From Nereocystis luetkeana (taxonomy: Eukaryota > Sar > Phaeophyceae > Laminariales > Laminariaceae), in the NCBI GenBank assembly GCA_031213475.1, contig JARUPZ010000003.1:10062463-10126462 (forward strand): a DNA stretch of 64,000 nucleotides, in the 5' to 3' direction. The position numbers and the translations under genes are program-made. Shown one piece after another: positions 1 to 64,000 of the stretch. Numbering within the stretch: position 1 is the stretch's first letter; the number at the start of each line of letters is the position of its first letter. A model generated the notes under the pieces. The model was not told the origin of the DNA. It ran no database searches and worked only from the letters and a program-made list of their open reading frames with translations.

Positions 1-131
1 CGTAGCTCAGATCCGGGGTCAACATAGATAGCAGGCTCCCCTCCCCCCGTCCCTACTACGGTTCTCGCCTTGGGAGGCATTTTTCTATCGCGAGAGAAGG
101 GCTCGGTCCTTTTCCCCCTCGTCGAGTCGCT
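1..131 (-). mobile_element. SINE1 fragment (decayed)
   Basis: This is a diverged body of the SINE1 family in reverse orientation. It keeps the blocks ATCCGGGGTCA, CTACGGT, TATCGCGAGA and GTCGAGTCGC in the same order as the full copies, for example 27312-27645. The tRNA-like head is missing. Confidence 0.6.
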
Positions 132-956
132 ATGAGCAGTAGTGCGCCCCCTACGACAGCTAGCCCGCCATGGAACCTCCGGATAGCAACCACAAAAACA
201 CCGATACTTCGAAGCAATATTCAAGCACGTAGTGTGATCAAACCATCTACGAGCAGCGTGATGGGGGTGGGGGGGGGGGTGGGGGGGGGGGGGTTCTCGA
301 AGTACGGGAACGATATGAACGCGTTGCGCACCCTTTTTGCCAAACGAAAATCCTTGCACCGGAACTCGGACGGACACTACTCAGGATCATCCCCCCTCCC
401 CCCCTCCCCCCCCCCCGCTCCTTCCCATCCACGCAGATGCCGTTGCTGAAGTCGCTACTTTGTTGTACCGTCGAAGACCCCCCCCGGGTCGAGGGAGAGG
501 GTGTAGTTAGGTTAAGCAGCCGCCCCAACAAGGCATATATAATATAGTTTCCTTCCTCGTTGTCGAAAACAAGCACCTGGTGCGTATGCGTTTGGGAAAG
601 CTCGAGAGTCGTTCGTCAGGAACGCATTCTTCCCATGCTGCATATAAGCATGCACTGGGGGGGGGGGGGCGGGGGGGGGAGGGGGGGGGTACTCGTTTGT
701 TGCTTGGCTTAGTCATTTGACCGTTGACCGCGCATCCCTTTCGAGACGGTGCACCGTTCCTGCTCCTAATAGAGACACCTCCAACAGATGGGCATTCATT
801 GCGTTTTTTCCATATATTACTAGTGTGGGGGGGGGGAGATGACATTGCGGAGGGGGACACAGTAGTAACCAAGACCCATCAAATGCATAAAAAGCATGTA
901 TGTATACATGCATACTCCAATATTTTTACCAAAAGCATATTTTTGTCCTGAATAAT
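132..956. other. No gene recognised
   Basis: The stretch contains G/C homopolymer tracts near 265-293, 393-419 and 657-690. The short open frames over them are Gly- or Pro-rich translations of those tracts. No splice-supported exon or known repeat was seen. Confidence 0.5.
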
Positions 957-1064
957 ATTACGGGGGACCATTGTTAATAGGGCCAAATTTTGTTGGTAAA
1001 AAAGTAGCGAAATACAGAGGTTTTTGTGTCCATCGTAGGTCCTATTAACTATGGTCCCCCGAAA
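957..1064. mobile_element. MITE-A copy 1
   Basis: A palindromic element of about 108 bp with both termini present (TTACGGGGGACC at the left). The right terminus has a GAAATA variant of the usual GTAATA. Confidence 0.85.
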
Positions 1065-1184
1065 TATGTCCCCGCCATACTGCTAGTTGCTTCGCACGCC
1101 GTACGAACACATGTGTAAAAACAACATAACACGCGAAGACAACAACACTTTTAAGACTGCACTCCCGCCTGTCGCACAAATTAC

Positions 1185-1240
1185 TTAAAATTTGACTGGT
1201 TCGTCCCCGAAAGGGGAGTGCAGTCCAAAAAAGGAGTCAA
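1185..1240. mobile_element. MITE-B fragment (right half)
   Basis: Only the right half remains: a TTTGACTGGTT core, then GTCCCC, GGGGAGTGCAGTCC and an A-rich end. Confidence 0.6.
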
Positions 1241-1826
1241 CCTAAAATCGGAATTTCCTTTTATGTTCTCTTCTTTTTTATTTTCTCTTTCTCCGCCGTG
1301 AACGGGAAGAGTGAAAGAACGCCGCCGAGTGACGCGTCTTATCATGGAATGACAACCTCGATGAGATCGGGTCGGACCCACTCATTCGGCTCGCGGATCC
1401 GTCACTTGAATAACTTCCGGCCCCGCCCCCCCCCCACCCCCCCCCCCCCCCCCCCGCCAAATTCGTTAGCATGCACCCCCGTGGATATGGAGAAAATCGG
1501 CTCCGATTTTTTTCCCCCCCAGGGTGTTTGTGCTATATATATATACTTCGCATCACCCTTGTCAAAAACGCTACGACTCTGACTGGGAACTTAAGACACG
1601 CTTGATCTCCATTTCAGAGCCCAAACTTATCTTGAAAATATTATCGTCGGTCATATATCAGGTCTAGTGGTACTGAAGAAGGGCGTGGCGAGGGGAGGGG
1701 AGGGGCCGCGGAGGTCAATGCTGACACAGGATATTTTATTGGGTGGTCGTAGGCCCCAACGCCCACGCGTTTGTTCGTTCCACGTGGGAGGAAGCGCTAC
1801 TGCTGCGCACCCTGTTGGCACATTTA
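1241..1826. other. No gene recognised
   Basis: A C-rich homopolymer tract at about 1421-1456 and short purine runs near 1685-1705 are visible. No coding or mobile-element signature was found. Confidence 0.4.
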
Positions 1827-1930
1827 ACCCCTTTTAGTACCGCAGTCCCGTTTTGGGGACAATTGGGGGACAAAACACTTGGAATTAGGGTGGTTTGCCC
1901 CAAAATCGGGACTGGAGTTCTAAAGGGGGT
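1827..1930. mobile_element. MITE-B copy
   Basis: Both arms are present (TACCGCAGTCCCGTTTTGGG and its complement), with a small internal duplication of the GGGGACAA block. Confidence 0.8.
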
Positions 1931-2016
1931 TTTAACAAAGTCACGCAGCTCAGGCCTTTTAGGAGCGGTTTTTGTCCGCCCGAACGGCGGGACTGCAGTC
2001 TGACCGAAACGTTTAT

Positions 2017-2107
2017 TATAGTACCGCAGTCCCATTTTGGGGACGAACTATTTAAAATTTGAGTGGTTTGTCCCCCAGAACGTTACCGCGGTTCAAAAGA
2101 GGGCTTG
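2017..2107. mobile_element. MITE-B copy
   Basis: A full-length but diverged hairpin. The left arm carries TACCGCAGTCCC and the right arm TTACCGCGGTTC. Confidence 0.75.
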
Positions 2108-3386
2108 AGTAACCGTCCCGACAAGGTTAGACTGGACTCGCGGCGAGTCACGTGGCTTGAGTAGCCCCCCCCCTCCGGCGCTACTTACAGCAAGTCGTCG
2201 TGGCTTGAATAAGCAGCCTAATACGAAGGTATCTGTAGTCCCTTCCTGACACTATCGTTCAGTGACGCACACTAAGTCAGTAGCTCTACGGGTACTGAGT
2301 AGTTTCTTCCTAACGAATACAAGCGGTGAGAAATGTAAGCGATATTTCTCTCTTTGCGCCGACTTTCTCCATGGATCGTGAAGGACCTCGTGTTAGACCT
2401 ACGCCAATCAATGGAAACGCAAAAGCTTCCAAAAAAAAAAAACGAATTCCGAGGACGCCCGGCAGATTTTTTCGGGTACAGCTTTGCTGTGAGCGCGATT
2501 CTTCTAACCAAAAGTTCCAAACTCTCTTGGGAAACCCCGAAAAAAAAAAAAATTGGGGCCGATGTTGGGCCAAGATCGGCTTCAGAAAAACTCAGGCGGA
2601 TGCTTGGTCCGAAGCGGCGACATTCCGAGTCCTCTGACGGACATCGGTCGACGAAACCACCGACCGCGTCATGGATTCTGAACGGAGAGCGCTCGTTAGG
2701 GGCTCCGACCCGCTCTAGGGTCACCGTTCTCGCACAGTGGTCGGTGATATACGGCGGGCCAGGCGTGTGATAATAAAACATCTGGCCGCTGGTGCGCACA
2801 GAACAGATGCCATTTTTCTTCAGTCTGTTTCGAATGGCAAAACATAGTTTTTTTTTTGGGGGGGGGGGTTGGGAGAAGAGCGTAGGACGCCGCCCGGCAA
2901 GCTCTCGCCGCCTAGACCATGGATCCGCCTGATATCTCCGAGGCCGCCATCCACAACTCGTTGACCTCGACGGACACCAAGCGGGTTGGCCGCGGGCTGA
3001 GTCTACATGTATGTCGAGATCGAAGGTCTACCGTCACAAAAAGCTGGTTTTTATCCGCGTGTTTCACAATTCGCAACGAGGAAAAAAACAAACAAAACAA
3101 AAAATGCACTGCCTGTAGCCGCTTAAAAAAACAAAAAAACAAAAAAAAAACTTTTTTTTTTCTTTGATCCCGTTTTTTTTTTCCACCACACAGACAGCGG
3201 AAAAAAGCTTAAAACTCTCGTGTTCCCATTATCGTAGTTTTTTTTTTTTTCTTCAGGTCGTCACAATTATTTACGACAATAGTCTTGCCTCGCGATATCC
3301 AAAGATCTTAAAAACAGGTCGTCATCGTCATCGTCGTCGTCGTCGTCGTCATCGTCAAAAGACAGGACTACTATTAATACTAATAC
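2108..3386. other. No gene recognised
   Basis: The region holds several A/T homopolymers (2430, 2540, 2850, 3150, 3238) and a GTC/ATC microsatellite at 3319-3357. Overlapping frames on both strands at 2272-2799 show no recognisable domain, and I do not call them genes. Confidence 0.4.
3319..3357. repeat. GTC/ATC microsatellite
   Basis: A run of GTC and ATC triplets. Confidence 0.85.
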
Positions 3387-3495
3387 CATTACGGGGGGAC
3401 CATAGTAAATAGGACCAAATATTGTTAGTAAAAATGTTTAAATATATAGTTTTTTAAGTATACCATAGGTTCCATTAACTACGGTCCCCCGTAAT
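3387..3495. mobile_element. MITE-A copy 2
   Basis: A full-length palindromic copy. Its right TA is shared with the next MITE-A copy, so the second element appears to have landed in the target duplication of the first, or the reverse. Confidence 0.85.
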
Positions 3496-3615
3496 ATTAC
3501 GGGGGGACCATAGTAAACAGGACCAAATATTGTGAGTAAAAACAGGTAAATACATAGGTTTTTGTGCGAACAATAGGTCCTACCCGTATTTACTATTCAT
3601 ACGGTCCTCCGTAAT
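3494..3615. mobile_element. MITE-A copy 3
   Basis: A full-length copy directly abutting copy 2 and sharing one TA. Its right end is CCTCCGTAATA. Confidence 0.85.
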
Positions 3616-4255
3616 ACTTACTGCCCACGGGGAGGAAGTGACATTGCGACAAGCGTGCAACGGACAATACCCGCGGAAGCCATGCCGATGTTGAGCCATT
3701 CCCGTTCGGAACCACCGAGCTATTCGCCCAAACCAATGACGGATTCTGGTTCTACCAGCCGCCCACAGCAGCACAAGCGGCGCGTGGTGAGCTCTCCCAG
3801 CAGTGGTAGATGCGGGCGCACGGAGGATCGTGTTGCGCCCCCGCCCGCGCCGTACTCGCACGGCCGACTCCTTCGCACTACAGCTGCTGTAACTACTCGG
3901 GGACAAAACCAATCTTGTACCATCCCCCCCCCCCCCCCCCCCGCCTCGCCAAAAGAAAGACACGCGGTGGCCGCGTTCCTTGTAAAAATCACCTTTTTGT
4001 TGTCATGTTTTCCTTTCGAAAGTGCTTGCTCAAAAGAGGGGTTTTGCGCGAAATACCACCCACCTAAAAGGACAGCAGCAGGTAGTAGTAGTAGGTTGAA
4101 TGTATGCCTTGGGCGAAACCGACGAGGAGCGAATAGGGTACCCCAATATATTCGGCTTGTCCCCAAAAGTGATTAATTTACCGTTTGGATAGTTTAATGT
4201 TAGATCACGAATGTCGACGTACTGACTGCTGTGTCCTCCAGGACGCGAAGAAGGA
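3616..4255. other. No gene recognised
   Basis: Long open frames exist on both strands (for example + 3655-4176), but they read through a poly-C tract and show no domain. No footprint motifs or MITEs occur here. Confidence 0.4.
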
Positions 4256-4391
4256 AAGCCGAAGAAGGAAGGGAGGAAGGAAGGAAGGGAGGGAGGGAGG
4301 AAGGAAGGAAGGAAGGAAGGAAGGAAGGAAGGAAGGAAGGAAGGAAGGAAGGAAGGAAGGAAGGAAGGAAGGAAGGAAGGAAGGAAGGAAG
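4256..4391. repeat. GGAA microsatellite
   Basis: About 130 bp of AAGG/GGAA tetranucleotide with GGGA interruptions at the left end. Both strands stay open through it (KEGR and FLPS repeats), and neither is a protein. Confidence 0.95.
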
Positions 4392-4446
4392 GCCGTACGT
4401 CGCTACGAAAAACACGCGAAATACGCTGATCTAGCTACAGGAGTGA

Positions 4447-4765
4447 ATATCGATCGATTACGCAGCCCAAGGTAATCCTTACCAGGGTATAACACTCTCC
4501 CCCCGCCTCTGAACGGCGGGATCTTTGGGCCGTCGGTACCGTATACATACGTCCGTACGCTGACCTACCCGCTTCGTTTCAATACCTGGGGAACCAGGGA
4601 GAGACACGCCTTTAGGGACGCAACGCACAAGCGTTTCTAGATGAAAGAAACGTTCGAAGTAAGACTCGGAGCCGTGTCCTGCCGACGACGCCAGATGAGA
4701 GAAGGCGTCACCTACTGAGCTATAGGGGTAAAAAATCGATCGATTACCCAGCCCAGGGTAATGCT
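4447..4765 (-). mobile_element. SINE2 copy (tRNA-derived)
   Basis: On the minus strand the unit begins with a Pol III A-box-like TAGCTCAGTAGGTGA and has a degraded B box. Its body is shared with 9160-9465. A segment of about 30 bp around TTGGGCTGGGTAAT recurs at both ends, as if units were once in tandem. Confidence 0.65.
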
Positions 4766-4901
4766 TATCATAACATTAGACCCTCGCACCCCTCCAATGC
4801 CGGGGCTATACAGCGTGGACGCCTACAACTGTAGCAGAGGCTGAAACAAAACGTGGAGCCAATCGACGAACGGCCCACAGCGTGGGACCCTGAAAGACTA
4901 T

Positions 4902-5010
4902 TATTACGGGGGACCATAGTTAATAGGACCAAATATTGTTAGTAAAAATATCTGAATATATAGGTTTTTATCTACACCATAGGTCCTATTAAGTATGGTC
5001 CCCCGTAATA
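4902..5010. mobile_element. MITE-A copy 4
   Basis: A full-length copy flanked by TA on both sides. It matches the family consensus closely. Confidence 0.9.
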
Positions 5011-5131
5011 GTAGTTGATAAGCACACTGCATCGTAAAACGCGGCGAGATCGTGACCGTGCTACAGCAGTAGGACTGTCCGTGACGGTTTTGGGACGAAA
5101 ACTTTGCACCAAAGACGCTATTTCGTACCAC

Positions 5132-5241
5132 TATTACGGGGGACCATAGTAAATAGGACCAAATATTGTCAGTGAAAATAGGTACATATACAGTTTTTTT
5201 GTGTGTACCATAAGTCCTATTTACTAATGTCCCCCGTAATA
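5132..5241. mobile_element. MITE-A copy 5
   Basis: A full-length copy flanked by TA, 120 bp from copy 4. Confidence 0.9.
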
Positions 5242-5306
5242 CGAGTATGCACCAAACTAAAACTACCGTTTTTTTTTTTTTCGATCATGACTTTCACTTT
5301 CCAGCT

Positions 5307-5402
5307 TAACTCTTTTAGCACCGCAGTCCCGTTCTGAGGACAATCTACCTAAATTTAGAGGGGATTGGCCCCTAAACGGGACTGCAGCCCTAAAAGGGTT
5401 AA
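5307..5402. mobile_element. MITE-B copy
   Basis: A full-length hairpin flanked by TTAA on both sides. The right end is AAAAGGG before TTAA. Confidence 0.85.
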
Positions 5403-5919
5403 CTCGTACCAGTAGGATTTGTTTTACCCCTAGCGGTCTTCTTCTGGACAAGCCGTGGTCACAGGTGTCGTCCCTCTTCCCCCCCCGGTACGTGCCTTCA
5501 TTTCTTGTCGCGCATGAGGTCCACTCAGCATTCCCACCGCTCGTCGATTTTCATCGAATGTAGCTAAACTTCACGCTCTCGCGCTTTGCGCTTGTCATTT
5601 TGTAAGCAAGAAAAAAGTCCTCACGGGTACGTATATGCACTCGGTGACACTTGAACCCACGAAATTGATCTTAGTAGGTGCGCGGACCGCCTACTAAGCC
5701 ACCGGGGACGCCGGCATGTAAATTATTCAATTCACTAGTATCTTGAATTTCGGGACATATCGGTATACTGGTAACATATACGGCAGCACCAGGTACCATG
5801 CATACATATGTACCAGGTATACATACAGCACATGGAACCAGAAAGAGGACACATTGTTTTCCTCTTCTGTGGGGTAACGTTCCACTCCGGAGTTGTTGGA
5901 GCCTGCTGTCCGGTGCAAA
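5403..5919. other. No gene recognised
   Basis: The region contains a TACCAGGTA site at 5811-5819. No gene or other known repeat was seen. Confidence 0.4.
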
Positions 5920-6090
5920 GATGTCGGGAGACGTGTCAAGTGAGGCAAAGGACACGTGCGCTGTCAAGGGTGCACGCAGGGCCGACTGTTCCATACTAAA
6001 ACCTAGTGCTTTGAGGTCGGACAAGGCACGTCAAGGCAAGGGCGCTGTCTGTCAATGGGTGAAATGTGCTGTCTCCTGACGTACTTGGTC
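5920..6090 (+). repeat. Dispersed repeat D, copy 1
   Basis: This 170-190 bp family recurs at 18283-18470 and 21930-22135. Shared blocks include GGAGACGTGTCAAG, GCGCTGTCAAGG and TGCTGTCTGTC. It shows no coding capacity, Pol III boxes or inverted ends. Confidence 0.7.
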
Positions 6091-6127
6091 CTCTGCGGCC
6101 ACGGGGCTGCCTTTGCCGGCGTTGAGT

Positions 6128-6223
6128 CGACCCTTTTAGGACCGTAGTCCCGTTTTGGGGACAGACTACTTGAAATTTGACCGGTTTGTCCCCCAAACGG
6201 GACTGCTGTTCTGAAAGGGTTAA
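6128..6223. mobile_element. MITE-B copy
   Basis: Full length. The left TTAA has mutated to TCGA and the right TTAA is intact. Confidence 0.85.
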
Positions 6224-6527
6224 CGCCCCTTTCGGGCGCTTGAAGGGGAAACTTGAAAGCGGCTGATGCAGGCACACACAGAGCGGTAGGTCGCCACACT
6301 TGCTGCGTGTTAGGGGCAATGCTATATGCATGCGTAGTACACGTTCATGTCTGAGTTTCAATGCCGAGGAGAGTCGTGTGGCACTGGCCCTTCACGGCGT
6401 GGTCCTATTCTACTCCTCCACCCCTCCGTGCTGCTCTACGCTGACGAAGCTGTTCTCTCATCAATTTTACCAAACATTGTTTTCTTTGCTATTCTCGGGG
6501 GTCCCAGTCCCTGAGAGGCATACCGCC

Positions 6528-6618
6528 TTAACCCCTATAGAACCGCAGTCCCACTTTGGGGACAAACCACTCAAATCCTAAGTAGTTTGCCCCCAAATCG
6601 GGACTGCGGTCCGAAGAG
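6528..6618. mobile_element. MITE-B copy
   Basis: The left end TTAACCCC is intact and the right end is degraded after GACTGCGGTC. Confidence 0.8.
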
Positions 6619-6820
6619 GGACGAGTTTCAGCCCCCCGCTTTTCCTCCAAAAAAAAGACACTGGAGAGCGCACACAAAAAAGCGAAAAAATGATGGTGGC
6701 TTTGGAAATATTTCGTCGAGAAAGGTTGCATCTATATATGACGCATCATCGCTGGTCGTATTCAGTGCGTTTTCGAGAAACCCATCAGCTTGGAAAATCG
6801 TCCGAGAGGTGTGTTAATCT
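6619..6820 (+). repeat. Diverged dispersed repeat F, copy 1
   Basis: This segment shares ordered blocks with 39400-39605, 41640-41880, 43165-43380 and 44636-44775: a TTTCGTCGAGA-like block, then GCGTTTTCGAGAAA, then ATCAGCTTGGAAA. Divergence is high, and family membership rests on block order. Confidence 0.4.
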
Positions 6821-6836
6821 TATCACCCTAGTGTGA

Positions 6837-6920
6837 TATTACGGTACACTCAAAAAATCTATATGTTTCACCATTTTTACTCACACTATTTGGTCCTGTT
6901 TACTATGGCCCCCCGTAATA
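6837..6920. mobile_element. MITE-A copy 6 (left arm deleted)
   Basis: The right terminus GGCCCCCCGTAATA is intact. The left arm is reduced to TATTACGG, missing about 20 bp of inverted repeat. Confidence 0.75.
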
Positions 6921-7009
6921 GTGGTACACGGTACTTGCGAGAACAACAACGCAACCCCCTGGGACCTGGGACGGATTTCACAGCCGATTTCCTCCGGGGC
7001 ATCGGGGGG

Positions 7010-7280
7010 GCGGAGGGGTGTACTCGATAGGAGAGATGTACTCTCGATATCGCGCATGACCATAGTCGTATATGACCATAGGCCCTCGCATCTCCACAAC
7101 GCCGGGACGGAGCTTGTCGGGTTTTCACCGACCAGGCAGACATTGCTTGCTTGCACCAAGCGCGAAGCGCCGCGGGGTAGGCGCCCGGCGAGTCGCCCGA
7201 AGGGTGAGCTAGCTGCATCCTAGTAAGAACCGCTTGTTGTGAGGCGGACTTGCGTATGGATGACAGCTTCAACGTGTTGG
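7010..7280 (+). repeat. Dispersed repeat C, copy 1
   Basis: Homologous to 11960-12335 (+) and 23115-23460 (-). Shared blocks include CCTCGCATC, GGGACGGAGC, ACCAGGCAGACATTG, CAAGCGCGAAGCGCC and AAGAACCGCTT. Nature unknown: no terminal repeats or reading frame conserved among copies. Confidence 0.75.
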
Positions 7281-7672
7281 CTTTCATATGGATGAAGCAT
7301 CGGGGAGGGTTGATTTATAGATAACGACAATGAATGGTCGGCTGTGGGAAGATCTCGTCGAGATCTCTCCTTCAAAGATAGACGCATCGCACGGCGGGTG
7401 GGCACGGTATTCTACGCGCTCACCGCTGCATCGATAAAGCCACAGCTTCAAAAATCCACCCGCCGTGGGGGCTGGCTGTGCTATCTTGCGCGTTGTACGG
7501 GCGCGCCAGGGCCTCTTCTGGGTCTTTCCATGCAGTCCTATTATTAGGGGTATAGGGCAAGTCAAGGCGTCAGTCACACCACGGTCTCCCAGCAAACCTT
7601 CTGACCAGATAGCGGGTATTCACTGGACTCAGGCCGGAAATACAAGGAAACCTTGGTCTTCCTGTTAATGTA

Positions 7673-7768
7673 TTAACCCATTTAGAACTGCAGTCCCATT
7701 CCGGGGACAAACTACTCAAAGTTCAAGTAGTTTGTCCCCGAAGCGGAATTGCGGTCGTAAAAGGGCTC
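7673..7768. mobile_element. MITE-B copy
   Basis: Full length with TTAACCC at the left and GGGCTCA at the right. The arms are somewhat diverged. Confidence 0.8.
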
Positions 7769-8323
7769 ATTATTTCTTCGCCCAGAGAGTGCTACTACTA
7801 CTGCTACTGCTGGAAGAAAGTATACCAAGTACGTACATACGTACGTACGTACCAGGTAGTGTAGAAAAAGGGAAGACAAATAAATATATGCCAGGTATGG
7901 AGGAAAAAAAAGAGAGCCTGCGAGGAGATCGTTTTTTTTTTCGATTCCTCTCGAAAGTCATATTTTTTGTGGCAAGCTTGGTGTGACACCAAAAGAGAGG
8001 CACTTCGACAGAATGTTCTATGATATGTTCTTGTGTGTGGAAGAAGAGCGGTCTACCAAATATGACAGCTATTATTGATGTTGTCAGCATGCCATGATAT
8101 GACGATTGGTACCGCCGTCTTCCCCCGCCCGGAATAACGAATCACAACAACAATGTAATGAGTGCGTTCATTGGCCAGACGTGCGAGAGAGCGTGTGGTA
8201 GTTCCGAGAGACAAATCAATCACGGACAGAACCAATGGCAGGTGCGACTATACAGCAGTTTTATTTTATTTTTTTATTATTAATTGATTTAATTTAATTT
8301 ATTTATTTATTTTGCCCTCGCAC

Positions 8324-8420
8324 TTAACCCTTCAGAACCGCTGTCCCGTTTTAGGGACACACCACTCAAATTTCAAGTAGTTTGTCCCCAAAACGGGACT
8401 GCGGTTTAGAAAGGGGTCAA
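8324..8420. mobile_element. MITE-B copy
   Basis: Full length. The left end is TTAACCC and the right end GGGGTCAA. Confidence 0.85.
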
Positions 8421-8429
8421 TGCCTTCTT

Positions 8430-8710
8430 TGCCCTTATTCTTATTTTCTCTCTCCTTCTTACTGCTGATAGTCATAACTCAGACCCGGGGTCACAAAGCA
8501 GTATCAATGGGATCTTCTATCCCTCCTCCCGACTACGCTTTTCTGCTTGCGGTTTCTTTCTTGCCTTGCATTTTCTTTTATCGCCAGAAGACCTTAGCCC
8601 ATATTCTCGTCCCCTCGTCGACTCGCATCCATACCATATAATACCTACTGCGCCTGCCTATATACCCACGCTACGTACGACGTACTACTATCCACAGGCG
8701 CTCTCAGCAG
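8430..8710 (-). mobile_element. SINE1 body (decayed)
   Basis: An ordered, diverged match to the SINE1 body on the minus strand, with blocks ACCCGGGGTCACA, TTTTATCGC, TCGTCGACTCGCAT and GCGCTCTCA. The tRNA-like part seems to resume at 8813, beyond a SINE2 piece. Confidence 0.6.
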
Positions 8711-8719
8711 CAGTTTTCA

Positions 8720-8812
8720 TCCCGTGCTGTAAGGATTACCTTGGGCTGGGTAATTGATCGGTCTTTTACCCCTATAGCTCAGTAGGTAACACCTTCACAT
8801 TTATTATTTGCC
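8720..8812 (+). mobile_element. SINE2 head fragment
   Basis: A plus-strand piece with TTGGGCTGGGTAATTGATCG followed by the A-box-like TAGCTCAGTAGGTAA. It separates the two parts of a decayed SINE1, which suggests a nested insertion. Confidence 0.5.
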
Positions 8813-8905
8813 TTTTTATTTATTTTTTCGCAAATAATCTAAAAAAAGTTCGACCCACCACACGTGTCCACCACACGTGCGTGTTGGGGCATTCGAACTC
8901 CACAG
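8813..8905 (-). mobile_element. SINE1 tRNA-like head (decayed)
   Basis: It resembles the head region of SINE1 in reverse: CGCAAATAA, then TCGACCCACC, then a degraded B box CATTCGAACTCC. Confidence 0.4.
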
Positions 8906-8912
8906 CATCAAC

Positions 8913-9035
8913 TATTACCGGGGACCATAGTAAATAGGACTTATTATGGTACAAACAAAAACCTAATTTTTAATGTTGTCATATTGTTACCATAAATATT
9001 TGGTCCTACTCCGTATTTACTATGGCCCCCCTTCA
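8913..9035. mobile_element. MITE-A copy 7
   Basis: A diverged full-length copy. The left end is ATTACCGGGGACC and the right end TATGGCCCCCC, with the terminal GTAATA lost. Confidence 0.8.
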
Positions 9036-9159
9036 TATATATTATCTCTTATTGGCAACATTCGAGGGCACGGCTACTGCTGTACACTACCAGGTATTAT
9101 ATCAATAGCCCACCCCGGCCAACAATAGTGTAATGTGAATGTGTTACCTACTGAGCTAT

Positions 9160-9465
9160 ATATAGTGGTACACGACCGATCGATTACCCAGCCCAAGGTA
9201 ATCCTTACCAGGGTGTAACACTCTCCCCCTCCTCTAAACGGCGGGATCTTTGGGGGCGTCGGTACCGCATACATACGTCCGTACGCTGACCTACCCGCTT
9301 CGTTTCGTTACCTGGGGATCCAGGGAGATCTGTTTTTTCAGGTGTGCACGCGCAAGCGTTTCTGTAAAAGAAACAATTGAAGTGGGGTTCGAACCCGTGG
9401 CCTGGACGACGTCAAATAAATAAATGTGAAGGGGTAAAAGATCGATCAATTACCCAGCCCAAGGT
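9160..9465 (-). mobile_element. SINE2 copy (tRNA-derived)
   Basis: On the minus strand it has a good B box (GGGTTCGAACCC), although the A-box end of this unit is rearranged. A further A box with the GTAATCGATCG junction lies at 9110-9190, so units appear to be joined head to tail. SINE1 is inserted at its right edge (9463). Confidence 0.65.
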
Positions 9466-9800
9466 CGCCCCGGTGGTTCAAGCGGTTAACCTCGAATTCT
9501 ACTTGTTTGAGTCCTGGGTTCGAGCCCCAGGAGGGTCGGACTTTGACTTTATTTGCAAAAAAAAAAAAAAAAAAGGGATTCAATTGTTGAGAGCGCCTTG
9601 CAGCGTGGGTAGGCACAATTCGATGCGAGTCGACGAGGGAAGAAAAGGCTGAAATCTTCTCGCGATAAAAAATGAAGGCACGTACCGTAGCGGGAAGGGG
9701 GGAGAAAAGTCTGCTATGTGACCCCGGATCTGAGTTACGAGTTGGAAGGAGAGAGAGAAGAAGATGTGCGAAGATAATGAATGGGATGAGGAGGAAAAAA
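9463..9800 (+). mobile_element. SINE1 full copy
   Basis: The head is tRNA-like: an A-box-like TGGTTCAAGCGG, a B box GGTTCGAGCCC, and a T-arm with the 5-bp stem CTGGG/CCCAG. Then come GTCGGACTTTGACTTTATTT, a poly-A stretch and a body of about 230 bp ending GATGAGG plus A-rich tail. This fits a Pol III-transcribed SINE mobilised by a LINE; which LINE is unknown. Confidence 0.8.
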
Positions 9801-9835
9801 AAAGGTAATAACTTGTAACAGGAACCATTAATATC

Positions 9836-9932
9836 AACCCTTGAAGGACCCCAGCCCCGTTTTGGGGGCAAAATACCCGTAATTTGAGTGCTTTGTCCCC
9901 GCATGTGGGGGGTGCGGTGCTAGAAAGCCCTC
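9836..9932. mobile_element. MITE-B copy
   Basis: A diverged full-length copy. The right half is altered at GCATGTGGGGGGTGCGGTG. Confidence 0.7.
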
Positions 9933-10426
9933 TTGGGAAGTCAGAGGGAGGAAAAAAGGGAAAAATGACGGCAATAAAAAAAGGTGGCGATACCGGCAAC
10001 GAACGGCCACTTCTGACTGACTGACTGCGTCATTGATTGCGTTATGATATCAATATATTATCCCTAAATTATAACGAACGATTTCTGTACTACATGTGAA
10101 TCAAACCGACCCTTACATTGAGGGACATATTTGGTACAAACTATTGGAGTCGCATGCACGACACGGGAGGAGCAATCATCATGGTGGAGGCGTTCTGTGA
10201 TATACAGCAGGTTCGCCCTACCTACAGTTAAGCACCTATCTATGTCACCCCACAAGGCATAATGCGGGATTCAAACGGAACAAACGTATATATAATGTAT
10301 ATATACTTACAGTAGTATATGAATACGACTGATTGTGATGCTTGGTTGGGATGTTTGTGTGGGGCGCGCACCTTCAACAGTTACAGGTATCCCCACGGGC
10401 TGCGGTACTACTACTACTACTACTAC
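9933..10426. other. No gene recognised
   Basis: No gene or classified repeat. A CTA microsatellite at 10407-10430 is the target site of the next MITE-A. Confidence 0.4.
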
Positions 10427-10535
10427 TATTACGGGGGACCATAGTTAATAGGACCACATATTGTTTGTAAGAATGGGCAAATATATAGGTTTTTATGTAT
10501 ACCATAGGTCCTATTAACTATGGTCCCCCGTAATA
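10427..10535. mobile_element. MITE-A copy 8 in a CTA microsatellite
   Basis: A full-length copy inserted in a (CTA)n tract that continues on both sides. The tract shows the boundaries unambiguously: TA, then TTACGGGGGACC to GGTCCCCCGTAA, then TA. This defines a TA target duplication. Confidence 0.95.
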
Positions 10536-10654
10536 CTACTACTACTACTGCTGTGCTGTGTACCTCTCCTTTAATTGACGCCCGCTATAAGGACGCTGTG
10601 CAGTGGCTCAGAAAGTTGAGTTTCCCAAATAAATGTGACACCTCTATACGTATA

Positions 10655-11005
10655 CCGCCGCGCCGTAGAACGCCTCGTCGGTGGCCCGGCACGCGCCATG
10701 TATGTGCAGCTGCATCCTGCACACAACTTTCTCTGTTCAGGACGAGTGGCGATAATTTTAACCTTGCACGTGGACCCTATAAGCCTAACCCTATCCCTTT
10801 GGGGCCTTTGGGGGGGCTAGAAGTCGGCAGGGGCAGTCACGTGGCTCCGCCGCGTGTTTCGGTGGCGTTTTCACAAAAAACATCCGGGCGGCCGAAAGAC
10901 CCGCCTTGACCAATAAGACCCGCACCCTGCACAAAGTTTTGTACAGAATGCAGCCGCACATAGCTCGAGTCCGGTGGTCCCCTGCTTACTACCCGCCGTG
11001 CTGAT
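10655..11005. repeat. Imperfect inverted repeat, arms about 80 bp
   Basis: The left arm (10655-10740, with CATGTATGTGCAGCTGCAT) is the imperfect reverse complement of the right arm (10925-11003, with ATGCAGCCGCACATAG). This could be a diverged TIR element of about 350 bp. No clear target duplication was found. Confidence 0.5.
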
Positions 11006-11377
11006 GCTGACAAATTCACCAACCATTGTTTTGGTCGCTGCCTCGGAGTGAGTCCCGACGGTGAGTTATGGCACTGCTTTGCATAAAAGGTTGAAAGCCG
11101 GGTAATTAATTACCAGGTACGTAATTACCTGGGTTCAGGCACTGGGAACGTATTTATTTGTGGTACTTGGAAGGCGTATCTTAGGTGGAAAACCAGTGTT
11201 TTTCAGAGACACACGAGCTTCGACTCAGTCTCCCCGTGCACGAAAGGAATAAAGCTGTGCTCTTCTTGTATCTGTATGCAAACTACACACGCGAGTACCA
11301 ACGAGTACCGGCTTAATTTGCAAGAAAAACTGTCCAGGGAAAAACAAAAGTCTCAAGCTGATTATCACTACGAGCAT

Positions 11378-11476
11378 TAACCCCTTTAGAACCGTAGTCC
11401 CGTTTGGGGACAAAACTACTTGAAATTTGACTGGTTTGTCCCCAGAACGGGACTGCGGTTCTAAAAGGATTTTAAC
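11378..11476. mobile_element. MITE-B copy
   Basis: Full length with TTAA at the left. The right end reads AAAAGGATTTTAA. Confidence 0.85.
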
Positions 11477-11959
11477 CATTAATACTCGAGAGTATAAAAT
11501 GTCGCCGACATATTATAGAGTTGGTATTAATAGTTGGCTCGTGGGTATATATTATTGCAGTTATATACACAGCACTACCTATATATACATACGTAATGCC
11601 TGGTAGTATTTTTCCGAATTCTGCGTCTCATCATTCGACTGGCGCGTTGTCGCAATAAAAATAGTAGCTCGAAACGTAAGTTCGAAGCGCCCGGACCAGC
11701 CTTTCTTATTTTCAATACCTGACGCACGTGAAAAAAAAAAGAGGTCGTAATGGAAAACAAACCGGAGCGCTGATGACATATGTGATGCATCACAGGACCA
11801 CATCTTTAACGAGGTTTTCTTCTTTCGGGAAAGTTATGAGTGATCCATGTTGAAGATCATGCTGCACATTGTCAGATGGCAAGAGGAATAATAATAAAAA
11901 CATTTTTATACCAGGTATTCTCCAATTTTGAATCACACTTGGTTTTAGAGACCCTCCTT

Positions 11960-12335
11960 TGTGGGGGGGGGGGGTGTACTCGACAAGACATATACATACA
12001 TGACATATATATGTACTTGATCTCATGCATGGCCGTAGTCGGATGACCATAGACCCTCGCATCCCTACAATGCCGGGACGGAGCATATCGGGTTTTAACC
12101 GACCAGGCAGACATTGATTGCTTGCACCAAGCGCGAAGCGCCGTGAGGTCTTGAGCGAGTCGCATGAAGGGTGAGCTGCATCCTAGACCTACTAAGAACC
12201 GCTTTTGAGGCGGACTTGCATGTGGATGGCAGTTAGCTTCAATGAGTTGTTATGATTTCCGGTGTAGGCATTTCCAGAGACAGCGATGAGAGTACTATGT
12301 AACTGCATCTTTCTTGGGTGCCTCACCATAAGAGG
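11960..12335 (+). repeat. Dispersed repeat C, copy 2
   Basis: The longest plus-strand copy of repeat C. It extends further right than copy 1, through GGCATTTCCAGAGACAGCGA, a segment also found in the minus-strand copy at 23115-23460. Confidence 0.75.
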
Positions 12336-12391
12336 GGGGGGGGGGGGGGGGGTCGCTATACCCAAGTAAAATCCAAGATTGGAAAAATAGC

Positions 12392-12500
12392 TATTACGGG
12401 GGACCATAGTTAACAGGACCTATGGTATACATAAAAACCTATATGTTTAACCATTTTTACTAACAATATTTGGTCCTGTTAACTATGGCCCCCCGTAATA
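12392..12500. mobile_element. MITE-A copy 9
   Basis: Full length, flanked by TA on both sides. Confidence 0.9.
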
Positions 12501-12878
12501 TTAATAAATACATACCTGGTAAATAATACCAGGGTAAGAAATACCAGGTAAGTAAGTGTAATCTCAGCCCTCCGGTTTGTTTTTCATTTTGGCTTTTTTT
12601 CATGTCGGGTGTCGAAATGACTCTGTTCTGGGTTCTGGGCGCCCCTGGCCGGCATGTAACGCATACATACGTACGTACGTACCTGGTACGAGTTATTGTC
12701 AACAAAGTCAGTTGATTTTGCGTTTGGTTTACTTCGCCACACCCGACTATCAACAATGCTACAGCAGTAATATTAACGCTACTACTTTTTACGTATGTAT
12801 GGTTAATTAAAACTCTATAATCCTGGTACCCGTGGATTCCAGGGAATAAGGCATGCCTTTCACTCACAGACCTACCAG

Positions 12879-13888
12879 CAGTGTTGTGAACCGAAAACCG
12901 AAACTCGTTTTTTTCGGTCGGTTTATATTCGGTTTTCCAACCGAAAACCGACTTGTATTCGTCGGGTTTTCCGTTGGAAAAAGAAACCGAAACCGGAAAA
13001 CCGACTCGGTTTTCTCGGTCGGTTTTTCCCCCTCTGTCCCCTACCCCAATAAAGAGCCTTCATATCTATATGGAAACCCCTTTAGAATTTGTGGATACAT
13101 GTGCGCCACACGCGACACGCGACACGCGACACAGCCAGCACACAGCCCATAGCCAGCACGCCGCTCACATCTCGCAACAGCAAAGAAAGCAGTACGTATG
13201 GCAGCACGGCACACAGAAGCACAGCAGTGGCAGCAGGCAGCAGCTGTCGCACACGGCACAGGGCACTGTGCGCCGCGAGACTGCGAGGGATCAATCATGT
13301 CGAATGCAGACGGCAGTGCTGGCTTCTTCGTTTGCTGCACGGCTGTCGCACTGCAACAGTCAGTCGCCCTCTGCCTACAATAATGCTTTAATGTTTTTTC
13401 GTCTTCACAGCCCCCCCTTGAGCAAGGTAGATTTCCTCATGGCTCATCGCGTTAGCTGTATGCTGCAAGTTATGTCTTCACAATCCTACAAAAAGGCTTT
13501 TATTGCAGCAACTATCTGCTGTATCTATCTGTAATTATTTTTCGCTGCAAAATACTGACACGTCTGATGACCGGCCCCGTCTGACGTACCATTATGATAG
13601 CTTATGTCGGCCTGTACCGTCTGGCGCAGCAGACGCAGGTACTACTGCATGAGGACCATTTGACTCCATACGATCATATGTCACATGATGCCAACACATG
13701 CACATCGACCCCTGCGAAACACTGACCATTTCATTGGGTTTGACGAGAAACCAACCGAGAAACCGACCGAGAAATCTTCGGGTTCGGTTTCGGTTTTGTT
13801 CGGTTTAAACCGACCGAAACCGACCGACGTTTTGGGGAAAAACCGAAAAACCGACCGAGCCACTTTTCACTTTCGGTTCACAACACTG
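12879..13888. mobile_element. Non-autonomous hAT-like transposon
   Basis: A 1,010-bp element with inverted termini CAGTGTTGTGAACCGAAA at the left and its complement TTTCGGTTCACAACACTG at the right. It is flanked by a perfect 8-bp direct repeat CCTACCAG (12871-12878 and 13889-13896). Both ends carry clustered AACCGA/TCGGTT subterminal repeats, as hAT transposase-binding regions often do. The interior (ACGCGACAC repeats, CAG-rich stretch) shows no transposase, so it would need one supplied in trans. Intact duplications suggest a fairly recent insertion. Confidence 0.85.
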
Positions 13889-14067
13889 CCTACCAGTATA
13901 CCCATTAATAGCTTTCGTATCTTAATCTCTGACAACTGTAGAGTGCAGCAGCAGCAGTAGCAGCAGTATAGTGGCAAAAAAACGGTCATCATCATGAATG
14001 TGCTTTTTTTGCTTTATGTAGTAGCCGCCCATGTACCGCAGCTGCTATTATAACTGCCGTGTATCCG

Positions 14068-14069
<2 letters not shown>

Positions 14070-14117
<48 letters not shown>
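14070..14117. repeat. AT microsatellite
   Basis: About 24 uninterrupted AT units. Confidence 0.95.
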
Positions 14118-14122
<5 letters not shown>

Positions 14123-14247
14123 GAGAGAACGTGACTAACGAGATGCTGAAACCATTAAATTTTACTTGATTGACTTCGATCAGCTCAAAACTGAAGGACT
14201 GCTGTCTGTTCCTTTGGGTTGTGCTGCGCTCACAAGGCACACACTAC

Positions 14248-14354
14248 TATTACGGGGGCCACAGTTAATAGGACCAAATATTGTTAGTAAAAATGGTTAA
14301 ATATATAGGTTTTTATGTACACCATAGGTCCTGTTAACTAGGGTCCCCCGTAGT
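14248..14354. mobile_element. MITE-A copy 10
   Basis: Full length. The left arm reads GGGGGCCACAG, a small change from consensus. Confidence 0.85.
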
Positions 14355-14711
14355 AATAATACTATGATGTCGAAGTAGTGGGGTGGCGGGGAGGAGGAGG
14401 AGAGGCTTTCGAGGTCAAGAAGCTTCAGCCTTCTCGCACCCGGGACGACCCCTGCTTGGCTGGCGACGCCGGATATGAGCTACAATATAAACTTATAGGT
14501 GACTTGGCGAGTAGTAATTAACGTCTGGTGTGTGTTGCTCCCATACCCGTCGATATCCAGCACACACGCAGTGCCCGCTTGACATAGTAGGAGGGGGAGG
14601 GAAAAAGAGCGAATGAATATAGTATCCATCTGTGGGGGGGGAAAAAGAAAGAGACAAGAAAAAAAACAGAGCGAAGAAAAAAGGGCTGACATCAGGATCT
14701 TCCATTATTCT

Positions 14712-14885
14712 AGTGACAATAAAAAATGAAGGCACGAACGATAGTAGTAGTGGGGAGGGAGTATAGGAGGAGAGCGGAAGGGGGGAGGAGAGCCTGCTAC
14801 GTGACCCCGGATCTGATGAGTCACGGCTGGGAAGGAGAGAAAAACAGAGGCCATAAGGGCGAAGACAATAATTAGTGGAAAGGAA
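14712..14885 (+). mobile_element. SINE1 body fragment
   Basis: Matches the right half of the SINE1 body (ATGAAGGCACG, GAGCCTGCTACGTGACCCCG, GGAAGGAGAGA). The tRNA-like head is absent. Confidence 0.65.
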
Positions 14886-14939
14886 AAAAAAAAGAAAAAA
14901 TCACGACGACGAGCATTATTACTATAAGAAGGGCCGTTC

Positions 14940-15040
14940 TTAACCCTTTTTTTAGAACCGCAGTCCCGATTAGGGGACAAACTACTTGAAATTTGAATGG
15001 TTTGTCCCCAAAAACGGAACTGCGGTTCTAAAGGGGTTAA
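14940..15040. mobile_element. MITE-B copy (tandem pair, left)
   Basis: A near-consensus hairpin. Its right TTAA is shared with the next MITE-B copy. Confidence 0.9.
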
Positions 15041-15137
15041 CCCTTTTAATACCGCACACTCCCATACGTGGGGACAAAGTTCTTATGTTGTAAGTAAATT
15101 GTCCCCAAAACGGGACTGGGGCCCTAAAAAAGGAGTT
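15037..15137. mobile_element. MITE-B copy (tandem pair, right)
   Basis: It starts at the TTAA shared with the previous copy. It is more diverged, with its right end at CTAAAAAAGGA. Confidence 0.8.
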
Positions 15138-15869
15138 GCCTCCCCCCCCGGAATTTCCGGGTTTGTGACACTATTTTCCCAGAATTTTCACATTTTTATG
15201 TGTGACAGTTTTTTTTTTCGCATTTTTTATTTTCTTGATTTTCCTGCTTTTTTTTCTCCAAATCTACATAAATAATTCACGAATACATTTTGACAGCAGC
15301 AGCAGTGTCAAGCGGCGAGACCCTGATCAGTCAGGCAGGCGATAGCGCCTGGCAGGTATGATGATGAGGCGACGCTCGCTACGAATCATAACCCCTTGCA
15401 AAACAGGGGCGAGGGGATACCAAAACAAATGAAGAACACCCCTCTCTGTATCTTGATCTATAATCAATTCACAAAATTTCACAAATAGAAATCTGGAAAC
15501 TCTGGAAATTAAGGCTTTCCGGTAACAACAACGGCCCCAAGCCGACTATTAATAAAGGGTGTTTTTCAAATATATTTATTAAATAAACAAGACTCACATT
15601 TCGAGCAAAACCAACAACGCGCCAGTCAGGTAAAACCGATACGCAGAACGTCGGAAATTACCGGACGCAACTATTATTCATAACACTGCTGTTTGTATAT
15701 AGGATACGAGTAATAATACCTGCTGCAGTTATTAATAGTAGACAAATATTACCAGGTAATAGTAGTACGTAACTATTTTCATGATTATTTCTCTTGCCAT
15801 TAATAGTCGGCAACTTATTATTTATTTTCAGCAGATTATACAGGCCAGCCAAGCCACATACCGATATAC
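15138..15869. other. No gene recognised
   Basis: AT-rich spacer with TATTAATA at 15730-15737 and TACCAGGTA at 15750-15758. No gene or classified element was seen. Confidence 0.4.
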
Positions 15870-15943
15870 TGAAACCCTTTTGCGACAGCAGTTTGGGGGA
15901 GAAACAACTCAAATTTCAAGTAGTTTGTCCCAAGAACGGGACT
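15870..15943. mobile_element. MITE-B partial copy
   Basis: The left arm is shortened, and the central hairpin and right block GTCCCAAGAACGGGACT remain. Confidence 0.65.
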
Positions 15944-16167
15944 ATACAGCATGCAGCATGCAGTCCTGAACATGTGAAAAGGCTAACAAAGTGATCGTGA
16001 GTTGTCATATATATGTGTGTCGTCACTATTTCCCTCTCCAGTCTCGAAGACGCAACAAGCACTAAAAAATGATACTGTTAATATTAATATTAATACGAGT
16101 ACTAATATTATGACCAGTACATATTCCTCGTACAGGTCCCTGGTATACATCAAAACTGCAGTTAGTT

Positions 16168-16250
16168 GGCTGTGTTGCTGTACTTTAGGCTGTGTTGCTG
16201 TACTTTTGGGTGTGTTGCTGTACTTTAGGCTGTGTTGCTGAACTTTTTAG
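16168..16250. repeat. 20-21 bp tandem repeat, four units
   Basis: Four units based on GCTGTGTTGCTGTACTTTAG with small changes in the spacer. Confidence 0.85.
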
Positions 16251-16309
16251 GCGGCTGCTTCATGCCTGCACCCTCCACGCATCTGAAGACAGGCTATGTA
16301 CCGAGTGGA

Positions 16310-17282
16310 TGTGTGTGTTATTCACATTAAACCGTGTTCTTTCTACCCGTCGACATCCAGCACAACCAGTGTCCACGCCGATTCTTCAATCCTAGAAGAG
16401 ATACAAGTTCTGTGGTGACAAAGCTATACGCCACAGAGATAATACGTTGCCACGTACCAGGTACCTGGTATGCAGTAAGCACAGCAGTGGGCAATGCAAT
16501 GCCATGTCACCATACTATTAATAAATACGACAGGCATGACATACACATTCTATGAAATAGAGAAACGAAAGGAAACAATCAAAGAGAAAACAAAAACAAA
16601 TGAGACAAATCGAAAGAGAAAAGGAAGGAAAATGAAGGCAAAAACTAGGAGAAACAATCTGGCGTGCCCCCCCCCCCGCAGGCGAGGTGGCCAACGCTTG
16701 AAAACGAACGAGCTGGAAAAAAAAAACAAAAAAACACCACTAACGGCTTGTAAACAGAGGAAGACAAAGAACCGAGGGAAAACTAACGAAGGGAAAATAA
16801 CAGGCAGACCAAAGCCCCAAGCACCCTCCAGGTGGCGGCAGCAGTTTGTGGTACGAGTAGTATAGCCAGGTTCTCCCTGCGGATCCGCCTGGTACCTTGC
16901 TACCTAGACTGTCGTCTGCGCCCTGCGTTCGTCAACTATGCCCAGCCCCTTGGCGGCAGACAATACGAAACGAGCAGAGCAGGTTCGTCATCCAACCACG
17001 CTACACGACTCCTTCAATACGGCTTATCAATCAAAAAGAGCAAGAGAAAGAAATAAAATGAAAATCACGGAGAGTCAGCGCAAGAATAAAAAAAAAAGAA
17101 AAAAAAAAGAGAAGACAAGGGAAGGCCACGTTCGAGCTATTAATAGCTGCACCAGTTGGTGGTACTATTTATAGTAGTATGGTCATGTTCTACTTCCTAG
17201 TCGGCCTGGTGCCTTGCCGCCCTGTCTGCCTACCCTTCCTACTTTCGTCTACCGCAGTTTCCCTTCCACTCCTCCTGTTCCC
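16310..17282 (-). mobile_element. LINE 3'-end copy L2 (5'-truncated)
   Basis: It aligns along its length with 19118-20093, the 3' UTR and last codons of the larger LINE copy L1. The 5' truncation lies at 17282. Relative to L1 it has extra short blocks at TA sites: TATTAATA at 16516 and 17138, TATTTATA at 17166, and a double CCWGG block at 16455-16470. Confidence 0.8.
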
Positions 17283-17610
17283 ACGATATCATGCATAGGA
17301 GATGACAGCGACGGTAAGCAGTGTCATGTATGTATGTACCTGGGCAGCACGGAGTGTAGCACGACCTATTCAAGGAAATGGTTGCTGTCAGGAGAATGGT
17401 TGAAGTGCCCTGTGCACGAGACAAACGGGCGAGCGCTACGTAACCATTCGTCGGTTGGGCCCGATTGGCTCAGGGGTAAGCGTGTGTCAACTTTTTTTTC
17501 GATTAAATTGGTACCAGGTACGACTGTAGTACCGGTTCCGGTAAGCTAGCCAGGAGGTACGTGAATCTTCATATAACGCCGGTAAGATGCTACCCGTGTG
17601 TCATTCATAT

Positions 17611-17720
17611 TATTACGGGGGACCATAGTTAACAGGACCAAATATTGTTCGTAAAAATGGTTAAACATGTAGGCTTTTAATGTGTACCATAGGTCCTATT
17701 AACTATGGTCCCCCGTAATA
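17611..17720. mobile_element. MITE-A copy 11
   Basis: Full length, flanked by TA on both sides. Confidence 0.9.
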
Positions 17721-17739
17721 ATAGTTTTCTACCGTTCTA

Positions 17740-17850
17740 CCGTTTTTTGTGCCCGTCGACATCCAGCACTGCTGCTGCAGCACACCCGGTGTGCGTGTGT
17801 GTTAAACCCAGTGCAGAGCTTCCGCGCCGATTCTTCATTCTCGTATATAT
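17740..17850 (-). mobile_element. LINE 3'-end fragment
   Basis: Contains CCCGTCGACATCCAGCAC and GCCGATTCTTCATTCT, matching the 3' tail of the LINE in the same order as at 19150-19200, with extra sequence between. Confidence 0.5.
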
Positions 17851-17947
17851 ATATTACTCCGGTATATATACTCGTACCATTTTCTCGAACGACATGGAAA
17901 ACCTCTGCTACTGGTCTACAGAAGTAGTATATATATATATGTTTTTC

Positions 17948-18272
17948 CCCCCATCCCATCCATTATCTTCGCACACCTTCTCCTCTCTCTCCTTCCAACT
18001 CGTAACTCAGGTCCGGGGTCACATAGCAGACTCTTCTACCCCCTTCCCGCTACGGTGTCATGGCTTCATTTTTATCGCGAGAAGATTTCCGCCTTTTCTT
18101 CCCTCGTCGACTCGCATCGAATTGTGCCTGCCCACACGCTGCAAGGCGCTCTCAACAATTGAATCCTTTTTTTATTTTTGCAAATAAAGTCAAGGTCCGA
18201 CCCACCTGGGGCTCGAACCCAGGACTCAAACAAGTAGAATTCGAGGTTATCCACTTGAACCACCGGGGCGAT
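17948..18272 (-). mobile_element. SINE1 full copy
   Basis: A complete reverse-orientation copy: body, TTTGCAAATAAAGTC, then the tRNA-like head with B box (GGGCTCGAACCC as read on +) and A-box region ending ACCACCGGGGCGA. Repeat D begins about 10 bp further right. Confidence 0.85.
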
Positions 18273-18282
18273 GTCACTATCT

Positions 18283-18470
18283 CACTCATAGATGCCAGGA
18301 GACATGTCAAGCAAGGCAAAACATTCGCTGTCAAAGGGTGTGGGGCCGACTGCTCAACACTAAAAATCAGTAGTTTGGTGTCAGTCAAGGCGTGTCAAGG
18401 TTAAGTTGCTGTCTGTCTAGGGGGTGAAAGAGCTGTCTTCTGACATATTTGGTCTCAGTTACGTACAAAT
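18283..18470 (+). repeat. Dispersed repeat D, copy 2
   Basis: Closest to the copy at 21930-22135; both contain AATCAGTAGTTTGGTGTCAG. It lies directly beside the head of a SINE1. Confidence 0.7.
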
Positions 18471-18739
18471 GCGTGCGTCTGTGTCCTTGCCGGTTCAGTC
18501 TTGTATCAGCACTCTCATGCTCTGTTGTTTCAAGGCATTGGATAGGCCACGTTCTACCAATTCGTAGCCCAATGGACTACATACAGTAAGATCTTCACAC
18601 TGCTGTACTGGTAGTTCTTAGTCTTTTATACAAGTAATGGTGGTTTTCTTCGGGTTTTTTTCTTCCAGCTGGTTCTTTTGTTCAAGTGACTGCTACATCC
18701 CCTGCGTGGGGGGAAACGAGACTTTGTTCCTTTTATGTA

Positions 18740-19075
18740 CTCGTATCTTTTCTTTTTCTCTTCCGATTTGTCTTTGTTTTGTTTTTACTTATTAATAGTT
18801 TCCTTTCGTTTTTATATTTCGTAGAATGCGTATGTCGTGCCTGTCGTATCCAGTATGATGACATGGCATTGCATCGCTCACTGCTCTGCTTACTGCATAC
18901 CAGGTACCAGGTACGTGGCAACGTAGTATCTCTGCTGTGGCCTACCTTTGTGACCGCAGAACTTGTACCATGTATCTCTTCTACTAATAGGATTGAAGAA
19001 TCGGCACGGACACTGGTTGTGCTAGTGTGCTGGATGTCGACGGGTAAAAAGAACGGTTTAATGTGAAGAACACAC
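18740..19075 (+). mobile_element. LINE 3'-end copy L3, inverted
   Basis: The approximate reverse complement of 19118-19440. It ends on the same tail (GACGGGTAAAAAGAACGG then TTTAATGTGAAG and ACACAC) facing L1 tail to tail across about 40 bp. It carries a double TACCAGG block at 18898-18913 at the position of the block in L2. Confidence 0.75.
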
Positions 19076-19117
19076 ACAGCTGTATTGTGTGTGTGAACCA
19101 TTTTCTCGAACGACGTG

Positions 19118-21905
19118 TGTGTGTGTGTGTTCTTCACATTAAACCGTTCTTTCTACCCGTCGACATCCAGCACAACCAGTGTCCGTGCCGATTCTTCCAT
19201 CCTAGAAGAGATACAAGTTCTGTGGTCACAAAGCTACGCCACAGAGATACTACGTTGCCACGTGTGCAGTGTGAACTGCAGTGGGCAATGCAAAGCCATG
19301 TCATCATACTAGATACGACAGGCACGACATACGCAATCTATGAAATAGTGAAACGAAAAGAAACAATCAAAGAGAAAACAAAACAAGGTAGACAAGTCGA
19401 AAAAGAAAAAGAAGAAAAATGAAAGCAAAATCTAAGAGAAACAATCTGTCGTGCCCCCCCCCCCGCAGGCGAGGTGGCCTACACTTGAAAAAGAACGAGC
19501 TGGAAAAAAGAAGAAATAACAAAAGACACCACTGCTTGTGAACAGAGTAAGACAAAGAACCAAGGAGAAAGTAACAAGGAAAAATAACAAAGGGGAAATA
19601 ACAGGCAGACCAAAGCCCAAAGCACCTTCTAGGTGGCGGCAGCAGCTTGTGGTACGAGTAGTATAGCCAGGTTCTCCCTGCTAATCCGCCTGGTACCTTG
19701 CTACCCAGACTGCCGTCTCCGCCCTGCGTTCGTCAACTATGCCCAGCCCCTTGGCGTCAGACAATACGAGCCGAGCAGAGCAGGTTCGTCTTCCAACCAC
19801 GCCACACGGCTCCTTGAGTACGTACGGCTTATCAATCAGAAAAGGAAGAGGAAGAGAAAAAATGAAATGAAAATCACGGAGAGTCAGCGCAAGAGAGAAA
19901 AAAAAAAAAAAAAAAAAAAAAAAACTAAAAGAGAAGACAAGGGAAGACCACGTTCGAGCCAGCTGCACCAGTTGGTAGCACTAGTAGTATGGTCATATTC
20001 TACTTCCTAGTCGACTTGGTGCCTTGCTACCCTGTCTGCCATCTCCTTCCTACTTTCGTCTACCGCCGTTTCCCTTCTACCCCTCCTGTTCCCCCCCCTC
20101 TCCGCATTCACTCGGTCGGGCTTTATGCCACTTCTCCTGTTGCCCCCTCCCCCCCCGTTCCTTTGGGCACCATCCACGGCGGATGCGCGGCGCTGTCTAC
20201 TCATCTCAGCCTCAGCCTCGTGCCACCTCACCATGAACCGTTCGGCTGCTTCAAGGATCCCCCGGTACCACTTCCCCGCCTTTTTGGCTGCTGTGGACCA
20301 CAACGCGGTCTCAACTCCAAACACCAAGGGGGCAACTTCCGTTGACCCTTCGGTGGCTCGGAACTCCCTAAGGTCTTCGACTATGCATCTATGCCAAGTC
20401 TTACACTGTCCGCCTGGTCTCGGGTTCTCCCCACCAGCTATCGTCCCGAGCATTACCCGATTGGGTAATCGCTCCTTGCTTTGCCGTGCCACGCCCCCCG
20501 CAAAGAAGAGCCGCCGTTTGCGAATGGTCGTTTCGATGCTCTCGCAACGTGTCATCTTGAGGGCCTTCGCGTACGAGAGGGTGGCATGGTCAGTACGAAG
20601 TCGGCGCTGGAAGCCAATGACTCGCAACAGGACTTGGTGGTGAGCCGTTCGAAGCTTGGCAAAGTGTTCCGCTCTGAGGGTCCACGTCACACACCCGTAC
20701 AGCAGGGTCTCAATCATCTCGGCCTTCAGCATTCGGACTTTAAGGCTAAGGGGGGCGGTCGTCCTATCATACAACTCCGGGCCGAACCGTTTGAAGCATG
20801 CTCGCATGAGGCGGATCCGTCGGTCGATTTCGAGCGAGAGGTCAGCGTTTTCGTGGATAACGCCGCCTAGGTATAATAACTGGGTCGTCTGCTTATACCT
20901 CTGACCTGCCGCTTCGATGACGAGCGGTGGTGCGAGGGTTGTCCGGTCTGGTGTTTGTAGGACCATTGTCTCAGTCTTCTTTTCCGACACCGTGAGGCCT
21001 GCTGCTTCGAAGACAGTCACGATGACTGTCATCATTTTTGCGAGCCCTTCAGCCGACTTCGAGACAATTCCTGCATCGTCGGCGTACAACATGCCCCATA
21101 CAGACCTTCGCACGCACGCCAATGGCTCCTCCTTCCCTGTTCGAACTACTCCAGCTTCCAAGAGTTGGACCAAATCCCTTACAATGGCTTCGTCTTGGCT
21201 GAAGCGTACTAGTACGACGTGTAACGCAGCAGCGAAGAACACGTTGAACAGTAACGGTGACAGTACACAGCCTTGCCGCAGCCCCTGCGTGACATCAAAC
21301 CATTCCGAGAGCTCGCCGTCATCAGTACGCACGCGAGCCCGCATGCCATCGTGGAAATTACGGATAATTCTCAGCATCTTGGTTGGTACGCCAAAGCGTG
21401 TGAGTACCTTCCATAACAGCTCTCGGTCGACAGAGTCGTACGCTTTCTGCAGATCGATGAAGCACACGTATAAGGGGATTTTCCTCTGTCGTCCGAGCTC
21501 TTGCAGCCGGCGCACGACGAACAACATATCAATCGTTGATCGTGCGGGGCGGAAGCCGCACTGTTCCTCGGGGAGTAGTTCCTCGGTCTCGCAGTAGTTG
21601 CTGAGGCGGGACGCGACGATTTTCAACAACACTTTGCCTGCGTGGGCAACAAGCGAGATCCCTCTATAGTTGTTGCAGTCAGTTCGATCCTTCTTTTTGT
21701 GAAGGACCTTGATGATCGCATCTTTCCATTGCTGAGGGACTTCTCCTGTTAACCAAACATTGACAAGGATGTTGTGAAAGCGCTGGGCGAATGCCGGGTG
21801 GTCGATTTTTAGGAGTTCGACCGGGAGACCATCTGGCCCGACAGCTTTCCAATTCGACATCCCCTTCAGTGCTTCGGTCATCTCGTCTATGGATGGTTCA
21901 TGTGG
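19118..21905 (-). mobile_element. Non-LTR retrotransposon L1, 5'-truncated
   Basis: A LINE whose 5' truncation falls just before the reverse transcriptase domain (near 21905). The intact RT frame is at 20007-21881, with an 890-bp 3' UTR ending in an AC-rich tail near 19118. No upstream endonuclease frame remains, so this copy cannot be autonomous. The domain order and the missing LTRs indicate a LINE; the clade cannot be fixed without a phylogeny. Confidence 0.85.
20007..21881 (-). CDS. LINE reverse transcriptase (5'-truncated, frame intact)
   Basis: Encodes the RNA-dependent DNA polymerase of a non-LTR retrotransposon, which copies element RNA at a nicked target site. The 624-residue frame has no internal stop. 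Visible motifs are [10 protein letters not shown] (15-24), NYRGISLV (71-78), [11 protein letters not shown] (108-118), the catalytic block [12 protein letters not shown] (141-152), [16 protein letters not shown] (199-214) and the YADD active site (266-269). A C-terminal part of about 300 residues contains YLGGVI and EIDRRI, as is common after RT in such LINEs. In-frame codons EPSIDE precede the first Met, so that Met is not the true start. The element breaks about 8 codons upstream, and an N-terminal endonuclease is absent. It may be a recent insertion, since the frame is undamaged. Confidence 0.9.
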
Positions 21906-21929
21906 GAACCTACTGGTCTACTGCTGCTG

Positions 21930-22135
21930 CTGTCTAGATGTCCGGAGATATGCCAAGCAAGGCAAGACGTGCGCTGTCAAGGACGCAAGACCGAACGTTC
22001 CAGTGTAAAAATCAGTAGTTTGGTGTCAGTCAAGGGCATGTCAAGGCGAAGTTGCTGTCTGTCGAGGGGGGTGACAGTGCTGTCTTCTGACATATTTAGT
22101 CTCAGCTGCAGATCCGTGCGGGTGTGTGGTATGTG
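21930..22135 (+). repeat. Dispersed repeat D, copy 3
   Basis: Lies immediately beyond the 5' truncation point of LINE L1. Blocks GCAAGGCAAGACGTGCGC, TGTCAAGG and GCTGTCTTCTGACATATTTA are shared with copy 2. Confidence 0.7.
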
Positions 22136-22420
22136 TTCATCACATCGAGCCATTTTTATCTGCAGCAGTGGTCTATCTATACTCTATATACGACCCAGTC
22201 GAGGAACAACTCCTTCGCTCGCGTAGACCTGTCCGCGCAGGCATACATTCTTAGATTCTTGCATGTGCTTGCGACCTATATTATACCGTTTGACACGCCA
22301 GATAGAGCCCTCCCCCCTCGCACGAGCTTCCAAGCAGATTTCCTCGACGACTGAGGGAAAGCAAAACACCGGCCACACGATCGATCGACCATCCCTTTCC
22401 TACTCCTTTTCGTTGACAGC

Positions 22421-22529
22421 TATTACGGGGGACCATAGTTAATAGGACCTATGGGATACATAAAAACCTATATATTTACCCATTTTTACTAACAATATTT
22501 GGTCCTATTAACTATGGTCCCCCGCAATA
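22421..22529. mobile_element. MITE-A copy 12
   Basis: Full length. The flanks ACAGCTA and TAGCTGT extend the palindrome, so the insertion may have hit a short palindromic target. Confidence 0.9.
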
Positions 22530-22561
22530 GCTGTGGCAACAATGACAATTCTGCTGCTGCC

Positions 22562-22890
22562 GTGCCCCCCCCCCCCACCCCCAGCCCCCCCACCCCCCCC
22601 CCCAGCCCCCCCCCCCCCCCCCCCCGATGGAAAAAAAAAAAAAAAACGAAGCTACAAATACTAGACTCAAGGCAACACTACTAGTATATATATATCTATC
22701 TATAGGTTGGTTCGAACTGGAACCGTGCCACACGATCTGCCATTCATTTCCATTCTGCTTGCGCCGACAGCGGTGTCAGTGCCCCCCCGCCTCCCCGCCT
22801 CCCCCCCTCTCCACCTCCTCTCGCCTCCCCCCCTCCTTTCCCCTCCCCCCCTCTCCCCTTCCCTCCCCCCCCCCCCCCCCCCCCCCCCCG
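22562..22890. repeat. C-rich homopolymer region
   Basis: Long C runs with CCAC and CTCC interruptions (22566-22625, 22785-22890). The Pro-rich and Gly-rich open frames over it are translation artefacts. Confidence 0.85.
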
Positions 22891-23114
22891 CCTTCCTATT
22901 ATATTTAGGTTGGGTTGGCGTCGGTTGGCAACGACATTGTAGAACATGCCGCTCACTACGTGAGCTAGACAACCAGGGTACCGTTTTTGTTGTTGTTTTG
23001 GCGGTCGGTCACAGTTGGTTGTCGAGTTAGATCGTTTGTGTAAGGTGGACAACCTTTACTCCGCACACACAATACATGTAGGAATGATCGTATCACGTAC
23101 CAGGTACCAGGTAG

Positions 23115-23460
23115 TGTTTATGGTAAGGCACCCAAGAGGCATTTACATAGTACTCCCATTCATTGCTGTCTCTGGGAATGCCTACACCGGAAATCATAAC
23201 AACTCATTGAAGTTGCCATCCATACATATGCAAGTCCGCCTCAATAGCGGTTCTTAGTAGGATGCAGCTCACCCTTCATGCGACTCGCCAGACACCTCGC
23301 GGCGCTTCGCGCTTGGTGCAAGCAATGTCTACCTGGTCGAAGAAAACCCGACATGCTCCGTCCCGGCATTGTAGGGATGCGAGGGTCTATATGGTCACAC
23401 GACTACGGCCATGCATGATAATGAGTACATCTATATCTCCTATCGAGTACCCCCCCCCCC
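23115..23460 (-). repeat. Dispersed repeat C, copy 3 (inverted)
   Basis: The reverse complement of 11960-12335, including GAAGTTGCCATCCATAC and the CTTCGCGCTTGGTGCAAGC block. A double TACCAGG block (23098-23113) lies at its left edge. Confidence 0.75.
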
Positions 23461-24690
23461 CCCCGCGCCTTCCCCTCCCTCCAACCCTCTATCCCGCCGC
23501 TACCCCCGCCCCCCCCTTGCCGCTATACTCTTGGCGTCCTCTCTCGGCTGCGTAGGTAGCGTAGCCAGCTCTTCTCTGCCATTTCCAAAACTGTTCATTA
23601 TTCGTGTATATACATACGCAACAGAGTCCCTGTACTGCTATTGTACGACGGTACCGGTTCACCGAACCAACAGCCGGCATACCGCAAAGAAAGCCATCGC
23701 CCTCCCTTAGGGCTGGTGAGCGGGGAAACAAAAAAAAGTACCAGGTATGTTTTTTTAACGTCATTCCCCGCTTTTTTTAATTTTTCGTTTCTTCTTTTTT
23801 TGGTTTGAATCTTGGTTCGGTTGTTGTAGGAGGGTTTTCGTTGTTTAGTCGTCCCGATATGGGATGGCGGTTTTGTGGGGCGTAGGTACTGCAGGTTTCA
23901 ACATCCTGCGGTATGCATTAATTAGCATATATATGTATGTGTCTGTATACTGTGTACGTTCACTGGGTGGGTGTCTTCTCACTCTCGTCAGTAGACACAA
24001 TAATAGTATTGCCAGTAATCCAGCCTGAACGATTTGCTCTGTCTGGTAGTCTGTCTGGCAGTACCTACTGCGCCGGTACCAAGGCCTAGGTTGCACGTGG
24101 TATCATTGTTCAATTCATAACAAACAATGCTCGCACCTGGTACACTGACTGGTGCTTCACACCATATTTTTGTATTCTTCTTGCTTTCTTGCTCGCTGAG
24201 CGGAGATTGAAAGGAGAGCGCTACTATTAATACTACAAGTGCTGTACTCGTAAGTACATACACACCCTCCATCGTTCGTCCGTGGGGGTACGGATTTTAT
24301 GAAGTTGTTGGTACAATAATCGCTGTTCATTGACTGGTGGTGCTCGATTGTTCCTGTTTGTTGTCTTCCTTGACCGTCGTCACATCGTTGTTGCTACTAT
24401 CATATATATATATATATATTATACTTCGAAGCATATATACTGGTGTAAATAGTTCTTGTTAGTTGTTGACGATGCTGTTTGTTATCAGTTTTGTTACTAT
24501 TATATTATCGTTGTTTATATATTATCGCGACTAAGTACATGTTTAAATATTTTCTACCCGCCGGCGCAGAATGGATATGGGTAACACATCCATTCACTCT
24601 ACCAACAACCCTGTAGCAGTGCCCCATGGTCTGGGGTCTGGGAGTCGCTTTCACTTACTTACTTAGTGATGCGCCGTCAGACGCAGAAAC
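23461..24690. other. No gene recognised
   Basis: C-rich stretch to 23520, then mixed spacer with AT dinucleotides near 24402. TACCAGGTA at 23739 and TATTAATA at 24225 are the only motifs noted. Confidence 0.4.
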
Positions 24691-24694
24691 CTTG

Positions 24695-24704
24695 TAGTTG
24701 TTGC

Positions 24705-24736
<32 letters not shown>

Positions 24737-24745
24737 ATTGTTGTT
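24695..24745. repeat. TTG microsatellite
   Basis: A run of TTG triplets with one ATT interruption. Confidence 0.9.
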
Positions 24746-24895
24746 GCTGTGCCGCTAATAATAATGATGACAATGCTGCACTCACTCAAAATAAATACCT
24801 CGAAGCATGCAGTATTTATTGTCGTCGTACGGTGTTTCGCGCGTGTTGCTGTGTGTTGCCGCCTCACGCCTCACAGCGAGCGGCGGCGGTGTCTT

Positions 24896-24953
24896 CATAC
24901 ATACCTACATACATACATACATACATACATACATACATACATACATACATACC
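24896..24953. repeat. ACAT microsatellite
   Basis: About 13 ACAT units. A related interrupted ACAT tract lies at 25140-25200. Confidence 0.9.
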
Positions 24954-25289
24954 GGAACAACATGGCCCCTAATATATGGGCCAAAAACGGGGGGGAAGAG
25001 ACAGTCTTCCCAAAATGTATTTAAAAATACTTCAAATAAATAAATGTAGCATCGATGGAAAAGCCTATTATCATAAACCGCGTATTTGAAACAACAGACA
25101 CCATGTTATATTCACGCAGTGAGTGGTGGTTCTCGAGATACATCCATCCATACATACATACATACATACCTGGTACATACATACCATACATACATACATT
25201 CTATACCTGGTACAGCAGTACCAGGTACCAGGTACACCGCACCAAACAAAGTGGGTGGGTGCTTTGGTGCTTATTTTGGGCATATTTTT

Positions 25290-25374
25290 ATTTAGGACCG
25301 CAGTCAGTTCCGTTTTGGGAGGGAAACACTTGGGATTTTTAGATTGGTTTGTCCCCAGAACAGGACTGCAGTAC
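25290..25374. mobile_element. MITE-B copy, abutted by MITE-A
   Basis: The left arm is AGGACCGCAGTC plus a small insertion. The right arm stops at GGACTGCAG, after which MITE-A begins. Confidence 0.75.
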
Positions 25375-25505
25375 TATTTACGGGGGACCATAGTTAATAA
25401 GACCAAATGTTGTTGTTATTAGTAAAATTGGTTAAATATATATATGGTAGGTGTTTATCTATACCATAGGTCCTACCAGGTATTAACTATGGTCCCCCGT
25501 AAATA
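25375..25505. mobile_element. MITE-A copy 13 carrying a CCAGG block
   Basis: A full-length copy with ends extended by one T/A. In the right arm, CCTATTAAC of the consensus is replaced by CCTACCAGGTATTAAC (25474-25482), a clean 7-bp gain at a TA. Confidence 0.9.
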
Positions 25506-25977
25506 CTGTACTTGGTACACTATAACTAAGGGTCAAGTAGGACCTCCGTGATACGCACGTACGGGAAATAACTACCAGGTACCAGGTAAGTAACTGACTC
25601 TCTCTGTATACGAACACATTTATTTCGATTTTTTACAGCAAACGGACGACCGTGCATGGATGGATGGATCCGGGTGGTGAATGGAGAATGGATGGAGTTT
25701 CGATTTGTTTATCGGTCGGTCCAGATTTCAATTAATTTTGAAGATGGGAGTTTCAGCACCGGAGGCACTCTCCTCTGCACTTCTCTCTCATTCGCGTTTG
25801 GCGCGGCGATGGACGGGCGGAAGGAACCCTTCGACCGTAGAGGCTAATAGGGGCATCCATGCCATAATACGTGGAGGGTCTGACGTAGCCTGGTGGAAGC
25901 AGAACTCCGAGAAGAGACGGAAGAAAGAACGAGGAATTAATGAGGTGCCGACTGTCCGAGACGGCCGCAGCTAATAA

Positions 25978-26080
25978 CAACCCTTTTCAGGACCGAACTC
26001 CCAAAATGTTAGGGAAGAGTTGCGTCAAGTTATTCGAGTTAGATATCAATAATAGTTTGTTCACAATCCGGCTCTAAAAA
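25978..26080. mobile_element. MITE-B copy (degenerate)
   Basis: The outline is retained (CAACCCTTTTCAGGACCG at the left, GGCTCTAAAAAG at the right). The core is heavily diverged. Confidence 0.5.
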
Positions 26081-26087
26081 GTGAAGC

Positions 26088-26089
26088 AC

Positions 26090-26120
<31 letters not shown>
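26088..26120. repeat. CAGA microsatellite
   Basis: About eight ACAG units. Confidence 0.9.
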
Positions 26121-26162
26121 CTCTCTCTTGTGACGGAAGAGACGACTCTCCCTCTAAAAGCC

Positions 26163-26512
26163 GGTCGCCCCGGTGGTTCAAGTGGTTAACCTCGAATTCT
26201 ACTTGTTTGAGTCCTGGGTTCGAGCCCTAGGAGGGTCGGACTTTGACTTTATTTGCAAAAAAAAAAAAAAAAAAGGGATTCAATTGTTGAGAGCGCCTTG
26301 CAGCGTGGGTAGGCACAATTCGATGCGAGTCGACGAGGGAAGAAAAGGCTGAAATCTTCTCGCGATAAAAATGAAGGCACGTACCGTAGCGGGAAGGGGG
26401 GAGAAGAGCCTGCTATGTGACCCCGGATCTGAGTTACGAGTTGGAAGGAGAGAGAGAAGAAGATGTGCGAAGATAATGAATGGGATGGAAAAAAAAAAAA
26501 AAAAAAAAAAAA
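26163..26512 (+). mobile_element. SINE1 full copy
   Basis: Head, internal A-run and body are nearly identical to 9463-9800, ending in a long A tail (26489-26511). The high identity between two unlinked copies suggests recent activity. Confidence 0.85.
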
Positions 26513-27109
26513 GAGTCTGCTCGAACGAGAACAGAAGAAGGGGGAAGGCGAGGCGGGGCGGCGGCGGCGGGGGGGTGTGGAGGTGGAGGGCGGGGGGGGG
26601 GGGGGGGCGATTTGCGGTCTTCTTACTGCAAGTAGTCTGACCCATGTCTGTGATATAAATGACTATCTATATTATAGTTCCGTGGTATTTGACCCCTCCC
26701 TCTCTTAAGTTTCTGCGATTGGCACACAAACTTTATTAATAGATCATCTATCTGATGCCTGGACCGCCGCCATCATATTCACAACCCGTCGCTCTGCTGT
26801 CTGTTTGCTGTTTGCGTTTGCGATGTTTTTTTTTTCTTTTTATTTACCGACCGCCGACCGCTCACTACGATACAGGTAATCATCAAGGGTATTCGTAGGC
26901 TAAACTGCAAAGAAAGGCAAAAGGCCTGTGTTTGTTGGCTGGACCCCGCGGCTATGTATTAATAGTAGGTACTCTGATGTTATTGTCACCACTACTACTA
27001 TGTCCGGAAATATGAGGGATTTTTCGCTTGATGATACAAATACAATAGGTCCTTTTGTTTTGGGACATATATTATTCTTGGTAATATCATACGTGTACTA
27101 TTGATATTA

Positions 27110-27265
27110 ATAGTCAGTTGTAACTCAGATCAACCATTAGGTCATATAGATATATACCAGCCGATCTTCCCCGCTCCTACTCGTACAATAAATACGGTTC
27201 ATTTTTATCGCGAGAAGTCTTCACCCATTTCTTCCTTCGTCGACTCGCTCGCGTCGAATTTCGCC
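27110..27265 (-). mobile_element. SINE1 body fragment (decayed)
   Basis: Diverged blocks TTTTATCGCGAGAAGTCTTC and TTCGTCGACTCGC in the order of the reverse SINE1 body. It lies just left of an intact reverse copy. Confidence 0.55.
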
Positions 27266-27285
27266 TATTTCATACAATTTCATAC

Positions 27286-27646
27286 TTTTTTTTTTTTTTT
27301 TTTTTTTTTTTTCTCATCACATTTATTATCTTCGCACATCTTCTTCTCTCTCTCCTTCCAACTCGTAACTCAGATCCGGGGTCACATAGCAGGCTCTTCT
27401 CCCCCCTTCCCGCTACGGTACGTGCCTTCATTTTTTTTTATCGCGAGAAGATTTCAGCCTTTTCTTCCCTCGTCGACTCGCATCGAATTGTGCCTACCCA
27501 CGCTGCAAGGCGCTCTCAACAATTGAATCCTTTTTATTTTTTTTTATTTTTGCAAATAAAGTCAAAGTCCGACCCTCCTGGGGCTCGAACCCAGGACTCA
27601 AACAAGTAGAATTCGAGGTTAACCACTTGAACCACCGGGGCGACCG
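27286..27646 (-). mobile_element. SINE1 full copy
   Basis: Complete in reverse orientation, with a T-run (the A tail of the minus strand) at 27286-27312 and the tRNA-like head ending near 27645. Confidence 0.85.
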
Positions 27647-27746
27647 GCATTCCTACCAGGTATTATTTAGCAGTTATAGTTGATGTTTTCTTGTTTTTGA
27701 ATAAACACAGAATTTCTGACCACGGTGGGATTTGAAGTCACGGAAT

Positions 27747-27842
27747 CTTAGAACTGCAGTCCCGTTTTGGGAAGAAACCTGTCAAATTCTAAGTATTAAT
27801 AGTTTTTGTCCCCAAGAGGGGACTGACTGCGGTCCTCAAAGC
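27747..27842. mobile_element. MITE-B copy carrying a TTAA block
   Basis: The consensus AAGTAGTTTGTCC is here AAGTATTAATAGTTTTTGTCC: TA has become TATTAATA (27794-27801) inside the core. Confidence 0.8.
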
Positions 27843-27924
27843 ATTCGAGGGTTCTACTATTAATATTAATAGTAGTAAGACTTCTGCTGTGTGTGTCTGT
27901 TCTTCACATTTTTATTTAAGGAAG

Positions 27925-27970
27925 GTTGGTTGTTGTTGTTGTCTTCACATTAAATCGTCCTTCTACCCAG
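27925..27970 (-). mobile_element. LINE tail fragment
   Basis: TCTTCACATTAAATCGTCCT followed by TCTACCCA matches the 3' terminus of the LINE at 19131-19160. Little else of the element is present. Confidence 0.45.
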
Positions 27971-28956
27971 GTGAGCCAACTATTTAATAACCGACTTGTA
28001 AGTGTTTCATCAATTAATTCGACACAACAAGTTAAGCCACCCCAACCAACAAACGCGGGAGGGAGTCAGATAACGCAGGAAGATATATTATTACCGCATC
28101 ACGCAGCACGTACAGACAAAAAAAGGGCGACTATATTATTAATAATGGAAGCATAAATGTCGGAGACTTATAGTCAGCCAGCTCTACTATTAATAATAGG
28201 CAGGGTTGGGGGTGCAACGTGCGAATAACCAAACAATCATTCAATCGATTGAGCCAAAGGGTTCAGCAGGAAACAACTGTAACAAATCGACATCACATCT
28301 TTTTTTAGCCCCAGACTCGGCAGGATGATGGCGGCCTAACGTCAAGTGAAACAAACCTAAAAAAACTAAAGAAATACAACAGTACCTTGGTATGTTTTTA
28401 TTTAATTCCTGACAAAAATCCCAACCCACTACGTATTATTCCTACTATTAATACCAGGTACCTGGTACCTGGTAGTATTTATCTGTGCTATTAATACTAT
28501 TATATGCTACCAGTACTTTTTTTTTGTTTTTAATTCCGACACGAGGGGAGAGTGTGGCTCCGTCTTTTTTTTTTTCGTGTACCCCCCTGATTCTGCACTT
28601 TTTTTTATTTTATTTATATCGCATAAGCGCTGAGGGTCTGCTCTGCGGTTCGGAAAAGCAAACGGCCTCGGCTTTGATGGTGTCTCAACGCTGTTCGAGG
28701 TACTGAATAGTAAGTTTAGCAAGTGCGGCTGGCTACGGATCAAACGGTCTCCCTGCGCGAGTTCTCCGGATCGAGGCTACACAGGAATAGGTAGGTGACG
28801 ATATCATACCCATCAAGCCGAATCGCGATGCCGAGCATTGTATACGCAAGAAAACCTGAACAATACGTACTGGTGGTGGTGGTGTGGGGTAAACAAAAAA
28901 TAGGTACGACCGACCCCTCATTCCCTTCGAATGCAGTGAGTACGCATGTACCAGGT

Positions 28957-28967
28957 ATGTATGTATG

Positions 28968-28999
<32 letters not shown>

Positions 29000-29073
29000 T
29001 GTATGTATGTATGTATGTATGTATGTATGTATGTATGTATGTATGTATGTATGTATGTATGTATGTATGTATG

Positions 29074-29107
<34 letters not shown>

Positions 29108-29606
29108 TGTATGTATGTATGTATGTATGTATGTATGTATGTATGTATGTATGTATGTATGTATGTATGTATGTATGTATGTATGTATGTATGTATGTAT
29201 GTATGTATGTATGTATGTATGTATGTATGTATGTATGTATGTATGTATGTATGTATGTATGTATGTATGTATGTATGTATGTATGTATGTATGTATGTAT
29301 GTATGTATGTATGTATGTATGTATGTATGTATGTATGTATGTATGTATGTATGTATGTACGTATGTATGTATGTACGTATGTATGTATGTATGTATGTAT
29401 GTATGTATGTATGTATGTATGTATGTATGTATGTATGTATGTATGTATGTATGTATGTATGTATGTATGTATGTATGTATGTATGTATGTATGTATGTAT
29501 GTATGTATGTATGTATGTATGTATGTATGTATGTATGTATGTATGTATGTATGTATGTATGTATGTATGTATGTATGTATGTACGTATGTATGTATGTAT
29601 GCATGT
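28957..29606. repeat. GTAT microsatellite, about 650 bp
   Basis: About 160 units of GTAT with a few point changes (ATAT near 29075; GTAC near 29358, 29373 and 29581). All six frames stay open because the 12-bp codon cycle contains no stop. The resulting Met-Tyr-Val-Cys and Ile-His-Thr-Tyr repeats are not proteins. Confidence 0.97.
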
Positions 29607-31399
29607 ACATTGTGTGTAAACGAGTATCAGAAAGAGCGATGCACACCATCACCACACCGTCGGCCGGCCCCCTGATGACGCGACAAGTATGTGAGACGCT
29701 TTGTGATGACGTTGATGCCGAGACATCGCGCATCACACCTGAAAAATAAAACTTCGTGGGGTTTCCTCCCTTCAGTGTGTGTGCGCTGACAGAGCTCAGA
29801 CACGGAGGTCAGCAACTTGAGCAACTACGCAAGTACGCAGCAAGCAGCTGCAGCAGTTCGGGGTGAAGAGTTCATCCACTTGGCTGAGCTCCTTCGGAGT
29901 TTAGGCGTATGAGCGCATGATTTCCCACACCATGCATACGTGTCGCCTCGAAAGGTCCTCAGTGATATCCTGAATCCCCGCTTCCCACGTACCCAGGTAT
30001 ATAGCTGTGCGTTAAAAAACCAACAGTCACACTTGCAAACAGAGAGATTTTAAAAAGATTTTGCACGGGATTTTAAATCCTCGTATCTTTTCATAAACAG
30101 CCCTGTGCGCCTCGCTTTCTTTCCTATCTTTATTTCCGAGAAGAATATCTTGTGTTTAACGAGTACATCATCACAGATCATCTAGATCATCTATCTGTCT
30201 GCCCCTCTCTCTCTCTATCTTTTGCTCTCTCTCTCTCTGCGCTCAATGCCGGTAGCCATTGTGCCGTCTGCCGCTGCTGCTTTGCTGCTACTGCTGCTGC
30301 TGCTTGCTGCGGCTCTCAGGTGACGATGATGCGAGTACGACACGCTCACGGAATTCCAGGGGGAAACAAGGAAATATCGTGGGCTGCTGCTCCGCGTAGA
30401 ACAATAAAACATCGAAAGTACTCCTCCTCCAATACTTACAAATACACACAGCAGTAGTAGTATAATAGTTGTACGCTGCTGCTGCTGTGTAAAACTGCTG
30501 TAGGACGCATCACAGAGAGAGGCAGTTAGAGGTACTCAATAGACGACATCATAAGTAGTGCCCGGCGCTCCTAGGTAGAGAGCCATCCTGCACCACCACC
30601 ATTCCAGCTGGGGGTGGATGATAGCGTGGAGAGAGTAGGAGAGAGGAGAGGAGAGGGAGGAGAGTGGGGATCTTTTGCTTTGCGTTGTGGTGGTCTGCTT
30701 CTTCCGCGCGCAACGGCCGTCGGCTGTTGGGCCGAAATCTCCATTTCCGAGCAACCAGTGATGTGACAGGACAACCAACAACAACAACCAAAAACCTTCA
30801 AAACCTTCAAAAGCGTTCAAAACGTCAAAATGTTCAAAAATCAAATATCAAACATTCAAAATTTCAAAATCATACGCACTTCTTCACATAATTTTCATAT
30901 TTCATTTCCGATATTACTATATGTGATTCGAGATTTCAACTTCATTAATGTGTGGACTCCAAATATTGGTGGTATCCATATTTTTCGTCCGGTACCTGAC
31001 TGAAGCCGGAGAGACACAAAATTAAACATTCTCGAGGTTTCCACCACAACCAGCAACGTGATTTTAAAAACAAGTGAAAAAATAAATAAAGGTTCTCTAT
31101 TTTTTTTCGGGAGCTACAATTCGTGAACTACAACAACAACAACAAGAGGCGAAAGGGGGAAAAGAAAGCAAAAAGGTTGGACGGAATACCTGTACCTACT
31201 GCCACCCACGCCGAACGTCTCGTAGCAGAGAGCCAGATCAAAGAAAGCCCGGAGCCTAGCTATACTTTTTCCCTCGCTTTCCGCCTACCTCACGGAGACG
31301 ACGACCGCGTTGCACGAGCGAGCGCAGGAGAAGTCAAGCCCCGCCCCTTCTCGCTTCACGTGTTGACCTCAGTATCCCGTCGCTGTACGGAGAAACTCG
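29607..31399. other. Upstream region of the bactofilin gene
   Basis: This region has no MITE-A, MITE-B, SINE or footprint motif, unlike its surroundings. It contains CT and CTG runs (30205-30310) and AC-rich stretches. The promoter and transcription start are presumably here, but I cannot place them: no convincing core motif is visible. Confidence 0.4.
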
Positions 31400-31651
31400 G
31401 TGAGTGAGACCTGTTTCCGGTGTTTCGGCAAAACGTGTAACGTATCCGTGTATCCAGAGGGGTTGTGCCGAAATGACATGCTACATGTAGCATACTACGA
31501 GCAAGATAAAGCCTCTCCGAGTGATTTTTTCGTGAAGCCCCCCAGATTGAATACTGCACAGCAGTCACAGCAGGCAAGCCGCGGACCACCGACCACCACC
31601 GCCCGTGCCCTACTGCCCACCCTTCGTTCTGCTCCTGCTCCTTGTGTCTAG
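31400..31651 (+). other. Possible 5'UTR intron
   Basis: A good donor (CTCG then GTGAGT at 31400) pairs with a good acceptor (CTGCTCCTTGTGTCTAG ending 31651). If used, the exon with the start codon would begin at 31652. RNA reads spanning the junction would decide. Confidence 0.35.
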
Positions 31652-31981
31652 CCTCTTGTCCGGTCGAGACTAGCTAAGTGTTGGTTTTCTTTGAGATCGA
31701 ATAGAAAGGAACGCGAACCCCTAGCAACGAAGCAACCCCGAACGTTTTTTTGTGTTTTTCGCCAGCATAAAAAAGTAGCAAGCGGCGCAGGAGAGGGGAG
31801 GAGAGCAGCAGGAGGAGAGGGCATCAAATCCGGGAAAGCCGAGAGGACGCGGGCGGCCGTTCGTGCCAACGCATACCGACCTAACCGCGGGAATCGGAGG
31901 ACCCTCGTTTCGGTGGACCCCGGAGAAGTTGAGGCAGGCAATCAGCGCGCCTCCCGTCACCGCGCTCCTTCCACGAGCAGC

Positions 31982-32704
31982 ATGTCATTGTTCAAGCGAA
32001 GGTCGTCCTCCAAAGACCTCTCGGCGAAGATCGGATACGACTTGACTCCGAAGAAGTACGAAAGGGGTATCCCGACGTCGGGCGCCTCTCCGTCCACCTC
32101 CATGGCTCCCGTCTCGAACATCACAACGGGTGGGCCGACCCACCAGAAGCAGGCTTCCTCGTCCTCCATCCTGTCGTACCGAAAAACTTCCGCCCCGTCT
32201 CCGCACGGGATGGGCGGCGGGGGGGTCGACGACATCAGCTACGGTGGCACCCCGCTCGCCGCGGGGCCATCCCCGCTCTCGTCGTTCAAGCAATCTCTGC
32301 CACCAAGTGGGGCGGCAGCGGCGGCAGCAGCGGCAGCAGCTGCCACGGCATCCTTCTCGAACGGCACAGCGATGAGCGCTAAGAGTCTCGGCCAGGGCCC
32401 CGCGTTGTCTGACGCCCCACCGCGCAGGAGGTCGTCGTCGTCGTCGTCCTCCACCAGCGGCTCCCCGTCGAAGCAACAGGTTGAGCCCCCGGCGAAGAGC
32501 CTGGTGATCGGGGAAGGGGTGCTGTTCGAGGGCACAACGGAGGGCTGCGCCGCGGCCGTAGTCGGGGGCAAGCTGAGGGGCACGGTCAAGTCCAGAAGGT
32601 TAGAGGTGACGCGGGCCGGGAGGATGGAGGGGACGGCCTTCGCGGAGACGGCCGAGATTGCGGGCACCTTCGAGGGCTCGCTGACCGTCACCAAGGCGCT
32701 CAAG
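31982..32704 (+). CDS. Bactofilin-like protein, exon 1
   Basis: Encodes residues 1-241 of a predicted 402-residue protein. The start (MSLFKRRSSSKD) gives a short basic N-terminus like that of bactofilins. The frame stays open upstream to a Met at 31691, so a longer N-terminus is possible but less likely. Residues 1-170 are low complexity, with an Ala run near 110-122 and a Ser run near 150. From about residue 172 the bactofilin beta-helix begins: SLVIGEGVLFEG, then the Gly-spaced turns GGKLRGTV, AGRMEGTAFAE and AGTFEGSL. Bactofilins (DUF583) self-assemble into nonpolar filaments without nucleotide; a scaffold role in this cell is inferred. The exon ends ...ALK at a phase-0 CAAG/GTACGA donor. 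The GC-rich coding base composition contrasts with the surrounding repeats. Confidence 0.85.
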
Positions 32705-34065
32705 GTACGAATCTTTTATCATTTCCGAACGACCTCGCACTCTTCCCCGGGCAGACAGCGGTGCTCGTGATGCTTCTGCTTCGCTGCTGCTGCGCACGTC
32801 GTTCAAACTCCAAATAAAAAAATTAAAAAAAACAACTCTTTTGCCAGGCTTTGTTGGTACTACGTACAGAGTACTTCTCCGTGTGTACCTGGTATTAAAT
32901 AAAACCCATACTACGATCTAGTAGTTTTGTGACACGGCACGAATTCGAGGTGAAGTTGAGAAGAATTTAGAATTTGGCTTCGGTTCCTATTGGATTTTGG
33001 TTGGTATTGTCAGCTGGGTATCGTCGGTAGACTTCAAAGTACTATTAATATTAATATTAATATCACGATAGGCACCTATACCTGATTCTACATATTCAGT
33101 GGTATTATTAATGTTTGTAGTTGTATTATTCATATTCATAGTAGAGGAAAATCAACGTTCAAGGCCACAATGATGTCGTGTCAGACAACCAAGCACAGCA
33201 GCAGCTGCAGCTGCAGGACCGGCAACAGCATTCAGCGGATGGGTGTGCATGCGGCACAGCAGTTTTCACTAGCTTTTCACGCTTTCTTTGTGGCCAGCCA
33301 GCCAGACAGCTCGTTGCGACGAGCCGAACAGCAGCAGCATCGTGCAGCATCTGCTCACAGATTTTCCATGTCGAATTCCATGATGCATAGTCGTACGTGG
33401 GCGGATGGATTTCGGTATCAAATACCTGGTATTATTAGTATTAATAGTTTTTATAGTATCAATGTTAATTAATAATAGTGCGCGAACCACACAAATGTCA
33501 CCTATTGACCCCGTTAGGAATATTCGTCCAAATAGCGAGGTTATTTGCCTTTTTTTTCGTTTAGGCTTTGACGACAACGAAACTCCTATTTATCTCTCTG
33601 GGCCCTCACCGTCTAGACTACTCGTATTAAAGCTAACATAAAAGGAAAAATAATCATGATCCTCTCAGCTTTCACGTAAAGCGGCACAGCGAACATTTTA
33701 TTGGGCGAAGCTTGTATCCTCCTTCCCTCCCTCCCTCCCTTTTTTTTTTTCGTTGGGTGCTTTGTTGAGTTCGGCTCGATCCGGTGTTTGTACTGCTGTA
33801 TGATCCTCGTGTCTCAGAGGGCTATTTATCCGTTTAACCGTATGATCCAATACCTGATGCTTCGACCAGTACTCGTACGTCTATATGCGTACCAGGTACG
33901 TACGTATAATTTGAAGTATACGAGCTTACCTGGTATCCGTTTCCCCTTCTTTTCTCTTTGCAAGACCGGTTCGGGTTTGTTTTATCTGTTATTAATATCT
34001 CCGCCGTCTGCTTCTAAAATCGCTGTCTTCCTGACTTTGGACCGGTATGTGCTGAGGTGGAGGCG

Positions 34066-34109
34066 TGGTTTGTCCCCAAAACGGAACTGCGGTTCTAAAA
34101 GGGTTAATA
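34066..34109. mobile_element. MITE-B fragment (right arm)
   Basis: Only GGTTTGTCCCCAAAACGGAA and the terminal CTAAAAGGGTTAA remain. It joins directly to a TATTAATA motif at 34108. Confidence 0.7.
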
Positions 34110-34811
34110 TTAATAGAACTTTTTCAAAGTCAAAGAAGAAGGTGTCATGATGGTGGATATATAATGTATGAACATACGGGCATGATAGGGGTGTTTTCGT
34201 ATCGGTTTTTGTGTAAATGTGCGAGGTTGGATGTGCGAGGTTGGTTCTACTGGACATTCTTTGGTTTATTCCAGAAAGTGCATCCTTGACTTTAAAGTGC
34301 GCTTTCCGTACATTATACAGCAGTCAGTACCGGTATAAATTTACATACTACTTACCATACTCATAGGTGGTATCATACATACACCCTTTAGACCTGATTC
34401 TCGGGGTAAATATGTTGTTGTTCGCCATGTACTGTTGTATGAGCTATCGTCGTGCCACCCGTTTTTAGTCCGTGCCCGTGCTCCCAGGACGGGAACCAAA
34501 CCTGCTCGAGTGGAAGCAGGAAACTATTAGTGGTACATACGTACCAGGTAGCCAGGTCTACAGCATAACAAAATGGGCACATTCCGCTTATTTACACGTC
34601 ATGTTTACTCACACAGGTATTATTAAAAACATTATTAATTGTACTGGTTTATAGTACCAGACACCAGGGGTACCGCTCTCCTCGTCTGGCGTCGCGCTGA
34701 ACTGAAAAGTTTACTCAGACGTGTTCTGAACAGAGTGCGCTCAAAGAAATCATAAGTAACGCGCATATGCAATGGAATTGGGATGGGCTTTCTTTCCTGT
34801 TTCCTATCCCT

Positions 34812-34863
34812 TGTACCGCCGCCCGTCCGTACCTATTGTACCGCCGCCCGTCCGTACCTGGTA
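34812..34863. repeat. Tandem duplication of about 26 bp
   Basis: TTGTACCGCCGCCCGTCCGT plus ACCT occurs twice. The second unit ends in TACCTGGTA (34855-34863), whereas the first ends TACCTATTG. Confidence 0.8.
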
Positions 34864-35774
34864 CTGCTCTACACGCTTGAACTTCAGGATGGTTTTCAAG
34901 CCGTATCTTGCAGCTTGCAGCAGGTTATCCGACCCGTTCCCAAAATGTGTGCGCAGTGCGCAGTCTTTTCGTCTTTTTGTTTGGTTCCGCCGCGAATTGT
35001 CAATGGGCGCGATTGCCGCACCGAACGCCGCCGGCGCGGCGCGAGACGAAGCCCTTTGCCACCTCATCGTCCCCCCCGAGCCAAAGCATAAAACGCCTCC
35101 CGCCCTTGACCCTACACTCAGAAAAACGGGGCCGGACCGTCCCAGAACGGCTCACCCACAAGACCTAGACTCAGTTGTTACATTTTTCCTGGTATGTCAA
35201 CAACGCAGAGAGGGGAATGGACACATCTGACACCAATACTGGACACCAGTCTGCTGTAGACCAGGTAATGCCGGTAGATGTGCAGGAGGCACTCGGTCGG
35301 ACAACTGATCTTCTACTAATAACTCTACTGCCAGTACTACGCTGTACTGCTGTACCGAGCACATTTGAAATAGTGTGGCTGGTAGCTGCCGGTGTTAATT
35401 TTTACGACTGCAAACATTATCCTTCGCCAATTCCAGGTATTAATAGTTTGTTCCCTAAATGGGGTTACGCCGCCGCTACCACTGTAATCAGTGATGAATA
35501 CCGATCCCGAACCGAAAATACCGGAAATACCGGAAATCCGGTATCGGTATAAAGGCGATACCTAAACTCGCAAAAAAAACGGGTTCGGCATCGGTACTAT
35601 ACCGACATCCGAAATTCCGGAGTACGGTGTTTTTCAGTTTTTGTCATTGCCCCATTTGAGAATGCACCCTCCCCTCCTTACGGGATAGGGATAACACATC
35701 ACCTACGAGTACGAGTTACGGCCTAACAGCGAGAACCGCAACGGACCACAACTCGAACGTTTTTCGTTTTTTTC

Positions 35775-35835
35775 AGTTTAATTTCAAGTAGTTTGTCCCC
35801 CAAAGGGGAGTGCAGTCATAACTAACACGGTTAAA
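35775..35835. mobile_element. MITE-B fragment (right arm)
   Basis: Retains AATTTCAAGTAGTTTGTCCC and GGGGAGTGCAGTC. The left arm is missing. Confidence 0.6.
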
Positions 35836-35893
35836 AGGTTTTGCCTGGTTTAGTCGTGTACATCGTTCAAGCATTCGTGGCACGATTCCGTGG

Positions 35894-35991
35894 TCAACCC
35901 CTTTAGGACCGCAGTCCCGTTTTGGGGACAAACTACATGAAATTTGAATGGTTTGTCCCCAAAACAGGACTGCGGTTCTAAAAGGCTTAAC
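35894..35991. mobile_element. MITE-B copy
   Basis: Near consensus. The left end is CAACCCC and the right end AAAAGGCTTAA. Confidence 0.9.
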
Positions 35992-36430
35992 GTGAAGGAA
36001 ACTATTATTGATTCGTCCCTCATCATGATTACACGTGAGAATTGAGGACGTTCCGAGGGGGTTTCATTTCTTCGGCCTATTCAGCCAGCGCTCTTTCGGA
36101 CCTCGGGCACCTTCCACCGGTTTGATGTCTGGATATCATATGTCTGTCGAGTGCGGTTGTTTGTGTTCGCATCATGTAGTACGAGGTGCAACAACTTCAG
36201 TCGCGTGGGCACGACTGGGACCATCAGCAGGCTGGTCTCGGCCTCTCTCTGGGGTTTGTGTCATACAGCGAAGTCAGTACAACTGCCACTTCTACCTGCC
36301 ACTACTACAGCAGCAGTAGTAGCAATTGTGTTGGTTTGAGGCCATCCGCCGATTGATCTCGATCTCATTCTTTGTGTTTATGATGTTATTACAACGATTT
36401 CAGTACGTACAAGTACTTGGTAGTAGCGAG

Positions 36431-36536
36431 ATACGGGGGGCGATAGTTATCAGAACCAAATATGCCCCGTAAAAATACCGGAATATATAGGTTTTTGCGC
36501 ATGTCATGGGTCCTGATTACTATGGTTCCCCGCATA
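36431..36536. mobile_element. MITE-A copy 14 (diverged)
   Basis: The left end is ATACGGGGGGCGATAG and the right end TATGGTTCCCCGCATA. Confidence 0.75.
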
Positions 36537-36686
36537 CTGCTATTCACTATTTATATGGGATGATCAGTCGGCTTATCTCGTCCTCTCTCTCGAAACACTG
36601 GCACCGTTGTTTGTGTTGGTCTCATACCAGATGCACTATGGGTACAACGATTTCAGTACCAAGCACTACAAACAGTAATAATATAG

Positions 36687-36796
36687 TATTACGGGGGGCC
36701 ATAGTTCACAGGACCTACGGTATACATAAAAACCTTTATATTCAACCATTTTTACCAACACTATTTGGTCCTATTAACTATGGTCCTCCGTAATAG
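36687..36796. mobile_element. MITE-A copy 15
   Basis: Full length, flanked by TA on both sides. A TATTAATA motif lies 5 bp to the right (36802). Confidence 0.9.
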
Positions 36797-37197
36797 TACA
36801 CTATTAATACTATTATACGACGTACAGCACTAAAAAAAAAAAAAAAAAAATGTCTCTGGTTGCTCTCAACTTCCGTGTCGAACGCGACTGGTTTTTTTAG
36901 TTTGTTCGCAGAATGTTGCGTGCGTCTGGGTCTATCACTCACCAGCCGGTTGAGCTCGACCTCGCGAGGGCGCGGGGTTTTTGTTTTTGCACGAATATAC
37001 AGACTGCTGAAAAGTGCTTGGTGTGCGTCACCTCTGAGATCAAACCCACTGATGAAGAACTTGATGAGCGTTGATATACTCAATCAAAACCTTGCGCTTT
37101 GCGTGATAGAAACAGCTAATTGATAGTTGACCGTGCGTGTTCGATTTATTCGTCGTGAAGGGTGCATCAATAGGTCGGCGACTCACCTTGCAGATGC

Positions 37198-37291
37198 TGC
37201 CTTTAGAACCGCAGTCCCGTTTTGGGGGACAAACCAGTCAAATTTCAAGTAGTTTGTCCCCAAAACGGGACTGCGGCCCTGAAAGGGGTTC
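37198..37291. mobile_element. MITE-B copy
   Basis: Near-consensus arms. The left TTAACC is lost and the right end is GAAAGGGG. Confidence 0.85.
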
Positions 37292-37322
37292 ATCATAATA
37301 CTATGCTACTGCAGGTAGTAGC

Positions 37323-37455
37323 GGCCCCTTTGTAGTGCCGGTTGAGTACTAATAGTGCCGGCTGCCCGCTATAGTGCCGGTGAAATCGCTCGGCACAGAT
37401 GGTGTTGCGGTGCGCGGAGTATAGTGCCGTTGCCGCTATAATGCCGGTGTTTGCT
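37323..37455. repeat. Cluster of TAGTGCCGG motifs
   Basis: Five close variants of ATAGTGCCGG at irregular spacing of about 20-60 bp. Function unknown. Confidence 0.55.
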
Positions 37456-38376
37456 GGCTGGCCCATACCTACCGGCACCGCTGTGGAGGCCCGTTTACTG
37501 ATTTTGTAGGCCAACAGGACGAATTCACAAGGGCGACTTTGTAGGTCCACAGCAGTCTTTTTACTGCTTATCACCGGTACTTACTACTGCTGTACTTACT
37601 TATTCACCTGCTGTACCAGTACGTAGTCCTTGACCTTTCCGCGCTCGGAAACTTCGAGTAATAATCCCGCGTGGGGAGGGAGGGGGCAGAATCTTGATAA
37701 ACTCATTTGCCATGTTACATAATGCCATACCTGGTATATACATACTCCTGAATGTCTTTTTGATTTGTTGTTCCCTCCGTCGGGCTTGCAAGAGTCACGA
37801 CTGTGAACACGTCACTACTATTTATAGGCTATCATTAGACCTGCAGCGGCAAGGAAGTTACGTTTTTTTCTGTCTACAGCAGTGGTCACAGAATATGCGG
37901 TATATATGTGAGTGCGTGTGAAACCGCTCCGGTACCGCTTCACCTCCTCGTGCTTTATTAAACTCCTCTTGCGGTCTGCGTAGTTGATAGTCGACTGTTT
38001 CTGTGAGAGTTCTGTTAATAGTGCACGTAATAGGCTGACAACTTTGTCTTCCCGCTGCGAACGAGCTTATCGTGTGCCTGGTGCATTGGAAATTACCGGT
38101 ACCGTACGATGACAATGTACAGCAGTATGGTAGCTCATACCTGGTACATATTCTAACGCTGCAAACATTCTTCCGACTCTTGCGCTGAAAGTCGTTCCGT
38201 GATCATCGTTTGAATGTTTTGTTTTTGGAAGCGGTAGCCCAACAGGCAAAAAGGACGGTGGTTATGACATACCAGGTATCTATTTGTTACCTGGGCATTA
38301 TATTGCCTGGAGCAGTCAAGAGCGTTGAGTGCGCACGGGGAAGGGCGCGATCGTTTTTCAGCGCTCGCTTTCCCTC

Positions 38377-38472
38377 GACCCTTTTAGGACCGCAGTCCCG
38401 TTTCGGTGATAAACTACTTGGAATTTGACTGGCTTGTCCCCCAAAACGGGACTGCAGTCCTAAATGGGCTAA
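38377..38472. mobile_element. MITE-B copy
   Basis: Full length. The ends are mutated to CGACCC and GGGCTAAC. Confidence 0.85.
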
Positions 38473-39017
38473 CAACGGTGAGGGATGCTAAAGGTCGAAG
38501 TACCAGGTACCTGGTGTATATGTACCTTTGGTACATATTTTCGAAAGGCTCTCTCTTTCACTTGACCAGATCTTTCAGAAGACATCTTGTCTTCTCCAAT
38601 GTTTTCAACATTAGCAGTTCCCGTTCTGGGGGAAGAAAAAAAAAACGAGCGCTGAAAATCGATCGCGCACGCACACCTGTTGTGTCGAACTCAAACCAAC
38701 TCTCTTGACGGTATGTCTACTATAAATATTGCGTAATGTTTGTCTTGAATCACTCACTTGCGTGGACTAGTAAATGTCTCCCTCCTACCCACAAACACTA
38801 CGGTACTCGCAGTCCACGGTGTGGTGAAAATATATCTACAGTGCTTCTGCTCGTAGTCCGAAGTGTTGACTTTTGTAGTGCCTTTTACCCTGTGAGTAGT
38901 ATCCGGGGAAGTACATTTTTTGCCACTATAATTACAAGAGTACGCCAGCAACAACGACGTCGTGGATCGATCACCTCGGAGAACCGCCACCCACCTCATC
39001 AGTTTGTATGACGAGCC

Positions 39018-39379
39018 GGTCGCCCCGGTGGTTCAAGTGGTTAACCTCGAATTCTACTTGTGTTTGAGTCCTGGGTTCGAGCCCCAGGTGGGTCGGACTT
39101 TGACGTTATTTACAAAAATAAAATTACAAAAGGATTTATTTGTTGAGAGCGCCTCGCAGCGTGGGTAGGCACAATTCGATGCGAGTCGACGAGGGAAGAA
39201 AAGGATGAAATCTTCTCGCGATAAAAAATGAAGGCACGTACCGTAGCGGGAAGGGAGAGCGGGAAGAAAGAGCCTGCTATGTGACCCCGGATCTGAGTTA
39301 CGAGTGGGAAGGAGAGAGAGAAGAAGATGTGCGAAAATAATAAATGGGACGAGCAAAAAAAATAAATAAAAAAAAATAC
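39018..39379 (+). mobile_element. SINE1 full copy
   Basis: A tRNA-like head with A and B boxes (GGTTCGAGCCCC), a slightly rearranged linker and the complete body, ending in an A-rich tail. Confidence 0.85.
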
Positions 39380-39399
39380 GGAGGACACACGCAAAAGAT

Positions 39400-39605
39400 G
39401 ACACAAACGTCCGTCCGGGTGAAGCTCCGGACCTTTTTTTTTTTTTTTTTTACACTGGCGCCACAACGAAAATGATGGGAGTTTGGAAGATTCACCGATA
39501 TTTTATTTCAGAGGCGTTTTTCTCGGCGTTTGCACTCTTCCTATGAATAGCTCTCTGCTTCGTCCAGATAATCAGCTCGGAATTTCGTCCGTTGTGCAAG
39601 AGGGT
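39400..39605 (+). repeat. Diverged dispersed repeat F, copy 2
   Basis: Ordered blocks AATGATGGGAGTTTGGAAGA, TTTTCTCGGCGTTTGCACT and ATCAGCTCGGAATTTCGTCC match copies 1 and 4 of the family. Confidence 0.4.
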
Positions 39606-39614
39606 GTCTTTTTC

Positions 39615-39711
39615 TTAACCCCTTTAGAACCGCCGTCCCGTTTTGGGGACAAAGTACTTGGAATTTGACTGGTTTGTCCCCACAACGGGACTGCGGTTCT
39701 AAAAGGGTTAA
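39615..39711. mobile_element. MITE-B copy (first of a triplet)
   Basis: Near consensus, with intact TTAA at both ends. The right TTAA is shared with the next copy. Confidence 0.9.
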
Positions 39712-39813
39712 CCCTCTTTGGGACTGCAGTCCCCATTTCGGGGACAATTCACTGAAACTTTTTTTTGTAAGTAGTTTGTCCCCAAAATCGGGACTGCGCT
39801 TCTAAACGGGTTA
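39708..39813. mobile_element. MITE-B copy (second of a triplet)
   Basis: Starts in the shared TTAA. The core is expanded by a T-run. Confidence 0.85.
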
Positions 39814-39854
39814 TAACGCGTTTGATATTCACGAAGGCAATAATCAGACGATAT

Positions 39855-39952
39855 TAACCCTTTTTGTACCGCAGTCCCGTGTTCGGGACAAACTACTTAG
39901 AATTCGAATGCATTTGTCCTTCAAACGGGACTGCAGTTCTAAAAGGGTTAAT
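39855..39952. mobile_element. MITE-B copy (third of a triplet)
   Basis: Both TTAA flanks are intact. It lies 42 bp from the previous copy. Confidence 0.9.
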
Positions 39953-40145
39953 AGTCGACGAGGGAAGAAACGGGCTGTACTGCACTGCCGCTGTAGTCTT
40001 CTCGCGATAGAAAATCAGCGCACGAACCGTTGGGGGGGGCGGGCGGGGGGGGGGGGGGGGAAGGAGATCCTGCCATGTGACACCGGATCTGAGTGACGAC
40101 TCTGGGATGGAGAGCGAGAAAATGGGGCGAAAATAACGGGATGGA
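39953..40145 (+). mobile_element. SINE1 body fragment
   Basis: Diverged body with GTCGACGAGGGAAGAAA, TCTTCTCGCGATAGAAAAT and a G-run, then GTGACACCGGATCTGAGTGA. The head is absent, and it starts beside the MITE-B triplet. Confidence 0.65.
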
Positions 40146-40767
40146 AAACAAACGTTATCGTATCCTGTTGCGATGGCGCCTGGTCTTTGATACCCTGGCA
40201 TTAATAGTACAAGCACCAGGTGTGTTGTACCTGGTGTGTTGTCTGTGTGGAGGCGACGATTTATTCTACCAAAAATCCACCCGTTGGGACGAAAGAAACG
40301 AAAAAAAAATGACGATTTTGTCGAGCACGCGGGGAATCATAATTTTACCTATTTCGAGTACCTGGTATGTACAATCGAGAAAAGGGGGGGGGGGGGGGGG
40401 AAATGTGACGCTTTCGTACTGCAGCAGCGCGTTTATTGACGATAGCATACTGAAGTCTCGAGGAAAACGGCGATACAATCCGTACTGCTCGGTTTATGGG
40501 TATTCTTTCTTTTACCCTTTGGAGCCCTCACCAGATAAAAAGAAAAGAAAAGAAAAAAAGTGAGAGGCTGCTACAAAGCTACCTGTAGGTCGACAGGTGC
40601 GATCTTACATTATGTACAAACCCTGAACGGTCCAAAGACTGTCGTGCCAGTGTTTTCATACGTACGAGGTAATGTCGTGCGGCGGTCGCCGTCTCGGAAA
40701 AACTGCCCCGTACCTGGTACGTTGCAACTCGAAAGCTTTTGCTTTGCTTTCGCCTAGAAGCCCTAAT

Positions 40768-41028
40768 TGCAACACCAACTTGTAAGCAAACTCGTGCAAC
40801 ACCACTGTCGAATGGTGGGGGCTCACCTTTGGGAAGCCATTTTTTTATTATTTTATTTTTTTTTGGGGGGGGGGCGTAACGCCACCAACACACGCACCGA
40901 AGCCTCGCAACCGCCCCTGGCTTGGGGTCGAATTCGGGTTGGGTGGGTCTACAACAGTAGGTCGGCGTGCAAGATAGGTCCTCGACTAAAAGGTGTTGCA
41001 AGAGTTGATTTACAAGGTGGTGTTGCCA
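40768..41028. mobile_element. Possible TIR element, about 260 bp
   Basis: Inverted ends of about 36 bp: the left begins GCAACACCAACTTGTAAGC and the right is its imperfect complement ending GGTGTTGC. No confident target duplication, and no second copy in the window. Confidence 0.4.
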
Positions 41029-41135
41029 TCAGGATCATATTGCACTAGGTACCACGTAGATGATCGTGCAGCAGATGCGGAACAACGTGTGGTGAACCAC
41101 CGGTATACTGCTGTAGTGGGTAGGTATCTCGACTT

Positions 41136-41232
41136 GACCCTCTGAGGACCGCAGTCCCGTTTCGCGGACAAAGTACTCATAATTTGACTGGTTTGTCCCC
41201 TAAACGTTACTGCAGCACTAGAATGGGTTAAT
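41136..41232. mobile_element. MITE-B copy
   Basis: The left end is TTGACCCTC and the right end GGGTTAA. The arms are slightly diverged. Confidence 0.8.
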
Positions 41233-41273
41233 AGAGGCCAATCCACTGGATCCGCGCCTACACTACATAAGAG

Positions 41274-41386
41274 TATTACGGGGGGCCATATTAAATACGT
41301 AGGACCTACGGTCTAGGCACAAACCTATATATATCGCAATTTTTATCAACAATATTTGGTCCTATTTTCTATGGTGCCCCGTTATA
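41274..41386. mobile_element. MITE-A copy 16
   Basis: Diverged full-length copy, flanked by TA. The right end is GCCCCGTTATA. Confidence 0.8.
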
Positions 41387-41639
41387 GTAGCTCTTCCCAC
41401 TTCGTGGGTAAAGAGGGAAGGCCACAGTACATGTACAATAATAGTCGGAGGTGTTTTCGGCCTTACCACTCCTGTGTTCTATCGGGGTGCCAACTTGTCT
41501 ACCAGGGTATTATATAGTACCTTTTGGAGCCCGTGTTGGTATTATTTTGCGACAAAATCGCTCAGAAATGCGGGTCTTGTCAATCGTTGTTTACTGAGAT
41601 GAATGAAGGGCCCTGTTCATATCCAAATGCGATGCGTGT

Positions 41640-41880
41640 ACGTACCGTGGAACACGCAAGCTCTAGCACCCGGGGAGAATTTCAGACCCGATTTCTCCGA
41701 AAAGCATGCGTGAAGCGTGGGGGGGGCAATAAACACACTCGTGTAAAACGAAGATGATGGCTTTGCAAAGGTCTCGTCGAAACCTTTTCCGTCGTAGAGT
41801 CGGTTTTTCTGCTGGCATTTTCGCTCACCGCGTTTTATCGAGGAAAAGGCAGTTTTTGAACATTCGTCCGAAGGAGGGAT
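41640..41880 (+). repeat. Diverged dispersed repeat F, copy 3
   Basis: Carries the blocks GATGATGGCTTTGCAAAGGT, TCGTCGAAACC, CACCGCGTTTTATCGAGGAAA and ACATTCGTCCGAAGG. Confidence 0.4.
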
Positions 41881-42170
41881 GTATGTTTTCTCGTGATGAC
41901 ATGTTCCTGTACTATGTTAGGACCAGGAATTCTTATTTTTGTATATACATACCTGGTATATACGGTTTTCATACCTGGTACATACGTTCATCATATCATA
42001 CGTCTATGCCGCTTTGGCCGTAAACATGACGGCCGCTTGGCCTTTAGATTAATGTCTGAACGGTCCTTACATTTTCGCCCACAGTAGTGCTGTGTAGTGA
42101 AGTAAAATGCAGCGCGCGTGTGGTGCAAGTGTTTTTGCGTTGAAGTTCGGCTGATTACTCTCTAGCAGCA

Positions 42171-42282
42171 GTATCACGGGGGACCATAGTTAATAGGACC
42201 TGTGGAACACACAAAAACCTACATATTTACCTATTTTTACCAACAATATCAGGTCCTATTTACTATGCCCCCCCCGTAATAG
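42171..42282. mobile_element. MITE-A copy 17
   Basis: Full length, flanked by TA. The left end is TCACGGGGGACC. Confidence 0.85.
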
Positions 42283-43164
42283 TGGCCCCTCTTGATGTAC
42301 GGTGAACAAGGGCGGCACTCTAAATATATTATAACGGCAACGGCACTTGTCAGCACACGACTTTCGAGCACCACACCGGCGACCCAGCCGTCCCAAGCGA
42401 TTCAACTAGGCACTATTTTAGCGGGCACCGAGTGCTCCTCTACCGGCGCTATACGTAGAGGGACAGACCACTACCTGGTATCTATCACGGCAGTGGATGT
42501 ATTACATTACCCGTGCCCGAGCTGCCTGCCGAGCAAAAATGTTTCATGTTTGACGGTCTAGTTTTGGTCACTGAAGGCAGGCCTCTCCAGAGTTGTCAAG
42601 TGTGTTAGTTTTCGTGAGCGGAATTCCAAAGGGGCAAGGATTGCGCCTGCTTACCAGGTATACTGGTACCAGGTATATAGCACCAGGTATGTATATCATA
42701 CACGTGGCTGACGCTGAGAGATGTGTAAGAGATTGCCGAAGACTGCTTTTGTCCGACAGCGTGTCTACGCACCCATGTGGGATGTGGGTACGTAATTGTG
42801 TGTTTTAGATTGTTTCGGTGTTGGCCCCATTACTGCTACGACTCTGTCCTGTAAGGACCGTTTCAATACTAAGATGAAGTGAAGACATAATGGGGACAGA
42901 AGTGGTAGCTGTTGAAGAGTACCTCTCGGTACATTTTTTCCGGCATACATTTAATTCCGCGTCTACGGCAGTTATGTACGTAGGCTTGTGTGTGCGTGTG
43001 TGTTTGTTGGGGGAAATATTAATATTAATAGCATCTTCTGTGAGGCTCACGAGCTGGATTCTAGGTGGCCCCTCGCAGGCGAGTGGCTTAATTAAACCAA
43101 TCGTCCAGAAAAATCGAGTGCACGTTGGAGCAGATGAAGCAAAGTGCACGAGCGAAAGGCACTA

Positions 43165-43380
43165 TGTGCGTACCCGTATAACGGGCAAGATAGCAAGCAC
43201 TGCCCACTGGGACGATCTTGCGAGCCGAGTTTCTCCAAACCCTGGGGGGAGTACACAAAGGAAAAAATGGCGTTTTTGGAATATATCTCGACGAGATGTT
43301 TCCTTAGAGGCCATCGCTCGGCGTTTGCACCTTGTCCTTTGTCGAGAAAATCAGCTTCGAATTGAGTCCGAGGGTTATAT
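43165..43380 (+). repeat. Diverged dispersed repeat F, copy 4
   Basis: Blocks GAGCCGAGTTTCTCC, ATGGCGTTTTTGGAATATAT, CTCGACGAGA and TTGTCGAGAAAATCAGCTTC follow the family order. Confidence 0.4.
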
Positions 43381-44171
43381 TTGTGCTACCATGCGTGTTG
43401 TACGGGTACGTACCGTTCGGGTTATAGCTGCCAGGCTACGTATTAGCAGCAGGTAGCCGCCGGAGGGCGAAGCTCACCCCCTTTTGCCAGACAGCAGCAG
43501 TTTTGCCTTGATTTTGCCCTGACTGGCACCAAAATAATATTACTTTACTAACAACTGCAGCAACTACTCGGCGTCTAAGCACCATTGACAGCGCACGTTT
43601 TGCCTTGCTCGAGGTGTCGCCTGACACAGTAGTAGCCAAAGGGTAATGAACGCATGCCGGTAGCACCCTGTGTACCAGGTACATGGCGCGGTTTTGTTTG
43701 TTTTTTTTTCATCTTTCTTCCTTCATTTTGTGGCGGGTACCGGCAGGTTTCGTGTTTCCGAGGAGCGAAGCGTCCCCCACAGGCCCGGTTTCGGCGAAGA
43801 CATGTCTCAACCGGCTATATATATAGAAGTGCCAGCAACCCATCCGCGAATCGTAGTTTTTGCACCACGGTTTCCTCCCTTACTCTCGGAAAGGGTGAAC
43901 ATTTTGTGCACGTGGGACAGTTTGTACATACACATAAGTACCTGGTACCTGGGGGGGGTCCCCACCGGTGATTTCTACCTGGTGGTCTGTGACGGTCGGG
44001 ATTGATTTCCCAGCAAGTAGAGCTTGTTACCACTTTTTCGAGAAAATGGGAATGGTTGAGTTGCACCACCGTGCAGGAGAGAGACACCAGGGGGAAAGCT
44101 GCTTCAGCGAGGGGTTGCGCGGGGTTCTCTTATTCGAGCAGGGTCAGGGTCAAATACCCGGTCGTGATGAT

Positions 44172-44280
44172 TCTTACGGGGGACCATAGTTAATAGGACC
44201 TATGGTATACACAAAGACCTATATATTTATATATTTTTACTCACAATATTTGGTCCTACTTAATATGGTCCCCCGTAATA
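44172..44280. mobile_element. MITE-A copy 18
   Basis: Full length. The left TA is mutated and the right TA intact. Confidence 0.9.
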
Positions 44281-44635
44281 ACTACTACTGGTTACTACAG
44301 GACGCACAATGGCACTGCTGCTGCTGCTGCTGCTGGGTCAGTGAAAAGTTCCCCGCGGGCCGAGTTTTCCCTTTGTTGTTTTTTCTCGAGAACTCGACCC
44401 CCCTTGCAAACATGTAAAAACAGTGAAATGCTAAGTTCTGCAGATGCGTCCTCAGCTGCTGCTACCGGTGCCGGTGGTGTCGTGCTGTGTATGCAGGCGG
44501 CGAACTGCGCTCACACTAAAAACGTGGACGGTTGTTTCGCCTCTCTTTCTCTCTTCCCCTGTAGCTGCTGCTGCTGCTGCCGCTGCTATTCGTCAATTCT
44601 GCTAGTGTACGTATGACCTGACAAGTATCACAGGG

Positions 44636-44775
44636 TGCTGGTGTCAATTTCCGGGCCGAGTTTCTCCGAACCAAAGGGGTGCGGGCACGACATACACACA
44701 AGCAAAACGAATTGGTAGCTCTTGGAAACAAAATACCTCGTCGAGTCCGATTTTTTTTTTCTCGAGTTTTTCTTT
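44636..44775 (+). repeat. Diverged dispersed repeat F, copy 5 (partial)
   Basis: Blocks GGCCGAGTTTCTCCGAA, AGCTCTTGGAAACAAAATA and CTCGTCGAG are shared with the other copies. The right end is missing. Confidence 0.35.
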
Positions 44776-44799
44776 TTCGAACTGCGCTGCACTGGACTG

Positions 44800-44896
44800 C
44801 ACTGCAGCCCCCACCGTTTTGGGGACAAAAGTCGAAATATGAGTAGGTACTGTCCCCCAAGACGGGACTGCTGTGGCAGTCCTAAAAAGGGGCTGA
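44800..44896. mobile_element. MITE-B copy
   Basis: Diverged, with a short duplication CTGCTGTGGCAGTCC in the right arm. Confidence 0.7.
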
Positions 44897-45162
44897 GAAG
44901 GAAACCCATCGCTTTTTTTTGCCCTCTCTCTGCCAGCTGTTTGTTGCAAGAAAATTCGCCCGAGTAGACGGTTGTTGTTCGTTGTTTCTTGCGCGTTTTG
45001 TCGTTGTTGATCAGTTGATCTATAGCATGCATAGTTACGTTGGCATTGCCTTTGTTGCTACAGCAGCCTTGCGATGCGTATTGGTACTATCGATATTAAT
45101 ATCTCTCGTCTCGAATGTTTTGTGACGGCAGAGCTTGCAGATATATACCGGCATCTCCCTAT

Positions 45163-45269
45163 CATGGGTGACCCATAGTAAATAGGACCAAATATTGTTG
45201 GTAAAAATAGCGAAATATGTAGGTTTTGGTGTGTACCGTTTGTCCTATCTAATATGGTCCCCCGTAATA
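45163..45269. mobile_element. MITE-A copy 19
   Basis: The left terminus is degraded (CATGGGTGACCC) and the right intact. A (TAG)n microsatellite follows directly. Confidence 0.8.
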
Positions 45270-45276
45270 GTAGTAA

Positions 45277-45350
<74 letters not shown>
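45270..45350. repeat. TAG microsatellite
   Basis: About 26 TAG units starting at the MITE-A terminus. Confidence 0.95.
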
Positions 45351-45370
45351 CAGCCCAATAGTCTGCTGTA

Positions 45371-45462
45371 TTTCTAGGATGGAAGCATCAGCTCGTACGG
45401 ACACTTGATGTTTTGCTGGATGGATGCCGACGGGCTGGAAGAACAGCCGTTCAATGTGACGG
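45371..45462 (+). mobile_element. LINE 3'-end fragment
   Basis: TTCTAGGATGGAAGCATC, CGGACACTTG, GCTGGATGGATGCCGACGGG and TTCAATGTGAC match the 3' end of LINE L1/L3 in order. Confidence 0.65.
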
Positions 45463-46159
45463 CACACGTACGATATGTGCCTATTCAATAGTACGCAGAG
45501 GCAATATTTCCGGGGGGGGAGGGGGGGGGGCATACAGTGTTCATCAGAACTCACCATGGACCCCAAAAACGTACTATCCTTCACCATCGGACGTCATTTT
45601 TGGTTCTGATTACTCTATGCCCCCCCCCCCCCCCACCGGTATTGTTTATGTTTGTAGTAGGGCGTGCATCTCTTCCACGTACGTACAGTATTAATACAAC
45701 GAAACATCAGCACGGACACAGCAGCAGTGGATTTGCTGGATTTAAAAATGGGCGGAAAAGAGTGATTCAAGGTGTCAGGTGTCTGAACACAACACCCGCA
45801 AAACACACCCGCACGGACGGTGTCACGGTGCCTTGTCTGAATGAAAAAAACAGACGGCTCAAAAGTCCCCGCGTCTTTACTTGTGCGCCGCTTCCTGGCC
45901 CTTTCTTTCACCGAGGCTCTCCTGTTGTTTACACCTCTCACCGCCCACTGCTGTACCTCCCTGTATAACCGTAACCTTCTCTCCCTTTTTTTTTTTTTTT
46001 TTTTTTCTTCTTTTCTCTCTCTCTCGGGTATTTGGAATGACACGCACTGTGTATTGTCTGAAACAAACGGCTCAAAAGTCCCCGCGTCCTTGCTTGCGCA
46101 CCTCCCCGCCCCCCCCCCCCCCCCGCCTTCCACGGAGGCTCTCCCTTTTCACCACCACC

Positions 46160-46275
46160 ATAACGGGGGACCTTTAGTAAATGGGACCAAATATTGTTTG
46201 TAAAAATAGGTAAATACATAGTTTTTGTTTGTACGATACCTGGTAGGTCCTATTTACTATGGTCTCCCGTAATAC
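46160..46275. mobile_element. MITE-A copy 20 carrying a CCTGG block
   Basis: Full length. In the right half, ATAGGTCC of the consensus is ATACCTGGTAGGTCC (46237-46245), a 7-bp gain at a TA. Confidence 0.85.
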
Positions 46276-46893
46276 CGACTTCAACCGCAACCTTCTTTCT
46301 TCTTTTTTTGCTTCTCGCTTGTGTATTCACTCTCGCCTACTAAAGTTGTACCTGTTTTTTTTTTTTTACACGTCGTTTCCTATTTGGCCGCAGAACTATC
46401 CCTGCAGAATTATTACGAGATTGCGAGAAAAAGAAAATCCCGCAACGCCTCTCCCCGGTCGGCAATATACGTAGGTATTTTTTTTTGTGTACTACATTGT
46501 CACATTATTAATAGTACTGCCGCAGCCGTCTGACGTGTGCCGGTATGATATCAGGGGTATACCAGGTACGAGGTATTTGTTTTTTTCACAGGCGGTGCAA
46601 CTACGCTCGCAGCTATAAATATATGCCGGTTACATGTACGCACGTACATTTTTTTACCGGGTGCCGTGTAGTACCGCTCTCTTCTGGGCAGCAGTCCTCA
46701 TTCGGACTCTGTGATGCGAACGTCAAGTGGTCACTATATTTTCGGCCACCGGCAGTGGTGTGGTATATATATTGTCGCTCTACCTAATGTAGGAGGTATT
46801 AATAGTATGTTTATGTTTTTACACCGGGGTGTATAAACCAGAGTGTACAGATCACAGATTTTGCGTGTGTTCATCGTATTATCAGATTACACG

Positions 46894-46946
46894 GCCTACC
46901 AGGGTACGTAATATTTGGTCCTATTTACTATGGTACCCCCGTGTTA
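46894..46946. mobile_element. MITE-A fragment (right end)
   Basis: Only AATATTTGGTCCTATTTACT and GGTACCCCCGTG remain. Confidence 0.7.
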
Positions 46947-47533
46947 CTAGTAGTAGCGCCAGACAACAATACCTGCACTATACCACGGCGGGGAGAGAGG
47001 ATCGTCGCTATAATGTACCACACCGGTTCAATCCCATCTCTGCCGAGCGAATTCACGGGGACTCGGCGGGCGGTTTTTGTACGTGAGAGGAAAGACGGCG
47101 CTCTTCAATCGGCACTTATTCGTATGTTTTGGTACCTGAGAGGAAAAGGTGGCACTATATATAGAGGGACTACAACTGTTTGTTCAATATACCAAGTAAT
47201 CTTTTTTTCTTGGCCCTTTTGTGACCCGATTGACTTCATCCTATCAAAATAGCATACAGGGGAAAATGTGTCGAAGGGCAACGAGGGTTACTTGCACCAT
47301 CGGCCGTATGGAGCAGCCCGAGCTGCTCCCGGGGTATACAGGACGTGTCCGACCTGCAAATGCCAAGAAACCGTGTACGTACGTACGTACGTACGCACCA
47401 AAACGGCACGTGCGCGCAGGCAGAACAATCTGGTTATCTTTTTGTAATGAATGAGGAACGCTATGATATCCGAGGAGCGCAAGGCGCGACGAGGATTTCG
47501 CAATCCTCTTCCGCACATACGTAATCATCGGAT

Positions 47534-47536
47534 GGT

Positions 47537-47566
<30 letters not shown>
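47534..47566. repeat. Poly-G tract
   Basis: More than 30 consecutive G residues. Confidence 0.95.
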
Positions 47567-47567
<1 letters not shown>

Positions 47568-48061
47568 GACGAAAACTGCTCCTGTTGAAGATAACGCAAG
47601 GCAGTTGTCACGAATCCATGGGGTTTCCGCCTAAATAGTTCGGGGGCTTCACTCCGAAGGGGATATATAGGGGGTGCGGTTGGTTACCTGACGGCCGAAA
47701 CGGCTGAGGTGGCCGGCGTCGCCCACTTCGTAGCAGGGTGTTTGTGAAGAACTCCCTTAAAAAACCAATTTTGGTTGGGTTCCTTGTCGTCGGTTTTTTG
47801 TGCCAGGCATGCAGATGACCCCAACCCACGACCCGATCTTATCGGAGAGCGTTTTTTCCATAATTTCCAAAGTTTGGAAATAATTGGAGATATGTATCAA
47901 TATACGGAGGCGTTCTGTTACTATTCGTGAAATTCTCCAGAAGCAAAAAAATCAAGTCCGTTAAATTTCACGTACTTTTGAAAAAAAAGAACAGGAAAAT
48001 ATGGAAGATTGAAAAATTGCGCGAAAAAGTGGGGAAAAAGCTCTCCGATATAAATGACCCT

Positions 48062-48162
48062 TAGACCCTTCTAGTGCAAACTGCTGTCCCGTGGGGACAA
48101 GCCGCTCAAATTTTAAGCGGCTTAACCCCCCAAAACGGGTGTGTAATTTGCCCTGAAAGGCA
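48062..48162. mobile_element. MITE-B copy (diverged)
   Basis: The outline is kept (GACCCTTCTAG, CTGTCCCGTGGGGACAAGC, GCCCTGAAAGG). The core stem has changed to CCGCTCAAATTTTAAGCGGC. Confidence 0.6.
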
Positions 48163-48189
48163 AAAAGTGTGGTCAAGATCGACTCTTGA

Positions 48190-48308
48190 AACTCGCTATT
48201 CTTGGCTTGGGTTTTAATTTTGGTCTTGTGGAAGATATTCATGGGTTTAACTCGCTATTTTTGGCTTGGGTTTTAATTTTGGTCTTGTGGAAGATATTCA
48301 TGGGTTTT
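48190..48308. repeat. 59-bp tandem duplication
   Basis: Two nearly identical units starting AACTCGCTATT and ending ATATTCATGGGTTT. They differ by one base near the start. Confidence 0.9.
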
Positions 48309-48548
48309 GGTCTTATTTCTACCTGGGTGTTTATATGCAGTCGGAAGGAGGGAGCAACAAACCCACCCAAATAGGTTCCACAACGAAGTTCTTTGCAAAT
48401 ATCCATGATGATGACGGCAGTGATCGATACCCCGTATTTCACTCCCCCGTCGCTGTTCCCAGTTCCCAGCAGCAGGGTCAATATTGAAAATATTTTTCTT
48501 AGACGTGAAAGGCTGAAGAAATAAAGTGGCCTACAGTGCGCACAGTTC

Positions 48549-48655
48549 TTACGGGGGGTCATACATAGTAAATAGGGTCTCTACGGTAAACACAAAAACC
48601 TATGTATTCACTTGTTTTTACTAACGATATTTGGTCGTGTTCACTATGGTCCCAT
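48549..48655. mobile_element. MITE-A copy 22 (right end lost)
   Basis: The left end is TTACGGGGGGTCATA. The right arm stops at ACTATGGTCCC. Confidence 0.75.
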
Positions 48656-48817
48656 TTCCGAAGTGTGCGTACGATGTCCTGGAAAAAAATGTGGGTGCGT
48701 GTCAGTTCGCGGGGGGGGGGGGGGGGGGGGGGCGGCAGACCCAAAAATGAGATTGCCCTTGTTATTTGTTTTTCACTTACTCGGCGGTTATTATGATTTT
48801 GAGGGTCACTATTTATA

Positions 48818-49440
48818 GGAGGGGAGCTACCCACTTTTTCGAGGAAGTGATTGAGGGTGACCGCGTACCGGACGAATAAGAACTAGGCAACAGGACCCAG
48901 CCAACCATTGGTTAGTGCTCGTGGCTCGTGGCCTCTGTCCCGTACACGGTGCGTGCCAACCATTTTATCGAATATGTGAGTGGTAAGGTCTGCTGACGGT
49001 GAAAGGATACAACTTCAACTTACTGATCCCAACCCTGAGCCAATCGGAGTGAGCCAATCAGACCCGAGCAGTCAACCAATGTATGGGGTTTACTTCGTCT
49101 TTTTTTCTCGTGTGATACGCTTTTAGTAGACGCGTGCGCTAACCATGGTATTGAGTATTTTGGTGAATTCTAAAGTTGCTCTCTTCAAGGCGAGCTTTTT
49201 CAAGGAGGGGAGCTTACCGCTTCTTCGAGAAAATGGTTGAGATCTTCGAGCAAACGGTTGAGATCTTCGAGAAAATGGTTGAGGGTCACTGCTGTGTACG
49301 AGACGAATAAAAGCCAACCGTGTGACCCAAGCCGCCTGCCAACCATTGGTTAGCAAATACGAGTCCCCTTGTCCTTTGTGTCTCGTACACAGGTAGTGTG
49401 TGCGCCAACCATTTCCTGGAATACAAGTGGTAGGCTCAGC
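48818..49440. repeat. Duplicated segment of about 200 bp with 21-bp subrepeats
   Basis: The 48818-49000 segment recurs at 49197-49440 (GGAGGGGAGCT, GACGAATAA, GCCAACCATTGGTTAG, TCCCGTACAC/TCTCGTACAC). The second copy holds three 21-bp units of CTTCGAGAAAATGGTTGAGAT at 49226-49290. Confidence 0.65.
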
Positions 49441-50172
49441 TGGAGTAGACTTGCCTCGATGCCAAGCTGACTTTTCTCGGGTGTCTTGAGACCTCTCTCA
49501 ATGCCAAGTCGACTTTCTCGGGCAATCGTAAGAGGGCAGGAGTGAGGACAGCGACCGCCGAGAGCAATTGCGTCACATATTTTATGAAGATATCGGGGGA
49601 CGTTTCCCGGAAATACGCGTGTCCATCTTGGTTACTGAGGAGAAAATCGTCGGGGGAATTCAGCGCAGCACGGATCCATGGAGATATGAAAGGGCTTCGT
49701 AGGGTTAATTTGTCTACGTTAGTCTGTCTCTGTTGAAAGCACAAAGTAACCCTCAACCATTGTCTCGGGTACCTGTGGCAGGCGGGACTACGGAGAACAT
49801 TCGAACGTGGTGAGTCGTTGTCGGGAGACGATTGAGTTGTTGTCGGTTGTCGGCCTCTTTCGTGGAACCCCGTGCACTCCGACCAGCACATGAAAGGGAT
49901 TGGATGGATTTGCTCTTTTTCGGGAGACGGTTGGTTGGTTGGTTGGTTGGTCGGCATGACCTCTCTTTGGAAGTAGGTGCCTGCTCTCCAACCGGTGGCA
50001 CTCGCGCTGCTTGTAGCTATGCTTCCGACTTGCAAGCTCCCTGCGCTGCTCTGTAAAAGTGAAACGAAGCGTAATAATGTATTGAGGGCATTGGATGTGG
50101 TGATTAATTGCCAGGAGACTTGGAACATTTTCTCCGCGGCCTCTCTATGGAACTCCCTGCACTAAAACTAAG

Positions 50173-50222
50173 TGTTGACCCTTTCAGGACTGCATTCCGG
50201 TGCCGGGGACAAAATGCTTGGA
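50173..50222. mobile_element. MITE-B fragment (left arm)
   Basis: GTTGACCCTTTCAGGACTGC to GGGGACAAAATGCTTGGA. The right arm is absent. Confidence 0.65.
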
Positions 50223-50567
50223 AGGAAGGGTATTGGGATGTAACGATTCATTGTCCGGAGACCATTTGTTTGTCGTGCGTCTTTATTGAACCCCTAACGC
50301 TGAAAATAGTCGCCAAGAGGCTATTAATTGAGCGTTGAACGTGATGATTAGGGCTTGTTTTGAGGTGACTTGACTATTGCGTTGCCGACTACCAGGTAGT
50401 TCCGAGTTGGCTGGCTATTGCCATTAGTTGCGTGGGGTAATTTGCGGAAATCTGCGTCTTGTACTGGTATCTGTCTTCCTACCACTTGTTATTCCAGATT
50501 TGGTCCGATTGGCTCGGGTTCAGGTTGGTAGGGTTGCTCTGATTGGCTTACGGTTAGGGTTACTGTT

Positions 50568-50684
50568 ACTACGGGGAGCCGTATTCAATAGGACCTACGG
50601 TACACCCAGAAACCTACCTATTTGGCTATTTTAACTACATACAATAGCCATATTTGGTCCTATTCGCTGTGGTCCCCCGTAATA
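50568..50684. mobile_element. MITE-A copy 23
   Basis: A diverged full-length copy with an extra ACATACAATAGCC in the right half. Confidence 0.8.
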
Positions 50685-50735
50685 GTTGATGCTCGTCTCG
50701 TAGGTATTCATATGAGTGTCAACCATTGTCTCGAT

Positions 50736-50842
50736 CAACCCGTTTAGAACTCCAGTCCCGTTTTTGGGGACAAACCACTCAAATCTCAAGTAACTTGTCC
50801 CCAATTGTCCCCAAAATGAGACTGCTGTCCTAAAAGGGTTGT
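50736..50842. mobile_element. MITE-B copy
   Basis: Full length with a local duplication of TTGTCCCCAA in the right arm. Confidence 0.8.
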
Positions 50843-51640
50843 AAGTTGAGAAACCGCCCTCCTGACTGCCGCGATTGTCGCTTGGACTCTTGCCTATGTT
50901 GACGTTTGGAAAGGCAAAGACAATTCGGTTGGCTCACTTCTCCACGCCCGAGCGATAACAACTACTGTAATACCAGTAGCCGTGAAGTAGCAGCCAGCCC
51001 GAAGCCCAATATAGTGACGAACCATCGTCAGGAGACGATTCGTAGTTTCGGCCTCTTCATGGAGCTCCCTATGTACACTGTACACGGTGGTCTGTTAAGG
51101 GCATTGGCTGTGACGGTTCATTGTCAAGAGACGATTGGTTAGTCGGCCTATGTATGGAACTCCCTGCACTTCATCTACTGTAGTGTCGTGTTGTAGTTCC
51201 CAACAGGCCGAAACCGTCGAGGCACCTACCTCCTGGCATGTTCACATCGCTTTGCTATGATACCTGTTTGCTATTAATAGCTACTCTGCAGGCAGCATAT
51301 ATATATATATACCTGTTATGATTCAATACACGTGCTTGGAAGTGTTCAAGCACGAATAAATATTTAACTTGTGTATACACAGCTCGACGGCTATAGGTAG
51401 GAGTGACTGCTGTAGCATGCATGTGTCTGGTGTTTGTGATTCGTGTTCATCAATACGTTGGTGTGTTGGTGTTTGTATGGTGTGTGTGGGTCGTCCTCCT
51501 GTCTGGCTGTCGTCTCTTGTCTCGTCTCGTCTCGTCTCTTTCCTCGCCCTGAAGTGCTTTTATCTGCTTCAACCATCAATTCTCAGAAGAGTATGGGTCG
51601 CCCCTTTACAAATCAGAAGCCAGTTAATCGTTCAGCGTGC

Positions 51641-51663
51641 GGCCGGCCGGCCGGCCGGCCGGT
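51641..51663. repeat. CCGG tandem repeat
   Basis: About five GGCC units. Confidence 0.85.
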
Positions 51664-52543
51664 GACGCCCAAACTTTGAAAAAATTGGCGAGATTGCCAG
51701 AGCCTTGGACCCTCCCTGCTCTCTGTCACACCATTATTAATAATAGGATACATAACTTGCGTGCATACATCGATCGCACCTGGTATGATAAAAGGAAGAC
51801 ATGAGAGATGGAGAGATGAGAGCACGCAGCAAAGCTGTACGATACGTACGTGGTTGCCATACGGCACGTAAAGTAGACAGCAGCAGCAGCATGAGTGCAG
51901 TGGTGCAGTTATTGATAGTTACGGTACCGTAAGATTTGTGTAATTGTGCAATTATTGACTGCTGTGATACTGGTCCGATTCTCTATCAGGGCCCCCAGCC
52001 GTGCTCGGTGCGATGGAGTTGCGTCCGTAGGGTGCTGCGGTTGGACTCGGCCGCTACAATCGTACGGTGATGCCATGCCGTGGTCATGCCATCATGCCAT
52101 ATATCCCCCCTTGATTTGTTGTTTTTTTGTTCTTCCCCTTTTCGAGAATCGCGGCCGTCCCGGTGTCAGGGCCTATATAGCTGACACTTTCAGCAGTCTA
52201 CAGGCAAGAGGGCGCTTATATATACATGTAGTCTACCAGAACTGTACGCTTCCATGCGCTAGTGTTGGTGTACGTGTGTCGACTCGATTCTAGCATAAAA
52301 AAACAGGCAAGGCGCTCTATATAGCCTTACCTAGGGTGGTCTACTGCTGTACACTTGCCGTTTGCTGTTTTTTTATTCGGTGTTTGTGTCGACTCCATTC
52401 AAGAGGGTCTAGAAGTCTAGAACGACGTGATGTGTGTGAAAGGCACAGGGGCTCCTCCGGCTGTGACTCGGATCGAAATAAAGGTGTTTTGGTGAGAATC
52501 GGAATCGCTTTTCGGCGAAAAAAAAAAAAAAAACGTTTTAATT

Positions 52544-52652
52544 ATTTTAGGACCGCAGTCCCGTTTGTTTGTTTGTTTTGGGGGACAAAGCAGTTGTAAT
52601 TGCTGAAATGGTTTGCGCCCGACAACGGCGGTCTGCGGTCCTGAAAAGGGTG
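52544..52652. mobile_element. MITE-B copy
   Basis: Carries an internal GTTT microsatellite expansion in the left arm. The right arm is GGTCCTGAAAAGGG. Confidence 0.7.
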
Positions 52653-52990
52653 TTCTAAAGGTCCTCTTTAGACTCCCGAGGTACACACGACTAGCGACCG
52701 AACAACAATTGTATTTGGTACTATCAACCAACCGTCTACGAGCATCGCGAGCAGCGCCCCAAGAGTACGACTATTAGTAGGATCATGCCGCGCCCGGGCC
52801 GTACGAGCGTACGAGCCCTTGCCTTGTTGTGACTCGGAAGTCCAAAACCTGTAGGCGTCCCCCGATCACGCAGTGGTCGTTGCTGTATAAATTCGGCAGT
52901 AAATCGTCTCTCTTTTGTCCGTCAGCACAGCAGCACAGCATCACTTATTTCCTGTCTGGAAGTCCACGAGAAGGATATATATATATAGCC

Positions 52991-53325
52991 GGTCGCCCCG
53001 GTGGTTCAAGTTGTTAACCTCGAATTCTACTTGTTCGAGTCCTGGGTTCGAGCCCCAGGTGGGTCGGACTTTGACTTTATTTGCAAAAATAAAAAAGGAT
53101 ATAATTGTTGAGAGCGCCTTGCAGCGTGGGTAGGCACAATTCGATGCGAGTCGACGAGGGAAGAAAAGGCTGAAATCTTCTCGCGATAAAAATGAAGGCA
53201 CGTACCGTAGCGGGAAGGGGGGAGAAGAGCCTGCTATGTGACCCAGGATCTGAGTACCGAGTTGGAAGGAGAGAGGGAAGAAGATGTGCGAAGATAATGA
53301 ATGGGATGAGAAATAAAATAAAATA
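52991..53325 (+). mobile_element. SINE1 full copy
   Basis: Complete head and body, followed by an A-rich tail. The roughly 40 bp left of it (TTTCCTGTCTGGAAGTCC and on) recur at about 53380-53420, so the locus is duplicated around the SINE. Confidence 0.85.
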
Positions 53326-54148
53326 TATATATATATAGTACTAGGTATACGAGTATATCAGTCGTTTTTTGTTTTGTTTTTATTTCCTGTCTGGAAGTCC
53401 ACGAGAAGGATATATATATATATATATTGTATATATATAATTATCCTGGTATAGTATACCAGGTACGAGTATATCAGTCGTTTTTTTGTTTTTTTTTTGG
53501 CGGAATTCTGTCGGCTCTTGCTTGAAGCTTCGAGTGAAATTGAAGGCGGAGCTATATTCGAGCCTCGATCACACGCACGCACGGCACACCCTCCTTGATG
53601 GTTTTGGTGGTGGGTAGGAAGGGGTCGCAACTCTTGCCGCTGTTCGTAGTAGCCGGTGGAAGCCGTACATCATGAAGAAAGAAAAAAAAAACGCAAAGCG
53701 AATCATCATCGATCTCTCCATGTTTTGTGATTCCATTTTTGTCTCTCCTATTTTTTGTTCTACATACTTCGTTGATGATTTAATCGTACCGGTATGAATT
53801 TACCGCGCGATTGAATCGATCGATAGTGATTGATTGAAATCGCATGGATGTACGTTACCTCACAACGATTGAATCGGCAGCCCCCTCTAGCGGTTCATAA
53901 TTCTCAGCCCTATACTAGTTTGTGTTGCCCCAGGATAAGCAAGCATCCATCAATATTCATAGCTCGGGTACCCGTTCGAAGGCAGCTTAGTTGGCTTTGT
54001 TGCTGTAGTAGCGCGTTGCGTTACGTTTTTTTTTTCTTCTTTTTTTTTTTTTTTTGCCAGAAGCGCCGAACGGCTGGCGAAAGAAGAGGCGCGCGGCTTT
54101 TTTTTTTTTTTTTTTTTTTTTTTTCCTCGTGCGGGCATTTAATTTATA

Positions 54149-54248
54149 TAACCCTTTTTAGCGCTGCAGTCCCGTTTTGGGGACAAAGTACTCAAAAATT
54201 GACTGGTTTGTTCCCACGAGGGGAATGCGGTACTTGAAGGGTTTTGAG
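54149..54248. mobile_element. MITE-B copy
   Basis: Left end TAACCCTTTTTAG, right end TTGAAGGGTTTTGA. Confidence 0.8.
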
Positions 54249-54969
54249 CGACCAGGTGGGGCACTACGGCAAGAAAAGGAGGGCAACGAGATAGTGCTGA
54301 TGGAGAGAAAGGCGTGTGAGGTGGGGCGGGGGGGGGGGGGGCAAGTGTGGCAATCAGCCAACAAAATAAGATAGAGCCACTGAGATTTTGCGCGTACTGT
54401 TGTGCTGTGCGGATGAGATGCCGCGATGCACGCCGTTTCGTGTGTGATATAATACGGCAGAAGCAGTGCTGTCATGTTTTGTACAGAGCAGGTCTACCGG
54501 TGTGTTGCAGTATGTACGAGTGCATGCCAATATATGTTGGACTGCTTTTTGAAGTAAACTCGGGGGGCGCCGGTACGTGCGTACTCACCCATGCAACGAT
54601 GACCCACCCTCGTTTTTTCTACTTTTTACACCCACCCACCTCTCCTGTCACCTACCACGAGCGAAGAAGCTGGCGTGGTCTCTTGCGAATTATACCACAC
54701 CACCCTGGACAAGAGACACAGCAGTGGTGTCTCGTCTCATCTACCGTTATTGTGTCGAGGACGGACGAGTGGGGCAGTCTATCGATAACTATTGTGAACA
54801 GCAATATTTTTATTGTGCTCGTATATACATACATGCATCGCGTACGTACGTTCACATATCGGAGTTGACCCGCTGTCATACATACTGGATGGAATGACAG
54901 GTCTCCACGAGACACATACACGGAGAGTAGTATGTACACGACAGAAAAAAAAAACGTATCATGGTACTG

Positions 54970-55090
54970 TTTTACGGGGGACTACAGTTAATAGGACCTA
55001 TGGTAACATAAAAAAACTACCAGGTATGTACGACTGAACCGTTTTTACGAACAATATTGGGTCCTGTGAACTATGGTCCCCCCGTCATAG
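54970..55090. mobile_element. MITE-A copy 24 carrying a CCAGG block
   Basis: Full length. The consensus AAACCTATATA region contains CTACCAGGTATG (55018-55026), a 7-bp gain at a TA. Confidence 0.85.
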
Positions 55091-55494
55091 TTTAATAGTA
55101 CGAAAGACATACCGGTATCATTTATTATTGATTCACCATGCACACAACGGTACAGACGTTGGCGGTGAGTCGTCCGAGTCAACCGCCGTCAGCTTCGGCG
55201 GGCAACCCGCAATACGACTACGTCGCATACAGCCGTGGTATGCACACAGCCGTAGTATGCGCATAATTTCAGTAGGATGTGACCGTTACCGGAACCTCCC
55301 GCGCGCAGATATCTTGACGTTTTGCAACGAACGGTCTTCCGACTCAGTGTGCGTCGAAGATGCACATAAGGTGACGGGGTCGGTCGTGGGGGAGACGTGC
55401 GTCGGTCCAGGGTGCGGATGGGTATGAGTGTTTTACGCTTAAACCTGCTAGTGCTTGGTACCAGGTGCTGTAGTAGTTCGGCGCCACTCCACTA

Positions 55495-55594
55495 TTAACC
55501 CTTTCAGAACCGCTTTCCCGGTCTGGGGACAAAAAACAGCCAAATTTCAAGTAGTTTGTCCCCTAGAAACGGGACTGCGGTTCTTGAGGGGTTG
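55495..55594. mobile_element. MITE-B copy abutting MITE-A
   Basis: Left TTAACCC, right GGGGTTGA. MITE-A starts at the next TA. Confidence 0.85.
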
Positions 55595-55595
55595 A

Positions 55596-55716
55596 TATTA
55601 CGGGGGACCATGTTAAGTAGGACCTACGGTTGACACAAAAAACCTACCAGGTATATATTTCGCTGTTTTTACCAACAAGAATTGGTTCTATTAGCAATGG
55701 TTCCCCCCCCCCCCCT
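55596..55716. mobile_element. MITE-A copy 25 carrying a CCAGG block
   Basis: The consensus AACCTATATATTT is here AACCTACCAGGTATATATTT (55645-55653). The right end is degraded into a C-run. Confidence 0.85.
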
Positions 55717-55862
55717 TTTATTTGTGTTGGCGTCGTCAAAACTCGAAACTCGAATTCGCTCGCAATAAGAGAGAATAAAATATGTTGGAATGTGTGTACC
55801 TGGTACCTGGTATATATTTCTGTTCGCAAGAAACGTTTTGAAAAGGGGGCAGGCGCAACAAA

Positions 55863-55892
55863 TTCTGCTTCTGCTGCTTCTGCTGCTTCTGC

Positions 55893-55925
<33 letters not shown>

Positions 55926-55945
55926 CGCTGCCGCCGCCGCCGCCG
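55863..55945. repeat. CTG/CCG triplet repeat
   Basis: CTGCTT and CTG units pass into CCG units. It is intronic, and the Leu-, Ala- or Ser-rich frames through it are artefacts. Confidence 0.9.
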
Positions 55946-56474
55946 GGCGCCGCATCCACCACCACCATCACTATGATACCACCACCGCCTCCTCCTCGTT
56001 ACGCCACTTGATATCACGATACATACTCTCGGGGGAGTATCTCACTCTTTCTTCCCTGTATAAGACAACGCCGTATCCTTGCGTGCTCCAGGAAATAGGA
56101 AATAGAGATGCGTACGTATCGTAAAGCAGTTGTTGTTGTTGTCACATCGACACATCGCCTAAAATCCATCGTAGTCCGTGGTCACAGAGCAGGCTCGAAA
56201 AACTCTTGGGGAGTGGGAGCATATACATACCTCAGTGCAAAAATAAAACACGACATCATACTCATAAAACACCATGAAATCAGATATACGTGATACGGAG
56301 TGTCTACCGGGTACACGAGTGCGTGTCTCGAATGGGGGATTTAGGATTTTACGTATACGACGTACGAGATGGTATTTAAATTTTGTTCCGTTTTTGCTTT
56401 GCTTTGCTTTGCTTTGCTTGCTTTTTTATGTGTGTGTGTGTGTTTTCCGTTTTTTCCGTTTTTTTTTTTGGCAG

Positions 56475-56960
56475 ATCTGCTCCACGGGAAGATTCAAGGG
56501 GGACGTATCGTTCGGATCGATCGTCGTAGAAAACGGAGGGAAGCTCGAGGGCAAGGTCAACTACGGAGGCTGCCGTTCCCCCCTCCCAGAAACCGAGGAC
56601 GGCGCTGGCAGCGGCGCCAACGGGAGCGGCGAGGACAGCAGTTCCTCCACCACCACCACCACCACCAAAACGAAAACCACCTCGGGTACCACCGCCGCCA
56701 AGGCCCCAACCCCGGTGGGGACGGCCACGCCTGTCACAACCCCTACGGCCACCGCCACACCCATCACCACGACGACCCCAACCAGTCCGGGCACCGTGAT
56801 GCCGTCCGTAGCCGCCACAGCGGCCGCATTCAAGAAGCCAGTTTTGGCGGCGGCTTCAGTGGGGCCGGGGTCGGGCATTGGACGGGTGAAGCTCTTGAGG
56901 GTGACAGGGGCTTCGCCGAGGTCGTCGCTGCGCCCAGTTCCCATCCAGAGCCCTGAGTAG
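56475..56960 (+). CDS. Bactofilin-like protein, exon 2
   Basis: Encodes residues 242-402 and the TAG stop. It enters in phase 0 after TTTTTTTGGCAG and completes the bactofilin domain with STGRFKGDVSFGSIVVENGG and KLEGKVNYGG (to residue 273), matching the Gly-rich last turns of the family. A low-complexity C-tail follows: Gly/Ser, a Thr run with Lys, then Pro/Thr/Ala-rich sequence ending PIQSPE. Such disordered tails on both sides of the helix are usual in bactofilins, though these are longer than in most bacterial members. The open frame left of 56475 is intron and not part of the protein. Confidence 0.85.
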   Translation: MCSTGRFKGDVSFGSIVVENGGKLEGKVNYGGCRSPLPETEDGAGSGANGSGEDSSSSTTTTTTKTKTTSGTTAAKAPTPVGTATPVTTPTATATPITTTTPTSPGTVMPSVAATAAAFKKPVLAAASVGPGSGIGRVKLLRVTGASPRSSLRPVPIQSPE

Positions 56961-57342
56961 ATTGTATTGAATGTCGTGTTTTCTTCTCCTTCTCTCTCTC
57001 TCTCTCTCTTCCCTTCCCCTCCCCCCCCCCTACCCTACCCTACCCCCTCTCCCTCTCCCTCCCTTGCTCTTTGGCCGAGTTTGAAGTCGAAGCCGAGTCT
57101 TTTTCTTTTCTGAGTCAGCCGAGCTTTGCTTTTAGCCAGTCTTAAGTCTTGTGTTAGGTCGTCGTATCGAGTTTTTATTTTCTTTTTGAGTCATCCTTTC
57201 TAAAGTCGTCGAGGCGTTTCGTCTGAACGTTTTTTTTTCTTTCTTTCTCTTCGTCTTGTGAAGTCGTGGAGTCTTGTTCTCTTAAGTCGTCTTCTGAAAC
57301 CGTCGAGTCTTCTCTCCCCAAAGTTGTTTTTTCTTTATCGCA
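56961..57342 (+). other. Probable 3'UTR of the bactofilin gene
   Basis: T- and CT-rich sequence with a CT microsatellite (56989-57010) and repeated AAGTCGTCGAG-like words at 57085-57310. The cleavage site could not be placed. Confidence 0.45.
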
Positions 57343-57805
57343 TACTCTGGGGTACCCGTAATGCCAAACCTGACCGTTTGGGTTGTACTCGGGTAGATAC
57401 TCCGGGGAAACCAGGCGTCACACCCGGTTGTTCGGGTCATGCTCGGGTAGGTACTCTTGAGGTACCCGGGTGCGAAACCCGGTTGTTTGGGTCCGACTCA
57501 GGTATGTACTCTGGGGTACCCCGTGCCAGACCTGACTGTTCGGATGATACTTGGGTAGGTGCTCTGGGGTGTACCCGGGTGCCAGACCTGGTTGTTTGGG
57601 TCGTAGTCGGGCAAGTACTCTGGGGTACCCCGGTGTTAAACCCGGCTGTTTGGATCGTACTCGGGTACAGCAGGTGCTCTGGTGGATACCCGGGTGCCAA
57701 ACCAGGTTGTTTGGGTAATACTCGGGTACAACAGGTACTCTGGCGGGGGGTACCCGTGCGCCGCGTGTGCCGAACCAGGTTGTTTGGGTCATACTCGGTA
57801 CCCTG
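57343..57805. repeat. Minisatellite, eight units of 53-61 bp
   Basis: Each unit contains GTACTCTGGGGTACCC, then TGCCAAACCxGGTTGTTTGG and TACTCGGGTA. Units have diverged by substitutions and small indels. Frames on both strands stay open through it, including a 287-codon minus frame, but no homology is apparent. Confidence 0.9.
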
Positions 57806-59580
57806 GTACGGCCTCGAGTAAGATACCCTTACCATAATATAACCACACCGCTCTTCCCACCAGGCCGGTTTATACAGAGCTTCTTTTCTTTTTTTCTTGA
57901 CCGGGCCTCTAGACCCTATAGGTCGGACGGTGGGCTTGGTGGCTGGCTTGCTCCTGCCAGCTGGCTTCCCGTGGATGCGAGTGAAACCGTCACGGTTAGT
58001 GGTGTCCGCCCGAGGGCCTGGCCGATTCGGTCGGCGCCCTCTCCCCCCCCCCCCACCCCTTCCCCTCCCCCCCGCTTGTGTGTAACTGCTACAACTTTCG
58101 TCCGCCAACCATTCCAACTGTCCAAAGAAGAAAATTACGTGAAGTTTCTTCTTGGGGGACGGAAGGAGGCTGGGCGGACGGACGCCCCTGCTGTGGCGTG
58201 TGTGCCGGGGAACGGGGGCAGTGGGAGGGGGGAGGGGGGGGGGGGGGGGGGCACCGTCGGCGGTGCAGGCAGGCGGGTATTGTGGCTGATCGAAAACCAA
58301 AAAAAAAAAAGGGAGTGAGGAAGGTCGTCGCCTGCGTCACCCCCTCTCACGAAGCGAAGCGTCTCGGGACGGCGGGTAGCAAGTCCCGCGCATTCTGTTT
58401 TTTTTGTTCAGGCATATGGGTACACCTCAGAAGGGGAGAGGGTTAGGGAGTGTGACGTTTCGATCGGGGGGTGTGTGAGACTTTTCTTTCACCGCGCGCG
58501 ACATGGCGACATGAGCAGCCAGCCCTGGTGTGGACTTTGGGGTGGGGGGTGGGGAGGAGGAGGGGAGGGGGGGGGGGGGGGGGGCTGGAGCGGAGTGGAG
58601 AGAGCGTGGTGGAGAAAACACCTGCGCGGCCCGTCTCTGACCTCAAGAGTCTTGTTTATTTGGTTGCCGGGAGTTTCACGTCGCGAAAGAGGGAAGTAAT
58701 TGAGAGTGGGGGGGGGGACTGGGGGGGGGCCAAGGCGTTGCTGGTGTCTTCGGCTGCGGATGCAGATGGCGGTGGTTGTTGTGATGACGGGAGACAACTT
58801 TGGTGGGGTAGCCACGAACGGGGGGAGGCGGGGGGGGGGGGGGGGGGGGCTGTTCGGGACGGGCTCAGTGTACCTAGCGGTAGGCTACGGAGAGGGCTGC
58901 AAGTCCTGATAGAGGGCGCGCGGCTCGATTTCGCGCGGTACGTTCGCGGTGGGAGAGAAACCCAATATTTTATCGCTACGGCGACGCTGAGGGTTGGGGG
59001 GGGGGGGGGGGGGGGGGGGGGGTCAGCAGTGCAGGTCAACTTTGTGTGCGTCCCTCCGTTGCGTTCTTGAGTTATTGAAACCGGCGATAGTTTTTTGTTT
59101 TGTTTTCCCCGCCCTTTTATTTGACATGGTGCATCCATCGGCGCTCCATTTTTTTTTCTTTTTGCTTCTTCTTTGTCTGGGTGGGGGGGGGGGAGTAAGG
59201 CCCCCTCCCTCCGACTTGCTTTCGTGTCTTCCTTCCGTCATTCCGACCAACTATGCTTGAGAAGGAGTGAGCGAGTGATTTTGAGGACGTTCGAAAAGAC
59301 AAAAGAGAAGAAGGAGAATAGCAAGGACTGGCTTGAGGCAACAGGTGTGGGGAGGGGCACACTCAGCTTTTGGGCAGATAAAAAGCAGCCTTCTATCACA
59401 GGGCAAGGAGGCGTGTTAGGTGCTGCTTCGAAACGTTGGGTAGGGGGAGAGAGGGAGGGAGGGGATAATAAACTGGTGGGGCAGATATATAGATGCGTCA
59501 AGAGGGCAGACGTGTTCATAGTCGTCTTCGACCTATCTTGGCTCTGTTTTGCCACGGCTTTTGGTTGCCACACGGCAGTC

Positions 59581-59582
<2 letters not shown>

Positions 59583-59618
<36 letters not shown>
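59583..59618. repeat. Poly-C tract
   Basis: About 36 consecutive C residues. Confidence 0.95.
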
Positions 59619-59619
<1 letters not shown>

Positions 59620-62600
59620 ACCACCGCTGTAGTACATACAGTATGTTTGGCCTCATTCGGGGGCCGCTTGAATAGAATGAGCGAAAAAGTCGAGCGAGAG
59701 AGCTTCGACTTGCAAAGCTCCTCCTTCCTTCCTTCCTTCCTTCCGTCCTCTGCTGCCTTATTTTGTTTCGTTTTTTTCTGGTATCTTTTTCGTCCTGGCT
59801 CCTTGCTTCTCGCTCTCGCCCTTATCTCTTGTTCTGGTAGGGACTTGGGGGGAGGAGAGGGGAGGGGAGGGGGAGGGGGTTCAGAAAGCAGCAGTCAGAT
59901 CAGTTGTCGTTCGTGATGGTTGCGGTTGTGGCTGTGGCTGTGGGCGTCTTTTTTTTTTTCTTTGCGCCATTTCACGCAGGCAAAATAAAAATGCCCCCCA
60001 CCCCCCCCCCCCCGCCCTTGCCAGCCAGAACGGAACCAAAAATTGTTTGCCCCCGCGGTCGCGTACCAGGTCCGTCTTGTTCTTTTAGTTTGACCGTTGG
60101 TGGTAACGTTGGCGCTGACAATGCCGTTGGGGAATGCTACGACGATAAAAGACGGACGGCGTTGGACTTGAAAGGGAAAAGCCCGCTGAGCTTGGGAGGT
60201 AGAAGAAGAAAAAAATGCTGCGCCAATGAACCAAAAAAAAGTAGCGATTGGCCTCCTGACCCCACCCGACGTTTTCACCCACGAAAGACTCTCGGAGAGC
60301 GGAGAAACCTTTTTTTGTTTTCTTTTTTTATTTCTATTTTTTTTTTCACGTTTGCTGTATTAAGTCTAATCGGCGGGGCCGTGTATAGTAGGTAGTAGAT
60401 GGGTATTAGGTGTGTGTGGGCGCGAGTAGGCCCCCCTCTCCCCTCTCATTTTTTTTTTTTTTTTGTTCTCCTTTTTCTTTTTTTTTTTTCGTTGCTGCTT
60501 TTTTTTTGCACACGCTGCAACGAAAGCACAAGCCGCAAAGAAGACGAGAACTTGCTTTGGTTGCGGGTCTCAAGAGAGCAAGAAGGGGCGGGGGGGGGGG
60601 GCGGGGGGGGGGGGGGAGTGGGATCATCGGGGGGGAGGGGGGGGGGGGTTCAGGCTGGGCGATTTGAGGGGGGGGGGGGAGGCGGGAGGATGCTAACTTG
60701 TTTCCATCCTTTCGCCCACTGCTTTGCTCGTTTGTAGAGGGGAAGGAAATTGGGCGGGGGGGGGAGGGGGGGGGGGGGGGGGGTAGGTGCGAATACTATA
60801 GTGGTTTCCTACGGGCTGGTTGCATGACTGGTGCAGTGGGGACTTTTCGGAGTTCGTAGTCTATCTGTCGTTGGTGGCCGGGGTTGGGGGAGGGAGGGGC
60901 TTATGTTTGGCTTCCGGCACCGTGCTGGGGAGGGGAGGGGGAGGGGGGGATGGGTGTGTATGTTGTCGTCCTCAATGCTTCGGCGACGAGAAAGGCGCGC
61001 TGCAAGGGGAGGAGAATGATGCGCGCGGTTGAGCGGAGGGAGCGCGGCAAGGTTAGGGTGGTGTCGAAGCATGGGGGGGGGAGGGAGGGGATCGGGTGAG
61101 AGGTGGAGTGGCCAGGTGTGCCAGGGGCGTGGGGGTGTGGAGGCGGGGGCGGCAGAAGGATGAGGGGGGGGGGGGTGATGGGGGCGGTCAGATTTCCTTA
61201 CAGTTGTTTCACATATCGGAATGTACAGAGAGAGAATGAAAAAGCACGGACGACAAAACCAAAACAAAAACATAAAACGCTGTTTTGTTTTGTTGTTGTA
61301 TCATTTTGTTTCGGTGCCAGCCCCCCCCCCTCCAGAGAGGACTAGAGACCGACCCCTCTCCTCGTTTGAGTGTTTTTTCTAGTGTGCATTTTTGGAAGAT
61401 TATGGAGAGTGAGGTCGGTGGTGATTTGGGTGGAGGCGGGGGAAGGGGGGGGGGGGAGGGAGAGGGTGACTCGGGGTGCGACATGGATGCATTTCGTTTC
61501 TAGTTGGGTGGGTAGGGTGGGTCGGTCCACTTCGGAAGATGTTGGTGAAAGAGGAAGATGGCAAAAAATAAGTATATCTGTGTTGGGATTTCGGCATTTG
61601 GTCCGGCGCACAGTACGTTTCCGTGTGTTTCGTTACAACTTCTTTTTTTTTTTATATCGTTCGTGCCTTGTTAGCACGAGGGTGGGGTGAGAGGGGTGGG
61701 GGGTTGGGGCTGTTTTGTGTAGTCTTGTCGTGTAATCGATTCAGCTAGCAAAGCAAGCGATGCTTTACTTTACTTGACTTTTTTATGATGTTGGTTCGTC
61801 GTGGAGGGGAGGGGAGGGGGCGGGGGGGGGGGGGGGGGGGCTTCGAACGGACGCTTTTCTCTCGTCTTGCACATTTTTTTTGTCGTCGCCCTCTTCCATG
61901 CTGGTCACGAAACACCAAGAAAAAAGGTAGGGTTAAAAGTCTAAACTAAATCTAAGTATTATTATTACAACCTCGGCTTTCTTTCGTTCTTTCTTTTCTT
62001 GATTCCCTGTGTCTTTTCTTTTTTAACGATGGCGTACGGCTTTGTGTTTGTACAAGCGCACGTACAAACAAGCACGAAAAGAAATGCGCAGATGCTCTCC
62101 TCTCCCGTTACGTATTCATGTGGAGATAAGGAGGAGGTGTCGCTATTGTAATATGGCTTTCTCACAACACTCGATGGATTTTTTTTTTTTAATACGAGTA
62201 CATGTTATGAGCTACTATTAATACCACCCCTCCCTTGCGTGATTCGGGGAAAACAGCCCACCCGACCAGGCTCTGAAATCCCATTTATCGGAGGAGGCGC
62301 ACTTTAAAAAATGGTAAGAGATATGGTGTTCCGTACGTAGGGGCGGGCAGGCTTCCGGCTTCCGTTATCGCTCGGAACCGGAGCCGTGAGCCGTTGGCTT
62401 TTCTTAGAGGCGAGGGGAGACATTCAGCGATATATAGGTATCGGCAGACAAGCTTTCGCGTAAACACTACGGTACCTACCGCCGTAAAGGACCAGGCAAA
62501 CAACAACCTATTGATGGCTGTTGGGGGGTGGGGCGTCCTGCTCCCGCTGTGCTATCGTACTGCTGTGCTGGCATACCACTCTGTCCCGTCATACTATTAA

Positions 62601-62636
62601 TAAGTTTTATATTAGTAAGTAATCGTATTTTAACAG

Positions 62637-62690
62637 GCGCGTGAGCGCGAAGCGCGTGAGCGCGAAGCGCGTGAGCGCGAAGCGCGTGCC
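62637..62690. repeat. 15-bp tandem repeat, three units
   Basis: Units of GCGCGTGAGCGCGAA, themselves rich in GCGC palindromes. Confidence 0.9.
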
Positions 62691-63436
62691 TTTTGTTCTT
62701 GGTTTTCCAAGGGAAAAGAACAATCCGTCTGAGCCAAGCCTCGCCTGCTGGGGTGCCGTCTGTGCTGGTGCCGACTGGTCTCTTTTCACACTCGCACCAA
62801 CTCCAACTGCGACTTCGCAAAAAAGAAGACCAGCAAACTGATGAGAACAGCGTTCGAATGTATTTCATCGAGGGCAATAACCACTCTAAATGGTGATTGA
62901 TACGTGACTATTAATAGTCAATTCTTTGAAGATCAATGAGTTGCTGATGTTGATGCGCACGATTTTCACGCTTCCTTCCGCCGGTCAGCCAAGTCAACCA
63001 ATCAGGTTAACCTTTCTTGCGAATGTTTTTGCTGTTCATTTCGAACGCATTTTACCAGCTACTCGTATAATAAGTACCGAGAAATATATTTCAGGCATGC
63101 ATACTCGTACATACATTGGCTCCCTCGCTAGTCGGGGGAGGGTCGGAGGGGGGGGGGGGGGGGGGGGGGGTGATCAGGGCTCTGTTCGCTCGCTCCGATA
63201 CATATTTCACTCGAATTTCACGCGAGCCGTTTGTTTCCATCGTCTTTCGCTGAAACCGATTGAACTTTAGAATTGAAGATCCGTTCACTCGTATTCCTGA
63301 GCCGAGTTCACAAACTTTGTAGAACGAGATCATTTTCCAGGAGTATTCCAGCAGCATTCCTTCGCTCTGTTTGAAGCATGTACGGTATGTATATATGCAT
63401 TGTGTATGTATACAAGGCGCTTCGCTCCGCGGGCGG

Positions 63437-63459
63437 CCTACGCCGCCCGCTACGCTCGC
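63437..63459. repeat. Perfect hairpin, 9-bp stem
   Basis: GCGGGCGGC and its complement GCCGCCCGC separated by CTAC, inside a sequence of GCTCCGC/CGCTCG words. No T-run follows, and the role is unknown. Confidence 0.5.
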
Positions 63460-63931
63460 TCAGGAAGGAAAAAAGTACATCAAGTTACGCGAAGGGGACA
63501 GAAGTAGGTCGATGATTGAACACATTTTTTATGATCGTTGTTTCAAACTGGCGACTTGACAATTGCCAAGAGTCACACCGTACGTACGTACATACCCCGG
63601 GTAGGGTACGAGTACTTATTTTCTTCTTTTTTTTATGCTGTATGTACCTGGTATGTACGAACGAGAAAGCACAGAACGGCATAATATATAGCAGCAGCAC
63701 CGCAAAAACAATGAAAATGGAACCGAAAATGTCGGAAAGAAAAAAAAAATCCATATCCCCTCTCATGAAATAATTGTCTGCCCCCGGAACACCTTGCACC
63801 AGTCGAAAAAGAAAAAAAGAAAAATGAACAGCAGAGCTTCTCTCGCAGCCTCGTACGCCGCCCGCCCCTCTCACGACCACCTCGCCAACGATTCGGTCCG
63901 GGTGAAGTTTTCCTCCCTCTCTGTCTCACAG

Positions 63932-64000
63932 TGATCCCCGTCGCTCACCCCGCGTGAAGCCCGGTGCTCACCGTGACCCTCGTTCGCCAGCTCGACAATG
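63932..64000. other. Possible exon at the right edge, strand unresolved
   Basis: On +, a good acceptor (TCCCTCTCTGTCTCACAG ending 63931) opens a frame DPRRSPRVKPG to the edge. On -, the edge reads IVELANEGH up to a GTGAGC donor (63966-63971). Both are plausible; sequence beyond the window is needed. Confidence 0.25.

Follow-up and report, generated by a model that had tools for sequence, protein, structure and literature searches.

We observed that a 9-bp palindrome, TACCWGGTA, recurs in a 64,000-nt stretch of Nereocystis luetkeana DNA (the window), and we consider it very probable that this word was left behind by the excision of a cut-and-paste DNA transposon with TA insertion, TA duplication and the ends 5'-CCAGGG...CCCTGG-3'. 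The 57 exact sites claimed in the first-pass annotation, from 5811 to 63645, were all recovered, compared to a mean of 0.63 and a maximum of 4 in 100 dinucleotide shuffles. They form 49 loci once chains with a common TA are joined. The middle base, described earlier as A or T, is A in 34 sites and T in 23; among the TA-N5-TA inserts of the window, CCAGG (34) and CCTGG (23) are followed by GGTCC (7), which is MITE-A sequence. The sites are listed below. Blocks come from an exact-site search and carry no strand, 6-bp variants come from a search of their own, and bracketed letters are middle bases.

5811..5819, single block TACCAGGTA
7850..7858, single block TACCAGGTA
9088..9096, single block TACCAGGTA
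11111..11119, single block TACCAGGTA
11909..11917, single block TACCAGGTA
12513..12521, single block TACCTGGTA
12527..12536, + strand, 6-bp variant TA-CCAGGG-TA
12542..12550, single block TACCAGGTA
12680..12688, single block TACCTGGTA
15750..15758, single block TACCAGGTA
16455..16470, double block (A,T), LINE copy L2; empty LINE copies elsewhere
17512..17520, single block TACCAGGTA
18898..18913, double block (A,A), LINE copy L3, matching 16455 in its place within the LINE (LINE copies compared)
23098..23113, double block (A,A); other parts of the genome have empty paralogues
23739..23747, single block TACCAGGTA
25167..25175, single block TACCTGGTA, within TACA microsatellite (from flanks)
25204..25212, single block TACCTGGTA
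25219..25234, double block (A,A)
25474..25482, block, clean 7-bp gain in MITE-A copy (paralogues)
25573..25588, double block (A,A)
27654..27662, single block TACCAGGTA
28452..28474, triple block (A,T,T)
28949..28957, single block TACCAGGTA, edge of GTAT microsatellite (from flanks)
32886..32894, single block TACCTGGTA
33423..33431, single block TACCTGGTA
33890..33898, single block TACCAGGTA
33927..33935, single block TACCTGGTA
34542..34550, single block TACCAGGTA
34855..34863, single block TACCTGGTA
37728..37736, single block TACCTGGTA
38138..38146, single block TACCTGGTA
38270..38278, single block TACCAGGTA
38501..38509, block, then incomplete second block (TACCAGGTACCTGGTG)
40359..40367, single block TACCTGGTA
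40711..40719, single block TACCTGGTA
41500..41509, + strand, 6-bp variant TA-CCAGGG-TA
41950..41958, single block TACCTGGTA
41972..41980, single block TACCTGGTA
42472..42480, single block TACCTGGTA
42652..42660, single block TACCAGGTA
42667..42675, single block TACCAGGTA
43673..43681, single block TACCAGGTA
43939..43947, block, then TACCTGGGGGGGG (half-double)
46237..46245, block, clean 7-bp gain in MITE-A copy, second consensus TA (paralogues)
46560..46568, single block TACCAGGTA
46897..46906, + strand, 6-bp variant TA-CCAGGG-TA
50390..50398, single block TACCAGGTA
53457..53465, block; empty counterpart is local duplicate 53323-53381
55018..55026, block in MITE-A copy, gapped flank alignment (paralogues)
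55645..55653, block, 7-bp gain in MITE-A copy, third consensus TA (paralogues)
55797..55812, double block (T,T)
63645..63653, single block TACCTGGTA

A genome-wide count had been suggested as a check. In the 465-Mb genome, TACCWGGTA occurs 182,395 times and the reversed pattern 1,744 times, which makes the word ~100 times commoner than its control and places one site in about every 2.5 kb. The window is richer than the genome average, with 57 sites in 64 kb, compared to 81 in four further 50-kb stretches together and 182,395 in 465 Mb.

We used 160 chains as queries for paralogues and found a spanning paralogue for 36. At least one gapless empty paralogue was present at 19 of these 36 comparable sites, and TA stands at the spot in 143 of 168 gapless empty rows, which bears out the expectation that gains lie at TA. 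These data show that the block is a 7- or 14-bp gain at a TA that is left empty in paralogues; the 7-bp gains of CCWGG plus TA correspond to the TA insertion and TA duplication of Tc1/mariner elements. Four clean gains had been claimed in MITE-A copies. Compared to other copies, three are clean, at GGTCC-TA-TTAAC (25474), CGA-TA-GGTCC (46237) and ACC-TA-TATAT (55645); the fourth, 55018, lies at a corresponding TA and loses the description because its flank alignment is gapped (1 of 34 rows gapless). Site 53457 adds a fifth empty counterpart. The LINE copies behave as first described: L2 and L3 share the position of their double blocks, and L1, which reads CACGTG where they read CACGTA plus blocks, has none. 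Elsewhere in the genome, two more LINE copies are empty and keep the TA; a third reads TACCAGTA, a variant. At 12 of the 36 comparable sites a paralogue also bears a block; part of the sites were thus copied inside repeats, and not all are separate events.

The palindromic form and high copy number would also suit a functional protein-binding site or a piece of a longer conserved repeat. We give this reading almost no probability and dropped it, since the flanks are unrelated from site to site apart from a weak target bias, and the word is inserted at TA inside other repeats. The sites are also rarest in GC-rich DNA, where the two GC-richest sixths of 2-kb bins hold 1.4 and 3.5 sites per 1000 TA, compared to 9.9-14.4 in the remaining sixths, which further argues against a binding site or longer repeat.

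Next to the blocks, a second TA lies 7 bp away in 24 of the 54 half-flanks counted for multi-blocks and, for singles, in 49 of 270, compared to 8.0% at all TAs; these counts take in loci picked as doubles, copies that are related and a few blocks that have decayed. Blocks favour a TA that has a neighbouring TA at this distance, a spacing that the scar rebuilds, and chains may be explained in this way. All seven chains named in the first-pass annotation are present (16455, 18898, 23098, 25219, 25573, 28452 and 55797), 28452 being a triple. Genome-wide there are 15,917 double blocks (2 for the reversed pattern), ~10 times the number expected from the mean rate per TA. The idea that chains arise from repeated events at one TA gains from paralogues: at locus L019 a single TA occurs in empty, single and double versions, and the family of L017, L024 and L025 has single and double blocks. 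Repair of the middle base in either direction, also proposed earlier, agrees with the 34/23 split and less well with the doubles. Among the first 59 places listed there are 23 AA, 17 TT, 14 AT and 5 TA, so that only 19 are mixed (TACCAGGTACCTGGTA and TACCTGGTACCAGGTA), compared to the half predicted by independent repair, with AT exceeding TA (chi-square p 0.006).

The rarer 6-bp insert is CCAGGG, not CCTGGG. Genome-wide, TACCAGGGTA occurs 11,422 times (reversed 409) and TACCTGGGTA 1,578 times (reversed 362). In a local count, TA follows TACCAGGG in 10 of 18 cases and TACCTGGG in 2 of 23 (Fisher p 0.0017), and N in TA-CCAGGN-TA is G in 10, A in 1, and C or T in none. Growth of the G run by mutation is ruled out as the origin of this class by the 7-fold A-over-T asymmetry: mutation of a palindrome would yield CCAGGG and CCTGGG equally, and the asymmetry points to an element ending 5'-CCAGGG. 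This narrows the ends first proposed, CCA or CCAGG. The 7-bp class TACCAGGGNTA occurs 1,596 times (reversed 383), with N being G in 55, A in 33, T in 7 and C in 5 of the 100 matches listed. The resulting ladder of 5, 6 and 7 bp, with a fixed CCAGG-G-R order, fits overhangs of an inverted end. TACCGGTA (15 sites, 4.8 expected) and TACCAGTA (32 sites, 15.4 expected) are variants to be expected from end joining. Of six 6-bp sites that were fetched, two belong to one common repeat family, as does one local site, and one 6-bp site repeats in 528-bp steps within a tandem array (C1:1305185-1308353).

These observations bear on whether a 7-bp word could be inserted directly by fill-in or slippage, with no large element and with chains formed as tandem slippage of the 7-bp repeat. 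We regard this as quite unlikely. No element was seen, as such a process would have it, and the 40 of 59 listed doubles that are AA or TT exceed one half, so slippage may add some doubles. However, slippage is unable to create a first block or the mixed doubles, the graded ladder suits an inverted end, and TA specificity, together with the favoured target spacing of 7 bp, is in keeping with a transposase.

The search for an element with the proposed ends came back empty in 309 kb and at the sampled half-sites: 133 half-sites in the 309 kb have no common inner sequence, no TA-bounded inverted repeat there starts with CCAGGG, and 18 half-doubles that were inspected revealed no CCWGG-ended element. 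Excision is therefore inferred from the scars. Blocks were also considered as element ends, but the inverted repeats that TA bounds in the window and the 309 kb are the blocks themselves, MITE-A, or LINE or SINE-like pairs. SINE-like repeats at 4480 and 9206 contain TACCAGGG within a longer repeat, and MITE-A was rejected as the scar source because its ends, CGGGGGACC, are incompatible with CCWGG. In the genome, DDE_3 gave 0 matches (its control was detected in 3 of 14 genomes) and Transposase_1 gave 0 (its control was detected in no genome). DDE_1 (pogo-type) gave 28 matches, none linked to scars; the one locus of these that was examined, L048, has a 352-aa open frame with DDE_1 and was rejected as the source, having neither CCAGGG ends nor a convincing TA-bounded inverted repeat. 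In a viral collection, double-block scans hit 9 contigs, scattered, where a single additional site was all that exceeded the matched doubles, MITE scans gave no matches and a LINE query found no relative; phage records gave no matches. In the genome collection, two bacterial MAG contigs carry MITE-A-like ends (~120 bp), one beginning acctggta. A literature search found neither 9-mer as a whole word; the papers retrieved on mariner transposons and kelp genomes, judging by titles and the starts of abstracts, do not deal with such scars, and a search on mariner excision in brown algae gave one review.

Many scars with no elements seen is also what near-complete removal from the sequenced DNA would give, if TA-bounded elements, once present or present in another life stage, were cut out by a domesticated nuclease that leaves CCWGG, as in a ciliate-like programme. 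We hold this to be very unlikely. Scars gained by single MITE or LINE copies, together with the chains, indicate that insertion continued, and one-mismatch decay of blocks (an excess of ~63, compared to 138 exact) means that the scars are of differing ages. Kelps are not known to have a two-nucleus life cycle.

Under the transposon reading, the element would insert at TA and duplicate it, and its transposase would leave 5-nt 3' overhangs, CCAGG, on each flank. These would anneal CC:GG on either side of a single A:A mismatch, whose repair to A:T or T:A would give CCAGG or CCTGG, while CCAGGG and CCAGGGR would come from overhangs that are now and then 6 or 7 nt long. The target would include a second TA 7 bp away, and the scar TA-N5-TA would restore the spacing, so that scars would be re-used and chains lengthen. 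Today the element would be rare, diverged or lost, with chiefly scars left, and it likely belonged to Tc1/mariner. It is conceivable, if somewhat doubtful, that this was a self-feeding ghost transposon, in which each TA-CCWGG-TA recreated the target of TA plus TA at 7 bp and one low-copy or vanished element wrote ~182,000 scars, 15,917 of them serial, a counter of past jumps exceeding living copies by orders of magnitude. If the reading is true, the history of an element is recorded by scars rather than copies, with some 2.5 kb to each scar; one assembly would then reveal how often the element jumped, by which rules it chose targets and how repair turned out, and one could measure directly how many excisions there were for each surviving copy. 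Scars 7 bp long would shift reading frames. Separately, scars are scarce in GC-rich bins. The deduced CCAGGG ends offer a concrete handle to find the element in kelps.

Among known systems, the Sleeping Beauty footprint is TAC(A/T)GTA, and the kelp scar would resemble it in having a single central mismatch repaired either way. Ciliate internal eliminated sequences share TA boundaries and tens of thousands of sites; their programmed excision is precise, to one TA, whereas the kelp retains the 5-bp CCWGG. As in Tc1/mariner, TA is duplicated and element-end bases lie between two TAs, with a mismatch resolved either way (34/23 CCAGG/CCTGG) and a CCAGGG-rich 6-bp class, although doubles mix less than predicted. 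The main kelp class is 5 bp, unlike the 2-4 bp given for Tc1/mariner footprints in extracts of PMC7913693, and the kelp scars further differ in their extreme uniformity over 182,395 sites, their target TA 7 bp away and the lack of a detected element. The same extracts describe for ZB a preference for palindromic AT-rich targets, which the kelp scars recall. Pogo/Tigger elements are a TA-targeting superfamily with DDE_1 open frames in the kelp genome; Passer, of this type, leaves 0-4 bp in the excerpted text of PMC9976928, compared to 5 bp here, and L048 has no CCAGGG ends. Finally, Stowaway and plant mariner-like footprints are likewise TA-bounded scars made of inverted-repeat bases, described in part of PMC1925063 as 1-4-bp fragments of CTCCCTCC-type ends, a handful per locus, whereas the kelp scars have CCAGGG ends and form a genome-wide record.

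We counted 57 exact copies of TACCWGGTA in the window, which confirmed the excess over chance claimed in the first-pass annotation (shuffled mean 0.63, maximum 4 in 100 shuffles). Among the words found at TA-N5-TA in the window, CCAGG (34) and CCTGG (23) both stand far apart from the rest; the next, GGTCC (7), is sequence of the short repeat MITE-A. The middle base was likewise A or T, as annotated, in 57 of the 58 TACCNGGTA sites in the window. The excess extends to the whole assembly (465,085,209 bases in 1,987 contigs, with the window at G000:C3:10062463-10126462), in which we found 182,395 blocks compared to 1,744 matches to the reversed pattern, and 15,917 double blocks compared to 2. When 2-kb bins were ranked by GC content, the four GC-poorer sixths held 9.9-14.4 sites per 1000 TA and the two GC-richest held 3.5 and 1.4. 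We are aware of no other genome in which one exact footprint is this dense. A literature search for the block words returned no paper, a negative of little weight.

Genes and repeats in the window
31652-32770: open frame with a bactofilin domain (Pfam)
20007-21917, minus strand: LINE reverse transcriptase (protein comparison)
3385-3454, 12392-12500 and others: MITE-A, many copies, ends TTACGGGGGACCATAG
6126-6225 and 15 more copies: D3, a palindromic repeat with TTAA-like ends (TTAACCCTTTTAGAACCGCAGTCCC), resembling a TTAA-type MITE

The window DNA is eukaryotic. The bactofilin frame is 89% identical to a partial Laminaria digitata protein across 65% of the frame length, with weaker named matches in Hapterophycus and Ectocarpus, and the sole eukaryote-named match among the 120 listed for the reverse transcriptase was an Ectocarpus protein (49%). 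We take the host to be a kelp close to Laminaria. By eye, the frame at 56268-56960 resembles a continuation of the bactofilin frame ~25 kb further on; Pfam gave no match for it. Pieces of MITE-A also terminate two bacterial MAG contigs (L010, L011), where they are probably misassembled host DNA.

Paralogues were compared in a 309 kb set consisting of the window, four 50-kb stretches and fifteen 3-kb loci picked for holding doubles. This set contained 162 chains (135 single, 26 double and 1 triple), of which the 160 with adequate flank were compared, with the block deleted, against the whole set. A spanning paralogue was present for 36 chains. For 19 of these, at least one paralogue was empty and aligned without gaps; 12 had a paralogue that was itself longer by 7 or 14 bases. 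Both empty and filled copies occurred for some chains. The gains are located at TA, as annotated: the corresponding spot was a TA in 143 of 168 empty rows, under a mechanical rule that leaves a few rows poorly aligned (e.g. J27 42334, J42 32359), and MITE-A copies in the window have gained blocks at three different consensus TAs. At locus L019, three copies of one TA are empty, single and double, and a family at L017, L024, L025 and J27 has a single block in three copies and a double in one. The double block noted in the window LINE copies L2 and L3 is indeed present, with the same site empty in two copies elsewhere in the genome and TACCAGTA in a fifth.

Doubles were about 10 times as frequent as predicted from the mean rate per TA (9.6% compared to 0.94%), a surplus compatible either with a strong preference for certain targets or with repeated use of the scar, which as TA-N5-TA places a second TA at 7-bp spacing. 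A TA lay 7 bp away in 49 of 270 half-flanks of singles, compared to 8.0% for all TAs, and in 24 of 54 for multi-blocks, a set that includes loci picked as doubles, related copies and a few decayed blocks. The flanks of singles also showed TA excess at 2, 4, 8, 11 and 14 bp. Local reinsertion or slippage may contribute to the doubles. Among the first 59 doubles listed in the assembly, 19 were mixed (AT 14, TA 5), where half would be expected if the two blocks were independent (p = 0.006); AT order outnumbered TA, more than half were unmixed, and purely independent repair is disfavoured. The proposal that chains arise from repeated events at one TA is supported by the empty, single and double copies of L019, but mixed doubles are fewer than independent repair predicts. 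Insertion adjoining an older footprint has a precedent in Stowaway, as described in PMC1925063.

Since the block is palindromic except for its middle base, the A/T choice alone is uninformative on the element ends. In local sequence, 10 of 18 TACCAGGG had a TA directly after them, compared to 2 of 23 TACCTGGG (p = 0.0017), and the surroundings of the ten sites differ as judged by eye. In the assembly we counted 11,422 TACCAGGGTA (reversed 409), 1,578 TACCTGGGTA (reversed 362) and 1,596 TACCAGGGNTA (reversed 383; among 100 listed, N was G in 55, A in 33, T in 7 and C in 5), the 6- and 7-bp counts being inflated by copies within repeats. One repeat was common to two of six fetched 6-bp sites and one local site, and TACCAGGGTA recurs in 528-bp steps at G000:C1:1304145-1308362, a tandem array carrying one scar. 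Half-doubles TACCWGGTACCWGG lacking a following TA numbered 1,299 compared to 6 reversed; 55 of 100 listed continued as CCAGGGT and 3 as CCTGGGT, and all six CCAGGGT-type cases read were TA-CCAGGG-TA. Growth of the G run in finished, symmetric blocks predicts both words equally; the counts are unequal, so the 6-bp class arose at joining. Unlike the middle base, this class points to element ends of 5'-CCAGGG, or CCAGGG(R) if the 7-bp class is added. Overhangs from such an end would be expected to produce the 5/6/7-bp ladder; 5-nt CCAGG overhangs would anneal mutually except for A against A, which repair would convert to CCAGG or CCTGG. The ends CCA or CCAGG proposed earlier would thereby be narrowed to CCAGGG; no element with such ends was found in the 309 kb set or at the 18 half-doubles read.

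Shorter variants were also in excess over an order-3 Markov model (TACCGGTA, 15 sites compared to 4.8 expected; TACCAGTA, 32 compared to 15.4), as expected if a single base was lost during joining. Across 268 kb unselected for doubles, we found 138 exact sites and 242 one-mismatch forms compared to 116, an excess of ~63 (both strands counted), which by our arithmetic suggests that block divergence averages roughly 5%. Conspicuous among these forms was CACCAGGTA (20 compared to 2.8 expected), which outnumbered CACCTGGTA (8 compared to 2.8). Two other words were frequent in the 309 kb set (window, L012-L046): TA-CGAG-TA/TA-CTCG-TA (73 compared to 15.2 expected), which may represent another class of footprint or be carried by repeats, and TA-CAG-TA/TA-CTG-TA (102 compared to 51.4), the Sleeping Beauty footprint word.

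The source element anticipated by the first-pass annotation did not appear in the 309 kb set, the 18 half-doubles read or the one DDE_1 locus read. The 133 half-sites in the 309 kb set (by our arithmetic, ~75 would arise by chance if all bases were equally frequent) had no common inner sequence, and the 8 of 18 TACCAGGG lacking a following TA shared nothing except one SINE-like repeat. A scan of this set for TA-bounded inverted repeats (span ≤4 kb, ≤2 mismatches per 14) printed no pair starting CCAGGG. Twelve further half-doubles had no inner sequence in common; two were TA-CCAGGGG-TA. Some thousands of element copies genome-wide may still be compatible with these samples. None of 30 candidates matched DDE_3, for which 3 of 14 control genomes gave a signal, and Transposase_1 had no match, with control genomes also giving none, so that it is uninformative on presence. 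DDE_1 had 28 matches in the assembly, several within open frames; the one locus read, L048, has a pogo-type frame of 352 aa and lies close to a block, but showed no fitting element ends.

In conclusion, the TACCWGGTA block behaves like a Tc1/mariner-type excision footprint, and membership hinges on the element. The main footprint of 5 bp is outside the 2-4 bp given for Tc1/mariner in PMC7913693 and the 0-4 bp given for Passer in PMC9976928. PlantMar elements, in the account of PMC7325037, have been reported only from plants and stramenopiles.
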